The notes beneath the pieces are model-generated. The model saw only the letters and a list, made by a program, of their open reading frames with translations, made no database searches and had not been told where the DNA came from. From NCBI GenBank assembly GCA_019096065.1, contig JAGUCH010000003.1, positions 806,001 through 870,000 of the forward strand: DNA of 64,000 nt, in the 5' to 3' direction. Source of the stretch: Paracyclopina nana. Lineage: Eukaryota > Arthropoda > Copepoda > Cyclopoida > Cyclopettidae. This document shows positions 1-64,000 of this stretch, piece after piece. The position numbers and the translations under genes were made by a program. The first letter of the stretch is position 1; each line of letters begins with the position of its first letter.

Positions 1-17
1 AGCAGAGAAAGAGTCAC

Positions 18-1915
18 CTGAAAGATCCGGCAGAGATACTTGACCCTGTACGTTTATGAGTTTTTGGGCAGAGGCCACTGTCCAAGCTGTCCCCAGACTG
101 GACGCTGTTGCTGTCATAAATGCTGAGCTCTTCCCCTCCTGACAATGAATTGGTGTCGTCCTCATCCTCGTCCTCCTCGGACTTGATGGCATCTCGTAGC
201 AAGTCCAATTCTGCGAGCAGTTTTACGTAGCCGATGCTTTTCTTGAAGGACTGCAGAAACCGCTCGTCCTCGCTCAATCTGGCGTAGATCGCAACCTGAG
301 ACTCGTCAAACCACTCAGAGTCCGGAGGCTCAGATCGAATTTTAAAGAGGAGCCGTTTCACCACCGATTCCTCGATTTTCAGCCTCGTGCTGGCCTTTTC
401 TGACAAATATTCCTCGTATATGGAGTGAGCTGCTTCGCGCATATTTTCAGTCAAGTTGAGCCGTTGAGTGGAAGCTCTCCTCAACCGCTCGGAATGCTTG
501 GCACTTTCTTCCTTATTATTGCTGGGCGGAATTTGGCTCTTTAGCTGAATGTCATCCAATTCCAGGGCTACACAAAACTATGATGCTTAATCTGGGACTG
601 AAAAACAATGTATCATACCTTGAAGTTGCGACTCTGCGGAAACCTTCCATCCTTCGATGTTGAGGTAGAAAAAGAGGTAAGCCTGGCAGCCGATCGAGGT
701 CATGTAGTCGATGAAGTAGCTGAGGGCAATGTTGTTCTTCAGGATGACATCGATGGGCAGGTCAAAGAGTTTCATGCCTGGCCCAATCATCTGGTTCCAG
801 TCCACACGTGCTGGAATTCCCACGGAGTCAGCATCTGATCCGCCAGACGCCAGACGTTTCATTCTGGCTTCGATGACCTTGTTCAAGTAGAGCAGTGAGT
901 TGAGCTGCTGCTTCAAAGACGAGTCTCCTTCCCCCTTGGAATCGTTGGAGCGGATGAAGCTGATGTCTTTGTTGACCATTTCGCGAGTGGCAAGCAGCTC
1001 TTCCATGCTCTCGGAATATCGGATGGAGGACAGGAAGACTTCATGCTTGATCTTGTAGTCTTGTATCAGCCACACCAGAGTCTGGTTGATAAAGTCCGGG
1101 TCACTGAGCAAGTCGAGCGTGGGCTTCAGAACGACGTTGACCAAAATCTCACGTGTCAAAGTGCGCAGGGGGATGGCGTTGAAGTCTGGCTCCTTGAGCA
1201 GCAGGAAGAGGAGGATTTCCGAGATGCTCTGCAAGTAGCTCAGCTCCTCTTGCTGAATGGAGCTGGCCAAGTCTCGGCTCAGGTTGGTCTCCATGGCCAC
1301 CTCGGCATCGAAGAAGAGCGACTCCAGATCCTGGATCTTCCCATTGCTGGGCTGCTCCTCCTCCTTGAGCTGGAGCATGAAGCGTGCCTTCTTGAACAGC
1401 CTCACGTGGCTCGCCACGTCGTCCACCAGCCGTGTGGTGAGAAATGGAATCCAGTCAATGGACTTGATTTTGAATGACAGGTGAAGGATCAGGTGACTGA
1501 TTGAATCCTTCAAGTGGATGGGGAAAGCTCGGTCGTGTGTTAATTTGAAATGCCAGGGGTAGACGTAGTCGCGAAACACGTATCCCATGATCAAGTTGAG
1601 GGGCTCGTCAATTTTGGCGGATCCTGTCAAGGAGGCGGCTTCCCAAATAAACCTCAGCTCGTTGGCCTCCGCCTCATTTTTTCGGCCACTTTCAGAGATG
1701 ACGTAGGGACCCTTGAACCACGACCAGGACTGGCGAGATTGCCGGGAAATGAGTGACACCAAGTTGACACTTGTCCTGGACAGACACACCCCAAAAAGCA
1801 TGGTGAGTGAGCCAATGAGGATGAAAACAGAGGCCATAGAGAGGGAAAAGAGGCCTTTGAGGCCCATCGAGGCCGCCGCCAAGATGAAGGCCAGCATGAA
1901 CCAGAAAGGTTCCAT
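18..1915 (-). CDS. SNX13: Sorting nexin-13 (SNX13), 5' two exons, partial
   Basis: Membrane-anchored sorting nexin of the PXA-RGS-PX-nexin C family, acting on endosomes or ER contact sites. Exon 1 is 1915-619. It starts at an ATG followed by two hydrophobic N-terminal segments (residues about 4-45), then a PXA domain (about 95-290, including an EPLNLIMGYVFRDYVYPWH-like block), then the start of an RGS domain. The 51-bp intron is 618-568 (GT..AG). Exon 2 is 567-18 and continues the RGS domain, including YEEYLSEKAS and DERFLQSF motifs, then an acidic Ser-rich linker. It ends at a GTGACT donor at position 17, so the PX and nexin C parts lie outside the window. Domain order and conserved blocks fit SNX13 rather than SNX14 or SNX25. 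The family assignment is from recognition; the splice sites are seen directly. Confidence 0.9.
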
Positions 1916-2411
1916 TTTCTAATGAGGTCACAAGGTAGTCATTGTTTTTTCCTTCTTCGTTTGAAAAACTCTTTTCCTAGCGACGATGTCCTTGCCACAC
2001 AAAACACAGTTTTGACAGCTGACAATCTGCATAGTGCATACAAATCGGATCGAAAAAACAAGTCTATCCTATAAAATTATCTACATAAAACAAAGATTTG
2101 GCACCAAAGCTAGCCTCTATTTTCAGGCTTGAGCACTTTAGAAAATTTAAAAATTAACATTTGCAATTTGGATCCACTTTTTTCATTTAAGAGCGCGATC
2201 ACCAATTTATTACCATGAAAAGTTGAGCATAATTTGCCTTAAATATTGCGACTCAACTCACAGTATTTTCGCTATTCTAAGCTAGTAAACTCGTATTTTA
2301 TCGCATTTTTAGCCTACTTTTTCAGACTTGCGATCTCAGCCTTTTTTAAAGTAGCTACAAAAATGATTTATCACTTTAGATTGATTGCTGCAACGGTAAA
2401 TTAGAACACAA
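1916..2411. other. AT-rich intergenic region upstream of SNX13
   Basis: About 500 bp of AT-rich sequence between the SNX13 start and the first dispersed repeat. It presumably contains the SNX13 promoter, but I see no convincing TATA/initiator pair and no gene in it. Confidence 0.5.
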
Positions 2412-3095
2412 TATCTATTTATATATGTAAACAATTTATAAAACAAGCTAATAAAATAGCTGAGCAAATTTTGTAAAGTAAAAATTGAGTGGCAACTTTG
2501 CGGGCTCGAGCTTGCGTGAGCCAAGTGATGCTACGAGATTTTTGCTTTTCAAAATGAACTCAGATATTTTGTAAGCCTGTTTTATAATTTGTTTACATAG
2601 TTATACGATTTTATATAATGGATGGTATTTTTCAAATTTTAATTAAGTTACCAGACCAGGCAATCTCGACTTAGCATCTGATCCATTACTTGAAGGCTAG
2701 GGTTGAGAGGCCCTCAGTAGGGCAAAAGTAGTTGAAGGTGGTTATTAATCAATCATTTTGAAGTTGGCACTTTTTAAAGCTAAAAGATGTGTCAGATTAA
2801 GTTTTGTCTGGTATCTCCGATAGAGACTCTACACTTCTACTAAGCTTAGCTCAGATTAGAAGAAGAATAAAAAGGAGTTCTAACAACAAGTTTTCTAACT
2901 GTATTGGTGAATCAGTCAGTAGAGCGCCGGACTCCTAATCAATCCCCAAACAAGGCATTTTTTATCCTTTTTTCTATAATGGGATTTACTTCTTGGACAA
3001 TATCATGATCTCTGGTCAAACAGAGGAGCAACACACCTTATAAAATACTTTATAATGTGTGTCACTTCATAAAGTAAAACGTCAGAGCTTTTATA
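2412..3095 (+). repeat. Dispersed repeat copy A, with degenerate tRNA-like segment
   Basis: About 680 bp that is closely similar to 3483-4190: both start near tctatttatatatgtaaac and both end at cagagcttttata. Around 2904-2966 it contains a decayed tRNA-like stretch (TCAGTCAGTAGAGC ... GGACTCCTAATC) that is more intact in copy B. Copy A is interrupted after TTATA by the terminal inverted repeat of the mariner-like unit starting at 3096. The expected continuation (tatgtgtagttatatgaac) is found on the far side at 33734 onward. Confidence 0.75.
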
Positions 3096-3482
3096 CAGTC
3101 TGTCCCGTAGATTTCTGTACACTTTGAAATCAAAAGTTTGTGTTAAAACTTCTGGAAATACTTGACACAATGGATACTGTTGGAAAGCTTGAAACTTACA
3201 CCATCTTTTTTAGTTTTGAGATTTTTAAAAAGTATTAATTCAAATTTTGATTTAGACCACAAAATTGATAGTTACTCTAAATTCACTCCCATTTTCACTG
3301 ATATTTTTGATGAAAAGTCACTTTCACAAAAAATTATTTATTTTATATACTGTAATACGTTTTCCTCGTGTTATAATTCAGTTTACCGATCCGACTCAGC
3401 TCTTTTATATCACAGTTCTTTCTAAGCAATTTGGGGGATTTTAAATACTTAATGGCCCTGGAATCAAATTTGAGGGATTTTT

Positions 3483-4190
3483 ATCTATCTATATATGTAA
3501 ACAATTTATAAAACAAGCTAATAAAATAGCTGAGCAAATTTTGTAAAGTAGAAATCGAGTGGCATTTTTGCGGGCTCGAGCTTGCGAGAGCCAAGTAATG
3601 CCACGAGATTTTTACTTTGCAAAATTAGCTCAGATGTTTTGGAAGCCTGTTTTATAATTTGTTTACATATATATACGATTTTATATGATGGAAAGTAATT
3701 TTCAAATGTTATTGAAGTTACCAGACCAGGCGATCTAGACGTAGCACCTGATGCATGAGTTGGAGGCTAGGGTTGGGAAGCGTTCAGTAGTGCAAGTGTA
3801 ACACAAAGCGTTAATCAATCATTTAAAAAATTGTGCGTTTAGAATTTGGCATTTTAGGGGGCTAAAAGATGTGTTAGATTAAGTTTTGTCTGGTACCTCT
3901 GAAAAGGCTCTACTGTTCTACTAAGCTTAGCTCAGCTGAGAATAAGAATAAGAAGGAATTCTGACATTAATTATTCTGTCTGTATTGGTAGCTCAGTCAG
4001 TAGAGCATTGGACTCCTAATCTAGATGATCAGGGTTCGATCCCCATACTCGGCATTTTTTCTCCTTTTTTCTAACATGGGATTTACTTCTTGGACAATAT
4101 CATGGTCTCTGGTCAAATAGAAGAGCAACACACCTTATAAAATACTTTATAATGCGTGTCACTTGATAAAGTTAAACGTCAGAGCTTTTA
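3483..4190 (+). repeat. Dispersed repeat copy B
   Basis: Second copy of the 680-700 bp repeat seen at 2412-3095, in the same orientation. It is intact across the point where copy A is interrupted, so it gives the empty-site sequence for the mariner-like insertion. It carries a tRNA-like segment at 3982-4054, which suggests a tRNA-derived SINE-type family. Confidence 0.75.
3982..4054 (+). repeat. tRNA-like segment (SINE head or tRNA pseudogene, anticodon-like CCT)
   Basis: It has recognisable A-box (TAGCTCAGTCAGTAGAGC) and B-box (AGGGTTCGATCCCC) sequences and an anticodon-loop-like ACTCCTAAT with CCT at 4015-4017. The acceptor arms pair only partly, and the same segment is repeated and decayed in copy A, so I read it as a tRNA-derived repeat rather than a working tRNA gene. 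Confidence 0.6.
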
Positions 4191-4337
4191 TATATGTATA
4201 GTAATATGAACTGAGACGAATTGGTAAACTGAATTATACATGCGAAAATTGCTTTCCATCATATAAAAGTAATTTAATGCCCCTCATATTCCATGGAACT
4301 AATCCAAATTCCCAAGAAGTTAGAAAAAAGAGAGGAT

Positions 4338-4410
4338 CATCCTAGGTTTGAACCTCAGACTGTTGGATCAGCATTCCAATACTCTAACCACTGAGCTATG
4401 GAAACATCAT
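4338..4410 (-). repeat. tRNA-like segment, minus strand (anticodon-like GCT)
   Basis: On the minus strand it reads TTCCATAGCTCAGTGGTTAGAG, then an anticodon arm TTGGA-loop-TCCAA with ATGCTGA in the loop, then GGTTCAAACC. An inverted, more decayed relative lies at 33856-33930 on the plus strand, together with its flank (ctcttttttc and ttggattagttccatgg). It is a dispersed tRNA-derived repeat. Confidence 0.55.
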
Positions 4411-4482
4411 GAAAATTGCATGCTATATATAGGACTTAACCATAATTTAAGCAAAATAGAGAAATCAAAAAAAAGTTAAGGA

Positions 4483-4556
4483 ATGACTGGGGTTTGAACC
4501 CTAGACTCCTTAATCAAGAGCCAAGCGCTCTAAACATTGTACCATAGGAGCACCTC
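4483..4556 (-). repeat. tRNA-like segment, minus strand
   Basis: The minus strand shows a third tRNA-like stretch, with a GGTGCTCCTATGGTACAATG start, an anticodon-like loop, and a GGGTTTCAAACCCC T-arm. Pairing of the acceptor ends is poor. It is probably another tRNA-derived repeat head. Confidence 0.45.
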
Positions 4557-4735
4557 TGGAAAAATGGTTTTTCAAAGTCTATTTTATTGCTCCCAAACCA
4601 TGGGATGCTAGCTCATGAGAGCCAGTGATATTCACATAGCAACTAAAAACCCAGCAGTGTTTTCTAGGCACGGGCAGCCCGGTAACTTCATTAAAACACT
4701 CAAAAATCGTATTACAGAATATAAAATTGTATATT

Positions 4736-4902
4736 TTGAGCTGGGGCACGTAAAGTAGGGTCATTAAATAGCTGACCTTGGATTTTAAAATGGAAAAACA
4801 CTCGTACAATTACAGCCCTCACAGGCTCGGGCTAGTAAAGCTGTACTCGAGTTTTCCCATTTTAAAATCCTCGCTCAGCTATTTAATGACCCTACTTTAC
4901 GT
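4736..4902. repeat. Palindromic foldback element interrupted by the large LTR element
   Basis: The left arm (about 4736-4795: gagctggggcacgtaaagta...) is inverted in the right arm (about 4848-4902: ...tactttacgt). The palindrome resumes exactly at 33247 (gccccagctc) after the large LTR element and its ACGT duplication. The pre-insertion form was therefore a near-perfect hairpin of about 180 bp. The LTR element inserted at an ACGT inside one arm. Confidence 0.7.
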
Positions 4903-5515
4903 TGCTCTGCGACACTGTGCCTTTACTCTGCACCTAAAGCCAGGGCCAACTCCAACTCTAAGCGGAGGCACTCGAGTCTAGCAAATATCTCAATCCTCTG
5001 TAGAATCACTCTGGTCGGGACTGAGCCTGATGGCATATATACAATGTTTTTGGGTAGACAGAGTACCAATCCTCCAAATCAGCACCACCATAAGGAGGAA
5101 GTGGCAGTGCCCAGCACTTGTCCTCCCACCAATGTGTTCCAAATCACTCCAACTGAGAAAGCCCTAGGCTTAACCCAGCTTCCTACATTCACTAAGGAGC
5201 TCTGCAGGTTCTACCTCTTAGAATATAGTATAGCTAGTCTCAGTACATAATCCATTTATTCAAGCAGAGCCAGGAATAAAGTTGTCACAGAAAGAGCCCC
5301 TCTATTGCAGGAGGGTACGTTGACTGTCTGACACCCTCTTCGTGACTCTTCCAGTCTCGCTCCTCTCCTCCGCGCGTCCCATCGCTCGTCTCCGTCAGCC
5401 GCGGCCCCATACCAGCCTTCCATAGGTAAACTTGTGTGCGCCGCCAGTTTAAGCTCTAGCCATATGCCGTCTTCTTTCTTGCGGTTTTTTAGGGAGGGCA
5501 AGTAAGCGTCCTCCA
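4903..5515 (-). repeat. 3' LTR of giant element
   Basis: 613 bp. By eye it is identical to 32630-33242. It starts TGCTCTGCGAC and ends GCGTCCTCCA on the plus strand. On the minus strand it has an AATAAA at about 5253-5258 (plus-strand TTTATT), a plausible polyadenylation signal. Confidence 0.9.
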
Positions 5516-5531
5516 TTTACCCCCGCCCCAG
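5516..5531 (-). other. Polypurine tract of giant element
   Basis: On the minus strand the bases immediately before the 3' LTR read GGGGCGGGGGTAAA. This is a purine-rich tract in the expected position for plus-strand DNA priming. Confidence 0.65.
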
Positions 5532-5639
5532 AAAAAGCAGCTAATGCCTCGATAAATTTGAAAGCATTAGATGAACCCTCTGAGACCAGATGATAAAGGT
5601 GGAACCCACACATACTCTTTTAACTGAATCATAAAAGTT

Positions 5640-7577
5640 CTACACATTAGGGGCATCAGCAATAAACTTGCCTGCCTCTTCATTGTTACGACGAGAAGTA
5701 TTCCTATTTTTAGGCTTCCGCCTAGGTAATGACTTCCTTAATTGATTGGCCAAGACATATTGTCCTTCTCCAATCTCCATATAGCAGCAATAACACATTC
5801 GTTTCCTCTTGATATACATGATGACCAATAAGGCTATTGCACATGTAGATCCAAGTAAAGAAGTAGTAAGCACTACCCGCCAATCATCAAATATATCATC
5901 ATCATCCTGTTCCGGATACTTAACAACAAACTTGTTTAAGTCTGTCTCCCATGGGCTATGAAAGTCACCAATTATCTGTCCATCAACATTAATACCACAA
6001 AGACTTGTCACTTTATACGATCCAATAATTAGCAAATGAGCATTATTGAAGGTACCCTGGCAAGTCCTGTTAACAAATGTAGGCGTAACCACATTAACAA
6101 TACCAGCATGTTTTGGGCAGTTTGTGTTCAGTAACTCATTTGAAGACACATCCACCAGATTACATGCTTTATCCGGACTCAAAGTTGACAATCCAAAGAG
6201 AGCTTTGGCACAGTTAATTTGGGCCTCATCAGGTACATAAGCTGGATCATGGCAAACACTCTGTCCATCATGCTCAAAACAATCATTGTATTGGGGCAAA
6301 TGTTCAGTAGCATACATCAGTTCACCAAATTTTGTCACATAGGTCTCCTTTATGGTGTACCCACCATATGTGCGACCTTTTAATTGATAAGTCAATTCCA
6401 TATTATCACTAATACCTTTGACCCTCATTTTGCCACCAACAATAGCATCATTTGGGTCTACAGTATTTTCCACGACAGTAAAGGAGACAGGAGCCAAAGC
6501 CTTCTGCTCGAGCTCAGCACCTCGATCCCCTTGTACTTCAGTATTCAAGGGCATTATGAATTTGTCATGGTTTCTCCTGATATCTTTTGCAAAAGAAGCA
6601 ATAGTACCAATGACATCCATCATCTGCATAAAGTCACTAGTCCTAGTCCCGTGCAATTTTCTTGAGTGTTGTAATTGCCGGAGTAATGCAACTGCATTTT
6701 CCACTACATGTGGCAAATGTAATTTGATAGCAGTTTTAATCTTATCATTCTGGAACACCTTGGATGCTCCTGAAGTCACCATGATTTTTAAGGCATTAAC
6801 TGCCTTTTTAATCACCGATGTTTCCTTATTGATTAAGGCAACTCTGTCTTGTAACTCCCATTGTTCTCCCTCTATAGTTGGAGATGGGAACTTCACAAAA
6901 TGTCGCACACACATCATACCATCCACTATTGCTTCAGTGGGTGGATACAGTGAAAACACGGCAGGTGATTGGGAAAAGTCAAGTATAAATGTAGGAAAAC
7001 CTGCAAGTATCTTCGGAGTATTAGTACTGGTACTCGGTTGGCCCGGAGTATTTTTAGTTGGGTCCAACACTGGGAGACCATGGTGTACTATTTTTGCATC
7101 CAAGGTCGTTACCAACCCATAAACTTGTGTAGCTTTTACACTCACTTTCCATTTATTTTTCGATCCCTTCACAGAATCCACCAGATTGGCCACTTGTAAA
7201 AAATCATATTTTGACCTTGGCTCAAATCCTTCAAATCCAGGCAGTGACTCTTTGCATGTTTTGTCCATGTCAGTAGGGCTCACATCTCGTAACAGAGCAA
7301 GCACCTTACCTTCAAAAGTCACATAAGGAACATTAGTCAAGTTGACTGGCCCTAGATTGGCCATCATCTCTTCCACATCATTAACAACAGTACTTAAGGC
7401 CTCCTTATACTCATGTGCATCAATCACTTCAGTAGAAATCACCTCTTTAGTGTGATACAATGAGCGAATCGGGTCCAGCATATGATCTTCAAAACATAAC
7501 GGTCCGACATTGTCTTGCACAAATGCAAGACCAATTGTAAAGAAAAGTTTCACAAAGAAAAGTCTCACACAGAACAT
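5640..7577 (-). CDS. Envelope-like type I membrane glycoprotein of the giant element
   Basis: 645 aa from the ATG at 7577; the reading frame stays open upstream to 7685. I chose 7577 because it gives a signal peptide (MFCVRLFFVKLFFTIGLAF) and is the first ATG after a TATA+initiator promoter at 7639-7604. The long ectodomain has N-glycosylation sequons and scattered cysteines (a cluster at about residues 455-555). One membrane span follows an acidic DDDD patch near the C-terminus (SLLGSTCAIALLVIMY), then a basic tail with a Cys pair. The position next to the 3' LTR is the classic env slot. I do not recognise the glycoprotein family. Entry or fusion function is an inference from topology and position only. 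The frame is intact. Confidence 0.65.
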   Translation of the reverse strand: MFCVRLFFVKLFFTIGLAFVQDNVGPLCFEDHMLDPIRSLYHTKEVISTEVIDAHEYKEALSTVVNDVEEMMANLGPVNLTNVPYVTFEGKVLALLRDVSPTDMDKTCKESLPGFEGFEPRSKYDFLQVANLVDSVKGSKNKWKVSVKATQVYGLVTTLDAKIVHHGLPVLDPTKNTPGQPSTSTNTPKILAGFPTFILDFSQSPAVFSLYPPTEAIVDGMMCVRHFVKFPSPTIEGEQWELQDRVALINKETSVIKKAVNALKIMVTSGASKVFQNDKIKTAIKLHLPHVVENAVALLRQLQHSRKLHGTRTSDFMQMMDVIGTIASFAKDIRRNHDKFIMPLNTEVQGDRGAELEQKALAPVSFTVVENTVDPNDAIVGGKMRVKGISDNMELTYQLKGRTYGGYTIKETYVTKFGELMYATEHLPQYNDCFEHDGQSVCHDPAYVPDEAQINCAKALFGLSTLSPDKACNLVDVSSNELLNTNCPKHAGIVNVVTPTFVNRTCQGTFNNAHLLIIGSYKVTSLCGINVDGQIIGDFHSPWETDLNKFVVKYPEQDDDDIFDDWRVVLTTSLLGSTCAIALLVIMYIKRKRMCYCCYMEIGEGQYVLANQLRKSLPRRKPKNRNTSRRNNEEAGKFIADAPNV

Positions 7578-7603
7578 GTTTTTTACTCGTTGTCTAGTCC
7601 CAG

Positions 7604-7639
7604 ACTGAGCATGAACTAACCAATGTACTACAATATATA
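7604..7639 (-). promoter_or_regulatory. TATA + initiator core promoter for the envelope-like gene
   Basis: The minus strand has TATATATT (7639-7632) followed by TCAGTC with the A at 7606. Measured from TATATT, the spacing is 31 bp. The predicted transcript starts 29 bases before the ATG at 7577 and excludes the upstream methionines, consistent with a dedicated mRNA rather than a spliced LTR transcript. Confidence 0.6.
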
Positions 7640-7851
7640 GAGATGAATCAAGGTTTTTTAACCTCAGCGCGCTCATATTGAACACATTCAGCCAGGTAGA
7701 TCAGGAAAAGTTGATTTGTTAATCGCAACATATTCTGCGTAACTCTCTCAACCTTTCCTGTTAATTCAGAACCTTAAGCACACATTTTTGGGAAAAAATG
7801 TGCCGAACAAAGTTATTTATTAAATCATATACATTTGCGAATCATCAAAGC

Positions 7852-9189
7852 TTACTCAATTGCATCAGGCATAACATTTTCAAGCAAAATCTGCAAGGCC
7901 TCCTCGATTTGAGCCTTTTTTGCGGAATCTTGCTTCATAACACTATCCAACTTTTTAAGGTTGGCACTTAAAGGGACTGTAGAATTCCCTTCACTAGATC
8001 CAGATCGAGGCCGTTTAGCAGGGCCTTGATTCACTACTTTAGCATAACTCAAGGATGGGGTCACCTCCTTGAATTTATTCAATTTACGTCGAGCTGCCCT
8101 CCTTTCCAAGAAGGCTGCATCAGCTTCAGTTTTGGCACCATTTGTAAAAAATGATGCCTTAGGAAAATGCTTCTCCAGTTTGGATATAAATTCCGCCTTT
8201 TCACCGGCATGGGAAAGGGACATGTTAACCTTAAGAGGTATGGCTGTGGGAACCACTTGCACACCATCTGCGGCAAAAAAATCACCCATGCTGCACACGT
8301 ACAGGGTGCACGCAACCGAACAGTAGTCAAGGTAACAGTTCACATTCTCGTACGACTTATCCAAAGCCACAGTAAAGTTGACTGTATTCCCTTGAACCCA
8401 AGTCACCAAACCAACCAAGGGCTTCTTGGTAGTTCGATAAAGGGACGAGCCCACCACATAAGAGGACACTGCTCCAGTGCCCTTCAACGGACAAAACACT
8501 TCCAATGGAGTGGGTTGAGTCACATCTCCCACATTAATCAAAGGCAAAGTGTTCATCTTCAAATATAGGACTACGTTTAACAGTCCCACCTTACAGGAAT
8601 TGAACTTGATGGACATCCCCGACCGATTGTGGACCTTGATGGGCCTCATAGCAGTCGGAGTCACCATGGCTTGATTATCAATGAAGACAGTATAGTCCAC
8701 TTGCCCCAATGATGAGCAGGACTCACGTGGCTTGACCTTCTTGAGAAGAAAGTCATCGCACGCTAGTTGGTTTTTAGACCGCAAATCTGCCAATATTGGC
8801 ATCCACTTAGCTTGCTTGTCAGGGAAAAGCTGACCAACCAAATCCATCAAAGGCAGGGTGTAACCAAGCTCACAAGCCTCGGCCACCAACTTCTCCTGCT
8901 CAGTCAAGACAACGTCCTGCAAAGGTGCAACAGCTGGGGGAGGAGGTATCTCCGCACCAACTTCCATTGGACCTGGACCCGCTTGGCCTTGGTCCACTAT
9001 CATTCCAGCAACATTGGCAACTTCTCCAGTAGAGGCTTCTGGAGCGGCCTTTTCCATGTCAGAAGGCTCTGTTTTAGGAGAGCCGGGCAAAGCATCCACC
9101 ACAAGAGTTTGGGATGAGGACTTTTTTCCTTTCCCCTTTCCCTTCCTGCGGCTGTCATTAACGGTTAAACTAGCAAAGTTGAAGTCCAT
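7852..9189 (-). CDS. 445-aa basic protein of unknown family carried by the giant element
   Basis: Unrecognised. The N-terminus has a Lys/Gly/Arg-rich stretch (RRKGKGKGKK at about residues 14-23) and then a Pro/Ala/Glu-rich linker to about residue 95. A central segment, about 150-320, is rich in Val, Leu, Tyr and Cys and looks like a beta-rich globular domain. The C-terminal third has a second basic patch (ERRAARRKLNKFKE), an NLS-like AKRPRSG and a short helical end. A positively charged flexible arm plus a beta-rich core would suit a nucleic-acid-binding structural protein, but that is inference. Its own TATA+initiator lies just upstream (9260-9229), and the ATG is 40 bases past the predicted start site. 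The next ORF downstream is the envelope-like gene. Confidence 0.6.
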   Translation of the reverse strand: MDFNFASLTVNDSRRKGKGKGKKSSSQTLVVDALPGSPKTEPSDMEKAAPEASTGEVANVAGMIVDQGQAGPGPMEVGAEIPPPPAVAPLQDVVLTEQEKLVAEACELGYTLPLMDLVGQLFPDKQAKWMPILADLRSKNQLACDDFLLKKVKPRESCSSLGQVDYTVFIDNQAMVTPTAMRPIKVHNRSGMSIKFNSCKVGLLNVVLYLKMNTLPLINVGDVTQPTPLEVFCPLKGTGAVSSYVVGSSLYRTTKKPLVGLVTWVQGNTVNFTVALDKSYENVNCYLDYCSVACTLYVCSMGDFFAADGVQVVPTAIPLKVNMSLSHAGEKAEFISKLEKHFPKASFFTNGAKTEADAAFLERRAARRKLNKFKEVTPSLSYAKVVNQGPAKRPRSGSSEGNSTVPLSANLKKLDSVMKQDSAKKAQIEEALQILLENVMPDAIE

Positions 9190-9224
9190 GGTTAAAAGGT
9201 ACGATCAGCAAGAGGGAGAAGCTG

Positions 9225-9260
9225 CAACTGACTACAACATTTTTTCCTCGAGCATTTATA
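9225..9260 (-). promoter_or_regulatory. TATA + initiator core promoter for the 445-aa gene
   Basis: The minus strand has TATAAAT (9260-9254) and TCAGTTG with the A at 9229, exactly 31 bp apart, then the ATG at 9189. This is the same architecture as the envelope-like gene promoter. The antisense spliced gene starts on the other strand at 9676, so 9190-9675 is probably a bidirectional control region. Confidence 0.65.
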
Positions 9261-9675
9261 CCATAGGCTGTAGCGGCTATTCCCACTGCAGTATACCTCA
9301 CCTCAGGTGAATAACAGTTTCAACAACCTCAACGACAATTACTTAAAAATGATTGCCTTCCTGTTGAACTAAAGACTTGTATAGGAACAAAACAACAGGT
9401 GTTGTTCAGCTCCCCATTTTACTGCTGCAAAATTGTTTCTATGGAGACAATTTTTCCATGTTTTACAATAAATGCATCACAGTTTTGAATGAGTCATAAT
9501 AGCTCAGAAGCAATTTGATCATTCTTTATGCTGCGCTTGCAAGTAAAACAGTTCACACATGCACGTTTTAAAAGCTTGCCCAACGGACTGCAACAGTGCT
9601 GGTAAGCTCTCAGAGATAAACTCATTCCAGTCCCAGCTCCAGAAGCATTCACATTGAGTAAGAGCATTCTTCAAA

Positions 9676-10554
9676 ATGTATTTTTGGGTGCCTCAGCAAA
9701 CCAGCCCTGTAGTGGGTAACTCATCAATGGTCCCCACCCTTGCATCGGAAGACGACAAGGTGGTTTCCAATGAGCCCATAACAGAGACCACTCTTATTCA
9801 GGTAAGACAAAGTCTATAATAAAATTATCATATGGTCACAATGCATTCCCACATTCACAGGGAGTGTCCAACAGCGGAGTAAACCTCACTTTGGTTTCCA
9901 TGCAAGAGTCTCCAACTGGAGACTTTAATATGACCGATCATTCTCAAATGGAGAATGATTCTCAGGCCCAATCAAATGTGACACTGTCACAGCAAGACTC
10001 TCAAAGAGGATTCATGGATGACCTGGCCTTGCGCTTCCACAGCATGGACTTTCTATCCATTATGTGGACCACTGCAGCCTTTTGCACTCTTGTGGTGAGT
10101 TCCATTCCCCATGAATTTCATACTTTCATGAAAAGACTAATATATCCATTTCCAGCTATGCCTTATTGGCATTGGATTTGGCCTATGGAAATTGTTCAGG
10201 GTCTGTCAGACCTGTCACAGACGACGGTCTGGCCAGCAACAGTGGAGCATGTTGCTCGGAGAAAGAAGAGTCCCTAATGAGTATAATGCACCTCCCATCA
10301 TGCCTCTAGAAGAGGTTCCTGGGGGCGGCGGTGGGACTCCCATTCCATTGTTACGCACCCACAATCAAACTCAGATTAATCCCTTTCAAGTGGATTCCAA
10401 TGGTTTGATTTGTGGCATGAGCCCAGATATTTGGGCCACAGCTGTGGCTCGTGAGGTCCTCAGGAGGGCTTCAGCGTTTCCGCAGCCTCATCATCAACAG
10501 CCTCAAGGAACTCGCAACAGTTCTTTGGAGAGCTTCCAATCCATTCCTCTTTGA
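9676..10554 (+). CDS. Antisense three-exon gene: small glycosylated single-pass membrane protein
   Basis: Exons 9676-9801, 9861-10094 and 10156-10554, with introns of 59 and 61 bp (gtaaga..ttcacag and gtgagt..tttccag), both in phase 0. The product is 252 aa. The strongest support is that joining exons 2 and 3 completes one hydrophobic span of about 25 residues (about 106-131: ..FCTLV/LCLIGIGFG..). Upstream are four N-glycosylation sequons (NSS, NLT, NMT, NVT) and no signal peptide. Downstream is a Cys- and Arg-containing juxtamembrane tail, then a Pro/Gly-rich cytoplasmic region. A type III topology (N outside) is inferred. It runs opposite to gag-pol and the envelope-like gene, so its introns are safe from splicing of the genomic RNA. 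A weak TATA-like TTTAAA at 9567 and ACAGT at 9594-9598 may be its promoter. Family unknown. Confidence 0.65.
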
Positions 10555-11311
10555 CTCAAGAGCTCATGTGTTTCAAACTCAGTATTTTAAGTAGTTTTTT
10601 CATGTATGATAGCTAAAACAATGCAAAAATACATTATTTTTAAACTACTCATGAACATATACTTCATTATAGGTATTTTGGCATTTTTTATCAAAAGCCA
10701 TCAAGAGTATCTGGTAACTCTATAATGTGCAACATAATTCTCTCTTTGCGCTTTACAGTTCAACAATTTTTGAATCATAAGCACAAAGCATATCATCCGT
10801 TAGATATTGTGAGAGTTTCCACAGATTGCCTTCACTCAATATTGTGCAAGGTAATCATCATTATCTATCATCATTCGACCGTGAGAACAAGCCAAAGCCT
10901 GTTTCAGATCAGTAATTTCCTGTCATTAGTTCAGCCAAATACCAGCTACTCGGCGTCATATGAAAAAGTTTCACTTTTCCATCTCCACTGAATCGATCAA
11001 GTTAATCTAACATATGTTAGAAAATTGCAAGCAAAGCTATGAAGACTATCTAGCTTGCTCATCCCAGGTCAGCAAAGGTCACTTCTTCAAAGAAAGGCAA
11101 CGATTTGTATCAAATGTCACATGGCCAGCACATTATTGTGTAGCACAGCAATAAATTTCCTTTCATATCAGTTGCATGAGAGCAATTTAATGTACCTCTC
11201 TCCCCCCATATCAAAAAAGAGAAGAGCAGACAAAAATGTAACACTGACACAGCCAGTTTAAAGTTTTATATGAGCAAAAAGGGGTACGCAAGCAGGAGTG
11301 TAGCAGCGGTA
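10555..11311. other. AT-rich non-coding stretch inside giant element
   Basis: Holds the 3' flank of the antisense spliced gene, with an AATAAA near 11149 that could end its transcript. I see no supported gene on either strand; the short ORFs here lack any recognisable features. Confidence 0.45.
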
Positions 11312-11880
11312 GCAAGCGTTTCCTTCAAAATGGCATAAAGTGCGAGTAAGAGTTCGTTAGATCAAATCAATTATGCAATGTGATCCCTGAGAGTTCAAGG
11401 ATTCCAAAAATATAAACAAAATTGAAATTAATGGCAGGCCATATAACCATGACATGGCATATAACACTTATCATAAAAAGTGCCACATTTACGTAATAAC
11501 AGTAGCACTCTGCAAAATCGAATAAAATCTAGGCAAGAGTTTGTAAGATCGAACCACTAGTGGAATGTGATCCCCTTGGGTTCAAGGATTCCAAAAATAT
11601 AAACAAAATTGAAATCAATGGTAACTCATAGTACATATGACAATGGAAATGTGAATATTGATCATCAAAAGTGCCACATTTGACGAGAGAACAGTAGCTC
11701 TCTGCAAAAGGGCATAAAAAACCGAACCAGAATTCTTTGTCATGAAAGTTTTGGAAGTGTCATTCCTGAAGGTTCAGGGATTCCAAAAACATAAACACAA
11801 TTTAAATTGGATGTAGTTTGTAGGAGATATATCATTGTACAGCGAACACAGGAAAAGTGCTCTCTCGCGTATAAGAAATA
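11312..11880. repeat. Three imperfect tandem repeats of about 190 bp inside giant element
   Basis: The block ttcaaggattccaaaaatataaa (shortened here) recurs near 11390, 11580 and 11770, each copy preceded by an aagagttcgttagatc-like block and followed by an aaagtgccacattt block. The period is about 186-192 bp. It is non-coding and lies between the antisense gene and the end of pol. A regulatory or boundary role is possible; there is no direct evidence for one. Confidence 0.65.
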
Positions 11881-12089
11881 ATTTGAGAAAAGAAACATGA
11901 CATGAATGCAAACTTGTTTCAGGCCACTTTTTCTGAATCATATACATGAATAGACCCAGGAGCTAAGTTCCCCTGAGGTTATTCAATTGTAAGGGGGATG
12001 GTTCCCCACCAAAACATTATTCATGAGCTTCAAGCGCAGCAGCTTTCTGCTCAAGTACGGAAAGGCTTTCCAAGCTCATGATAACACTA

Positions 12090-13202
12090 TCACCACTTTT
12101 GGCGGTGTAACCTGTATAAATCATCATAAGTGACATTTAACTTTTTCATGGGCTTGATTAGCTCATCATTAGTAGCATCAAAACCCATATTAGTGAGAAA
12201 AGTAACATAATCATCAGGAGTTCCGATTTTCCTGTTATCTTTGTACTTTTGCAAGTTTTTGAAATAAAGTTTAGCAGCAGGTTCTTCAAGGGGTTTTCCC
12301 TTTGACAAATGCTCCTTGAGAAAAATCTGGTCATTGCGAGGAAGGTCATTTACTCGCTTATTTCCAGGTTGGTAAACCAGCCTTTCAGTGTAAGGTCTAT
12401 TTTGTCGATAATTTACACGAGGCAAATTACGAAGTTGCATGCCATGTTTTGGAGGTGTAACAGGTTCATGCATAGGTGAAAAACTTTCTTCCTCTCCAAC
12501 AATGCTATCCTCCGCATATGTTGGAGTGGCAACATTCTCAAAGATCTCTTCAATCGGATCATTGTTTTCCATATCCTCAGGCAAAACTTCAAGATAATCC
12601 GGAGCCAACTTTAATTCAGCTCCAATGGATGATTGTCTTGGTTCATTAGACATCCGATAAAGATGTATTAAACTTTCACGAGTAGCAGGTGAAAAACGAT
12701 GAGAATCTGCAAAGTTTTTGTCCAAGTGAGTTAGGAAATCCTGCTCACTCTCAAATACTTTGAAGTCCTCTGACAGCCTCAAATGGCCCAAAGATGTACC
12801 TACACCAGAGAGGTCATCGTCAAAATAATCTGTATTAATCTTATTTGCAAGGTCTTGAATTTCCTTATCAAGATTTTTTGATGGAGATTCCAACTTTGAA
12901 ACCACATCATCGATTACAGAATAAGATTCATCAAGAGACAGGTTAGAAGCAATGCTGTTGCCAGCATCACGTCTGCCACGGAAAGCTCTACCAATAGGGC
13001 TTGGTATTTCAGGTAAAGAATAATTAGAAGTATCATGGACTGGGGTAGATCCAGCTTCTGGTGGATCAGCTGGCAGTCCACTTCGAGCACTAGCTAATTC
13101 ATCAAAACCAACTGTATCAATGTCCTCATAGATATGAGATCCAGATCCAGATGATGTTACATTACCAGATGCGCTACATAAGGTGAGGCATAAACAGGAG
13201 AT
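12090..13202 (-). CDS. ORF downstream of pol in the -1 frame (giant element)
   Basis: Open from 13202 to the stop at 12090 (about 370 codons), overlapping the last 15 codons of pol in the -1 frame. It could be reached by a -1 frameshift, although I see no canonical slippery heptamer in the overlap; the first internal start is near 12905. The N-terminal half is acidic and Ser-rich. The C-terminal part (LPRVNYRQNRPYTERLVY, LPRNDQIFLKEHLSKG, then a Tyr/Lys-rich end) looks like a small folded domain that I do not recognise. It may be a C-terminal extension of the polyprotein or a separate product. Intact as far as can be seen. Confidence 0.45.
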   Translation of the reverse strand: MSCLCLTLCSASGNVTSSGSGSHIYEDIDTVGFDELASARSGLPADPPEAGSTPVHDTSNYSLPEIPSPIGRAFRGRRDAGNSIASNLSLDESYSVIDDVVSKLESPSKNLDKEIQDLANKINTDYFDDDLSGVGTSLGHLRLSEDFKVFESEQDFLTHLDKNFADSHRFSPATRESLIHLYRMSNEPRQSSIGAELKLAPDYLEVLPEDMENNDPIEEIFENVATPTYAEDSIVGEEESFSPMHEPVTPPKHGMQLRNLPRVNYRQNRPYTERLVYQPGNKRVNDLPRNDQIFLKEHLSKGKPLEEPAAKLYFKNLQKYKDNRKIGTPDDYVTFLTNMGFDATNDELIKPMKKLNVTYDDLYRLHRQKW

Positions 13203-16200
13203 TCAAGCTGCCCAACCTCAACCTTGTTGTCTATTGGCAGCTGATATTGCATACTTAATTGGTCATTAACCGGCTGGACCGTAACAGGCTCTAAAGGTGA
13301 AAGTGCAGGAGGATCTTGGCTAAGCGCCTTTGCGGGCAATTGTTCACCTGGATCCTCATTTCCAACTTTAGATACATTTCTATTATCTTTTGTATACTGT
13401 TTCCAATCTTCCAGAATCATAGCCTTATTTTCAGCTTGAATCCGGAGCACATCGTCAGGCTTAAACATATTAATAGTTTTCTTCACCAATGTGGACTGAG
13501 TCCTATGGTGTGTTTGTAAACTATGATGTGTTGAAACACCAGTTGAAGATGTAGTAGTAACTAAATCTTCATTAATGGAGGCTGTACCTTCCTTTTCAGG
13601 CTTATTGCGCAAATTATAAGATTTTACGCTACCATCAACAGATTCCAGAAAATGCAGGATTTCTCCTCTAGAATACTTTGCTTTTAATTCACTAGGTGAA
13701 TAAGTTCGCATTAAAAGTTTAGTAACTTTCTCGGGCAAGAATTGATACAATTTGTGAAATCTATAAATCTTGAGCTGGCTGAAATGAAATCGACGTTCAC
13801 CTCCAGTGCCCAGATAAGGTTTCACATATACATGAGTATTATGTATTCGAACAACTTCATATAGCTCTTTTAAGAACTTGTAGGAATGTTTAGACCCAGG
13901 TAGGTCCTTTACATAGCAAAAACTTCCCACTTCAGGCTGAAGTGATAAGCGTTCAGTAGCTTTCATGATAGCGAGTTTTTCCCGTTCCTCTTTATCATGT
14001 TCCTTTATAATCTCTTGCCAATTAATCTGATATAGTTTTTCATGAGTTTCATCCAAAATGTCGAGTACATCCTGACCAAGGTAATGAACAGGAGCCCTTG
14101 ACAAAAACAAAGAAAAAGGGGTAGGAATGACCTTAACCCCATTTTTATCAGTATAACTCAGTGATGTCAAAGGACGATGATTCAGAGAGTATACTGTTAA
14201 CTTGAATATTTCACTCATAGGCTTATTGTAAGTCTTTGCGTTTAATATTAACGCATTTCGTAAAAACTTAATGCTGCCTTCAGCATATACGTTACTGTGG
14301 ACATGCGGGCTGGTTGTGTACATGCCTACTGGGTGGACCCCATAAGTTTCAATCAACTTTTGTAGCGCATGATTAGGTAACAACTGACTCCCATTATCAC
14401 TTACAAGCACCTTAGGACGCCCAAAGGCACTAAAAATATCTTCCATTGCTTCAGCTACATGCACATATTTCGTGCTTAGTAAGGGCCGAGCAATAATAAG
14501 CTTAGAATAAATATCTACCATTACAAGACAATTTGTTGCATCTTGGCCTTTTATCAGAGTTTCCCGAAAAGAAGCCAAGTCCAGCATTGCAAGGTCAAAA
14601 GGCTTAGATGGGAGAGGAAATCTTCCTGTCCCTAAAAACCTAGTATTAGACTGCCTGTAAAGTGCACAGTGTACACAGGCTCCAATAATTACTCTGCTCA
14701 CTTTTGCTGAGTAAGTTGAATACATAGTCTGGGTAAAGATCAAATGTGTCTTTTTACTCCCCAAATGGTTATGCAAGAGGTGTATTATAGCCATAAGATA
14801 CACACAGTTAGGTAATGACATATACACCTTTGTATTAGAGGGTGTCGTAAAGGGTAACTTTACATTTTTCCTTACGACTAGTAAGGAAGCATCTAAAACA
14901 CGATATTTGCTCATAAACTCTGTTGGAATAGAGTTTCGATCAGCCATCATCATGACATTAATTATTTTTTGAGTCTCCTCACACCTTGATTGGAGTCGGA
15001 GAATCAAATTTCTGGTAATTCCAGGCAAGTTAGGCGAAATATTGAATTTCACATTCACACCTGCCACAGATACCACATTTTCTACTAAATTCACACATGA
15101 ATTACGTGTGAGTTCATCAACACTAGAATATGCATCCACATCTTCGGACTTGCTATCCACAAGTATGGAAGCATTATCATCATAACAAAATGGAGGATTT
15201 TCACCAATAAGTTCCACCCATTTATCATTTAAACAATCCAATCGCTTTTTTAATAGCGACTTGGACATAGTTCCACTATTAACCAAAGTATCATAAACAT
15301 GTGTAAGAAGCTCTTGGGTTGTCAAGATACCTTTGGCTATATGCTCAGGAAGAGGGTATTTACCATTATAAATATCCTTAGTAATTTGCGAACTTATTGA
15401 ATAAGGTGCAAAAAATAAGGTTTCACCATCAGTTTGATGATACTTATTTAGTAACACATCTACCACTTCTATTTCAGTACGAGGCACTGCTCGTAATTTC
15501 CATGAAAATGGCAGAGAATAAAGTCGGGCTGCAAGCCTATTTGTATAAGCATCTTTCCCTGTGAATGAGCTTGCTAATACGCTTGCAATTGCCAAACAGT
15601 CAGTTACAATAACTACTCTCTCATAAGCATACAAGAGACGTTTAAAATGAGTGACCATCATAATAATTCCTAGGGCTTCCCTTTGGAAACTATGATAAGA
15701 CAAGCACACACTTAATTGAAATCTTGCAGAATGCGCTCCGATGCACATAGCTTTGCCATCAGCGCCAATCTCCATAATTAAAGCAGATGTAGATATTACA
15801 CCTGAATCAACTATTAAGAAACATTCTTCATAAGAAGGCATTGCAAGAGATAATCCATTTTGAATTTCCTCTAATACCTTATAAAAACATTTTTCTTGAA
15901 AAGGTGTGAAGATAAACCTCCCGGTTTTTCCTTCTTTAGTAGCAAATACATCCAGCATAGGGCTAGTAAATGTTGCCATACTGGGACAGTACTGGCTCAA
16001 CCAATTTGCCATTCCTAAAAACTTTTGCAATTGCTTGCGAGTTTTAGGTATTGGATAATCCTTAAATGATGTGCGATACTTTTCCGGCATACACATAAGG
16101 AGAACACCATGTTCATCAATTGTTAATTGATGTCCAAGCACAATCATTTCTTTAACAGCTATTTTTGTCTTTTTAATTGCAAGTAGGGCATTTAATTTCC

Positions 16201-16555
16201 TCATGCTTTCAAAAAGAATCTTGATATCCTCAAGATGCTGTTTATAATCATCTAGACTTGCAGGCCTTGTAGGCCCATGATACTTACAAGCAAGAACCAA
16301 GTCATCAATGTATGTTCCAGTGCGATCAAGGATCTTGGGATCGATCGCTTGCTGGATTAAGGTTGAAAACTCAAATGGAGCGACTGCGCTGCCTTGAAAT
16401 AATGATTTAGATTTAAAATAAAAGCCTCTATAAATTGACCTTGGTGACGTCACTGCCATGCAACACATGTCAGCTGAGTCAGAGTCAACTCGTACATTAT
16501 CATACCCTCCACTTACATCAAAGGCAGATAGTAAACATGCACGTGAAAACATTCA
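13157..16555 (-). pseudogene. pol: Giant element pol, C-terminal part (RT palm to integrase), split by nested insertion and one stop codon
   Basis: Continues the RT begun at 27555-25808; the two parts are separated by the nested LTR element. Features in order: RT motif with AFDVSGGYDN, the active site YIDDLV (residues 81-86 of the 1131-codon open part from 16552), an RNase H-like region (about 210-340), an HHCC-like zinc motif (H..H .. CVHC), an integrase core with D, D (LVSDNGSQ) and E (YAEGSIKF), a GPY/F-like module (..ERRFHFSQLKIYRF), then a long acidic tail. An in-frame TGA at 16555-16553, just inside the RT on the C-terminal side of the insertion point, interrupts the frame independently of the insertion. 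This copy can therefore not make full-length Pol without readthrough and removal of the insert. Divergent Gypsy-like by eye. Confidence 0.8.
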
Positions 16556-16566
16556 CATAAGGGAGT

Positions 16567-16811
16567 TGTAGCAGGGAGCGTGTCGGCCTACGGGTCGACC
16601 GCTCGCTGCGCGCGCTCGCCTCGGGCGCGCGGTAGTATAACGAGTAGTATAGTGTGATCATCAGTAAAGGAAATAAATTCACCGCATTGACACGTGTTGT
16701 CTGCGGCCCAAAGACTGACCTCTGCTAGCCTCCAGGCCCGTCCCCGCTTGACGTAGCCTAGATACGAGTAGTGGCTTGATAAGTCACAGTAGTATATCTC
16801 GACCTACTACA
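16567..16811 (+). repeat. 5' LTR of nested element
   Basis: 245 bp. Contains TAGTATAA about 28 bp before a TCAGTA initiator, then AATAAA a few bases later, so the R region is short and starts at TCAGT. Differs from the 3' LTR only at 16640. Confidence 0.9.
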
Positions 16812-16813
16812 GA

Positions 16814-16831
16814 TGGCGCGGGTCGTTGGAC
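16814..16831 (+). other. Primer-binding site of nested element
   Basis: TGGCGCGGGTCGTTGGAC begins two bases after the LTR end. TGG is the complement of the tRNA CCA terminus. I cannot tell which tRNA is used. Confidence 0.6.
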
Positions 16832-16948
16832 CTGTGATTTCATCACTCCACTACCCATTAAGTACATCCTGCCGGAAGCTATAAGTGCTAAGTATACACG
16901 ATAAGTATAAAAGGGATAATAGTGCTGCTCAAATAATATCATGCTCGA

Positions 16949-17511
16949 GTCAACTGCCAGAACATGAACCTACGTGCAAGCCACGAAGTAAAGAGAGATT
17001 AATGCTGAAAGCATGAAAGGCAGTTGACTATAAAAAGTAAAATAGTGGTGGCTAAAATGTAAAAATGTAAAGCTCAGACCAGAGCAAAAGGGCAAAGATC
17101 ACTCTGCAATAGCTGCAGCTGCAAACAATCAAAAAGCTATCAAATAACAATCAAAGGGATTGTCCGTGAGAGCCAGCGGCCGAATGGTCAGCCCGGCCAA
17201 CGCTGGTGCAAATCATTGTAGATCCTAGTTAAGCTAGGGCCGGTCAACTCACGGGCGAATTCCAACTGCAGGTGATCAAATAGTAATTGTTATGGGGGGA
17301 CAATGGCCGAATGGTCGGGGCTGCTAACACCAGTCGCAAATCATTTGGATTCCAGTGAATGCTGGAGCCGGCCACCCCATGACAATGTACAAATAAAGGG
17401 GTGGAGAAGGAGGATAGAAGCTCATGACCACGTGGTGACCACATGACCGGTAGCGGATCAACAGCTGCGAGCTATCAGGATTCCACTGAAGCTAAAGCTG
17501 GTCACCACGTG
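16949..17511 (+). other. Structured 5' leader: four long-stem RNA units, three tRNA-like
   Basis: Unit 1 is closed by GTCAACTGCC (16949-16958) and GGCAGTTGAC (17019-17028), with an inner ATGCTgaaAGCAT hairpin. Unit 2 is closed by CCGTGAG (17164) and CTCACGG (17248), with CCAGC/GCTGG and CCTAG/CTAGG arms. Unit 3 is closed by TTGTTATGGGG (17287) and CCCCATGACAA (17375), with TGGCCG/CGGCCA and TCCAG/CTGGA. Unit 4 is closed by the 13-bp CACGTGGTGACCA (17429) and TGGTCACCACGTG (17499). Units 2-4 share GGCCGAATGGTC- or GATTCCA-type segments resembling class II tRNA arms. Likely roles are packaging or dimerisation (inference). Confidence 0.6.
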
Positions 17512-17738
17512 CGGGTCACGGTCAAATAAACGATAAGGAGAAATGTGACACCAGCGTGGCATTTTCGGTGGTCAGTAAACAATCAATAAATGTCACGCCA
17601 CAACCCTCTGCAGTGACCTGCGAGCGCGTTGGCGGATATATAAGACCGCGCTGGTGGGGAATAGCTATCAGTTCCTTTCGGGCTTTCCCTCAGTTAACAG
17701 TAATCACAACTCACTTCATTGTTGAATCGTAGACCACC

Positions 17739-18788
17739 ATGGTAATTATAATAGCACATTCTCACAAAAGACCGAAAGCTCACTCTTCTCCCCCACGCAT
17801 AGGCCCAGCCACCACAAGATATAGCTGCTGCGGTGGCCCTTGAGGTCAACCGCCAAATGAGAGCCAACGCTGCTGTTCAGCGTCGGCCTCAACAACTCCA
17901 ACTGCTCCGCGAGACGGATAGCCGCTCCTTCCAGCAATGGCGGATGCATATCGAGTCCCACCCGAGGACTCGATAGAGCCGGAAGTCACCAAGAAGATGC
18001 TGATCAAGGCATCTATTGTCGGCCTTGCGTTGGAAATGATCAATTCCATCGACAAGAAGTCGAGCAATGACACGTACACCTACAAGCACTACCTCGACGA
18101 CCTTGAAAAGGCCTTTGTGGACGAGTCGGCCCAAGAGGCCGCCAGGGTGGCATACGACACCGCCGCGCAGGGTCCCCATGAATCCGTAATGACCTGGGCG
18201 GCACGCATCAAGTCGCTCTACCTGAGGGCTTTCGCCAATGACGCACTGCGGTGCGCCAAGGTCGACAAGGATCCAGAGGTCATTAGGAAGTTCACTATCA
18301 ATCTGCGGGACCCTCAGACACGTTGGCTGGTAATCGCCAGCAAATATGATACGCTGACGGAGGCCGCTTCCAATGCATCCTCCAAGGAGTGCCTGGTAGG
18401 ATTAGCCGGCGGCAAGGCCAACCCCCTGGGGCAAGGGGGCATCATGCAAATCACCCAAGAGGGCACCTCCGATCAACCCGACGTCGCCAAGATCATCGCC
18501 GCTCTAGGCGACAAAGCTAACATGAGATGCTACGGCTGCGGCGGCTACGGCCATCTCAAGGCTCAATGCACCAACCAACGCCAAAACGGCCAACGAGGGC
18601 GAGGAGGATTCCGGGGCCGGGGACGTGGCGGCCGCGGGCGTGGCAATAACAATCCATACCACGCCGCCCCGCCGGTCTCGCCCCAAGAATATAATAAATA
18701 TCGCAACGCGGCCATCGCACATGTGGCCAGTGCCCCCACGGACGCCTACACCTGGGAGGCGCCAAAAAACGGAGCCAGCCGGTCCTAA
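17739..18788 (+). CDS. gag: Gag of nested element (capsid-type protein with one CCHC zinc knuckle)
   Basis: The clear open part is 17937-18788 (283 aa): helical capsid-like region, then a zinc knuckle CYGCGGYGHLKAQC, then an RG-rich basic tail. A second open frame, 17803-17976, also looks coding (SFQQW and RANAAVQRR segments) and would place the natural N-terminus upstream. It is joined to the strong-context ATG at 17739 by a well-formed 61-bp GT..AG intron (17742-17802). If so, this copy has a frameshift between about 17950 and 17976. The alternative is a start at 17937. The stop at 18786-18788 lies in the loop of the frameshift-stimulating hairpin. Confidence 0.7.
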
Positions 18789-18797
18789 GGGACCGGC
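18764..18797 (+). promoter_or_regulatory. -1 ribosomal frameshift signal between gag and pol
   Basis: A canonical slippery heptamer AAAAAAC (18764-18770) is positioned in the gag frame as A AAA AAC. After 7-8 bases comes a hairpin with stem CCGGTCC/GGACCGG (18779-18785 and 18790-18796; a G-C pair extends it). The gag stop TAA is in its loop. The pol frame is exactly the -1 frame. Confidence 0.85.
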
Positions 18798-21700
18798 CAT
18801 CAATGGAACCATCCATCACCTCACCAAACACGTTCACATCTGACAAGGCCCGATCATTCCTCGCCCATATTTCCAACATTAATAAATCATACGTATCTGA
18901 AGTTCCAATACGCCTCAACAACGTCAAATCAAGAGCACTCATCGACAGCGGTAATACGTGGAGGTCGGTCATCTCCTCCACGCTGGCAACCAAATTGGGG
19001 TTCACAAAAGCTCAACTTGCGCCCCTGATAGGAGAAACTGTCAACACAGCGGGCCAAAATCAATCTCTAGAAATACTCGGCGAGGTACCGAAACCATTGA
19101 TGCTTCACATCGGCACCTACCCGCAACCTTTCCCATTTCGACCAGCTGTCATAGCTAACCTCACCATGGACGTCAACCTGTCGGGGCCCTTCATGAAAGC
19201 CCACGACATAGACCAGCTACATAGTGCCAACTCGCTCCGCATTCGAGGACGAATGATCAAGTTGGCAGGGGGGACACTTAATGAAAATGACAGTCGCGCA
19301 ATCAACGTCCATGCCGTCTACACACGGGGTGAAACCACAGTGGGGCCAATGTCTTGTTGCGCCATTCCCGCAAAAATCCCCACCTGGGCCCGATCGCCGC
19401 ACATCGATGGGATTGTTGAAGGATCAGGGGACTTCATGGAGGCCACTGAGCTGCACCCCTGGCAGCGAGCCCTCATCCGACCAGATGAAAAGGGCAACTG
19501 CGTTGTCGGGGTTATCAACACTACCGCAGAGCCTCTCATTATCCACAACAACACCCGGTACGGGCAAGTTGAAGGCTTGAGGCGAGTACCCACCGTGGCC
19601 AAGCTGGCAGCTGGAAGCTACGTAGCCAAGCTCGAGGGGGCCCAAACCCGGCCGCAGGGCCAGTACACGGCCGAGATGGCCCAAACCTTCATTCAAGAAT
19701 TCGACCTAGAAAACAACGACATCTTGAACACCCCTCAGCTAAAAGCTCGCACCTTGGCCCTGCTGCTACAATACCAGGACACCTTCAGCCTCGATGGGTC
19801 CTCGGGCCAAACCGACTTGGCCGAGCACCGCATCGATATCATCCCGGGTACTCAGCCCATTAACATCCGCCGGCGGCCCATCAACCCGCACTTGCAGAAG
19901 TCGCTAGAAGAACAAGTCCAGAAATGGCTCCAGGAAGGCATCATCGTCCCTATTCAGTCGCCCTGGTGCGCGCCGCTGGTTCCGGTCACCAAGAAGAATG
20001 GGAAGACCCGGTGGTGCGTAGATTACCGCGCACTGAACAAGGTAACCATCGTCGACACGCATCCCATTGGCGACATTCGGGATAACCTCAATCGGCTGGC
20101 GCACTCGCAAGTATTCTCTACCTTGGATACGACGGGAGCCTTTCACCACGTTCCCGTGAGGGCCGAGGACATCCCGAAGACAGCATTCGCGGCCAATCAC
20201 TCAACGTACGCATTCGCCTACATGCCGTTCGGCCTCACCAACGCGCCCCGGACGTATGCGCGCCTCATCCAGCGGGTCTTGGAAGGGATCCCATACGACA
20301 TTGCCTTGCCATACCTCGACGACGTGCTGATCCACAGCCGCGATGTAGAATCTCACTTCGGCCACCTGCAACGGGTACTGGACGCCCATCAACGGGCTGG
20401 CCTCAAACTGCAACCATCCAAATGCCACCTGTTCCGCCGTCGCATCACGTACCTGGGGCACGTCATCACTCCTGAGGGCCTCTCTGTGGTCCCCGAGTAC
20501 ATCGACGTGGTCAAGAAGTGGCCCCTGCCACGAACCCGGCGGCAGCTACGCATCTTCCTGGGAAAGTGCGGCTACACCGTCCTTCATCAAGGATTACCAG
20601 AAGGTCGCCAAGGCGTTGACGGACAAACTCAGCAGGGAAGAAGATGTTCGAGAAAGCGCCGAGTTCGAAAGCCAGCTGGAATACGTTGCCACTTTTGAGG
20701 AGCTTAAGAAGCGGCTGTGCATGGCGCCCATCCTGGCTTTCCCCGATTTTGAGAGCCCGCAGCCATTCATCCTGGATACCGACTGGAGCGGGGACAACCA
20801 GTGCGTGGGGGCCGTCCTGTCGCAAGTACAAGGGGGAAAGGAGCGAGTCATCCTCTTTGGGGCCAAGAAGCTGACCCGGAGCCAGGCTAACTACTCCGCC
20901 ACCCAAGGGGAACTCGCTGCCGTCATCATCTGGCTGCGCAAGTGGCGGTATTACCTCCAATATCGGCCTTTCATCCTCCGCACGGACCATGCCGCCCTGC
21001 AATGGATTCGCACCATGGAAGAGCCCCGTAGCATGCTTGCCAGGTGGCTGGAGACCATCAGCCAGTTTGACTTCAAGGTCGTCCACCGGGCCGGAACCAA
21101 GCACGCCAACGCCGACGCCCTGAGTCGCGCCGAGCACGTCACCGACACCGAGGGCACGGACGTGTCCAATGAGAGCTGCGCGGGCGTCCAAGCGATGATA
21201 GCCTCGGCCGAGGCTGCCCTGGACATGGCCAACCCCGCCGAGTGGATCCAGGGGCAAACAGAGGACGAGGATTTGCAACTGGTGCGGCGACTGATCAGCC
21301 AGCAGAGCCGACCGAGCCCTGAGCACAAAGAGGCCGCCTCCCATCGAGGCAAGATCCTGCTGGGCCTCTTTGACAGCCTCTACCTGGATGATCAAGGTCT
21401 CCTTCGGTACAAGAAGGAAGAAGGACAAGGCCGAGAGGCTCGCCACCTGGTCGTGGTTCCTCGATCCTCGGAAGAAGGGCTAGTGAGGCACATTCACGAA
21501 ACCATGGGTCATCAGGGCAGAGACACCACTGTTGACCGGGTCTCCCGCCGGTTCTACATGCCTAACGCCACCCGAGTTGCCGCGGAGGTCGTGGCCACCT
21601 GCCGCACCTGCCAGAAACATCAGCCGGAGACCGCGGACCAACGTCACTCACTACATTCTCACCGGGCGGGCTATCCCTGGCAAAGGGTCGCCATCGACTA

Positions 21701-22517
21701 CGTGGGGCCCCTCAAGCCCCCTGTCGACGGACATCAGTACCTCTTCACCGTACGCGACCTCTTCAGCCAATGGATCGAGGCTTTCCCATGCGCCTCGGCC
21801 AACGCTGACACCGCCGTGAGGTTCCTGACCTCAGAGATCATCCCGCGATATGGGCTAATGGAGAACCTCCATTCTGACCGAGGCACCCACTTCACCGCCG
21901 CCCTGTTCCAGCAAGTAGCCAAAGCACTAGGTGTCAGGCACTCTACCACGCCGGCCTACAACCCTAAGTCTAACTGGGTTGAACGGGCCCACCGGGACCT
22001 CAACGGCCTCCTGGCCAAACTGGTCTGCGGGCGACCATCCCGCTGGAAGGAAGTACTGCCCGTCGCCCTGTTTATCATGCGCACCACCAAATGCCGCATG
22101 ACCGGCTACGCCCCGTATGAACTGCTATTTGGGCGGCCTGCCACCTCGCAACTGGACCTTCTGTTTGGAGACCCCCAACCACTTCTGAGAGAGGCCTCTG
22201 AGGCCGGGCAAGTTGCCCAGGCCCTCAAGGCTCGAATCCAGGCAGCCCATGAATGGGCCCGAAAGAACATGGCCACATCGATCAACCGACAAAGGATGGC
22301 CTACCACAAGGACAAAACGACGTATGTCCCGGGGCAACAGGTGTGGCTGTACACGCCCACCGTGGCCCGCCACATCTCCAAGAAGCTCCAAACCTTCTGG
22401 TCAGGCCCCTGGACCATACTTAGGAAGGTCAACGACGTGACCTTCGAGATCTTGCCTGACCCCTCATGGATTCGAAAGAAGTCCGAGGTCGTCTCGATCG
22501 ACAGGCTCAACTTGTAA
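18771..22517 (+). pseudogene. pol: Pol of nested element (protease-RT-RNase H-integrase) with one frameshift
   Basis: Part one (to 20698; internal ATG at 18803) has an aspartic protease motif (LIDSGN, about residue 48 from 18803) and RT with DYRALNK and active site YLDD (about residue 503). Near 20570-20580, shortly after an RRQLRIFLGK segment, the frame shifts by one base. Coding continues in a second frame to 22517: RNase H (LDTDWSGDN, ELAAV, TDHAALQW), integrase zinc motif (H..H .. CRTC), integrase core D (AIDYVG), D (HSDRGTHF) and E (VERAHRDL), and a GPY/F-like module ending in SIDRLNL. Domain order and sequence are typical Gypsy (Metaviridae). The single frameshift should block RNase H and integrase production from this copy; a sequencing error is the alternative explanation. 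Confidence 0.85.
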
Positions 22518-23028
22518 GGGCAACGGCGGAAGATGCCCACGATGGCAATGCCGGCAACCCGCCGCCAGCCAATGCAGATCTATCCATGCGAGGTGATGAG
22601 TTTGCTGAAGATGTTGCGCTCCCTTCCGATGATGAAGGCGACAGTGAGAAAAACATCGTAGCTCCCAACAACCGGCCACGAACGGTATCAGCACCGTCAC
22701 CTCGGGAAACACGGTACCGCATAAGCGTAGGACCCAGGCGGAAATGCTGCAACAAGAAACAGCAGATTTCCTGGGGGCCGAAGTTGAAGTTGCCCATGGA
22801 GCATCATCTCCTGCAACCAGAACCAGATCACGCTCAGGCCAAAAATCAGATCAACCAGACCCAGAGCTACCTCCGCTGGCACCAATCAATATGCCGCCAT
22901 ACAGACCCCTGGTAGCACAGCCTACGGTCACGATGCCACAATTCAGGCCACTGCCTGAAATGAGCGATTCTGAGAATGATGATTTTGCTACACCAACAAA
23001 TTCGAGCAGTGCTTCAAGCACAGAATAA
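22466..23028 (+). CDS. Possible small acidic ORF between pol and env (frame-broken)
   Basis: Two overlapping open stretches, 22466-22915 and 22744-23028, lie in different frames. Each has acidic/Ser/Pro-rich segments that look coding (..RGDEFAEDVALPSDDEGDSE.. in the first and ..PEMSDSENDDF.. in the second), which suggests one small protein with a frameshift. No family recognised. It could equally be a non-coding spacer. Confidence 0.3.
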
Positions 23029-23187
23029 CAGACGAATGAGCAGCACAACAAAAAGACGGCCGCAAAATTTTGGGGGCCCCCCTAAGTATACTTTGAAAAT
23101 TCTGCGGCTTGAAAGAAAGCGCAATTAATAAAGAAATAATAGCAGCACAAACCGGCAGGTGTACAATAATGAGGCAGCATGTCAACA

Positions 23188-23211
23188 CGTTTCCTTTACT
23201 CTCTTTTCCAG
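23188..23211 (+). promoter_or_regulatory. Candidate 3' splice site for env mRNA
   Basis: A pyrimidine-rich run (cgtttcctttactctcttttccag) ends in AG at 23210-23211, five bases before the env ATG at 23217. This suggests that env is translated from a spliced subgenomic RNA. The donor is not certain. Confidence 0.55.
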
Positions 23212-23216
23212 AAGCA

Positions 23217-25544
23217 ATGTACTTCACAATACTGATGACGTTCACACTACTACTCGAGGTGCCAAGCGCACAACCCCGGCCTCAACCTGCTCTACAGGAA
23301 GGAGGAGACGGACCACCTGAAGACCCGGCTGCCACCTTCACGGTGTTTGACTGCGAGTCACCAAAATCAACCCACGAGAGCGTCGACTTGAATGACCCGG
23401 ACGAATGCGATGATATCGGCACCACCTATGAATCGGCTGTCAACATCACCGTGCAGGTGCTGCAGACTGCGACGACCAAACCCGTCGCCGCCCACCGTTG
23501 CCACGTGACCCTGACCCGCGAAGTGACCAGATGCGGGTTCGACAGCGTCAGCTATGGGACTCAGATCGTTGCTTACCACCAGCCCTATACCGTGTCGCCC
23601 CAGGCCTGCCGCAAGGCGGTGGAACGGGGCTATCTGATCGTCGAGGGCCAACGGGTAAATGTGACCCTCAACGTGCCCGCCAACCTGGCTTACTTCTCTC
23701 GAGGAGGTCTTGACGGAGACCACCGATGCAGGACCATGTCATTCAGCCACAACGGTGTCATGTATCACCGCTCTTACGAGCAGACCCGGATCGACGCCCT
23801 TGTCACCGCTGTCTATGGAAAACTGCACACCAGCTCTGGACGAGTGGTGTTCGATAATCACATCGTGGCCAACTACCGGGACAAGATCGTCCACGACACG
23901 CTCGAAGGCACCATGGTATGGGAAGCTCATGACACCACCTGCATGGAAGAGACCTCTGAGGTCTATCAAGGGCCCGCTTCACTATACCCGCACCAGAACT
24001 CCACCATGCTAGGTCAGGTGGGGGATCTGCTCCTGATTGCCCGCGAAGAGGAATCCAGGTACGCAGGATTTGTCCTTAAGGGGGTCCAGTCGACCTGCCA
24101 GCGGCGGGTCTTCCGGACTCAGCTGAGGGACTTTGCAGTCGTCCTTCTCCGCCCGGGCGAGGCTCCCATCGCCGCGTCGACCCACCTGACGGAAGAGGTC
24201 CACCACGCTCACGTGCAAACCCAACTGGCTTTCCTGCACGCCGAGCACGCCCTGCATCTCGACGACCGGTTCAAATTCCTGCAGGACCTCATCTGCAAGA
24301 ATGAGCGGAGCATCCTGCACACCAAGCTGCAGGACATGGCCAGCGGTGGGTCCTCCTACGCCACGCTTGACTCCCACGGGCCCGGCCATTTGGTCACCCG
24401 GGCTGGGGCGGTCGCCTACATCACCAGCTGCTACCCGATGCAGGCCATGACGCGTGCCTTCCCTAACTGCACGCAGGAGATCCCCGTGTTGGTCGGGAAC
24501 CACTCCCGGTTCGCGGATCCCCTCTCCTTCATCTTGGTGGACCGGCCCAGCATCATACCCTGCGACGCCATCACGCCTGTGAAGTGGAGGATCCAGGGAC
24601 ACTGGATGTGTGCGACTCCTAGCATCCACTCCTGCACGCCGCCATCGCAATTGGACCCCACCTCCGATCGACAACATGGACGCCCCTACGAGATCGGTCG
24701 GGGCCTAGGAGGCGGTATCTACTCCGCCCAGCAGCAGGCCGAGCACGCCCTCTACCTGCAGCTGTACCACGCGCGCGAGGCCGTGGTCACCACTCTGACG
24801 TCCAACGTCCTGAGGAACAGCTTCGCACGCGGATCGGGGGCCACCACCCTCTGGTCCGAGGACGACATCGACATGATGGTTGACCAGGTGGGCAACGCCC
24901 TCATCCCCTTCTTTTCGACCGTGGGGAAATACTGGAGCTACATGACCGGAGGTTTGGTGATCCTGGGCCTCATCAAGATCATCCTAGGCTCTATCATCCG
25001 TATGATTATCCTGTATCGCCGCCGGGGACTGGGGTGGTGGTTGATGTATGGCCTGTGGCACACTGCCTTCATGGCTGTCGAACTCCCCTGGCGCATGGTA
25101 GCCAACCTGGGTAACGACGGACCCTTGTTCCCTGGCGACGACGATGAGGATGATGGCCACCCGGATTTCCGGCGCCGACCTCGCTGGAAGCGAGACCACC
25201 GAGAACGAGCGGCCACCGAGCTCAGTGACTTCACTGTGCAAGATGGTTCGGAAACGGGAGAGAAAGACCCTTTGGATGCTCCAGACAAGTCGACATCGCC
25301 CCTCAAGGCTCTCCGCCGGTGGACGCGGCCCGACAAGGAGACCCAAGCATATCAGGACCTCCAAGCCCAGATCCGTACGATTCACCAGCAATACACGGAT
25401 CTATACGGGGTCCTTCAGCAGACCCTTCCCCAGGCACGCGGGGTTGACGCGAATGGGACCCAGCCCAGCGCTCCCGCCATGGAGGGTCCCCCTCGAGGCT
25501 CCCTGCTAGACCTGACTCAATCCGTCACTGCGAGGACACAGTAA
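23217..25544 (+). CDS. env: Envelope glycoprotein of nested element, mononegavirus (chuvirus-like) type
   Basis: 775 aa from the ATG at 23217, which gives a signal peptide (MYFTILMTFTLLLEVPSA). The frame is open from 23109. The ectodomain begins with a VFDCESP segment and has many cysteines and NxT/S sequons. A later part has the arrangement SCYP.., IPVLVGN, a Pro-led hydrophobic strand, IPCDAITPV and GHWMCATPSI. That is the pattern I associate with glycoproteins of Jingchuvirales/Chuviridae-like viruses, which are known to have been captured by LTR elements in arthropods. Near residue 620 there is a membrane span (GGLVILGLIKIILGSIIRMI) and a second hydrophobic stretch, then a basic/acidic tail. 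The frame appears intact. Family assignment is recognition by eye, not a search; a membrane-fusion role is inferred. Confidence 0.65.
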   Translation: MYFTILMTFTLLLEVPSAQPRPQPALQEGGDGPPEDPAATFTVFDCESPKSTHESVDLNDPDECDDIGTTYESAVNITVQVLQTATTKPVAAHRCHVTLTREVTRCGFDSVSYGTQIVAYHQPYTVSPQACRKAVERGYLIVEGQRVNVTLNVPANLAYFSRGGLDGDHRCRTMSFSHNGVMYHRSYEQTRIDALVTAVYGKLHTSSGRVVFDNHIVANYRDKIVHDTLEGTMVWEAHDTTCMEETSEVYQGPASLYPHQNSTMLGQVGDLLLIAREEESRYAGFVLKGVQSTCQRRVFRTQLRDFAVVLLRPGEAPIAASTHLTEEVHHAHVQTQLAFLHAEHALHLDDRFKFLQDLICKNERSILHTKLQDMASGGSSYATLDSHGPGHLVTRAGAVAYITSCYPMQAMTRAFPNCTQEIPVLVGNHSRFADPLSFILVDRPSIIPCDAITPVKWRIQGHWMCATPSIHSCTPPSQLDPTSDRQHGRPYEIGRGLGGGIYSAQQQAEHALYLQLYHAREAVVTTLTSNVLRNSFARGSGATTLWSEDDIDMMVDQVGNALIPFFSTVGKYWSYMTGGLVILGLIKIILGSIIRMIILYRRRGLGWWLMYGLWHTAFMAVELPWRMVANLGNDGPLFPGDDDEDDGHPDFRRRPRWKRDHRERAATELSDFTVQDGSETGEKDPLDAPDKSTSPLKALRRWTRPDKETQAYQDLQAQIRTIHQQYTDLYGVLQQTLPQARGVDANGTQPSAPAMEGPPRGSLLDLTQSVTARTQ

Positions 25545-25562
25545 CCTTCTAGCGTGGGGTGA

Positions 25563-25807
25563 TGTAGCAGGGAGCGTGTCGGCCTACGGGTCGACCGCTC
25601 GCTGCGCGCGCTCGCCTCGGGCGCGCGGTAGTATACCGAGTAGTATAGTGTGATCATCAGTAAAGGAAATAAATTCACCGCATTGACACGTGTTGTCTGC
25701 GGCCCAAAGACTGACCTCTGCTAGCCTCCAGGCCCGTCCCCGCTTGACGTAGCCTAGATACGAGTAGTGGCTTGATAAGTCACAGTAGTATATCTCGACC
25801 TACTACA
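25563..25807 (+). repeat. 3' LTR of nested element
   Basis: 245 bp; matches 16567-16811 except C at 25636. Preceded by a short purine-rich GTGGGGTGA. Followed by the GAGT duplication at 25808-25811. Confidence 0.9.
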
Positions 25808-27555
25808 GAGTCCAATGGAGGAACCATATGTTCAGATGTATTAAAAATCAAGTTACGATTAAATGCAGTGAGGTCAACCAATAACCTTGGTTTCCTTTCT
25901 TTGTAAGGTAATTGTGCATCATTGGGACGCGAAGTAAGAAAACAAGGACTGGCTGAATATTTATTCAGAGACTTGTCCACAACTTCAATCAAGCCTGAAG
26001 ACAACATCAAAGCTATTTTTCTATCAAGTAAAGCAGTAGCATCCTGCCCCATATTAAATAGCTTTGGTACTAGAGGAGTGTCATCTTTTAATTGAAATTT
26101 AATAGGCTCATTTGCCCATAAGCGAAAGTTTCTCGGATCCTCACTTAGAATATCTGAGTACTCAAATAACACCTTTCTGTATTCAGACCGTATTTCCTCT
26201 GGTATATGGTCCAAATCGAACTCATTCAATGTCTTTTCCCTAATTGGGATAACATATCCATTGATTCCATTCATAACCTTGGATGAGCTAAACTCGCTTG
26301 GATAGCTCAACAAAAGGTTGTAAACTTCATCATATAATTCCTGATTATTTGCTTCATCTTGGGTATATTCAAGATGGGCAGAAACAAGGTCCAAATCAGA
26401 AGTATCACGTAATATTGTTTGTCGATATCGGTGATCTTCTATCTGGCCTTCAAATACATTTGTGTGCGACTTAGGAGGAACATACTCATCATTCAATTTC
26501 CCCAAGCACACTGCACAACCACAAAGCTCAGGATTGTACCTGAAGCTTTTGAAAGTATACTGTGTTTTAATATCATTAGAAACACTAGGATGGGGATAAA
26601 AAGCCAGTGCTGAGAGGAGAGTAAGTGCAGCTGAGACTGCAAAACAAACCGGCTCTGTAGCACAGGGCTCTGCGTCCATTAATGTTTTAATCAAAACTTT
26701 ACTACCACTACCCTTGAACCTCAGTTGGCCAAGTATGGTATATACTAATGTAGCAATATACCCCCAATGGGTACGCCGGTTTACATCAACATGCACAATA
26801 ATATTGATATTATTGGCTAATTTATACATTATCAATGGTGATCCATTTAAATTCAATTCATAAAATGGAGCATCAATATTTCGTTTATACACAAAGCCAA
26901 AGTTCTCATACTTTTCATGCATGATTATTAGCTCAATATATTCATACCCTTCCAGATATGTGTCTATTGGGCACAACCCAATGCTAAGACACTCTGGACA
27001 GGTGTTATTAAACTTCATCCATGCAATAGTTAGCTGTTTTACTAATTTATTGCAGTGGCATAAAATACGTTTTTGTTCTCCAGCTAACATAACTCCAAAT
27101 GGAAGTAAGAAAACCCACTTCTTAGTTTGGAGGTTATGCTTAGTAAGAAATTCACCAATATAGTTATCAGTTACCTCTTTAAATGAATCAGATTGATTAG
27201 AGGCAACAAACACAAAATTATCGATGCATGACATTTTTGGCCTTGTTTGCCCAGTCATTGGTTTATACTCACCAAATACATGGTGATTAGAAAATGTAAG
27301 CCCATTTATGTCGGTAAATTGGGCTATAATGTTATTCTTGTCATTTACATAATTACAATAGCACTGCGAGTCATCAGCCTTTATTGACCTGATGCTAAAA
27401 TTCAACTCATGAACTTTGGAAGTGCTACGATAATTCGTTTTAGAAACTACCTTAGCAGTTCCTACCACAGTAATGGCATCAAGCCTAAACGGCATATCGG
27501 ATTTATTTCCAATCATGATGGGAAAGGATCCATGCCTATCAATTAAGCTAACATT
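25808..27555 (-). pseudogene. pol: Giant element pol, N-terminal part (pre-RT region and RT fingers), cut by nested insertion
   Basis: In the same frame as the protease ORF upstream and separated from it by one TGA (27558-27556). The first internal start is at 27516. About 350 residues of unrecognised sequence, including a short hydrophobic segment (PVCFAVSAALTLLSALAFY), precede the RT start. The RT start has EYSDILSEDPRNFRLW, a fingers region, and a KPRLLVDLTAFNRNL motif equivalent to the DYR-LN motif of Gypsy RTs. The gene then runs into the 3' LTR of the nested element at 25807 and resumes at 16566 and below. Confidence 0.75.
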
Positions 27556-28794
27556 TCACATAGATGACACACCTTCAAAGTCATCAGAAGGAACAAATTC
27601 TACACATTTGCCATGGAAGTTTGTATAAACATTTCCTTCGCTGTCTAAGTTGTCAGGAGTATCATCTTCCTCATCAGAAGAATCCAATTCAGGGATTAGA
27701 GGCGCTTCATGCACAAAATGTGCATTAACAACCTTTTCTTCACCTGGTAATAATGAAATACTAGCAGTTATTGCCACAGGGTAAAAATCCTCTCCAGATA
27801 AGGTTAAGGGTATCTTTTTGTACTTAGGTTTTCCAGGAAAGTCAAGAAAATATTTTCCTTGTCTGCTGGTTAACCTTACATCATTATCGACAAAAAGTGC
27901 ATTGCCGATTAACATTAAAGGTTCACAATTAGTCAAAATAAATGTTGCCTTCCTAACAAGCATATTTGACCCAATTATCAATTGTATGTCAACTGCTTCT
28001 GTGGAAGGTACATTTTCTCCACTAAAATTCTTTATAATATAATTTTGATGAACCCTAGGTAGTTTGTGCCCTAGTTTTCTCTCAATTATATTCAACAAAG
28101 TATATGACATGACTTGGATCATTGACCCAGAATCAAACAGAGCATGAAGTCTAACTGGTCCTGGAGTTTTCACTGGTATGAAAAATCTCTCTTGCAGACC
28201 CGTTAGTCTCATAGAATGAACACTCATGGTATCGTCGTCACATGTGGTTTCAAGCTGTGAAGTTTCACTTTGTTTTTCCACAAGCAATTCTGAAACATAT
28301 GCCACATTTTCTTGGCAGCTAGCTTCAGATTTTAAATCACCGTCATGGTGGGAAAGTAATTTGGCTTCACAATCATTATCTGTCGTAATTTCATGTGAAC
28401 CATCCATTTCAACTTCCTTTGTTGGAGGTTGATCGAGCATAGTAATAATTCCTACAGCAATACTTGCTAACGCTAGTTTATTTGGTAGCGACAACATAAA
28501 TATAGCTGGCAGTGCTGCTGCGCCCAAAGCACCATAAAATAGATATTTATTTATTTGTATGGTGTCACATTTTTCAGGTTGAACCTTTACCTCATCACAT
28601 TTAACTGTAATGGGTTCACTTTTTTCATCAACATAATGACATAGTGCATTGACTTCATCATCATTATTCAAATGGGCTTTGGCTAATTGTCTCAATTTTG
28701 CCTTATGCTCCAAAACACTAAAGCTGGCTTTGCCAACTTCTTTATTACAAATACCCCTCATAAATGAGGGAAGTTCATAGCTTTTTTCCGCCAT
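27556..28794 (-). CDS. Retroviral-type aspartic protease protein of giant element, with membrane segment
   Basis: 412 aa. Its ATG follows the gag stop directly (TAA ATG) and is in the same frame as gag. It ends at a TGA, after which pol continues in the same frame. A strong hydrophobic region lies at residues about 83-120 (LFYGALGAAALPAIFML and ALASIAVGIITML). The protease active-site motif LFDSGS is at residues 220-224, with hydrophobic flap-like blocks after it, and the tail is acidic. The product could be made by stop readthrough from gag or by termination-reinitiation. A membrane-anchored protease is unusual for this class of element. Confidence 0.7.
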   Translation of the reverse strand: MAEKSYELPSFMRGICNKEVGKASFSVLEHKAKLRQLAKAHLNNDDEVNALCHYVDEKSEPITVKCDEVKVQPEKCDTIQINKYLFYGALGAAALPAIFMLSLPNKLALASIAVGIITMLDQPPTKEVEMDGSHEITTDNDCEAKLLSHHDGDLKSEASCQENVAYVSELLVEKQSETSQLETTCDDDTMSVHSMRLTGLQERFFIPVKTPGPVRLHALFDSGSMIQVMSYTLLNIIERKLGHKLPRVHQNYIIKNFSGENVPSTEAVDIQLIIGSNMLVRKATFILTNCEPLMLIGNALFVDNDVRLTSRQGKYFLDFPGKPKYKKIPLTLSGEDFYPVAITASISLLPGEEKVVNAHFVHEAPLIPELDSSDEEDDTPDNLDSEGNVYTNFHGKCVEFVPSDDFEGVSSM

Positions 28795-31338
28795 TTATTT
28801 CTTAATAGATGGTTCTTTACGTCCTGGTTTATTTTTCCAGCAATCCAAACCATCCATGGCCTTATGCAGGCCACCACAAATATCACAACAAGTTCCATCA
28901 GCTCTTGCTGCGCTAAAGGGCATATTCACATAGTGAGGACAATCCTTGGCAATATGTGAAGCCTCATTGCAAAATATACAAGTGCCCGTTATCCAGGGGC
29001 CATATTTCTTACCAGCTGCTCCAGCAGCATTAACTACATTTTTCCCAGCTTTTTGCCGGTCATTTGGTACTTGCATAGCAGCAATTTTTGCATTTTGTAA
29101 CTCATGTGTCTGTTTTAATATGGTCTCAACCATTTCTGCAGACACACTCACTTTGGAGCTATTTGAAGCTCTAGATGTACTAGAAATAACACTGCCAACC
29201 TGACTGACTGAGTCTTCAGGATAGACATCAATGGCAGCAATTTTTGCTTTACGTCCAATATCAGGGAGAACAGGAAGCCTATGGTCACGAGCTCCTCTTT
29301 GATCCTTTTCTTTTTCAGGATCCTTTCTCGAGGAGCGCACATGGGACTGAACCACAAGTTTATTAACAACATTAATAAATGCGTTGTAAGCCTCAGCACT
29401 TCCTGCTGAGATGCCCTTTTCAAAGCATAATGTGTCAAACTCACGTAAGACCGCAGTGTACACATATGGATAGTGCATCTGGATGAATGCCATTCCATTA
29501 TTAATGGTGTTAGCGAAACATGTGTCGTCAGATCCCAAGGAACCCTTAGCTTCAAACAACTTGGTTTCAAGTTCCATGAGAGTACCCATGACTGAATAGA
29601 AGTTTTTAGTCTTATCAGCAATGGTTTCATGAATTTTGCGTTGGACAGCTCCAACATCAATGACCATTTGATGTCCCATTTGAATGTAGTCCCAAATGGT
29701 TGATAACCTTTGGTTTCGAGACCACATTAAACGGAGACGATCAGCAGTCCTTTCAGTTGATAAAGAACAAAGCACATGCATAGTAGCTTGATGTGCCCAG
29801 TTGTTTGTCACGGCTGCATTGTAAATTGCAGTCAAAAAGATATTAACAAATGTAGCACTGTGTGACTGATCGACATTGAAATAATTATTTCTTTGTGATT
29901 TGAGCACATTCCTTATATCACTGTGGGAAGGTTGTAAAACTGACCCATCAGGAGGAAGGCTCACATACAGTGCATGCAATGAAATGTCCATTGAGGACCT
30001 ATTTGCATCTTGAGCAGACTCATTTAAGGCTTTCAAGCCATAATTGGTCTCTGCTAAAATGACACGCAATTTTGCATCTAAACCAGGATCCCCTTGGAGA
30101 TATCCAAGGATACCTTTCATTTCATTAACTTGCTCAGCGTGAGTGAGTCGAGGGTTAATCACCTGAGATATAGCCCTCTTGGCTGACTCAATGCTGGTAA
30201 TTTCCTCTGTATTCACTCGAGCAACTTTTTCACTAAATGACAGGTTGTGGGCTGAAGCCACATCCTGTTTCTTTGTACGATCACGAAAACCAGACACAAT
30301 ACCCATAATTTTTGACTCAATGTGTTTTCGTCTCATATCAAGCATATCTCCTGGAAATATGTCATGTAATTCATTTATCTGAGTAATAATGCGTTCAGCG
30401 GTTTTGCTATCAAAACGTTTTGCAAAATAAGCAAATACCCGCTGTTCCTCATCAGCGCTCAGATCATCTCCATTGTACAACTTTTTTATTATGATGGAAT
30501 CATTAAGTGATGCAGCTTTTGATCCTGTGGTGGTATCAAAACCTCCTGCATTACTCCTTTTATTCTCATCAATCATAGTACTAGCAAGCATGCCACCGAT
30601 TTGCGGTGGTCCCAAAATAGAAGACATATTACCAAAGTGGACAGATTTGGAGGCATTTTGCGATTGTTCCAAATTGTCAGACTCACTAACAGATTCATTT
30701 CCTGTGGAATCTAAACCAAGGTTGGCTGCATTTATTCCAAATAATGCAGCAACACTTGTCAAACTCTGGCTTCCAGGGCTCCATTGTGCCTCAGAATTGT
30801 TAAAACCATCAGCAATTGCCTTATACAGCTCCTCAAATTCAAACTCTGCACGTTTTGCAATACTTATCATGCCTGCAAAACGGTGGAGTCCAAAAGTCCC
30901 CAGAATCAATCCAGCAAGTATCAACAAGGGATTACTTTGCCGTGTTTTTTGAACCAGCTTAGTAATATACTTGAGTACCAGAATTACCATAAGATATGGA
31001 TTTGCAATATATTTCATCATGTTGGTGAAGATGACATCAATATGTTTTGTCACACTCACAGAAATTTCAGTAGAGACAGTGGAATCTCTAGATAATTGCA
31101 CATCAAGGGCTCTCATCCAAAGACCACCGACTGTGTCAGCATCAATTGAGGCCTTGACAATCGTTTCAGTCCAATTTAGAGCTGCAAGTCCTGCCTTGGT
31201 TTGGCTTGACAGCTCACTCACATTAAAAGTAAGAGTCTGGACTACAGCATCAATAGCTGCCTCCTCCAATCCAGTCACAGCAGACAAAATCACATACAAG
31301 GGGTTAACCTTGGCTTGCATATTTGTCGCCATTGCCAT
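28795..31338 (-). CDS. gag: Gag polyprotein of giant element (847 aa)
   Basis: The start at 31338 is the first ATG after the hairpin array. Two hydrophobic segments lie at about residues 114-126 and 137-160 (NPYLMVILVLKY and NPLLILAGLILGTFG). A long helical middle part follows. Two zinc-binding knuckles are at the C-terminus: CIFCNEASHIAKDC (about 787-800) and CDICGGLHKAMDGLDC (about 818-833). The length is well above the 300-600 aa usual for Gypsy Gag. Knuckles plus position after the leader identify it as Gag; the hydrophobic segments are unexplained. The stop TAA is followed at once by the ATG of the protease ORF in the same frame. Confidence 0.8.
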   Translation of the reverse strand: MAMATNMQAKVNPLYVILSAVTGLEEAAIDAVVQTLTFNVSELSSQTKAGLAALNWTETIVKASIDADTVGGLWMRALDVQLSRDSTVSTEISVSVTKHIDVIFTNMMKYIANPYLMVILVLKYITKLVQKTRQSNPLLILAGLILGTFGLHRFAGMISIAKRAEFEFEELYKAIADGFNNSEAQWSPGSQSLTSVAALFGINAANLGLDSTGNESVSESDNLEQSQNASKSVHFGNMSSILGPPQIGGMLASTMIDENKRSNAGGFDTTTGSKAASLNDSIIIKKLYNGDDLSADEEQRVFAYFAKRFDSKTAERIITQINELHDIFPGDMLDMRRKHIESKIMGIVSGFRDRTKKQDVASAHNLSFSEKVARVNTEEITSIESAKRAISQVINPRLTHAEQVNEMKGILGYLQGDPGLDAKLRVILAETNYGLKALNESAQDANRSSMDISLHALYVSLPPDGSVLQPSHSDIRNVLKSQRNNYFNVDQSHSATFVNIFLTAIYNAAVTNNWAHQATMHVLCSLSTERTADRLRLMWSRNQRLSTIWDYIQMGHQMVIDVGAVQRKIHETIADKTKNFYSVMGTLMELETKLFEAKGSLGSDDTCFANTINNGMAFIQMHYPYVYTAVLREFDTLCFEKGISAGSAEAYNAFINVVNKLVVQSHVRSSRKDPEKEKDQRGARDHRLPVLPDIGRKAKIAAIDVYPEDSVSQVGSVISSTSRASNSSKVSVSAEMVETILKQTHELQNAKIAAMQVPNDRQKAGKNVVNAAGAAGKKYGPWITGTCIFCNEASHIAKDCPHYVNMPFSAARADGTCCDICGGLHKAMDGLDCWKNKPGRKEPSIKK

Positions 31339-31350
31339 TTTTTAAATTCC

Positions 31351-31547
31351 AGAACGAGTTCTTATCAGTGCTCAAACTAGAAGATAAATTACAATTCAAA
31401 GATTATCACTAGGATAAACCTTTTTAATAGAAAAGGCTGTAGAACAGCACTAATACCAAACTGGTAAACCAGTTATCAATACAAAACTAGAGAACTAGTT
31501 TTTCAATGAGAGGTTCAACAACAGAACCTCCTCCTGTTTAGTACAGG
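31351..31547 (-). other. Array of eight short perfect hairpins in the leader just before gag
   Basis: Stems seen directly (plus-strand coordinates): 31351-31362 AGAAC/GTTCT; 31403-31417 TTATC/GATAA; 31419-31436 CCTTTT/AAAAGG; 31436-31448 GCTGT/ACAGC; 31459-31474 AACTGG/CCAGTT; 31483-31502 AAAACTAG/CTAGTTTT; 31510-31530 GAGGTTC/GAACCTC; 31533-31547 CCTGT/ACAGG. Stems differ in sequence, loops are 2-7 bases, and seven of the eight are nearly back to back. This points to selected RNA structure, for example a packaging or translation-control region (inference). Confidence 0.75.
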
Positions 31548-32608
31548 GAAACTTGGAAAGCAATTGGTTCTCAGGTTATGCAGACAGGCACAACCCAGAT
31601 GCTCTCCCCAACACGCTCACAACACGCTCACACAATCTCAAGCACACAAAGAACAGGGTTGCTGGCTCCCTTGGGAGCCTGTTTTGTTTAACCAGGTGGA
31701 CCTCTTGATGCTCCTGTCGACTAGTGCACCAAGGTAATCCAGATGTTGCGTGGGGGTTTTGAACAGAAACAGTTTTTGGAACCTCGTTCCCACCAAACTA
31801 CCAGCTGTTGTAGCAAGGTGAAAGATAAAAAACACTTATTGCGACCTGTACATGGACCAGTCTGATTACCAGTCCAAGGCCCTTCACTGACACTTGTTAA
31901 AATTGGTTCGCACTAAATTCACTGGCACACTATCACCTCTCTAATAGGTGATCTTCTCTTCCCAGTCCAGAAGCACAATGGTCGTAGCACTTCCTTCAAA
32001 CTTTTGGCCCACTGACTTTCTTTTCGCATCTGTGGCCTCCCAGATTAGCGTAAGGGTCGTCGTGCGATTGTCCAAGCCCTTATTAACTTTTAAATCCACT
32101 CGCCAAAGAGTCAGTGTTTGGTATAGCAAGAAGAGGGGGGAGGGCACCACTGCTCCGGAGCTACTAGACGTCCAAACGCTGGGATATGCGTTCTTTGTCT
32201 CTAATTTCGCCTCCTTGGACTTATGTGGTCTTCAAATATGTGCGCCAGTACCTGGTACCTTAAATTGCACACACACTTGGCAACGAGACGCTTTCTTCAG
32301 GTCGACCAAAAGGCGATGGTGTGCTGTCTCAAGGGGTGATCGAAGTTCTGACAACAATCGTCGCCATTTTATTTTCTCTTAACCGTACCACTTGCCTCTA
32401 CCCAACTCCACCTCTACTCCTCAAGTTTGCCCTGAATTGCTCTTCTCCGATCACTGTCCGATGGGTTGTAGGACTCACTTTACCTTTGCCGATCACCCAA
32501 AGGACCACGCACCGTCTTGTGCCAGACAATGATATCTTGAAATGATAGTCCTCTCACTTCTCACTCAATTGCCGATCGAGGGTGGGATCCCCGGATGCTT
32601 CTGCAGGG
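31548..32608 (-). other. Leader (untranslated) region of giant element
   Basis: About 1.1 kb between the PBS and the hairpin array. I see no supported ORF on either strand. It probably holds packaging and possibly splice signals. Notably long for such an element. Confidence 0.5.
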
Positions 32609-32629
32609 ATCCCGGTTGAGCCCCCAAAA
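32609..32629 (-). other. Primer-binding site of giant element
   Basis: On the minus strand, three bases after the 5' LTR end, the sequence reads TGGGGGCTCAACCGGGAT (32626 down to 32609). TGG matches the complement of the tRNA CCA end. The tRNA is not identified. Confidence 0.6.
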
Positions 32630-33242
32630 TGCTCTGCGACACTGTGCCTTTACTCTGCACCTAAAGCCAGGGCCAACTCCAACTCTAAGCGGAGGCACTC
32701 GAGTCTAGCAAATATCTCAATCCTCTGTAGAATCACTCTGGTCGGGACTGAGCCTGATGGCATATATACAATGTTTTTGGGTAGACAGAGTACCAATCCT
32801 CCAAATCAGCACCACCATAAGGAGGAAGTGGCAGTGCCCAGCACTTGTCCTCCCACCAATGTGTTCCAAATCACTCCAACTGAGAAAGCCCTAGGCTTAA
32901 CCCAGCTTCCTACATTCACTAAGGAGCTCTGCAGGTTCTACCTCTTAGAATATAGTATAGCTAGTCTCAGTACATAATCCATTTATTCAAGCAGAGCCAG
33001 GAATAAAGTTGTCACAGAAAGAGCCCCTCTATTGCAGGAGGGTACGTTGACTGTCTGACACCCTCTTCGTGACTCTTCCAGTCTCGCTCCTCTCCTCCGC
33101 GCGTCCCATCGCTCGTCTCCGTCAGCCGCGGCCCCATACCAGCCTTCCATAGGTAAACTTGTGTGCGCCGCCAGTTTAAGCTCTAGCCATATGCCGTCTT
33201 CTTTCTTGCGGTTTTTTAGGGAGGGCAAGTAAGCGTCCTCCA
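32630..33242 (-). repeat. 5' LTR of giant element
   Basis: 613 bp; I found no difference from the copy at 4903-5515. Flanked on the outside by ACGT (33243-33246). Contains TATATAT on the minus strand near 32765 with a TCAGTC about 20 bases later; the promoter position is uncertain. Confidence 0.9.
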
Positions 33243-33246
33243 ACGT

Positions 33247-34117
33247 GCCCCAGCTCGAAATAAATAACTACAATAACACATAAAATTGGTTAAACATTTG
33301 AACTTTATAAACAAAAAATCCCAAAGATGTGATGTTTAAAACGCTAATTTTGAAACTTTTTTAGTAGGCAGTGGCCTTATTGTCTTTTTTCTTTTTACTG
33401 AAAAATATCCTTTCCATCATCCACCAGCACAGGGATGCAAGATTTTTTTTCATGAAAAAATGTCAAAAAAATAGCCAGGATTAGCTTAGCTGAAAATTTG
33501 GTCAATAATAGCCGATTTTGGCAAATTTGCTTTTTTGGGAGAAAAATTAAGGGTACCTCAGGAAAATTAAATTTTCTTATTTTTTTACTTTTAATTTCTT
33601 TTATCCATTGAGGAAAAAAAAGATGGCAAAAGATTCAAGCTCTTTCCAATGATATCCATTGTGTCTAATATTTCCCGAATTTGTAACACAAACTTTTGAT
33701 TTCAAAGTGTACAGAAATCTACGGGACAGACTGTATATGTGTAGTTATATGAACTGAGACAAATTGGTAAACTGATTTTTACATGCGAAAATTGCTTTCC
33801 ATCATATCAAAGCTTTAATAACCCGAGACTGCGAGGGCTGTCTTTGTTTTTATTATGTTTCCATAGCTCAGTGGTTAGAGTATTGTATGCTGATCCAACT
33901 GACTGAAGTTCGAATCTAGGATGATCCTCTCTTTTTTCAACTTTTTTTAATTTGGATTAGTTCCATGGAGGGGCATTAAATTACTTAAAATCCCTCAAAG
34001 ATTCGAGGGTCATTAAGTATTTAATATCCCCCAAAATGCTTAGAAAGAACTGTGATATAAAAGAGCTGAGTCAGATCGGTAAACTGAATTATAACACGAG
34101 GAAATCGTATTACAGGA
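33247..34117. repeat. Right-flank repeat mosaic with a tRNA-like segment
   Basis: Up to 33733 this is the right part of the foldback and of the mariner-like unit. From 33734 it continues repeat copy A. 33856-33930 is a decayed tRNA-like segment (CATAGCTCAGTGGTTAGAG ... GAAGTTCGAATC) whose inverted relative is at 4338-4410. The segment at about 33990-34110 is inverted relative to about 3346-3470. No gene seen. Confidence 0.6.
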
Positions 34118-34624
34118 TAGTGATGGAACGAGCCGGAAAATTTCGGATCGAGCGAGTTCCGAGTTTGGGAAAAAAATTCCGAGCGAGTTCGAGTTGCTCA
34201 TACAAAGTCAACTCGTTCGAGTTGGCAATTTCAAATTCCGAGGTACTTCGAGTTTCAAGCATTGCTCCATGACCTGCAGTGTTAATTTGATTTTTATTAT
34301 ATTTTTTCTAGAATTTAACCATTCACAAGTTGGTGCGCAAAAATATTAGCATATTAGCCTTATTTAAGCCCAGGCATTGGCAACACATCCATTTGCATGT
34401 AGTGGCTAAATTCCTTGTGAATGCTTAAAAAAAACAGTTTCACTTTGAAAGTTGGCTAAATTTTTCTTTTCTACTTTTAACTCGTTTGACTTTCGAGTTC
34501 GCAAAAATTGCTTCCGAGTTCCCCAAAAATATTTTTTGAGCGAGTTCGAGTTAAATGCTTATGTAGTCCGAGTCGAGTCATCCTTTCGAGTTACCGAGTC
34601 GAGTTCGAACTCGTTCCATCACTA
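34118..34624. mobile_element. hAT-type MITE (507 bp)
   Basis: Terminal inverted repeats TAGTGATGGAACGAG (34118) and CTCGTTCCATCACTA (ending 34624). The 8-bp duplication TTACAGGA (34110-34117 and 34625-34632) is diagnostic of the hAT superfamily. The interior is rich in CGAGTTCGAG-like repeats, with no ORF. The related sequence near 3346 shows the site without the insert. Confidence 0.85.
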
Positions 34625-34632
34625 TTACAGGA

Positions 34633-35915
34633 TATAAAACACTAAATTGTGTCTATGCAGTCGAAGCTAAAACTACATGGCCAAACATCAATTAAAGCTT
34701 GCGTTTCTTATCTCAAAGTCAATTTCCATCACTTTTCTATGCGTAAGTTGACGAACAAAACCAATCAGGATTTCTCTGTCTCAAGGGAGAAATAGCGAAA
34801 GTCAATCACAAGGTCATCCCATTCTGTATCGTACTTGCATCAGCACTCGGAAGTCTCGTTCAACAGTCAGAGTGAAGACATAGACAAAAAACGACATAAC
34901 GTTCGTGGTTATTTGTCAAGACTGCTAAACAACCATAGAAGAATGAATGCCAAATGTGCGGTTTTTTTCAATGCTTCTTGTTCCTTATCAAAGTTCAGCG
35001 CGCGCGCGGGGCAAAATTGATTTGAGACATGAAAGCAGTTGAGTGAGTTGACCAGCTGAAATGTCAGCTGATCTGCTAATTCAGCGATACCAGACTTGTG
35101 AGCTTCCCTAAAATAATATCATATTATTATAAAAGAAAAGCTTGAGTGAATGTGGTGTAAAGACTGAAAAACTGAAGCTTTGCCATGCCAAAGTTTAATT
35201 TTTAAAAATACTGTAGCTTTGGCCCAGATGATTACCAATCAAATCATTGCGTCCCTTGGTCGCTGTGCTCTGGATGTTGACAACTTGCGATTGGTCCCCT
35301 CTCTTGGTACGAACCATCCTGTTTTGGCGTCATTTCAGCTCCAGCTGCCACTTGCCTGTCGAGGAAAGTTGCTGTTGCAGTCGGGCAAAGGAGGTGAACT
35401 GCAAAATGTTTCTAAATGGTGGATTATACAAAGCTGTAGTAACTTCAAGTCCCAAATTCCAAATTCACGTTGTGCTTCTTTTAACCAAACATTTTATTCG
35501 GGTAAGCTCAATGCTGCTTTTTTTTTTACTTTTTTTGTCATCAAAACATTGCTTTCATTTTACGCGAAATTAGCTGGCGTTAAATTAAAAAGCAATTATG
35601 AGAAGCAGACAAGCGCTAGGGAGTTTTCCTTTTGAATAGGAAATGTAAAATGGCCATATGACACAATTTACTGCTTGACAAGTTAGTTTTGGCTTTTATT
35701 CCAAGTCGACTATGACTTTGAGTCTGGTAGCGTTGAAGACATGGCTGTCTCAAAGTGTGCGCCCGAGACTTTGCACTGCACGCCTGAAACTGAGTGAAAA
35801 AAGTCCCCTAACTCGCCTGTTAGACGGTCGAGTTGTCGATAGACAAGTGCAATGCAGCCTCTGGCTCATTCCGGAAATCTAGTGTTCATTTTAGCCACAA
35901 TTTAGGGCTCAATGA
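34633..35915. other. Intergenic or 5' region of TRAK/milton
   Basis: AT-rich. Short ORFs here have no recognisable features. One or more untranslated or first coding exons of the downstream TRAK gene must lie here or upstream, but I cannot place them. Confidence 0.4.
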
Positions 35916-38900
35916 AACGAGTCCACGCTATTCAAGCTGGCGACTTCGGGGTGCAACAATGAGCTGGCTCTGGACAGAAGGGTTTTGGCAAGCAGACAAT
36001 CTGGGGATGCGCAAGAACCCGCGGCATCCTCCATAAAGCATTACACAGACTCATCTACAATTACAGACCTCTCGAGGCTGGAAAACATCCCAGAAGTCGA
36101 AATCGTTTCGTTGCTCGAAGAAAACCTCCCAAGGTAAACTTTGGCTTTCTTTTTCACCTTCTCTGACCTCACGAAATCACTATGCCTTTTTGAATATATT
36201 TCGAGCCATCAAAAATCAAAATTGAAAAAAATTATGAGAACCAGTTTGGTTGCCAAGCGCAGGATTGAACATGTGCTTTTATTGTTGCAGGTACAAATTG
36301 AAAGCAGATTATCTCACCGAGGCCGGAGGGTATGCCAATTTAGACTTTGTCATCCAAACTCCGGTGTTGGACCCCGCACACGGCCAAGAAATTGTTGAAG
36401 GGTTGTCCACTGCACAAGTTAAAGCCACTCTAGAGTACTTCATCAGCTGTGGCGATCGGCTGTCCCAGATGACAAAAACGTACCACGACGTTGAGGCCGT
36501 CACCAGGCTGCTGCAAGAAAAGGAAAATGACCTTGAGCTGGCAGCCAAAATCGGCCAAGAGCTCCTTGAGCGCAACCGGAGGCTGGAGGAGCGTGTCAAC
36601 GGCCTCGAGATCCAGCTTGGCTCCAGCACAGAGCTAATCACCCAGCTGAGGCACGAGTTGACGATCAAAACTGATTTGCTGCATGTCTACACCAACGATG
36701 CCATCGAGGACAACTCTCCCATCTTTGAAGCCCGGAACAACAACATGGATATTTTGGAGAAGAAAATCCGCGAGCTGGAAGAGGAGAACAGGCGGTTGCA
36801 CAGTGAAGCGGCGCAGCTTGCAAAAGAGGCCTACGAGTGCGAGGCCAAGGAGGAGAGGCTGGTCACGGATGCTGTGAAACACTTGACTGAAGCCAATGTT
36901 CAAATTAACTACTTGTCTGAAGAGTTCAATGTCAAATCGGACGAATCGTTGCGGCAAAAGGAGGAAATTACTCACCTGTTGGCCCAGGTAAGAGCTTTTA
37001 ATATTTTTGCATCTGGCAAATGCTTGGCCATCAACATTGCTAGCAAATTACTCCGCTGCAAGTATTCATTTGACCCAAAAATTGTAATGAGAGAAACGTC
37101 AACACTATTGCCAATTTTTTGCCCTCTCGGCCATCATGCCCATGTCTCATTAGCAAAAAGAAGGCTAAAAATAACTGTTGTAGGTATGCGATCTGCAATC
37201 GAAGTTGAAGAAGAAGAGCTCTGAAAACGAGGAGCTGGCAACCAATTTGCAGATTTACAAGGAAACGCAAGACGAGTTGACTTCCGAGTTGACCGATTTC
37301 AAGGAAAAGTACCAAGAGGTAATGGACTTATTGCGTGACACCAGGCATGAGCTGAAAATGTCAAAGAAGCGGTCGTACCCTGGAATGGGCGAGCATAAAA
37401 TCTCTGGCATGTTCAACACAGAGTCCAGCAATTCCGAGATTCAAAATACAGGTAAAAGCAGTCTGTGATCGCATTACCAGTACTCTTCCTCATTCTGTTG
37501 TAGATCTCTCGTTGAAGTCCGAAATCCGGTCATCGCTTCGAGGAGCCTCAAAAAGCTCTGTTGAGGAAGGCTCTCTTTCAAAATACAAGAACACGTTTGA
37601 AACATTCAAGCTGGCCACTTCAAACAAAATGCACATAGGTGGCATGAGCAGTGATAGTCCTATTCCATGCTATAATCCAGGATTGGGCAGCTCTTATGAT
37701 AGGCCCCATATCATGTCCTTGACAAACGATGACATTTACAGCTACACCATATCCAGGGACACTAGTCAATCGCCCACAGCCTTTATGGATTTCGCCTTTG
37801 AGCCTTTGATCAAGACATCAGACACGCTGACCATGACTTCGGCTGGATCGTATCGAAAGAGGACAAGCTCTATGACAGAATTTAGATCGGGCTCAAAAAT
37901 GTCCGGCATAGCAATGCCTGAATACGCGGACAGTGAAGATGAGTTTTTTATTCCGGATCTCGGATCTGGAGGACAAGTGTTATCCACGCTTCCTGGCCTT
38001 GGCTCCATGGACTGTCTTTTCACAGCCAACGAGGAGTTTGGCCAACTTGGTATGAACCCCGGTGGGAGAGGTCTCTCCGGATCTCTTGGGCAATTTGAAA
38101 CTGGTGAAAGCCCCAGGCATCTTGGCGGCACTCAAAGAAGTGATCTTGGTTCTGTCCCTCTGCATGGTTCCTTGAGGAAAGACCTGGGCTCGATTCCTGG
38201 AAGAGGACCTTCTCCAGGCCTGTCGCGTCAGGAAGAGAATCCAGAGGTTAAAAATGCCCCCCATCCTGGATTGGGAATGATTCCTGGGAAGATGGGCGGC
38301 CACCCGCAATCTGGCACGGACCCAAGGGCTCGATCTGACCTCGGATCAGTACCAGGCCAGCCTGGAGTCCGACCCGATCTTGGCTCTGTGCCTGGATTAG
38401 ATGGGTTCGGCCAACCTGGCGTACGACCTGATTTGGGCTCTGTGCCTGGATTGGCAAAGCATGCTGACTCAGGTCTGGTGCCAGGACTCCTACGTCCAGA
38501 TTTGGGCACAGTTCCCAACTTCAACGACTCAGGGCTGGATTCGTTTGAGTACGAAAACGTGCGGAGGGATGGCAAGCAAAAGGATCCCGAGCTCGCAAAA
38601 GCACTTTTAAACCTAACTCCCGAGGAAGTGGAGAGGAGACGAAACCGAATGTTTAGCAAATACAGCTTTGATTTGGGGTCAGATGGCTACTCCAGTCCTG
38701 GATCACTCATGGGCCGTCCAGGGTTCCATTTTATGCCTTATGGAATCCGCACCCCTGATAGCTTGATGTCTACAGGAAGCCATGAGTGGACCGGATCCTC
38801 TGGATATGGCACAGGCTGGAAGCTGCCGGATAAGCTTCGCATAGTCAAGCCTTTGGAGGGATCACTCACCCTGCATAACTGGCAGCGGCTTGCCAAGCCA

Positions 38901-40037
38901 AGTCTGGGTGGCATTTTTGAGGAGCGTCAAGGTGTGATCATGAGGGGCTCCAAAAGGAAAGACTCCTTCATGGACGAACAACTGTCGGATTTGGAGGACG
39001 AGGAGGAAGTGGCCAATCGGATGCAAAGGCTGAAAGCAACCTTGAATAGTTATAACCCAGATGCAACCCTAGTGACTAGCACCTATGGATCGCAATCCAG
39101 GGTGTCGTACAGTGCATATAGCAGTCGACGAGATTCAGTAGCCTCATCCATCGATGACTTGCGAATGCTGAAAAACATTGGCCTAGCCACTGTGCTCAAT
39201 GAGCGTAACATCCACGGAGGCTCCAGCCTGAGCCTCTATGACCCGTATTCTTCCATGTCAGATTTGTCCAAGATGCGAAACCGGTCAGGATCGGTTTCGG
39301 AGGTTGCCTCCATTTCTAGCTTGACACCAAGTGTCATCCACAGTCCTACTAAAAACAAGTCATTTTCGCCGACCGGTACACCGCTCAACTCGCCAACCTC
39401 ATCAAGGCCAGGGAGTCCGGTGCGCCACCATAAGGACCCGGAGAATCCCGGATTCGTCTTGGGCTTTTTTGCTAGTCTTCGATTGGCCCTGTATGGTGAG
39501 CAGCAGAAGGAAGTCAAAACCCTTTTAAAGAGGAAGAAAAAGCCCACGAGTAGCAAGCGGCTGGGCATTCTGGACAAAGTGCAAGAAGTTGGCCCAGAAC
39601 GATTTTTGAGTCCTGGGCCAAGAACAGAGGAAGGATCTGATGCTGAGGAAGACTACAACGAACTCATTGATATTAAGCCGGGAACGCTGACTGTCAGAGG
39701 TCGTCACAGCTACACGAGGCTTGACCTTGAGCCCGACCTCTTTGGCGTTTTGAAGCCTCCTGATGCAGAGACGTTTGACAAGTCTGGCCGCGGTCCTGGA
39801 AGAATTGTGTCACCAGGTGACAAGAGGCCAGCCTTGCCCGGTGGCTATGGAGTGCCAGGAAAGACTGGAACTGGCGCACTCTTGAGGAGTGACCTAGGAT
39901 CGGTGCCGATGGCCAACTCTAAGAGCAATCTCTTGTCTCCAGCGAGACTCAAGAGCAAACCTGCTGAAAGTCAAGAGTCCAGTTTCATTGGAAGTCTCAC
40001 CTCAGTCCTTTTCGGCCGCAAAGGAGGCCTCCTTTAG
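35916..40037 (+). CDS. milton: Trafficking kinesin-binding protein (TRAK/milton), 5' end unresolved
   Basis: Adaptor linking mitochondria to kinesin and dynein. Exons: 35916(or later)-36133, 36291-36987, 37184-37451 and 37504-40037. The first listed exon has no ATG, so a start exon lies upstream. The HAP1_N coiled-coil domain is clear: PEVEIVSLLEENLP, then GDRLSQMTKTYHDVEAVTRL, EKENDLELAAKIGQELLERN and LRHELTIKTDLLHVYT. The last exon (about 844 codons) is mostly low-complexity, with about eight to ten copies of a DLGSVPG-type motif between about 38110 and 38520 and again near 39890, then a C-terminal region ending in SFIGSLTSVLFGRKGGLL. All introns are GT..AG with matching phases. Identity is by family recognition; the DLGSVPG repeats look lineage-specific. 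Confidence 0.88.
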
Positions 40038-40483
40038 GTAGTGAAGAAGAAATTACTATTTAGAACTGCTACATACTAATAATATGCTGTGAAAGTGGCC
40101 ACATGGAATTCAACAACTATTTTGAGCTTATTTAGGCGATTCCACTCGAGGAAGACGGCTGTGCTCTGTCTTTGTCTGAAACAAAATCTCTTTTCTTACT
40201 TTTGCGCTCTTCTGCCATATCAACGCTTCTCTCAATGTGTCATGAATTGATCCCGCAGATAATTTGTCATTAATAAACTCAGTGTGTCATAACCCTATTT
40301 CGCCCCTCTTTTTCACTCTTATCAAGCCCTGTATGAACTTATTCAACTGCTGTAAGCAAATTCTCATGCCAAGCCCTCATGCGTAGGGCTTGGCTGCCTG
40401 TGCAACCAAACAAGTGCAGATGCATCATCAGCTGCAAGCACAAGCAATACCTGAAAACTGTGAACCATTTTTGCTGAGGAAAA
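40038..40483. other. Intergenic region, 3' flank of TRAK
   Basis: Contains AATAAA near 40272 that could end the TRAK transcript, then the short upstream region of the kinase gene. No gene seen. Confidence 0.5.
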
Positions 40484-41880
40484 ATGTCTCATAATTCCCA
40501 AGTCAAAGATTCTGATCTTGCCAAGTCTTTGGCATGCAAGCATGAGACCTCTGAGGATAAGATCAAAGTCCTCGAATGGTCCAGCAGCTCTGGATCAGCT
40601 GCAGAGGATAACTTTACTTGTGACATGATTGCAGTGAAAGGATCAGCACAAGTTGGAGATGAGAAGGTTGATTTTTCTTTTATGGTCAAGTCTGCTCCTA
40701 TTAATGCTCTCAGAGCTGGAATGGTGGAAAAGGTATTCAATACTTGTTTTTCAATGAAAAGACTTGATTTATGAAAACTGTCAACAGATGGGCTTGTTTG
40801 AAAGGGAAAGTTTGCTGTATGAAGCATTGCTGCCTCAGATGAAAAAGTTGAGGGCTGAAAAGGGCCTTGCTGAATTAGCTACACCAGACTGCCTATTTTG
40901 CCAACAAGAGCCTGGAATCTTGGTCATGAACAACCTGAAGGATGAAGGCATGGATTTGTTGAAAAACCAGCCAGGTGGAGTTGAAAGAGGACTGCAAGGC
41001 TCAGAGTTGAATTTGTTTTTGAGAGCCCTTGGCAGTTTTCATGCCACCACTTACCAAATCATGATGACTTGTGGAGGAAGAGAAGCCACCCTTGAAAAGT
41101 ATCCAGCCCTGAAGCAATTAAATGATCCCAATGCTGAAATGACTGCTGAGTTGGAAAGGCATCATGCATCTGTCGCTGACAATGTTGCTTTGATTGCGAG
41201 GGATTTTATTGGTGAGGAAGCTCATCAGAAAATGATCGATTTCAAGCCGAAAGTCACTGACACTTTCAACCGAGGCTTTTACAAGCCTTGTGGGGATTTC
41301 CGGCTGATCATCCATGGCGACGCATGGCAGAACAATGCCATGTTCAAGTACAATGAGGGCCAAGCTGAGTCCATCAAAATGGTGGATTTTCAATGCATCC
41401 GGATGTCCAACCCTGCTATTGATTTGGTCTACTGCTTGGTGACAGGAACCAAGCCATGCCTTAGGGGACAGCATTTGGATGAATGGCTGCAAATTTACCA
41501 TGACCAATTTACTGATGACATGCAAGCTTTTGGCTTTGATGCTCAGCGTGTGTATCCACTTGAGCAACTGAAGAAAGACTACAATGAATTTTACTCCTAT
41601 GGATTCATTTGGGGACTACAACATGGACTGGTAATTTTAGAATATATATCAATGATCATTGGATTTTTTTTTTTGAAAAGCCACCACATTTCAGTTTTTG
41701 CTCAAGCAAGATGATGAGTTTGACTTGGCCAAGTTCAAGGCAATGGATGATCCAAAGGAAATTGAAGAAGCCACCAAAAAAATCTACTTTTTTGCTCATA
41801 AGCAGTCTCAGACTAATTTGGTCTACAGGGAGAGAATTGTGGGTCTTGTTAACGAAGCTATCAAATATGGAGCCATCTAA
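40484..41880 (+). CDS. EcKinase / CHK-like kinase (DUF1679-type)
   Basis: 425 aa from exons 40484-40732, 40788-41630 and 41695-41880 (introns 55 and 64 bp, all phase 0). Members phosphorylate ecdysteroids or other small alcohols in arthropods. The catalytic loop IIHGDAWQNN (HGDxWxxN) is present, followed by the metal-binding MVDFQ (DFQ in place of DFG, as is usual in this family) and NPAIDLVY. An N-terminal LFERESLLYEALLP segment matches the nucleotide-binding lobe. Length is typical (about 400-430). The substrate cannot be told from sequence. It lies tandem with TRAK and is not obviously co-regulated. Confidence 0.87.
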
Positions 41881-42947
41881 ATAGCAACCCACCAAAAGAT
41901 TTTGCATCAAAAGGCTTTGACCAAACTTAAGATTTTGCATCAAAATGTTTGAACCAAATAAAAGATTTTGGATCATAATGCTTCAACCAAAAAAAATTTA
42001 AACATATATAAAATTCGCCCTGCATGAAATATACCTAAAATGAGGCAAAAGTAGCACTATAGGGAACCGTAAATCGTACCATATTTATCCTACCGGCAAG
42101 CTCATAAGATTTCAGACGGCTGATTGCTGACTTCGTAGCGCCGTCTGAATGAGCAAAATGCCTTATTTTCTTGATTATTTTTCGTAAGGTATAATTTTTA
42201 CAAGCTTAAGTAGTGTCTAAGATTCAAATTGACCAATTATATTTACATCTCACTATATTTAGAGAGCTATCTTTCCTGAAATTCCATCTACTATGATGTC
42301 CAAATTCTCATTTTCCTCCAGGTTTCAGCTTCTTTTTGGGATAGCTTCTTAGCAATTGAAATAGCTCAAATTAGTTAGAAATTATTGAAATTCAGCTTCA
42401 AAATCAAAAATTGTCAGAAATAGTTTCCGCGAGGGAAAGAAGTAGAACAGCCAGTTTTGCCTACTTTCAGAAAACTTTGGCTTGACATTGATTGACACCA
42501 AGCTATTATGGCTATGATGGGAATCAGTTCCCATTTAATAATTATTCATCATAATTTGCTGTGTGTGGAAAAGTTCAGATTAGGGGGCTCGGCCGGAAAG
42601 TCAGTTTTAAGCTTACAGTCCTGTGAAAATTGTCACCAACAATTTTGCGATCATTTTTTCATGCACATCTAGAAGGGAGTTTGAGCCATTGCGCTATTAT
42701 AGTTTAAATAATGCCCCAAGATATCCTAGCGATGAGCAATGTAACTGAGTTTCTACTTTTAAATTGCTATGTGTGTCATGCATTCATCATGAACTGGACT
42801 GAAATATGAAATAAACCGTACCCTGATTAGGTGCTTTTGTTTTTCCAATGAGAAAGCTTATCCACATTGCGTTCAAATCCTTTATACCTGAAAGAAAGCT
42901 CTTTAGTGTTCCTGCATACCTGCATTTCTTCAGTTTTCATATTTAAA
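41881..42947. other. Intergenic region
   Basis: About 1 kb of AT-rich sequence between the kinase and IFT74. A short tandem-like run (caaaagattttgcatcaaaa and variants) spans 41895-41990. No gene seen. Confidence 0.5.
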
Positions 42948-45900
42948 ATGGACTTTGATGAGGATGACCTGGCTTTATCTCAGGATGGTCGACCAGCCTC
43001 AAGCAGAGGTCATCCAAGCAGCAGGCCAGTCACCAGTGGCGGACAACGGCCCACGACTGGAATTGCTGGAAGACCAACTTCAAGGAGGGGATCAGCAGTG
43101 GCTTCCTCAAGCTCAACGTCAGCTCGTCCCTTTTCAAGGCAAGGCTCTGCGATTGGTGGTCGACCTTTGGGATCAGCTATGGGTGGAGGAAGATTAGGCA
43201 GTGCGATGCATCGCACTGCTGTCCCAGGAACTGCCTCAAGGCTGCAAGGTAAAATGTCATGCAGAATCATCATGAACCCCACTAGACAGCCAAGACGGTT
43301 TCAAGTTGGTGTCAAGATATCAGCGAGGTATCTTTACACCACCGTGAACGCTTCGTGGCAGTAACGCCAAGTTAGTCAAATCTTAACTTCCAAGTTACTT
43401 TAACCTACCTTGAAATCTTAAGCGTAAAAGTTACTTTACACTACCTTGACAAGATACTTTTGGAGTGACAAGCCAACCATAATTTTGTAATGTACAAGCT
43501 ACTTATTTTGATGTTTCAAGATATTTGTTGCATTATATTTAACTAATGAAAGTTAATTCACTTAATTGAACTAATTGTAAAATAAAATCTTACTTTTTAT
43601 TTGAATTATCAAATGTAGAGCTGCTAGTGATGGAACGAGTTTCAGCTTGGCTTGAAAGCTTGAAGCTGAAACCCAGCTTGAGCTACATAAGCAAAAAGCT
43701 TGGGATCGCTCGAACCAAATTTTGAAAAGCTTGAAAAAGCTTGAAACCCAAAAACGCAAAGCTTGAAAAAGCTTGACACCCAAAAAAAACCTTAATCCAT
43801 TTTTAATCTAAACAAAAAGGGCTGATTTTAAAATTAACTAATACTTGAGGGACAACTTAAATCTAAGTTAAAGCTATATCTGTCATTATTTGCGCTTTTT
43901 GGGTAATTTTGTCAAATCTGGTGACTAATCGCCATTTTTTATGCTAAAATTAGTGATGGAACGAGTTTCAGCTTGGCTTGAAAGCTTGAAGCTGAAACCC
44001 AGCTTGAGGTACATAAGCAAAAAGCTTGGGATCGCTCGAACCAAATTCTGAAAAGCTTGAAAAAGCTTGAAACCCAAAAATGCAAAGCTTGAAAAAGCTT
44101 GACACCCAAAAAAAACTTATCCATTTTTAATCAAAACAAAAAGGGCTGATTTTAAAATTAACTAATACTTGAGGGAGAGCTAAAATCTAAGTTAAAGCTA
44201 TATCTGTCATTATTTGCGCTTTTCGAGTAATTTATTCAAATCTGGTGACTAATTGCCATTTTTTATGTTAAAATTCTAAAAAAGTGAAAAGCTTGAAAAA
44301 AGCTTGAAATGTGAAATTTTGAGCTTGAAAAAGCTTGATAATAATTTTCAAAAGCTTGGGATCGCTCGAACACTTTTCAAAAAGCTTGAAGCTTGATCAA
44401 GCTGAAAATTTCCGGCTCGTTCCATCACTAGCTAAAATTCTAAAAAAGTGAAAAGCTTGAAAAAAGCTTGAAATGTGAAATTTTGAGCTTGAAAAAGCTT
44501 GATAATAATTTTCAAAAGCTTGGGATCGCTCGAACACTTTACAAAAAGCTTGAAGCTTGATCAAGCTGAAAATTTCCGGCTCGTTCCATCACTAAGAGCT
44601 GCTGACACGGCTTATGTGCATCAATGATGCTTCATTGATCATTCATCAGACTCATGTACAATTAAGAAAAAGGTAAAAAAACTTAATAAGATTTATTTAG
44701 CTATATGAAACTATTTTGAAACTTAATGTTCAGATATCCTGATTTTTATTTTTTGTTTGAATAGTTCTTACTTAAGATACTGGAAATTAATATCATAGTT
44801 TATATTTGCAGCAATATTTTAAAAATGGCAATGCTTTTAACCTGTTATTCATTCAAAAAAATGAAACCAAAAAATATGTGGCTATCATGGCGCCATCTCT
44901 TTTCATTTTATGCAACTAATTTTAGCCATCTGACATTACTAACTTGAATGTAACTTCTAAGTTTATTTTATTACTGTAAAAATAAGGGTGTAGGGAAACA
45001 AATCAAGTTAAGTGCATGATTTGGAAAAGTCAAGAAGTAAAGTTAGATTGAAGATAAAATTTTCAAGATACTATCAATTAACTTTCATGTTAAGTACACA
45101 GTACAAAATTAAAGTAACTTGCATGTCTTTTTAAGAAGTCAAAAATATAACTATACAAGTCACTTTAAGCTACCGTAGTCAAGTTAAAAATATCACGGTA
45201 GCGTAAAGTCAGAAAAAGTTAGTTCCACGTTTGTCAATTTCTAGTGGGGAATCATTTTTAAAAAAGTCGTATGACATTGCAGCGTCTGCCATGCAAAACC
45301 GACCCACATCCTCATCACGTGGTGGCATTGGACTGCAAATGCCTGTTCAAGTGGCTGACAGGCCTATCACACAGCAAGGTCTATCCGGATTGAGGACTGG
45401 AGCTACAGGAACAAGGTACCAAATAGTTATAGTTAATTTGCATAGTACTCTTTATTGATGAATAAACAGCAGTGGCAGAGGACCTCAAAGGCAATACCAG
45501 GACAAAAGCTACTTTATGGGCATTTTGAGGTCAAAAATGTCTGAGCTATCCTCCGAGGTTAACAAGATGCGCACCGAAATTGCAGCAGCCACAGAGGAGC
45601 AAAGCACCTTTCTGACCTATGACAAACGAGTCAAGGAGACTGCATCAGAGCTGACGGAGCTCCAGTCAAAGTTGGCAGATTACAACTTGCTTGTGGATAA
45701 ACTCAACACGGACACTGAAGTGATTCTTGTGCAGCAAGAGTACCAGGAATTGGCAGCCCAAAACGAGGTGGATTCACGCGAAGTTGACTCTGTTTTTGCA
45801 GAGAAGCAAGCAAGAATGGCACAAATTACAAGGCTGGAGCAAGAGGTAATTCACTAAACTTATATCTATACTTTTTATCAAATTCAATCATCAGCTGGAT

Positions 45901-47296
45901 CAAGAGAGCCATATGGCCGAAAATCTGGTCTCAGCTATGCAGCCCAAGCTGCGTTCAAGATACTTGGAGCTGAAGAATCAAAATATGGACTTTCAAGTTG
46001 CTCTTGAGAGAATGAACCAAGAGTTGGACAGCCTCAACTCAAGGAAAGCCATGCTTGAAGATGAAGTGGCGATGTCAGCCTTGAAAAGAGAAGCACTCAC
46101 TCTATATGAGAATCTGAGAGACCTTGAGCAAAAGAGAGATGAGCTGATTGATGAGGAGAAAAACAGGGGCACTCCAGCTCAGGAGAGAGAAAGGCTTTTG
46201 GCTCAGGTGAAGGAAGACAACGCTGAGATTGCCATAATGGAGCAACAGATCAGTGACCTGAACGATCAAATGTCCAGAATGAATGATGAGTCCACTCAAT
46301 TGGACAGAGACCTGGAGGAGAACCAATCTGAGAAGAACATCAAGTACAGAGATCTTCGAAAACGAGAAGAGACCATGGATCAGTTTCTTGAAACTTTTGA
46401 AGAGAGCAAACGTCAAGAGCTGGACAGATGCACTGAGCTGCATAATAAGGTATATTTTTCATACACATCATCAATTTTTAAAAAAATCACTAATTGACCT
46501 CATTCAGATTGAGGCTCTCACTGCACAAATGGGTGAGGCTCTGGAGACCGTTGGAAGCGAAAATCTTCCCAGTCGGGTTGACTATGTGGGAATGAAGGAA
46601 GACTTGGCATTTCGTGAGGGAGAGGTGGCAAAATCCAGACAAACCTTGGAGGGATTGTCTTCAGAGCACAACCAACTCAAGGTACGCTTTCATTTGATAG
46701 TTTATGCCTATGAGTAGTATTAATACATTTGTAGATCAATCTGGAAAAAATTGAAGCCCTGGAGGAAAAAATCAAGATAGAGATGGAGACCCTCAAAACC
46801 AAAATGTCAACCATGAGTGAGGAAATGGTTGTGTTTAAAGACCTTGACAGGTTGAGGTCAGAGGCTGCTGAGAAAAGGCAGGCTTTGGAGGCTGAACACT
46901 TGTCTCTTGGAGCCAGAAAAACAGCTTCAGTTCAAAACACAAACTCAGTCCAGGTGAGTTATATTCTTACAATATACTTGAAAAAACATGCCAGCCTAAA
47001 AAGTTGCTTTCTGAAGGAACGGCACAATGCTCTATTGCGGAGCATTGCTGATAATGAGACTGCAGTTCAACTTGCCAATCTTGAGAAAAAATGGAGCCAT
47101 TTGGAGCAGAACAACTTTGCCATAGCAGAGTTTGTTGCCAATAAAAAAGCAGAAACAAGGTACTTTTCCACTTGTTCAGTCATTCCACCAATGAATTCAT
47201 ATTTTTTTCAGTTTTGAGCCAGTGAGGAATAAAGTACTCAAAATGCAATACAACTACAATCAGCTCTTGATTGAAAATCTCAAGAACAAAACTTGA
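42948..47296 (+). CDS. IFT74: Intraflagellar transport protein 74 (IFT74)
   Basis: IFT-B complex subunit needed for ciliary assembly; it pairs with IFT81 to carry tubulin. Exons: 42948-43248, 45283-45415, 45470-45845, 45895-46449, 46508-46681, 46735-46953, 47017-47159 and 47212-47296, giving 661 aa with consistent phases. The N-terminus is basic and low-complexity (Arg/Ser/Gly/Pro), then VQVADRPITQQGLSGL and DKSYFMGILRSKMSEL, signature IFT74 blocks. The rest is coiled coil to a NLEKKWSHLEQNNFAI block near the C-terminus. Human IFT74 is 600 aa. Intron 1 (2.0 kb) holds two nested hAT MITEs; the other introns are about 50-65 bp. The acceptor at 45469 is a NAGNAG type, so a one-codon alternative is possible. 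Confidence 0.93.
43625..44594. mobile_element. hAT-type MITE in IFT74 intron 1, hosting a second copy
   Basis: Termini TAGTGATGGAACGAG at 43625 and CTCGTTCCATCACTA ending at 44594, flanked by the 8-bp duplication AGAGCTGC (43617-43624 and 44595-44602). Without the nested copy it is 482 bp. The interior is rich in AGCTTGAA units. No ORF. Confidence 0.9.
43951..44430. mobile_element. Nested hAT-type MITE (480 bp) inside a same-family copy
   Basis: Same termini as the host copy; the 8-bp duplication GCTAAAAT is at 43943-43950 and 44431-44438. It is nearly identical to the host MITE over its whole length, so the family was recently active. Confidence 0.9.
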
Positions 47297-47476
47297 ATCA
47301 TTTTTCTTTATGTGATTTATTGTAAAAAATAAATTAAGAGGATATTAAAGTGTCCATTGTGTGCACCTCTGTTTTGGTGTGCATTTTAGTGTGACCCCAA
47401 GTCAGTTCATCACGCAACCTATAACAAATAGTAAATAAACAGAAAAAGGCAAATTGGATAGCATATCATCACAGAA

Positions 47477-47798
47477 ATGGATACACAAAAGCTTCTTAAT
47501 GATCCTGACATTCAAAGAGTTGTGCAGCAAACGCAGCAAGCACAGCAACTACAGGTGACAAACTATCCAACTTTTTAGAGATGAAATAACCATTTAGTTT
47601 TAGGGTCTCATTCACGATTTGAACGAAAAGTGTTGGGATACATGCGTGGACAAACCCGGGCCCAAAATGGATGGGAAAACTACGAGTTGCCTTAAGAATT
47701 GCGTGGAACGATTTATAGATGCCAATCTTCTAGTGACCAAACACTTAGAGAAGAAAGCAGAGTCGTTCTTAACTCAACATGACAGCATGCAAAATTAA
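47477..47798 (+). CDS. TIMM8: Mitochondrial import chaperone Tim8 (TIMM8)
   Basis: Small Tim of the mitochondrial intermembrane space, which chaperones hydrophobic precursors together with Tim13. Exons 47477-47554 and 47604-47798 (49-bp intron, phase 0) encode 90 aa, the usual length. Twin CX3C motifs: CWDTC and CLKNC, followed by VERFIDANLLVTKHL. Starts only 180 bp after IFT74 ends, in the same direction. Confidence 0.9.
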
Positions 47799-47856
47799 GA
47801 GTTAATACAGGGAATTTTCTCATGACTTATTTTGCTAATACAGAGCCTGTCAATTA

Positions 47857-48194
47857 TCATGCTGCTGTGCTTCCCTTCAACACCTCGATTTCAGCTATCA
47901 AATGGCTTTTCAGGGATGTCAAACTGTCTATTGTTCTTTTATGTTGGCCAACTTGGCTTCTAAAAATTTGATAGGCATTTTGGAGGCAGGCAACTTTCAA
48001 CTGAAGCTTATTTTCTGGCTGTTGTCTTGGATTTCTGCTTTTCTTCACAGCCAAGTTGTATTTTTCCGCTTTTCCATGTATTTTTCGCTGTGACTTTCCC
48101 CATTCAGGAACAGAGTTCCAGACTTATCATAGTTGTCATCATCAGTGCACAAAGGGTCCAAAAAAAGCAAAATCTCACTCTGAGTGATTTCCAT
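47857..48194 (-). pseudogene. C/EBP-gamma-like bZIP gene with a frameshift in the basic region
   Basis: From the ATG at 48194 the frame encodes about 40 acidic/neutral residues, then SEKYMEKRKN, and stops soon after. The downstream frame (to 47857) has LAVKKSR and a heptad-like leucine zipper region ending in IAEIEVLKG. The combination of EKYxxKR, then N-AVKKSR, then a zipper is the C/EBP (bZIP) DNA-binding signature. A one-base shift near 48063-48070 puts the two halves in different frames, so this is a pseudogene, an assembly error or an undetected splice. Single exon otherwise; about 110 codons. Confidence 0.5.
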
Positions 48195-48418
48195 CACATA
48201 ACTTGACAACTCATTTCATGATAAAAGAAAACAAGGAAAAACGAGTTCAATTGCAGAATTTGAAAGCCCAATGAATGCAGCTCAATGCTGCACTGATTTG
48301 GCCTTGAAATTGGCAAGTAAAAAAGTACAACTTGTTGCCAAAAGCAAGAGTCAAAAATAAAATGCACGAATTCAACCTAAATTGAGTGATCGGGAAAAAT
48401 GTGCATAATGTGGTATTT

Positions 48419-51283
48419 TCAGTTGCATGACAGAAAATTATCAAAGGCATGAAACAAAGCTGGCCTCGCCGAAGAAGGAGTCCACTCATGGATGGAATGT
48501 CCAGCAGACTTCTGGATGATCCCGCACCTATCAGTGCCCAATTCTTTGCCAAGTGGTTCACCTGAGGCCACAAAATTAATACTCTTCTGGGCCAAGCTAT
48601 GGGGCAACTTGTCACCAGCATAGTAACTGTGCACAGAGTCAGTGAAGAGTATAGCAAACACTCTTTGTTCAAAGTCCTTGGGGAAGCTTTTAGCCAGATG
48701 CAAGGCAACGATGCCACCATAACTGTGACCAATGATGCCAATTTTCTTGTGAGCAGCCTCAGCCACAAAATGTGACCATGTGGTGCAAGCAGATTCCTCT
48801 GGAGTTTTGCAGCCCTTGATATGCTCATTGTGCCTTAGAGATAAAAAGCCGTTTTAAATCCTAATAAGTATTTATCATCTGGAAAAATTTGTTTCTAATT
48901 TGAGACAGTCATTCCTACTTGAAATAACTGTCATCAATTTCTACAATGGAATGCAATCTTATAAACAAGAAAGCCAGTTTAGTTAGCATCCCATCAAAAA
49001 TGGAGCCAATGTGGTTCGTCTCTACGTAAATCACATTTATGTTCTACTTGTCAAAATCTAGGCTTTGCAAAATTTGCAGCTCCTTCAAAGTCCAAAAAAC
49101 GGACTGTTCAAATCCGCATCTGCGTAAGTGCGTAGCATAAAAATAATTCCCTTCCGTGAAAATTCGACTGACAATTTAGAAGAAATATTGGGAGTTGACC
49201 TCCAAAAGCCAAAAATAAGTTTAATTTCTATGGGTCGAGTAACTTTTTTCTGTTGAGAATTCATTATAATGGCTACTTTTTCGCAAAACATCAGGACTCT
49301 AAACATCTGCATATTAAGTATCTTTGAGGTATCATAGATTTATGGTCACTTTGTTTTTTCATCATGAACTAATCATCTTAAAAGTTTGATGCCAATAAGT
49401 TTCCATTGTCTTTATTTGAAACTATTTCTTGAATCAAAAAAATGTGGCACCTTAGTTTTTTTAACGAGTAGTGTCAACCCTATAGTCATCTTGTGTCAAC
49501 CGAAAATCTCAGCTGTTTCCCTTTTAAAAGTCCACTGGAATCACTCCAAATAATTTTTATTGCCATGATAGTGATATGGCTAATTAAATGTTAGGTTTTT
49601 GATAGCTACCTACCATAGTTATTATTACCATTTGAGTAATACAAATCAAGTAAAATTTAGCTTAGTAACAATTTCACCTGCCAACTCTATGGCACATAAA
49701 AGTGCAACTGGTTGCACAGCACATTTCAAAGAATGGAAACATTAGTGAAATATCTACTATTTTGGCCACTGTTAGTGTCAGTCGTAAATTCAAGTTGCAT
49801 TGACCCATCCATTAATGGTCTTGACCAGGAAGACCCAGTGCTAATTAGATACATCAGGGATAAGTTATTATCTCCACCTCCCAGAATCAGAAACTCGCCC
49901 AATGAGCTCAACTTCTCCAATTACTTGCTTCCGGGCCAAAACTTCATGTCAGGATTGCAAGGCCAATTTGGACAGCCTTTGGTCTTGGAAAAGCTCTTTG
50001 AGAATTTGCTCAAAACTGATGAAAAGCGGTTCTTCATAGAAGCTGGATCTTACGATGGATTGATTGGCACAAACACACTCAGAATGGAACTCAATCAAAA
50101 GTGGAGTGGTACAATACTTGCTGATAAAATGTTAAATTAAGAAGAAATCATCCTTTTTACTATAGGCCTGTTGGTGGAGCCCAATCCAAAGCACTATGAA
50201 CTCACTCGGTTGAGGCATAGGAATGCTTGGACAATACCTACGTGCTTTTCCACAAAAAAGCACCCCGAAATTGTGCAATTTGATGCTGCTGATTCAATAG
50301 GTGGTATCATCAATGAAGCTAATGACAAAAAGAGGCCAGGTGATGGAGCGAGCTCTCATGATAGAAAAACGCTGACTTTGCAATGTGTGCCTTTCTACTC
50401 TGTTTTAGCAGCCCTAGGTAAAAATTAAAATGCCTACAACTGTTCTCTTAAATCAGACCTTTCTCATAGGAAATCCCAGGGTGGACTTTTTCAGCTTGGA
50501 TATTGAAGGTGCTGATTTGCTCGTGTTGAAAACGATTCCCTTTGACAAAGTGGACATTTCTGTGCTGATGATTGAAGTGAATCACATGGGGGAAATTTTT
50601 CCAGGAGACAATGACGCATTAAGGCGATACTTGAGCTCTCAAGGCTACGTATTCTACAGGAGACTTGCCATTGATGACATTTACATCAAAAAGACTCTTT
50701 TGCCGTTCATGAACATTTAGAATTTAGAGGGAATTCAAATTGACACCTACCTTAGGTTGTCATTTGTGTTCATGACAAGCACATCGTAGCCTTTAGACTT
50801 GGCCCATTCAATGTCAGGCAGCATTGAGCCCAAATCAATGCTGTTGTTGATGATCAGCTTCCTTGCCCATTGTCCGGCACGTACCACTCCAGACCCATGA
50901 ATAAAGACAACCAAAGTGTCACTGTCACCAAAGGTGTCATTGACAAACACAAATGACTTGGCTTCTACCAAAAGATCAATGAGGACTTGAAATTGATTTC
51001 ATTTTTCATAATATTATTAGGTACCTTGGTCTTTGGGAAACTCTTTTCGGACCATTTTGTGCTTGTCCGATTCCAAGAGTCCATAAATGTAGTCTGTGAT
51101 GATGTCACCGATTTCTTCGTAATTCTTCTGGTTAAATGCATGACTTCCCTTCTTCACCTCAAACTCAAAACCCTTATCTTGAAGAATGTCTCCTGAGACT
51201 TTGTCAACCTGACGCAAAATGTTGGCGTCATTGAATGCATAGCCTCGACTGCGCAAAGCTTGCATGGCATATTCAAGCATCAT
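48419..51283 (-). CDS. FAM172A: FAM172A / ARB2A-like alpha/beta-hydrolase-fold protein
   Basis: Arb2-domain protein; vertebrate FAM172A/ARB2A is reported in Ago-linked nuclear cotranscriptional regulation. Exons: 51283-51025, 50964-50751 and 48833-48419, giving 295 aa with consistent phases. Motifs: YEEIGDIITDYIYGLLE, VVFIHGSGVVRAGQWARKLIIN, nucleophile-elbow-like GHSYGGIVALHL and FTDSVH. The first ATG of the run is used as the start; upstream TTG is less likely. Intron 2 (50750-48834, 1.9 kb) contains a complete Star-like gene on the opposite strand. Somewhat shorter than vertebrate homologues because the central linker is reduced. Confidence 0.87.
49733..50720 (+). CDS. Star-like FkbM methyltransferase-domain protein, nested in FAM172A intron
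   Basis: 292 aa from exons 49733-50108, 50166-50417 and 50470-50720 (introns 57 and 52 bp). N-terminal signal or anchor segment (YLLFWPLLVSVVNSS). FkbM/Methyltransf_21 blocks: RFFIEAGSYDGLIGTNTL, LLVEPNPKHYELT, VDFFSLDIEGADLLVLKTIPF and IEVNHMGE. Same family as Drosophila Star, which acts in EGF-ligand export from the ER; many arthropods carry expanded sets. The methyltransferase activity of this group is uncertain. The whole gene lies antisense within intron 2 of FAM172A. Confidence 0.85.
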
Positions 51284-52243
51284 GGCCAAGTTTTCCCAAG
51301 GATTATTCCCTTTTATTTCTACTTGTCGGCTTTTCAGAATTCAAGATTCGTTTTCTGTTTGCGGAAAAGCTGAAAATTGTTGTGTTGCGGTTTGGCGGGA
51401 AAATTAAAAATAATTCCGCGCTATCTTTTAAAAATAATATTAGAGTCTTTCACTGTAATCTGTGAAGCAGATTTGTCCAATGTTCGGAGACCATAAGCAA
51501 TACGAAGAGTACACTTTTTGGCCAAGTACTAATCGTATGGAGCTATTTGAAGCCACAATTTGGTCATCTTGAGAAGGTTTCGTATTGGAGCCTTGCACTT
51601 GGTTGTTTCTGATGAAACATTGGCAAATTAGCCTTATGAAACCCATTCCAAAGTACGCACTTCATCAAAGGCTACTTAACAACTGTTCGCTTGCAAGGCT
51701 GAATTACAAGAATTTTAATGGCCCGCAATCAATTTGTCACATGATCTTGATTTCCTCTGGAGCTAGGAAACAGCTCTGAATCAGCATTTTGGAAACAGAA
51801 ATTGTGGCATACCTTGTTGCCAATTATGAAGATTGGCATTCCTTATCAGATGTTTCATTAAAAAAGTGGGTCCACCTCTAGTAGCATAGGACTTTTTTTG
51901 TACCAAGATGATCTATTGTACATGAAACCGGGTTGATCTTACGTAGTAAATCCAGAAGCTGTGAGCTTCCCATGTGGTATCTTCTGAGTCCATTTGTAAA
52001 ATGAATTTTGCGTAGTATATCAGACACCCAGTTTAGTTGCTACATTCAAAAGTGAACACTGTCATCTTGTGATTCTTTGATTTTTCAATATTTCATTTGA
52101 TGGGATATTTGGCTTTTTCCAGCAGCCTTTTGTTCACCTATTTATCTAATGCAAAATCTGGTAGCTTTCGCAAACAAAAAGCAGAAAACCGTCAATAAAT
52201 GAAATTGTAAACAAACTTTTGACGCAAGAAAAATAGCAGAGAA
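51284..52243. other. Divergent intergenic region between FAM172A and DNAJC8
   Basis: About 960 bp between two genes transcribed away from each other, so it should carry both promoters. No gene, and no convincing TATA box seen. Confidence 0.5.
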
Positions 52244-53185
52244 ATGAGTTCGGACTTCAATTCATTCTATCAAGACTTGAAGGCGACAGAGAAGGCCGAC
52301 TCAGTATTGACGCCCAAACAGCAGATTGAGCGGCTCTTGAGACCGGGATCGACGTATCGTAACCTCAATCCGTACGAAGTCCTTCAAATCGAGCCAGACT
52401 TGCCATTCGAAGAAGTCAAGAAGAAGTACCGTAGGCTGTCCATTCTGGTGCATCCGGACAAAAATCAAGATGATCTTGAGCGCGCCCAGGCAGCTTTTGA
52501 TGCTGTCAAAAAGTCCTACGCTCTGTTGGAGGATGAAAAGACGAGGAAAAAGTGCTTCGAAATCGTGGAGGAAGCGAGAGGGAGGACGCAAATGAACATG
52601 GAGGAAAAGAGGAAGAAGCTGGCCAAGGAGGCCAAGGCCAAAGGTTTGCCACCCGAAGGCAAACACATGATGGTAAAATTCCGAAACCGAGCTCCTTGCA
52701 TATTGATTTGCACTATTGGCTCTAATGTTGCTTGAACCTACTTTCAGATTGAAGAAGACGATCCCGAGAAGTACAAACAGTCAGTTCACATCCTTACCAT
52801 GAAATTATTTGCAGATTTGGAGAGGAAACGGCGCCAGCTGGAGACCAAAATATCTGAGGAAGCGCTCAAAAAGAGGGAGGCTGAATTGGAGGCTGAGGAG
52901 AAGAAAAAGGTGGAGAAGGAGTTTGCCAAAAATTGGGAGGAATCCAGGCAAGGACGGGTGAACTCTTGGTTGAACTTCAAATCTGGAAAAAACATAGCTA
53001 CAATACCAGCTAATGAGGGTCAAGCCACAGCGGCAGCTCCGGCTCCACCTATGTCAAGCTTTTCAGCACCTGTCGGTCCATCATCTTCAGCTGCTGCAAT
53101 GCCTGAAAAGAAGAAGAAAAAGAAGGAAAAGCGCTTTTCGCCTATGGGTTTCAGGCCTCCAAAGCACAAGCCAGAATCAAGATAA
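52244..53185 (+). CDS. DNAJC8: DnaJ homolog subfamily C member 8 (DNAJC8)
   Basis: Nuclear J-domain protein associated with the spliceosome. Exons 52244-52672 and 52748-53185 (75-bp intron), 288 aa. J domain at about residues 43-105: NPYEVLQIEPDLPFEEVKKKYRRLSILVHPDKN, with the HPD intact. A coiled-coil Glu/Lys-rich region follows (VHILTMKLFADLERKRRQLE), then an Ala/Pro-rich linker and a Lys-rich end with RFSPMGFRPPK, typical of the family. Confidence 0.93.
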
Positions 53186-53724
53186 CTTGTAGGTGTTTCA
53201 TCTGTTTTTTTGCAAAAAATGTACACAAGTTCATTGTATCATTGTTTATTCTTGTCAATCTTCAAGCTAAAAAGCGTTAAAAATCCAGTTTCTTACAATT
53301 GCACCGAGGTTATGGACATTTGAGTGGGGACTTTTTTATGCATTGAGTCATTGATGGCTGATGAGGTTGCGTTACGTAACTTGTCAAATGAACACTCGTT
53401 TATGTAAAGTGAGCAACTAAATATAAGGCGCAAATAGACGAAAATTTTAAGTTTCACTGAGTTTAGAAAAAGCTGTGCAAACGATTGTACCCTGAAAATT
53501 GCATTTTGTAAAATTTAACTATGACTTTTCTAACCAAATGTCTATTTTACTATTTGAAAGGGTTCATTTTTGACGAGGCTACAATTATAAAAATCGCTTG
53601 ACTTACTTTCGATATAGCAAAATTTCAAATTTCGCCTCGCTAATCGCGAAAGCAGCGAAAAGATAGAAACAAAGTTTTTCGAACGATTTTCCGAAAATTT
53701 CCGATTCAAAGTCGATAAATTCCA
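53186..53724. other. Intergenic region
   Basis: AT-rich; contains the DNAJC8 3' flank and CDC20 upstream sequence. No gene seen. Confidence 0.5.
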
Positions 53725-55427
53725 ATGTCGCATTTTCAACTTGAGCAGCAGCTGCAAGCAGCTTTGCGGCTGGATACGTCAATCAACGTTGGCTCGATGC
53801 GAAATTGCTACGGCTCGAAGGAGAACGACAAAACGCCGACGAGGAGAGCTCGCAGCACCGGACGCCTCAACTCCTCGAGCCTCTTGAATGGAAGCTTAAA
53901 CAGGTTTGTGTCTCCTAATGCGAGTTTCATTGCCATGTCTTATGTCCAATTTCGCTACAAAAGATCTCGCACCTTGGGCCTCCAAGGCCCACCTCAGCCC
54001 GGCTTGAAAAGGTCGACGTCTTCGGGGCGGTTGGCTTCGCCTGGACGAAATGGCGCTCGTAATCGCACTCCCAGCGCCGGCAGGACCGCGGGGGGAGATC
54101 GGTTCATCCCCAATCGGAGCACCACAGATTTGGAAATGGCCCACCACTCGCTTGTGAACAACACTGACAGCACTGACACCAACACAGAGGACTTTTCAGA
54201 GCACCAGAAAAGGCAGACATTGGAGATCCTAAATGTAAACACTTGAGCATTGCGCCTGATCTTACGTTGACGTGTGTTTTGCCATTCTAGGGCAACTCTC
54301 AGAAAGACTCGAGGATTTTGTCCTTCAAGGCCAAAGCTCCTGCTGCAGATGAAGCGCACGCCAACAGCCTCAAAGTGCTGTACTCCACCGGCAAGCCCAA
54401 GGCTCCCAATGCTGCCAAAACCAGACAGGTCCCCTCGAAACCCGAGCGAATACTGGACGCTCCCGACCTGCGAGATGATTTCTACCTGCACCTGTTGGAC
54501 TGGTCCAAGAACAACCACATGGCCGTGGCCTTGCACGACACTCTGTTCATTTGGAACGCTGCGGATGGCTCCATTGAAGAGCTCTACAGTAAACAGTCCG
54601 AGGAGGAGTACATTTCCTGTGTGTCGTGGGTCACTGAGGGCAACTACCTCGCTGTCGGAGATTCCACCGCCCTGGTCGACTTGTACGATGTGTCATGCAT
54701 GAAAATGATGAGATCCATGCAGGGCCACTCTGACAGGGTCTCCACGCTCAAATGGAACAGCCACATTCTCGCCTCAGGATCTCGCAAAGGGGATCTGTTC
54801 TTGCACGACGTCCGAATTGCGGATCACCTCGTGGCAAGGCTCGAGGGGCACACGCAAGAGATTTGTGGCATGGCATGGAGCCCCGAGTTTAGCTCCCATC
54901 TGCTTGCCACTGGAGCCAACGACAACCTCGTCAATATCTGGGATGACAGGAACACAGCTGCCCCCATCCACACCTTCAGCGAGCACATAGGCGCCATCAA
55001 GGCCATGGCCTTTTGCCCATGGCAGCCGAGGACTCTTGCCACTGGAGGAGGCACGTTGGACCGATGCATCCGCTTTTGGAACCTGTCCACTGGCAACATG
55101 GTCAACTGCATTGACACTGGCTCTCAGGTCAGTGCCATCGTGTGGAGCTCGGAGGACTACAAAGAGCTTGCCAGCGGACACGGATACTCGCACAATCAAG
55201 TGACCGTCTGGAAGTACCCCAGCATGGGAAAGGTGGCCGATTTGCAGGCGCATACTTCAAGAGTGCTGTCATTGCTCCTGTCTCCGGATGGGTCCACTGT
55301 GGCCAGCGCTGCAGGCGATGAGACCATCAAAATGTGGAAGCTCTGGCCGGTGAAGGACAAGAAGTTGTCCACGGCCGCCAAAAAGAGCAAGCAGCCCGTT
55401 TCTCTGTTTAACAGGGGCATCCGGTGA
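53725..55427 (+). CDS. CDC20: CDC20 / fizzy, APC/C activator
   Basis: Binds the anaphase-promoting complex and recruits substrates. Exons 53725-54234 and 54291-55427, 548 aa. N-terminal KEN box (SKENDK), C-box-like GDRFIPNR (canonical DRYIPxR), Cdc20-type LKVLYSTGK, then seven WD repeats from ILDAPDLRDDFYLHLLDWS, with the IR tail (..NRGIR) at the C-terminus. Bases 53904-53963 have GT..AG ends and a length of 60, divisible by three, so they may be a further small intron that leaves the frame open; removing them gives 528 aa. KEN plus C-box plus sequence favour CDC20 over FZR1/CDH1. Confidence 0.92.
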
Positions 55428-55567
55428 GGAGCCCACTTTACATTTTGACCATCAAATAGACAATTTCTTTTCAGCTAGAAGGAAGACATTTTTCTAGTAT
55501 AATTCTAGGTAGCCTTGCATAATATTGAGAAAGCTGGAGAGTGAAAGCTTTTTTGTGTGTAGTACAG

Positions 55568-56167
55568 CTAGCATGCTTTTATTCTTAGGGTGACTCGAGC
55601 AATGTCATTAATAGCTTGTTTCTCCTTGTCGGTGACCTCACAATTCAGCTTGGGCTTGATGCCCTTCAGCTTTTGCTCCCAGCTCACCAGTTGTCCCATG
55701 AAAGCCATGTTGGGTTGCACAATGGACCTTTTTCGCTGGACGGAGTTGAGCAGGTCGTAAAGCGTGAGCTTTGATCCGTCCTTCCATAGCAAATAGGCAA
55801 TGCATAGGGAGGCAGATCTGCTTCTTCCAGCTACACAATGAACCAGAGTGGATCCACCGCGGTTCTCATTAGCTTCAATCAAATCACAAATTGGCTAGAA
55901 AATCCTCTTGAAATTAATCATTTTTTTCCTTTGTCAGAAAGTTACCTGAAAGTACGGATAGAGCTGTTCGTCACAGCTGTCATAAACAGGTACTCTGACT
56001 GAGGCTATGGAAGGATTTTTGGGGAGGAAGAGGGGAAGCTCTTTTGTAGCGTTCACGATGAGCGTGATGCGATTGCTAGTTAGGTTGGCATCTGTTATGG
56101 CAGAAACTGCAGACAAGTACAGTTGAGGTGTCAACTCTGTCATTTCGCGTAGGCATTGCTCCATCAT
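55568..56167 (-). CDS. Dual-specificity protein phosphatase (DUSP14/18-like)
   Basis: 182 aa. Exons 56167-55946 and 55894-55568 (51-bp intron, phase 0). It starts at the first of two adjacent ATGs. TELTPQLYLS marks the domain start, then VPVYDSCDEQL with the general-acid Asp region, then the P-loop VHCVAGRSRSASL (HCx5RS), then LLWKDGSKLTLYDLLNSVQRKRSIVQPN. Small atypical DUSP without an N-terminal rhodanese domain. The substrate is not predictable. It is convergent with CDC20; the ends are only 140 bp apart. Confidence 0.88.
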
Positions 56168-56394
56168 CTTTGAAACTGCTGCTGAAAAGTTGTTACCAAA
56201 CTATGACATTCACAAATGTTTGCCAGCTAAATTGCGTTGCATGATATTATAGTTGCACATCTGTTTTAAGCCAGCAAAAAAATGTAGCTTCGATTTTTCC
56301 CGAGCAGAAATGCAAAGAAATTGTCAGTTGAATCGATTGTATGCATTCATTATTGATGTAACAACTTCATTTACCAGAAAAGAGACTTGCCAGC

Positions 56395-56667
56395 ATGGAT
56401 CTCGAGAAAATTAAGGTATTAGCCACGATTTGGTAGGATTTTTGCTACTCATTTGCAATTGAATAGGCCAAAAGAGAGGAGGAGAATCAAGCTTACTTGG
56501 AGGAGCACCCCGAATTGGGAGCTGCTATTGAGCTATTTTTCGAGTCCCTTTGCTCCTCTGGAAGTGACAGCGGCGACGACGACGACAAGTCCAAAATTGA
56601 CTCGCTTATTGAATTCTTCACTGATCCCAATTTAAAGATCAGAGTGGAAGAGAAGCTGCAGAAATGA
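56395..56667 (+). CDS. Small RIIa-domain-like protein (RIIAD1-like)
   Basis: 73 aa from exons 56395-56415 and 56467-56667 (51-bp intron). The pattern NQAYLEEHPELGAAIELFFE ... SLIEFFTDPNLKIRVEEKL resembles the small RIIAD1 family (RIIa dimerisation/docking-type), with an acidic insert (SGDDDDKS) in place of the usual linker. Function unknown in most species; a ciliary link is suggested for relatives. It is divergent from the DUSP gene, about 230 bp away. Confidence 0.55.
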
Positions 56668-56833
56668 AATTGCGTCAGCGCTCCCACAACTACTATACTA
56701 CTATCGTATGTACAATAGTAAACTTTGCTCTGCCAACTGAAACATAAATATCTACTGCTACTGTGAGTGCGCAACCTAAGCAGAGGAGCTGCACAACCTC
56801 TATAATCGCCATTCCGTTATGTCTCTTTATTTC

Positions 56834-58498
56834 TCACGGCTTTGTGCAGCTTGCCAAAGATCGCGGAATGATGGCTGATACAAAGAGCCTTCTTTCTTTC
56901 TTCAAAGCATCAGCCCTGTACAAGGTCCATTTGCACTCAGCTCCAGTGCATGTCAATTTGTAGATACTCTTGGTATAAGGAGTGGTGATCCCTCCAATGT
57001 GAAATAAGGCCTTGCTGTTCCAAGAGGCAACAATTGCTCCATCCGTGATGGGTCCAACAAAATCGGGGCCTATGAAAAATAATTGCACATCTTTTGCAAG
57101 GCCAAAATTTGTCCGTAGAGCAAATCATGTTTGATATCTTGGCCGAAATGATAAATATAGTTACCACTGGTCCAAGTATTTTGTTCCACATCATAAAACT
57201 CGGTACTTGCAGTGGGTGCATAATTAATTGCTCCTCCTCCAACAACAACTACCATTTTCCTAAGCTTGTACAATGCATTGTGAAACACTCCACATGCTGC
57301 CCTGGCAAACCTCCCAACTTTGGTTCGTGGCCCAGGAGTCCAAGTGAACGTGCGCAAGTCGACGAAAAACGTTGCAGTGAATTTGTTGCCGGCCTCCGGA
57401 TTCCCTCCAATGACCATGGCAGTTTGATCATTAATCGTGACCGTGCACGTTTCAGTTCTCCGGTTTTCAATCGGAATCTCTGGGCCGTTTTCCCACCCAT
57501 CAATTGTGATAAAGTACGAGGCTGAACTGTCGTAACCACCAAAAATCCATAGTTTCTCCGGATTCAATTGAACGGAGCTGCTATAAGTCAAAACTTTCGG
57601 CACCGAAAAGCTTCTATAATCGAGCCCAAAAAGGCTGCATGACTTCACAAAGTTCCCTCCATACCCTCCATAGCCACCGCATATTATTGGGTAAGTGCTG
57701 TTGATGAGCCCAATGCTGGCACCATTGATGGGTACGGAGCCAGTGCTCAGCGGCTGGCAAATGTTGCTCTCGTCGTACAAGTCTGTTACGGTGATGCTTT
57801 TGTCAATTGTGCCCCATCCGGTTAATAGTAGGCCATCCGGATTGGGTTTATTCTCAAAGAAAGGAATCGAATATTCGTCAATGAGCAAAGTAGGGTCACT
57901 TGACCTTTGCATGATTAAAATGTGATGCTGAAACCGAAAAGCTGTCCCTCTCAATCATTTTGACAGAGCAATTTGCAATGTTTACATTTTGCTAGTTTTT
58001 GATGGAATATTTTTTAAATGCTAAGAGACTTCACATCAAATATGCAATTTTGAACAATGGCAACCTAATTTTGAAAAGGGAGCCTAAAAATTAAATAAGC
58101 ACCAAACTTGGAAAATTTGCCTTCAAATAAGAAATTGAGCCTTTTTTTACCAATTCAGCAAATTGATATAATTATAAAGTGATTCCATTATTATTATGTC
58201 TCTATATGCTTTTGCATAAGAAGTGCCAATAAAGCCTTGGTGCCTCCCTTTTTCAGCATCACCCTGTATCGTTTGCTAGAACGATTTGCTGAAACATTTT
58301 GCATTCCTGCGCCAAATTGTCGTAGCTCACACCACCGCAATCTTGATCGCAAGATGCGCAACATTGTAGCAAGAACGGCGTTTTGATCGTTTTCATCTCC
58401 TTGAAACGAGTGACGTTGGTGTGCTTGAACTTTCCAATCGTCAAGGCCCGATTCAAATTTGCACATAATATAAGGAATAATAGTGAATTTCGTTTCAT
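56834..58498 (-). CDS. Secreted PAN/apple + kelch beta-propeller protein
   Basis: 403 aa from exons 58498-58263, 57904-57165 and 57069-56834, with consistent phases. Signal peptide (SLLFLILCANLNRAL), a Cys-rich PAN-like module (CCASCDQDCGGVSYDNLAQECKMF), then galactose-oxidase/kelch repeats: LWIFGGYD, TAMVIGGNPEAGN, MVVVVGGGA, TEFYDVEQNTW. The last exon gives a final blade (ALFHIGG). The 358-bp intron joining the PAN exon to the kelch part rests on phase match and AG/GT only; the two parts could be separate genes. Role unknown; a secreted or extracellular location is inferred. Confidence 0.6.
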
Positions 58499-59544
58499 TT
58501 TTATGACCTATTACGAGCGACTGCGAGTATTTATAATAGATTGGCTTGTTAGAGGACCAGAGCTAAAGTTGAAAATATCATAGTTTTTTGCTCAATTTTT
58601 TAAAATACTAAGCAAGAAGTCTTAAAGTAGGGCTAATAGTGTGCTTCTAAAACTTGGCATTAGCACTCCTCCAGCTTATACCAAATATAAAAAAAATGAT
58701 TGGCCAAAACTTTGCTGCTTTCAACTTTAAGGCCTCCACTATACACTAGGTAATTGTAAAAGCGTTTTTTGGAACGAAGTCCAGAATTGTCCAGCTTTCT
58801 CAACTGGCGGACCAAAAGTTTATTTTTCACTGTAGGACCTCCAATATTATAAAGCCTTTTCACCAAATTGAACATTAATATCGGTCTAAATTGCATTGAA
58901 AAAAGTCTATTAATTACAGGAAAATCCAAATGTTGCATGCAAAGTACATCTTGAATCATGATGAAGCTTCAACATTTAGTCTTCTAGCTAAAAAATTAGC
59001 GGAATGCTTACTTACAGTGCAGTGGTTTATTTATAAATTGATTAATTCAAAAATTAAGGGAAAACAGATGCATGTTCAGCTTCAGACCATGATTGCCACT
59101 GAAGCAATTTACGCACTGCAGCTTGGTTGCAAATTCTTATCAAGTCAAAGTAGCCTAAAAGTGAAACTTAACAGTTCTTTGAACTTTCGTATCTTCATTT
59201 TTCTAGTTTTTCTAGAGCAATTGCAGAACTCTAGCAGGCGCCCAGCAGATAATAGGACCTGTTATGCTATATAAGTTATAATAATTTTAAGTCTGCATTT
59301 TTATGGTGACAAAATTAATGACTTATGAAAGACCTTTACGAGCAGTCGAAAAAACCAATAAAAAGGACGCATGATTCAACTTTTTCAATAATCAAATCGA
59401 TATTACTGCGTCTTTCATGCAATTAGTGAATAACACGTGGGGAGTGGTTTGGCAACGTTCTTAATTAGATTTATCAGCAGCAGTAAAAAGTTTGGGTCTC
59501 TCCAAAAACCAGTTCATTTGGTGTTGGCCCTACGACTTTGCAAC
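58499..59544. other. Intergenic region
   Basis: About 1 kb, AT-rich, between the PAN/kelch gene and the secreted Cys-rich gene, which are divergent. A 99-codon minus-strand ORF at 58660-58959 has no recognisable features and is not called. Confidence 0.45.
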
Positions 59545-60293
59545 ATGAAATTAGTAAGTAGCTCTAGCAATTTTATTGCAGCTTTTTCAACTGGCTTTGG
59601 GAATTGCAATACACATCATTTCAGCTCATCTTTGCTGCCATTTGGTCGGTTTCAACAGAAGCTCAAAATCTCCAAGGATTTGGAGTTGACCAGTTCCTGG
59701 CGAATCCATATGGCGCAAATGGAAACCTACGAAACGACCGCTTTCAAAATAGCAACCAAGGATACAATTTTCAGCCAAATAATAACCCATACGCTGCCAA
59801 TCCTCAGTTGGGCAACAATTTTGGCCAAGCACCCTTTGCCAATAATCCACAAGCCAACCCACCCTTTGTGAATTATCAGCCAACAAATAATAACAACATT
59901 CAGTTGAATAATTACCAACAATATCCTGGAGCGGGCAATCAAATTCCAGTGCTCAGCCCTCAAGAAAAAGAGTAACTTGGCATTTATGCAATGAAGTCTT
60001 CAAATTCAGTCACAATGTTTTGGTATACTTCTAGGTTATTTTGCTATGCAGAAAGGTGCCAAGCCTGCAAGGACAACTTCCTTGATGAGCCCATTTTGAC
60101 CTATGATTGCGCTGGCAAATGCAGCCTTTGCACTTTGTGCCTCACCACTGACAAATCAGTGCCTCAGTGCACCAAGTGGTGCAAAGCTGGCATTGTGGAA
60201 TGCACCAAAACTTGCCTGCAAGGAAAAAACCTTTGTGCAGCATGTGGAGCAACTTGTGGCTTGAAACTAGAAAGGACATCCAAAAGCAAATAA
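59545..60293 (+). CDS. Secreted Asn/Gln-rich protein with Cys-rich C-terminal domain
   Basis: 197 aa from exons 59545-59553, 59625-59971 and 60056-60293. The tiny first exon (ATG AAA TTA) completes a signal peptide (MKLLIFAAIWSVSTEAQ). Residues about 25-115 are rich in Asn, Gln, Pro, Gly and Tyr (NPYAANPQ, NPPFVNYQP). The C-terminal 75 residues have about 14 cysteines in CxxC and CxxxC patterns (CQACKDNF, CSLCTLCL, CAACGATCG). The acceptor of exon 3 was chosen by phase. No family recognised; a matrix, cuticle-associated or mucosal role is possible but unproven. Confidence 0.65.
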
Positions 60294-60830
60294 ATTCATA
60301 AGATAGATTTTTCTTGATTTCTCACAGTTCAGTTTTTAATGAAATTCCATGAAAGAGATCTATCTTGCTTGTCAGTTGTCAGGTAAAAATGACACAAAAT
60401 TCGAAGGCTTACGTTGATCTTTTGATTTGTTACTTTTCTTTCCTGCGGTCGGGCGCCCGGCGCGCGCTTCTTAATTTTCCGTCAATCTAGAAAACCAATA
60501 AACAAAGTTTAAGGCAAATTGAAATTATTTTTCTTACAGTTTTTCAATTAAAAACAATGAATTATTGCGAATGATTAATATTTCTATCCTTAAATTAAGT
60601 CGTACTATGAAAAAATAAATTGTGAGATGTTCAACAAATTAAGAATTTTTCGATTTTTTCTACTCATGAAAACATAAAGTGTGAGCTCGGGCTATTTCTA
60701 CGATCCGTTTTGTATACCAAAATCAGCGAAGAACGATTCTAATTGTGATCTGAGACAAATCTGAGACAGATCTGAGATTTTGTGCCTTTTCTTGGTTTAT
60801 ATGAGAGCGAAGGAAGGATAAAGTGGCGAA
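60294..60830. other. Intergenic region
   Basis: AT-rich apart from a short GC-rich patch near 60450 (cgggcgcccggcgcgcgc). No gene seen. Confidence 0.5.
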
Positions 60831-62717
60831 ATGAAGAATAAAGTCGTGTTGAGTGAGACTGGCAGCTTAATTGATGAGACGACCAACTCCCACGTGGATG
60901 AACGGCCGCGAAGGCTAAGACCTCGAAAAGGCTCAATTGTTGCCTTGATTGAAGCGGACCTAAGTGAAGGCGAGGAGCCTATTAAAGTATTCAGACAGAA
61001 AAAGAAGCCGAAACGATCTTCAAAGCCTAGACGCAAACCATCTGCTCTCATCGCGGACGAATCAGTTGTGATACTTGAAAGCACCAACGAATCTCAAGAC
61101 TTAGTTGATTCTTTCGAAGATCTTAGTGCAAGTAACGTGAGAGCCGATGCCTCTGAAGTGATAGCAGATGACACCATCGTAGGTGCAAATAAAAGTGCTG
61201 ATGAGTCCGAAGTTGTGGTTGATGACACATCAGAAGAATTCAGCATAAATGCAGATGTCTCCAACCACCACCTCCAACAATCACACGCGCTAGAAGCTCA
61301 ACCAGAAGCGTTTGCGTCTCTTGCATCATCGCGAGGGCAGAGGCAACGGCGGAGAAAACGTTTCATCAGTGAAGAGAGTAATTTCAGTGAGGGCCTTCAT
61401 CTCAGCAGTGAAAATAGTGACTTTGAGCCCAGCAAAGAGCAGAGGAAGAAGAAGAGGACCAAAACCGTGAAAAAGTCAGCGAAGAGCAAAGGGAAAAAAA
61501 GTGTGTCTGAAAGCGCGACAAGTGACAGAGAGTCAGACTTTATGGCAACTATGCTTAAAAACTCTAAAAATTGCAGTGTGCATTTTTCCAAAGGCGATCT
61601 CATGTGGTACATAGCTGTCAAGCCTCCCGGAAAAAACCGGAGAAAGGCTCAGCCGTTCGACTTTGACGAAAATTGCTCTTTCGCTAAAGGGGAGCAATTG
61701 ATTGTTGAAATCCGAGTCGCATTGTCAAACTCCTATTTTCCAAAAATGTCGAAGAAGTTTGTTACCAGCTGTGTCAAGCTATTGTCAGGCCAAAAGGGTG
61801 GTGCAGTCACTGGCCATGAGTTTTTGACAAAGTTTTCCGAGGACCAGAATGAAAACGACCAGATTTTTGAGGCTGTATCGAAAAAGATGAAAAGAGACAC
61901 GAAACTGCTTTCAGAAGTGCTTGCGCACATGAAATTCGCGAGAAGAGTCAAAGACTTCACCAAAGACAACGAGTTGAGGCTGCTCTACTTGACCAATCAG
62001 AAAGAGTTGCCTCAAGAGGCTGAAGAGATTGAAGTGATTGAAGTAGAAGGAGATGATGCATCATGTATAGAAGTCGTGTCTCCTCCACTCACGTGTGAAA
62101 GAGAAGAGCCTTTAACAGCCCATCATACAGAGGTTCCAGTCGAAGAATCTCAAGACTGCCAGATAGATGTGTCCAATGAGGAGATATTGCGCTCGTTTTC
62201 CGCAGAGCCGACCAGGAACTTTCTGTTGGACCTTATCAAGACCGGCTTCTCTGATAAAGATGTCATGAGCAAAAGGCATAATATGGTATTATACGGCAAA
62301 TCGGATTTCCGATTCGGCTCAGAAATCATGAAGCTCGGGAACATTTTGTTCCTGAAATATGACCACGACATCGATCTGGCTCTCATGGAGAAGGCCATGG
62401 ATATTTTCGACCAAAGCTGCTTGGCCGATAGGAACGACTTTGAGCTGAGGAACAAGTACTCGAAGTACGTTTTGATCCCCGAGGCCATTCTGTTGCATTT
62501 ACGGACCAAGCATCATATGTCATTCGATGAAGCTGAGCGCTATTTTGTGAACACCACGTCGTGCATTCGGGGAAAGTCGTCGTCGATTGTCTGCAAAGAC
62601 GACTGGAACTCCAATTCCACTTCCATTCAGGCAATGAATCCATCTGAATACTTCAATGATAGTGAAGATGTCATCAATGAGGAGGAAGAGGACATGATTC
62701 CTGATGACATCGACTGA
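60831..62717 (+). CDS. Unrecognised nuclear-type protein (628 aa, single exon)
   Basis: Uninterrupted ORF. The N-terminal 230 residues are mixed-charge and disordered, with several NLS-like clusters (RPRRLRPRK, RQKKKPKRSSKPRRKP, RKKKRTKTVKKSAKSKGKK) and acidic Ser/Asp stretches. A possible folded region lies at about 240-390 (SVHFSKGDLMWYIAVKPPG, LIVEIRVALSNSYFPKMSKK). A second lies at about 460-610 (FLLDLIKTGFSDKDVM, LRNKYSKYVLIPEAILLHLR), helical. I do not recognise either domain. Nuclear location and chromatin or DNA association are guesses from composition. Starts at the first ATG; ends 135 bp before DHX35. Confidence 0.65.
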   Translation: MKNKVVLSETGSLIDETTNSHVDERPRRLRPRKGSIVALIEADLSEGEEPIKVFRQKKKPKRSSKPRRKPSALIADESVVILESTNESQDLVDSFEDLSASNVRADASEVIADDTIVGANKSADESEVVVDDTSEEFSINADVSNHHLQQSHALEAQPEAFASLASSRGQRQRRRKRFISEESNFSEGLHLSSENSDFEPSKEQRKKKRTKTVKKSAKSKGKKSVSESATSDRESDFMATMLKNSKNCSVHFSKGDLMWYIAVKPPGKNRRKAQPFDFDENCSFAKGEQLIVEIRVALSNSYFPKMSKKFVTSCVKLLSGQKGGAVTGHEFLTKFSEDQNENDQIFEAVSKKMKRDTKLLSEVLAHMKFARRVKDFTKDNELRLLYLTNQKELPQEAEEIEVIEVEGDDASCIEVVSPPLTCEREEPLTAHHTEVPVEESQDCQIDVSNEEILRSFSAEPTRNFLLDLIKTGFSDKDVMSKRHNMVLYGKSDFRFGSEIMKLGNILFLKYDHDIDLALMEKAMDIFDQSCLADRNDFELRNKYSKYVLIPEAILLHLRTKHHMSFDEAERYFVNTTSCIRGKSSSIVCKDDWNSNSTSIQAMNPSEYFNDSEDVINEEEEDMIPDDID

Positions 62718-62852
62718 TGATTCCTAGCAAAACACGTGATTCTGAACATTCGAAAAAATCAAGATTAAAAATAATGCAAATGGATTTTTTCTACTGAAAC
62801 AGCGTTATATATTGTGCATAGCTAATTATAACTAACGTATTCCTTTATAGCC

Positions 62853-64000
62853 ATGTCACGTGGATTTATCAAGCCCAACTTGGACTCGGATCTGGTGTTC
62901 AAGGAGGACCGCGAAGACATTGATGTGCACAAGGACACTTCGTTCATATTCAACCCTGTCCAATCTTGGTCACTCAATGCGCAACGATCGCGGCTGCCAA
63001 TTGCCAAAAATCGCGATCACATCTTGTACATGCTGGAAAAGCACCAGGTTCTTGTCATTGTGGGTGACACAGGATGCGGAAAGTCCACCCAAATTCCCCA
63101 ATACCTGGCCGAGTCAGGGTGGGCAAATGACGGACTTGTCATTGGAATCACCGAGCCAAGAAGGGTAGCGGTGACGACGCTAGCTGCTAGAGTTGCTGAG
63201 GAGTCGAAAAGTAAATTGGGACATCAAGTTGGTTACTCCATCAGGTTCGACGAGTGCTTCAACCGCGAGGTCACCAAGATCAAATTCATGACAGAGGGAA
63301 TTTTGATTCGTGAAATGATGGGCGATCCTCTGCTGAAAAGTTACTCAGTGATCATCCTTGATGAAGCTCACGAGCGGACTGTCTCCACCGATATCCTAAT
63401 GGGGCTCCTCAAGAAGATTCTCAGGAAAAGACGCGAATTAAGAGTCATCGTGAGCTCGGCCACAGTGGATGCAGAATACATACGGGACTTTTTTGGGCCT
63501 GAAAAGTCTGCAATCCTGAGCATTCATGGCAACGCATACTCAGTGGATGTCTTCTACTTGGAAAATCCATGTCCGGATTACGTGAAAGCTTGCGTTGACA
63601 CTGTCATAAAATTGCACCAAGTGGAACCCCCTGGAGACGTTATTGTATTTTTGACAGGTAATATTTCTAATATTTCATGGTCGCGAACTATTTATTTCTA
63701 AAAATAATATTTCAGGCATGGATGAGGTTGACCATTGCGTTTCACTGCTGAAAGAACATGCAAGGGCGGAAGATTCAGCAAAGACCAAGCACGGGCTGAA
63801 AATTTGGGCCTTGCCCATGTACGGATCTCTCCCACCCCAGGATCAGCTAAAAGTATTTCGTCCTGGAGGTCGAGGAACGCGAAAAGTCATTGTGGCCACT
63901 AACATTGCTGAAACCTCGATCACCATAGAAGGCATATCGTACGTGGTGGACTCGTGCTTTGTGAAAATGAAGTGGTACAACCCAGAGTCTAACGTGGACG
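62853..64000 (+). CDS. DHX35: DEAH-box RNA helicase DHX35, 5' part (runs off window)
   Basis: Spliceosome-associated DEAH/RHA helicase. Exon 1 62853-63657, intron 63658-63715 (58 bp, phase 1), exon 2 from 63716 past the window end. Motifs: I GDTGCGKSTQ, Ia TEPRRVA, Ib MTEGILIRE, II DEAHER, III SSAT, then in exon 2 the helicase C domain with LPMYGSLPPQDQ and motif V VATNIAETSITI. N-terminal sequence (NRDHILYMLEKHQVLVIVGD) fits DHX35 best among the family. Partial at the 3' end. Confidence 0.9.

What the first reader, a model, noticed from the sequence alone, without database searches (positions are those of the whole stretch)
4903..33242. A 19-kb LTR retroelement with extra virus-like genes under their own promoters
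Identical 613-bp LTRs, ACGT duplication, PBS and PPT define one element. Besides gag-protease-pol it carries a 445-aa basic protein, an envelope-like glycoprotein and an antisense spliced membrane-protein gene. Two of these have good TATA+initiator promoters. Gypsy-type elements are usually 5-12 kb with at most one env expressed by splicing. This looks like a retroelement with a more complex, multi-transcript gene plan.
Basis: partly seen in the sequence, partly recalled or inferred. Interest (0 to 1): 0.88.

Follow-up and report, generated by a model that had tools for sequence, protein, structure and literature searches.

The report
Giant two-strand retroelement with own promoters
This is a young, very large virus-like jumping element in a small animal genome that carries extra genes on both DNA strands, some apparently switched on by their own promoters, and much the same gene plan recurs in distantly related element families of that genome.

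Summary
An LTR element lies on the minus strand (4903-33242) with identical 613-bp LTRs, ACGT duplication, PBS and PPT; it is about 19.1 kb without a 9.24-kb element nested in its RT. Six more paired copies exist. All 7 keep the 445-aa gene and an antisense, GT-AG-spliced single-pass membrane-protein gene open, both under purifying selection (dN/dS 0.20 and 0.35). Env is uninterrupted in 4 of 7. Three further families in the genome (pol 58-61% identical in the two scored; gag, 445 and env 22-31%) have the 445-env pair and, in the one copy of each that I read, an antisense gene upstream of 445 whose phase-0 intron cuts the transmembrane segment. TATA+initiator pairs lie just upstream of the start codon in 6 of 8 sense-gene cases and 1 of 4 antisense cases; a prediction written down in advance failed. 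445 and env have no relatives in the protein, Pfam, PDB and viral-contig searches made. Best reading: a Ty3-like lineage with a conserved multi-promoter, two-strand gene plan. Functions and expression are inferred; there are no RNA data.

The parts
32630..33242 (-). 5' LTR (613 bp, TG...CA)
   Evidence: identical to the other LTR; ACGT flank
32609..32626 (-). primer-binding site, TGG... directly inside the 5' LTR
   Evidence: sequence read; same stretch next to the 5' LTRs of other copies
28795..31338 (-). gag, 847 aa, CCHC knuckle
   Evidence: open in 5 of 7 copies
27556..28794 (-). protease ORF, 412 aa, DSGS; follows the gag stop directly in the same frame
25808..27555 (-). pol, first part (up to RT), cut by the nested element
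16567..25807 (+). nested LTR element (PNMA-like gag, Ty3-type pol, Monjiviricetes_fusion glycoprotein); not part of the outer element
13157..16552 (-). pol, second part: RT with YIDD, RNase H, integrase (HHCC, D-D-E)
12090..13202 (-). C-terminal end of pol, in another frame in this copy
   Evidence: one of 7 copies has protease-pol open as one 2488-aa frame
9676..10554 (+). antisense gene AS1: exons 9676-9801, 9861-10094, 10156-10554; 252-aa single-pass membrane protein; the second intron cuts the TM
   Evidence: 7 of 7 copies open with GT-AG; dN/dS 0.35; frame-specific excess of synonymous changes
9226..9260 (-). TATAAAT...TCAGTT core promoter of the 445 gene, predicted start 9229
   Evidence: score 21.0, best in the window; strict pattern in 7 of 7 copies
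7852..9189 (-). 445-aa gene
   Evidence: 7 of 7 copies open; dN/dS 0.20
7816..7821 (-). AATAAA 33 nt after the last codon of the 445 gene
   Evidence: 7 of 7 copies
7603..7639 (-). TATATATT...TCAGTC core promoter of env, predicted start 7606
   Evidence: score 17.8, P=0.007; of 4 other copies checked, TATA stretch exact in 2, one change in 1, not found in 1
5640..7577 (-). env-like gene, 645 aa, hydrophobic N-terminus and C-terminal anchor
   Evidence: uninterrupted in 4 of 7 copies
5516..5529 (-). polypurine tract next to the 3' LTR
4903..5515 (-). 3' LTR (613 bp)

Best explanation
It is a recently inserted, partly broken copy of one family in a diverged Ty3/gypsy-like clade whose plan is LTR, gag, stop, protease-pol, antisense membrane gene(s), 445, env, LTR. 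Shown: the anatomy, 7 copies, recurrence of the plan in four families, purifying selection on 445 and AS1, and TATA+initiator pairs just upstream of start codons. Inferred: the LTR promoter makes genomic RNA for Gag and, past one in-frame stop, Pro-Pol; 445 and env are made from short RNAs of their own internal promoters; AS1 (and AS2 in other families) is made from the opposite strand, divergently from 445. AS1 displays a glycosylated or mucin-like N-terminal ectodomain and, with Env, works at the cell or particle surface in spread; 445 is a nuclear or particle-associated accessory protein. Introns of the antisense gene survive reverse transcription because the sense genomic RNA cannot be spliced there.
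For: 7 of 7 paired copies keep the plan. dN/dS 0.20 (445) and 0.35 (AS1), with a frame-specific signal for AS1: P=8e-4 against 0.12 or more in 10 alternative frames of exons 2 and 3. 56 of 62 env places have a 445 homologue within 2.5 kb upstream, 72 of 83 protease places entered have one 5-30 kb downstream. The antisense gene lies upstream of 445 in the one copy read of each of three other families, with a phase-0 intron in the TM. TATA+initiator pairs: 445 in 3 of 4 families, env in 3 of 4, AS1 in 1 of 4, 9-65 nt before the first ATG, against 10 such sites in 128 kb of strand. AATAAA after 445 in 7 of 7.
Against: No RNA or protein data. AS1 of the window has no convincing promoter (P=0.20), nor have AS1 of the 458 and 649 families (P=0.19, 0.12) or AS2 in any of 3 families. 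The env prediction made in advance for the 458 family failed by score (7.5, P=0.62). The promoter matrix is my own, from recalled consensus. AS1 sequence similarity is significant only between the 458 and 550 families. 445 in the 550 family has no site (P=0.54). Two further sites of the same score class (28765, 29348) lie inside the element away from any such start. Functions of 445, AS1 and Env rest on features only; single-sequence structure models were useless.
Confidence: 0.68

Rival explanations
1. 445 and env are expressed conventionally, as spliced products of the LTR-driven RNA; the TATA+initiator pairs are chance or minor.
For: This is the usual way for retroviruses and env-bearing elements (established knowledge; also stated for plant elements in PMC7264820, passages). 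The pair is missing in 2 of 8 sense-gene cases.
Against: Sites of this strength are rare (10 in 128 kb of strand), yet 6 of 8 cases have one 9-61 nt before the first ATG of the gene. 445 has its own AATAAA.
Confidence: 0.2
2. The antisense gene is not coding; the plus-strand transcript is a regulatory antisense RNA or a source of small RNAs.
For: Non-coding antisense RNAs of LTR elements are known (PMC7264820, passages). No relative of the protein and no Pfam domain.
Against: 7 of 7 copies open with intact splice sites; 18-bp in-frame indel; excess of synonymous changes in the predicted frame only; gene architecture recurs in 3 other families.
Confidence: 0.07
3. The element spreads between neighbouring cells without particles, with AS1 as a small cell-cell fusion protein of the sORF2/FAST layout.
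For: A single-pass membrane protein with juxtamembrane basic residues and cysteines resembles in layout the sORF2 proteins of Drosophila MDG1-group elements (PMC11952523, passages).
Against: An env-like ORF with hydrophobic N-terminus and anchor is kept as well. AS1 is longer (252 aa against 63-107) and antisense; the sORF2 candidates were all in forward orientation (PMC11952523, passages).
Confidence: 0.15
4. A one-off capture of foreign genes or an assembly artefact.
For: None found.
Against: Seven paired copies on six contigs with their own 4-bp duplications in 6 of 7 and homologous gene sets in other families.
Confidence: 0.01

Closest known systems
Ty3/gypsy (Metaviridae) elements with env, such as errantiviruses
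   Same: LTRs, gag, protease-RT-RNase H-integrase order, env-like third gene; best solved-structure match of pol is Ty3.
   Different: Pol only about 21-25% identical to the elements compared; two more conserved genes, one antisense and spliced; env without Pfam or PDB match; internal promoter patterns.
Plant elements with antisense extra ORFs (Grande, RIRE2, Retand)
   Same: Antisense ORF between pol and the 3' LTR; one (Grande gene23) has its own promoter (PMC7264820, passages).
   Different: Here a spliced membrane-protein gene, paired head to head with a sense gene, in an animal, together with 445 and env. Homology not tested.
Giant elements Ogre (plants) and Burro (planarians)
   Same: Size of 16-30 kb; extra coding capacity; Burro has an env-like region (PMC6431247, passages).
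   Different: Burro puts its extra domains into one huge polyprotein; here they are separate genes on both strands.
Drosophila MDG1-group elements with sORF2
   Same: Small single-pass membrane protein with juxtamembrane basic region (PMC11952523, passages).
   Different: sORF2 candidates are all sense and lack env; AS1 is antisense, spliced, longer, and an env-like gene is present.
Foamy viruses (internal promoter) and HTLV-type antisense genes
   Same: A second promoter inside the provirus; an antisense-coded protein (recalled; an HTLV antisense promoter in the 3' LTR is mentioned in PMC7264820, passages; foamy-virus papers seen only in a search listing).
   Different: Several internal promoter patterns plus a spliced antisense membrane gene in one element; no sequence relation shown.
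Cer1 with CERV; bdelloid elements with extra ORFs
   Same: Extra, fast-evolving protein besides gag-pol (PMC10309623, PMC5408684, passages).
   Different: CERV is a spliced sense product; bdelloid ORF3 types (DEDDy, GDSL, env) are other proteins.

Membership tests
Ty3/gypsy-like LTR retroelements (Metaviridae) | LTRs TG...CA with short target duplication, PBS and PPT | tested here: met
   4-bp duplication in 6 of 7 paired copies
Ty3/gypsy-like LTR retroelements (Metaviridae) | protease, then RT, RNase H, integrase, with RT closest to Ty3 | tested here: met
   order; best PDB match Ty3, E=3e-13, ahead of foamy and other retroviral chains
Ty3/gypsy-like LTR retroelements (Metaviridae) | placement in an RT tree with named clades | not tested
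   no named reference set; RT of the window is split by the nested element
Errantivirus-type (env of baculovirus F type) | env related to a known env/fusion family | tested here: not met
   no Pfam family at E<=1 in 6 of 6 members scanned, no PDB match at E<=1; distant homology not excluded
Elements with antisense extra ORFs (Retand/Grande type) | antisense ORF between pol and the 3' LTR in all or most copies | tested here: met
   7 of 7 copies
Elements with antisense extra ORFs (Retand/Grande type) | homology to the plant ORFs or plant pol lineage | not tested
   no plant reference was fetched
sORF2/FAST-like elements | short (63-107 aa) membrane protein in forward orientation with myristoylation motif, in elements lacking env | tested here: not met
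   AS1 is 252 aa, antisense, starts MYFW, and env-like is present (definition from PMC11952523, passages)
Infectious enveloped retrovirus-like element | enveloped particles and transfer between cells | not testable with these tools
   sequence only

The most novel reading that the evidence does not exclude
A separate, family-level lineage of enveloped reverse-transcribing viruses or elements of small animals with a two-strand genome: LTR-driven gag-pro-pol, internally promoted accessory and env genes, and one or two spliced antisense surface-protein genes whose introns survive because they face the other way.
Probability: 0.4. Interest if true: 0.86.

Novelty: new variant of a known kind. Interest (0 to 1): 0.76.

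Why it matters
LTR elements are thought to express their genes mainly from one LTR promoter. A clade with about 80 protease loci in one 92-Mb genome that seems to run separate transcription units on both strands would be a new solution to the coding problem, and a natural version of the antisense-intron trick. It also gives a testable case of how LTR elements gain viral features: pol is 58-61% identical between the families scored, while gag, 445 and env have drifted to 22-31% and AS1 mostly beyond detection, as expected for proteins that face the host.

Tried and rejected
Protein searches for 445 and env gave no relative at E<=0.001 among 7993 and 7995 scored candidates; pol gave 3 at E<=1e-10 among 7995. 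PDB: none for 445, env and gag at E<=1. Pfam: none for env; for the 445 relatives only chance-level hits (DUF3736 in 2 of 7 members, best E=0.03; FUSC in 1); none for the antisense exons. Viral contigs: 4 and 82 pattern matches, none confirmed. A promoter for AS1 in the window (P=0.20) and in the LTR (P=0.09) was sought and is not claimed. The env-promoter prediction for the 458 family, written down before the stretch was scored, failed (7.5, P=0.62), although a TATAAGG lies 62 bp before the start codon. Two suppressed stops (gag/pro and pro/RT) were considered; the second was dropped because the other six copies read through that place. A counterpart of AS2 in the window was sought and not found. 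A 4.3-kb stretch downstream of pol in one 550-family copy has no ORF above 100 aa. No RT tree was built. The env slice began one base off frame; its stop counts are not used.
Full report
WHAT WAS CLAIMED AND WHAT IS THERE. The window is G000:C3:806001-870000 of an unnamed 92-Mb, 10-contig genome. Genes around the element (HAP1_N, Milton, ecdysteroid-kinase-like, CDC20) point to an animal, probably an arthropod or other ecdysozoan (inference). The outer element runs on the minus strand between two identical 613-bp LTRs, flanked by ACGT, with PBS and PPT next to the LTRs. A second LTR element (about 16567-25807, plus strand, GAGT on both sides) sits inside its RT; without it the outer element is about 19.1 kb.

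GENES. Gag has 847 aa and a CCHC knuckle. Its stop codon is followed directly, in the same frame, by the protease-pol frame; the one-codon spacing holds in 7 of 7 copies (coordinates; the codon itself, TAA, was read only in the window). The protease shows DSGS; pol shows YIDD, RNase H, HHCC and D-D-E. The window copy is broken by the nested insert, by an in-frame stop between the protease and RT parts, and by a change of frame near the end of pol. One of 7 copies has protease-pol open as a single frame of 2488 aa. Downstream come the antisense gene AS1 (plus strand), the 445-aa gene and the 645-aa env-like gene with a hydrophobic N-terminus and a C-terminal anchor.

COPIES. The LTR search gave 23 matches: 14 are the LTRs of 7 paired copies, 1 is a solo LTR (flanked by CAGG), and 8 are divergent or partial. 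Four-bp duplications are seen in 6 of 7 paired copies; in the seventh the outer end of the 3' LTR is missing. LTR pairs are identical in 4 of 7 and differ by one base in a fifth; of the other two, one carries a small deletion and one is the truncated case. The insertions are therefore recent. The 445 frame is open in 7 of 7, AS1 is open with GT-AG in 7 of 7, gag is open in 5 of 7, env is uninterrupted in 4 of 7.

SELECTION. Over 21 copy pairs dS and dN are 0.051 and 0.010 for 445 (ratio 0.20) and 0.049 and 0.017 for AS1 (0.35). Non-coding pieces differ by 0.042 and 0.052 (spacers on either side of 445), 0.036 (downstream of AS1), 0.042 and 0.023 (the two introns). Counting variable sites, AS1 has 24 synonymous and 28 replacement changes against an expected synonymous share of 0.25 (P=8e-4); 445 has 39 and 26 (P=6e-9). 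Of the AS1 exons tested one by one, exon 3 gives P=0.005 and exon 2 P=0.02 in the predicted frame; the 10 alternative frames of these two exons give 0.12 or more (exon 1 had no such control). Two of 7 copies lack 18 bp of AS1 exon 2, in frame.

OTHER FAMILIES. Searches with 445, env, gag, protease and pol uncover three more families in the same genome, named here by a frame length: 458, 550 and 649. Counts are lower bounds: scored candidates were 90 of 90, 65 of 123, 53 of 121, 101 of 149 and 41 of 424. Pol of the 458 and 550 families is 58-61% identical to the window's; the 649 family is not among the 41 scored, and is 38-42% identical over the protease. Gag is 26-28%, 445 22-27%, env 27-31%. 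Of 62 merged env places, 56 have a 445 homologue within 2.5 kb upstream on the same strand (55 within 0.6 kb); conversely 56 of 80 merged 445 places have an env match downstream, the env list being the capped one. Of 83 protease places entered (18 fragments or weak rows of 101 left out), 72 have a 445 homologue 5-30 kb downstream.

ANTISENSE GENES ELSEWHERE. I read the stretch upstream of 445 in one copy of each of the three families. All three hold an antisense gene with a phase-0 intron inside a hydrophobic segment: GTAAGT/TTACAG in the 458 family, GTAAGC/TTGCAG in the 550 family, GTAAGT/TTGCAG in the 649 family (read by eye; its first exon was not resolved). The window has GTGAGT/TTCCAG at the same place. 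By sequence the 458 and 550 proteins match each other (E 7e-5 and 4e-6 in a small search without composition correction). The window and 649 proteins have no significant match (best E 0.1 and 0.03), so their homology rests on place, strand, layout and intron. The three other families also share a second antisense ORF, AS2 (71%, 50% and 44% identity), hydrophobic then basic; it was not found in the window. The AS1 ectodomain has 5 N-glycosylation sites before the TM in the window; in the 550 family half of the first 100 residues are S, T or P (0.30 and 0.28 in the 458 family and the window).

PROMOTERS. With a TATA plus initiator matrix that I made from recalled consensus, 10 sites score 16 or more in the 64-kb window on both strands. 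The best of all (21.0) is 40 bp before the 445 start codon and another (17.8) is 29 bp before the env start codon; two weaker ones (16.1, 16.5) lie elsewhere inside the element, and six outside the outer element's own sequence. The strict pattern is present before 445 in 7 of 7 copies. For env, of 4 other copies checked the TATA stretch is exact in 2, changed by one base in 1 and not found in 1. Across families 445 has such a site in 3 of 4 (not 550), env in 3 of 4 (not 458), AS1 in 1 of 4 (550), AS2 in 0 of 3. Where found (7 cases), the first ATG after the predicted start lies 9-65 nt on and opens the gene's frame. One case was predicted in advance and failed: TATAAGG is there but no matching initiator (score 7.5, P=0.62). 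445 is followed by AATAAA 33 nt after its last codon in 7 of 7 copies.

HOW IT PROBABLY WORKS (inference). The LTR drives genomic RNA for Gag and, past the gag stop by readthrough or re-initiation, Pro-Pol. 445 and env have short RNAs of their own. AS1 is made from the other strand, head to head with 445 across 486 bp in the window. Its introns persist because the sense genomic RNA cannot be spliced there, whereas the sense genes read as single frames (exception: the 649-family 445 homologue is split over two frames and was not resolved). AS1 and Env would act at the surface; fast divergence of these genes against a conserved pol fits host-facing roles.

KNOWN OR NEW. Large gypsy-type elements exist (Ogre, Burro; PMC6431247, passages), as do antisense extra ORFs in plant elements, one with its own promoter (PMC7264820, passages). 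Small membrane proteins of insect elements were all in forward orientation (PMC11952523, passages). Bdelloid elements have extra ORFs of other kinds (PMC5408684, passages). CERV of Cer1 is a spliced product with a role in RNA export (PMC10309623, passages). In the searches of the held library (listings of the top rows) I saw no description of an animal LTR element with a conserved spliced antisense membrane gene plus internal promoters; most subscription papers and Repbase are not covered.

VERDICT. I rate it a new variant of a known kind, with the more novel reading open until transcripts are mapped.

Noticed in passing
16567-25807: The nested element has a PNMA-like gag (PF14893, E=1e-7) and a Monjiviricetes-type fusion glycoprotein (PF24664, E=4e-72), and a strong TATA+initiator site at 17670 (score 20.6).
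   Followed up: partly
L072:2578-2781, L073:1819-2025, L074:717-947: A second antisense ORF (AS2), 44-71% identical between three families, hydrophobic then basic; not found in the window.
   Followed up: partly
11323-11822: Three imperfect direct repeats of about 120 bp between pol and the antisense gene.
   Followed up: no
L074:3445-4001: In the 649 family the 445 homologue is split over two frames in the copy read: a sense intron, a frameshift site or decay.
   Followed up: no
28792-28800: The gag stop (TAA) is followed at once by ATG in the same frame; the spacing is kept in 7 of 7 copies: readthrough or re-initiation.
   Followed up: partly
G000 C1:8755653 and C4:5377311: Two weak protease matches (22% identity, E=2e-7) lie in 2465-aa open frames, perhaps a more distant family.
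   Followed up: no
P0001: The best protein relative of pol (Chrysemys picta, 25%) carries its integrase match before its RT match, the reverse of the window's order.
   Followed up: no
2412-4269 and 33734-33812: A roughly 1.1-kb tandem duplication lies left of the element, and a 79-bp part of it recurs just right of the element.
   Followed up: no
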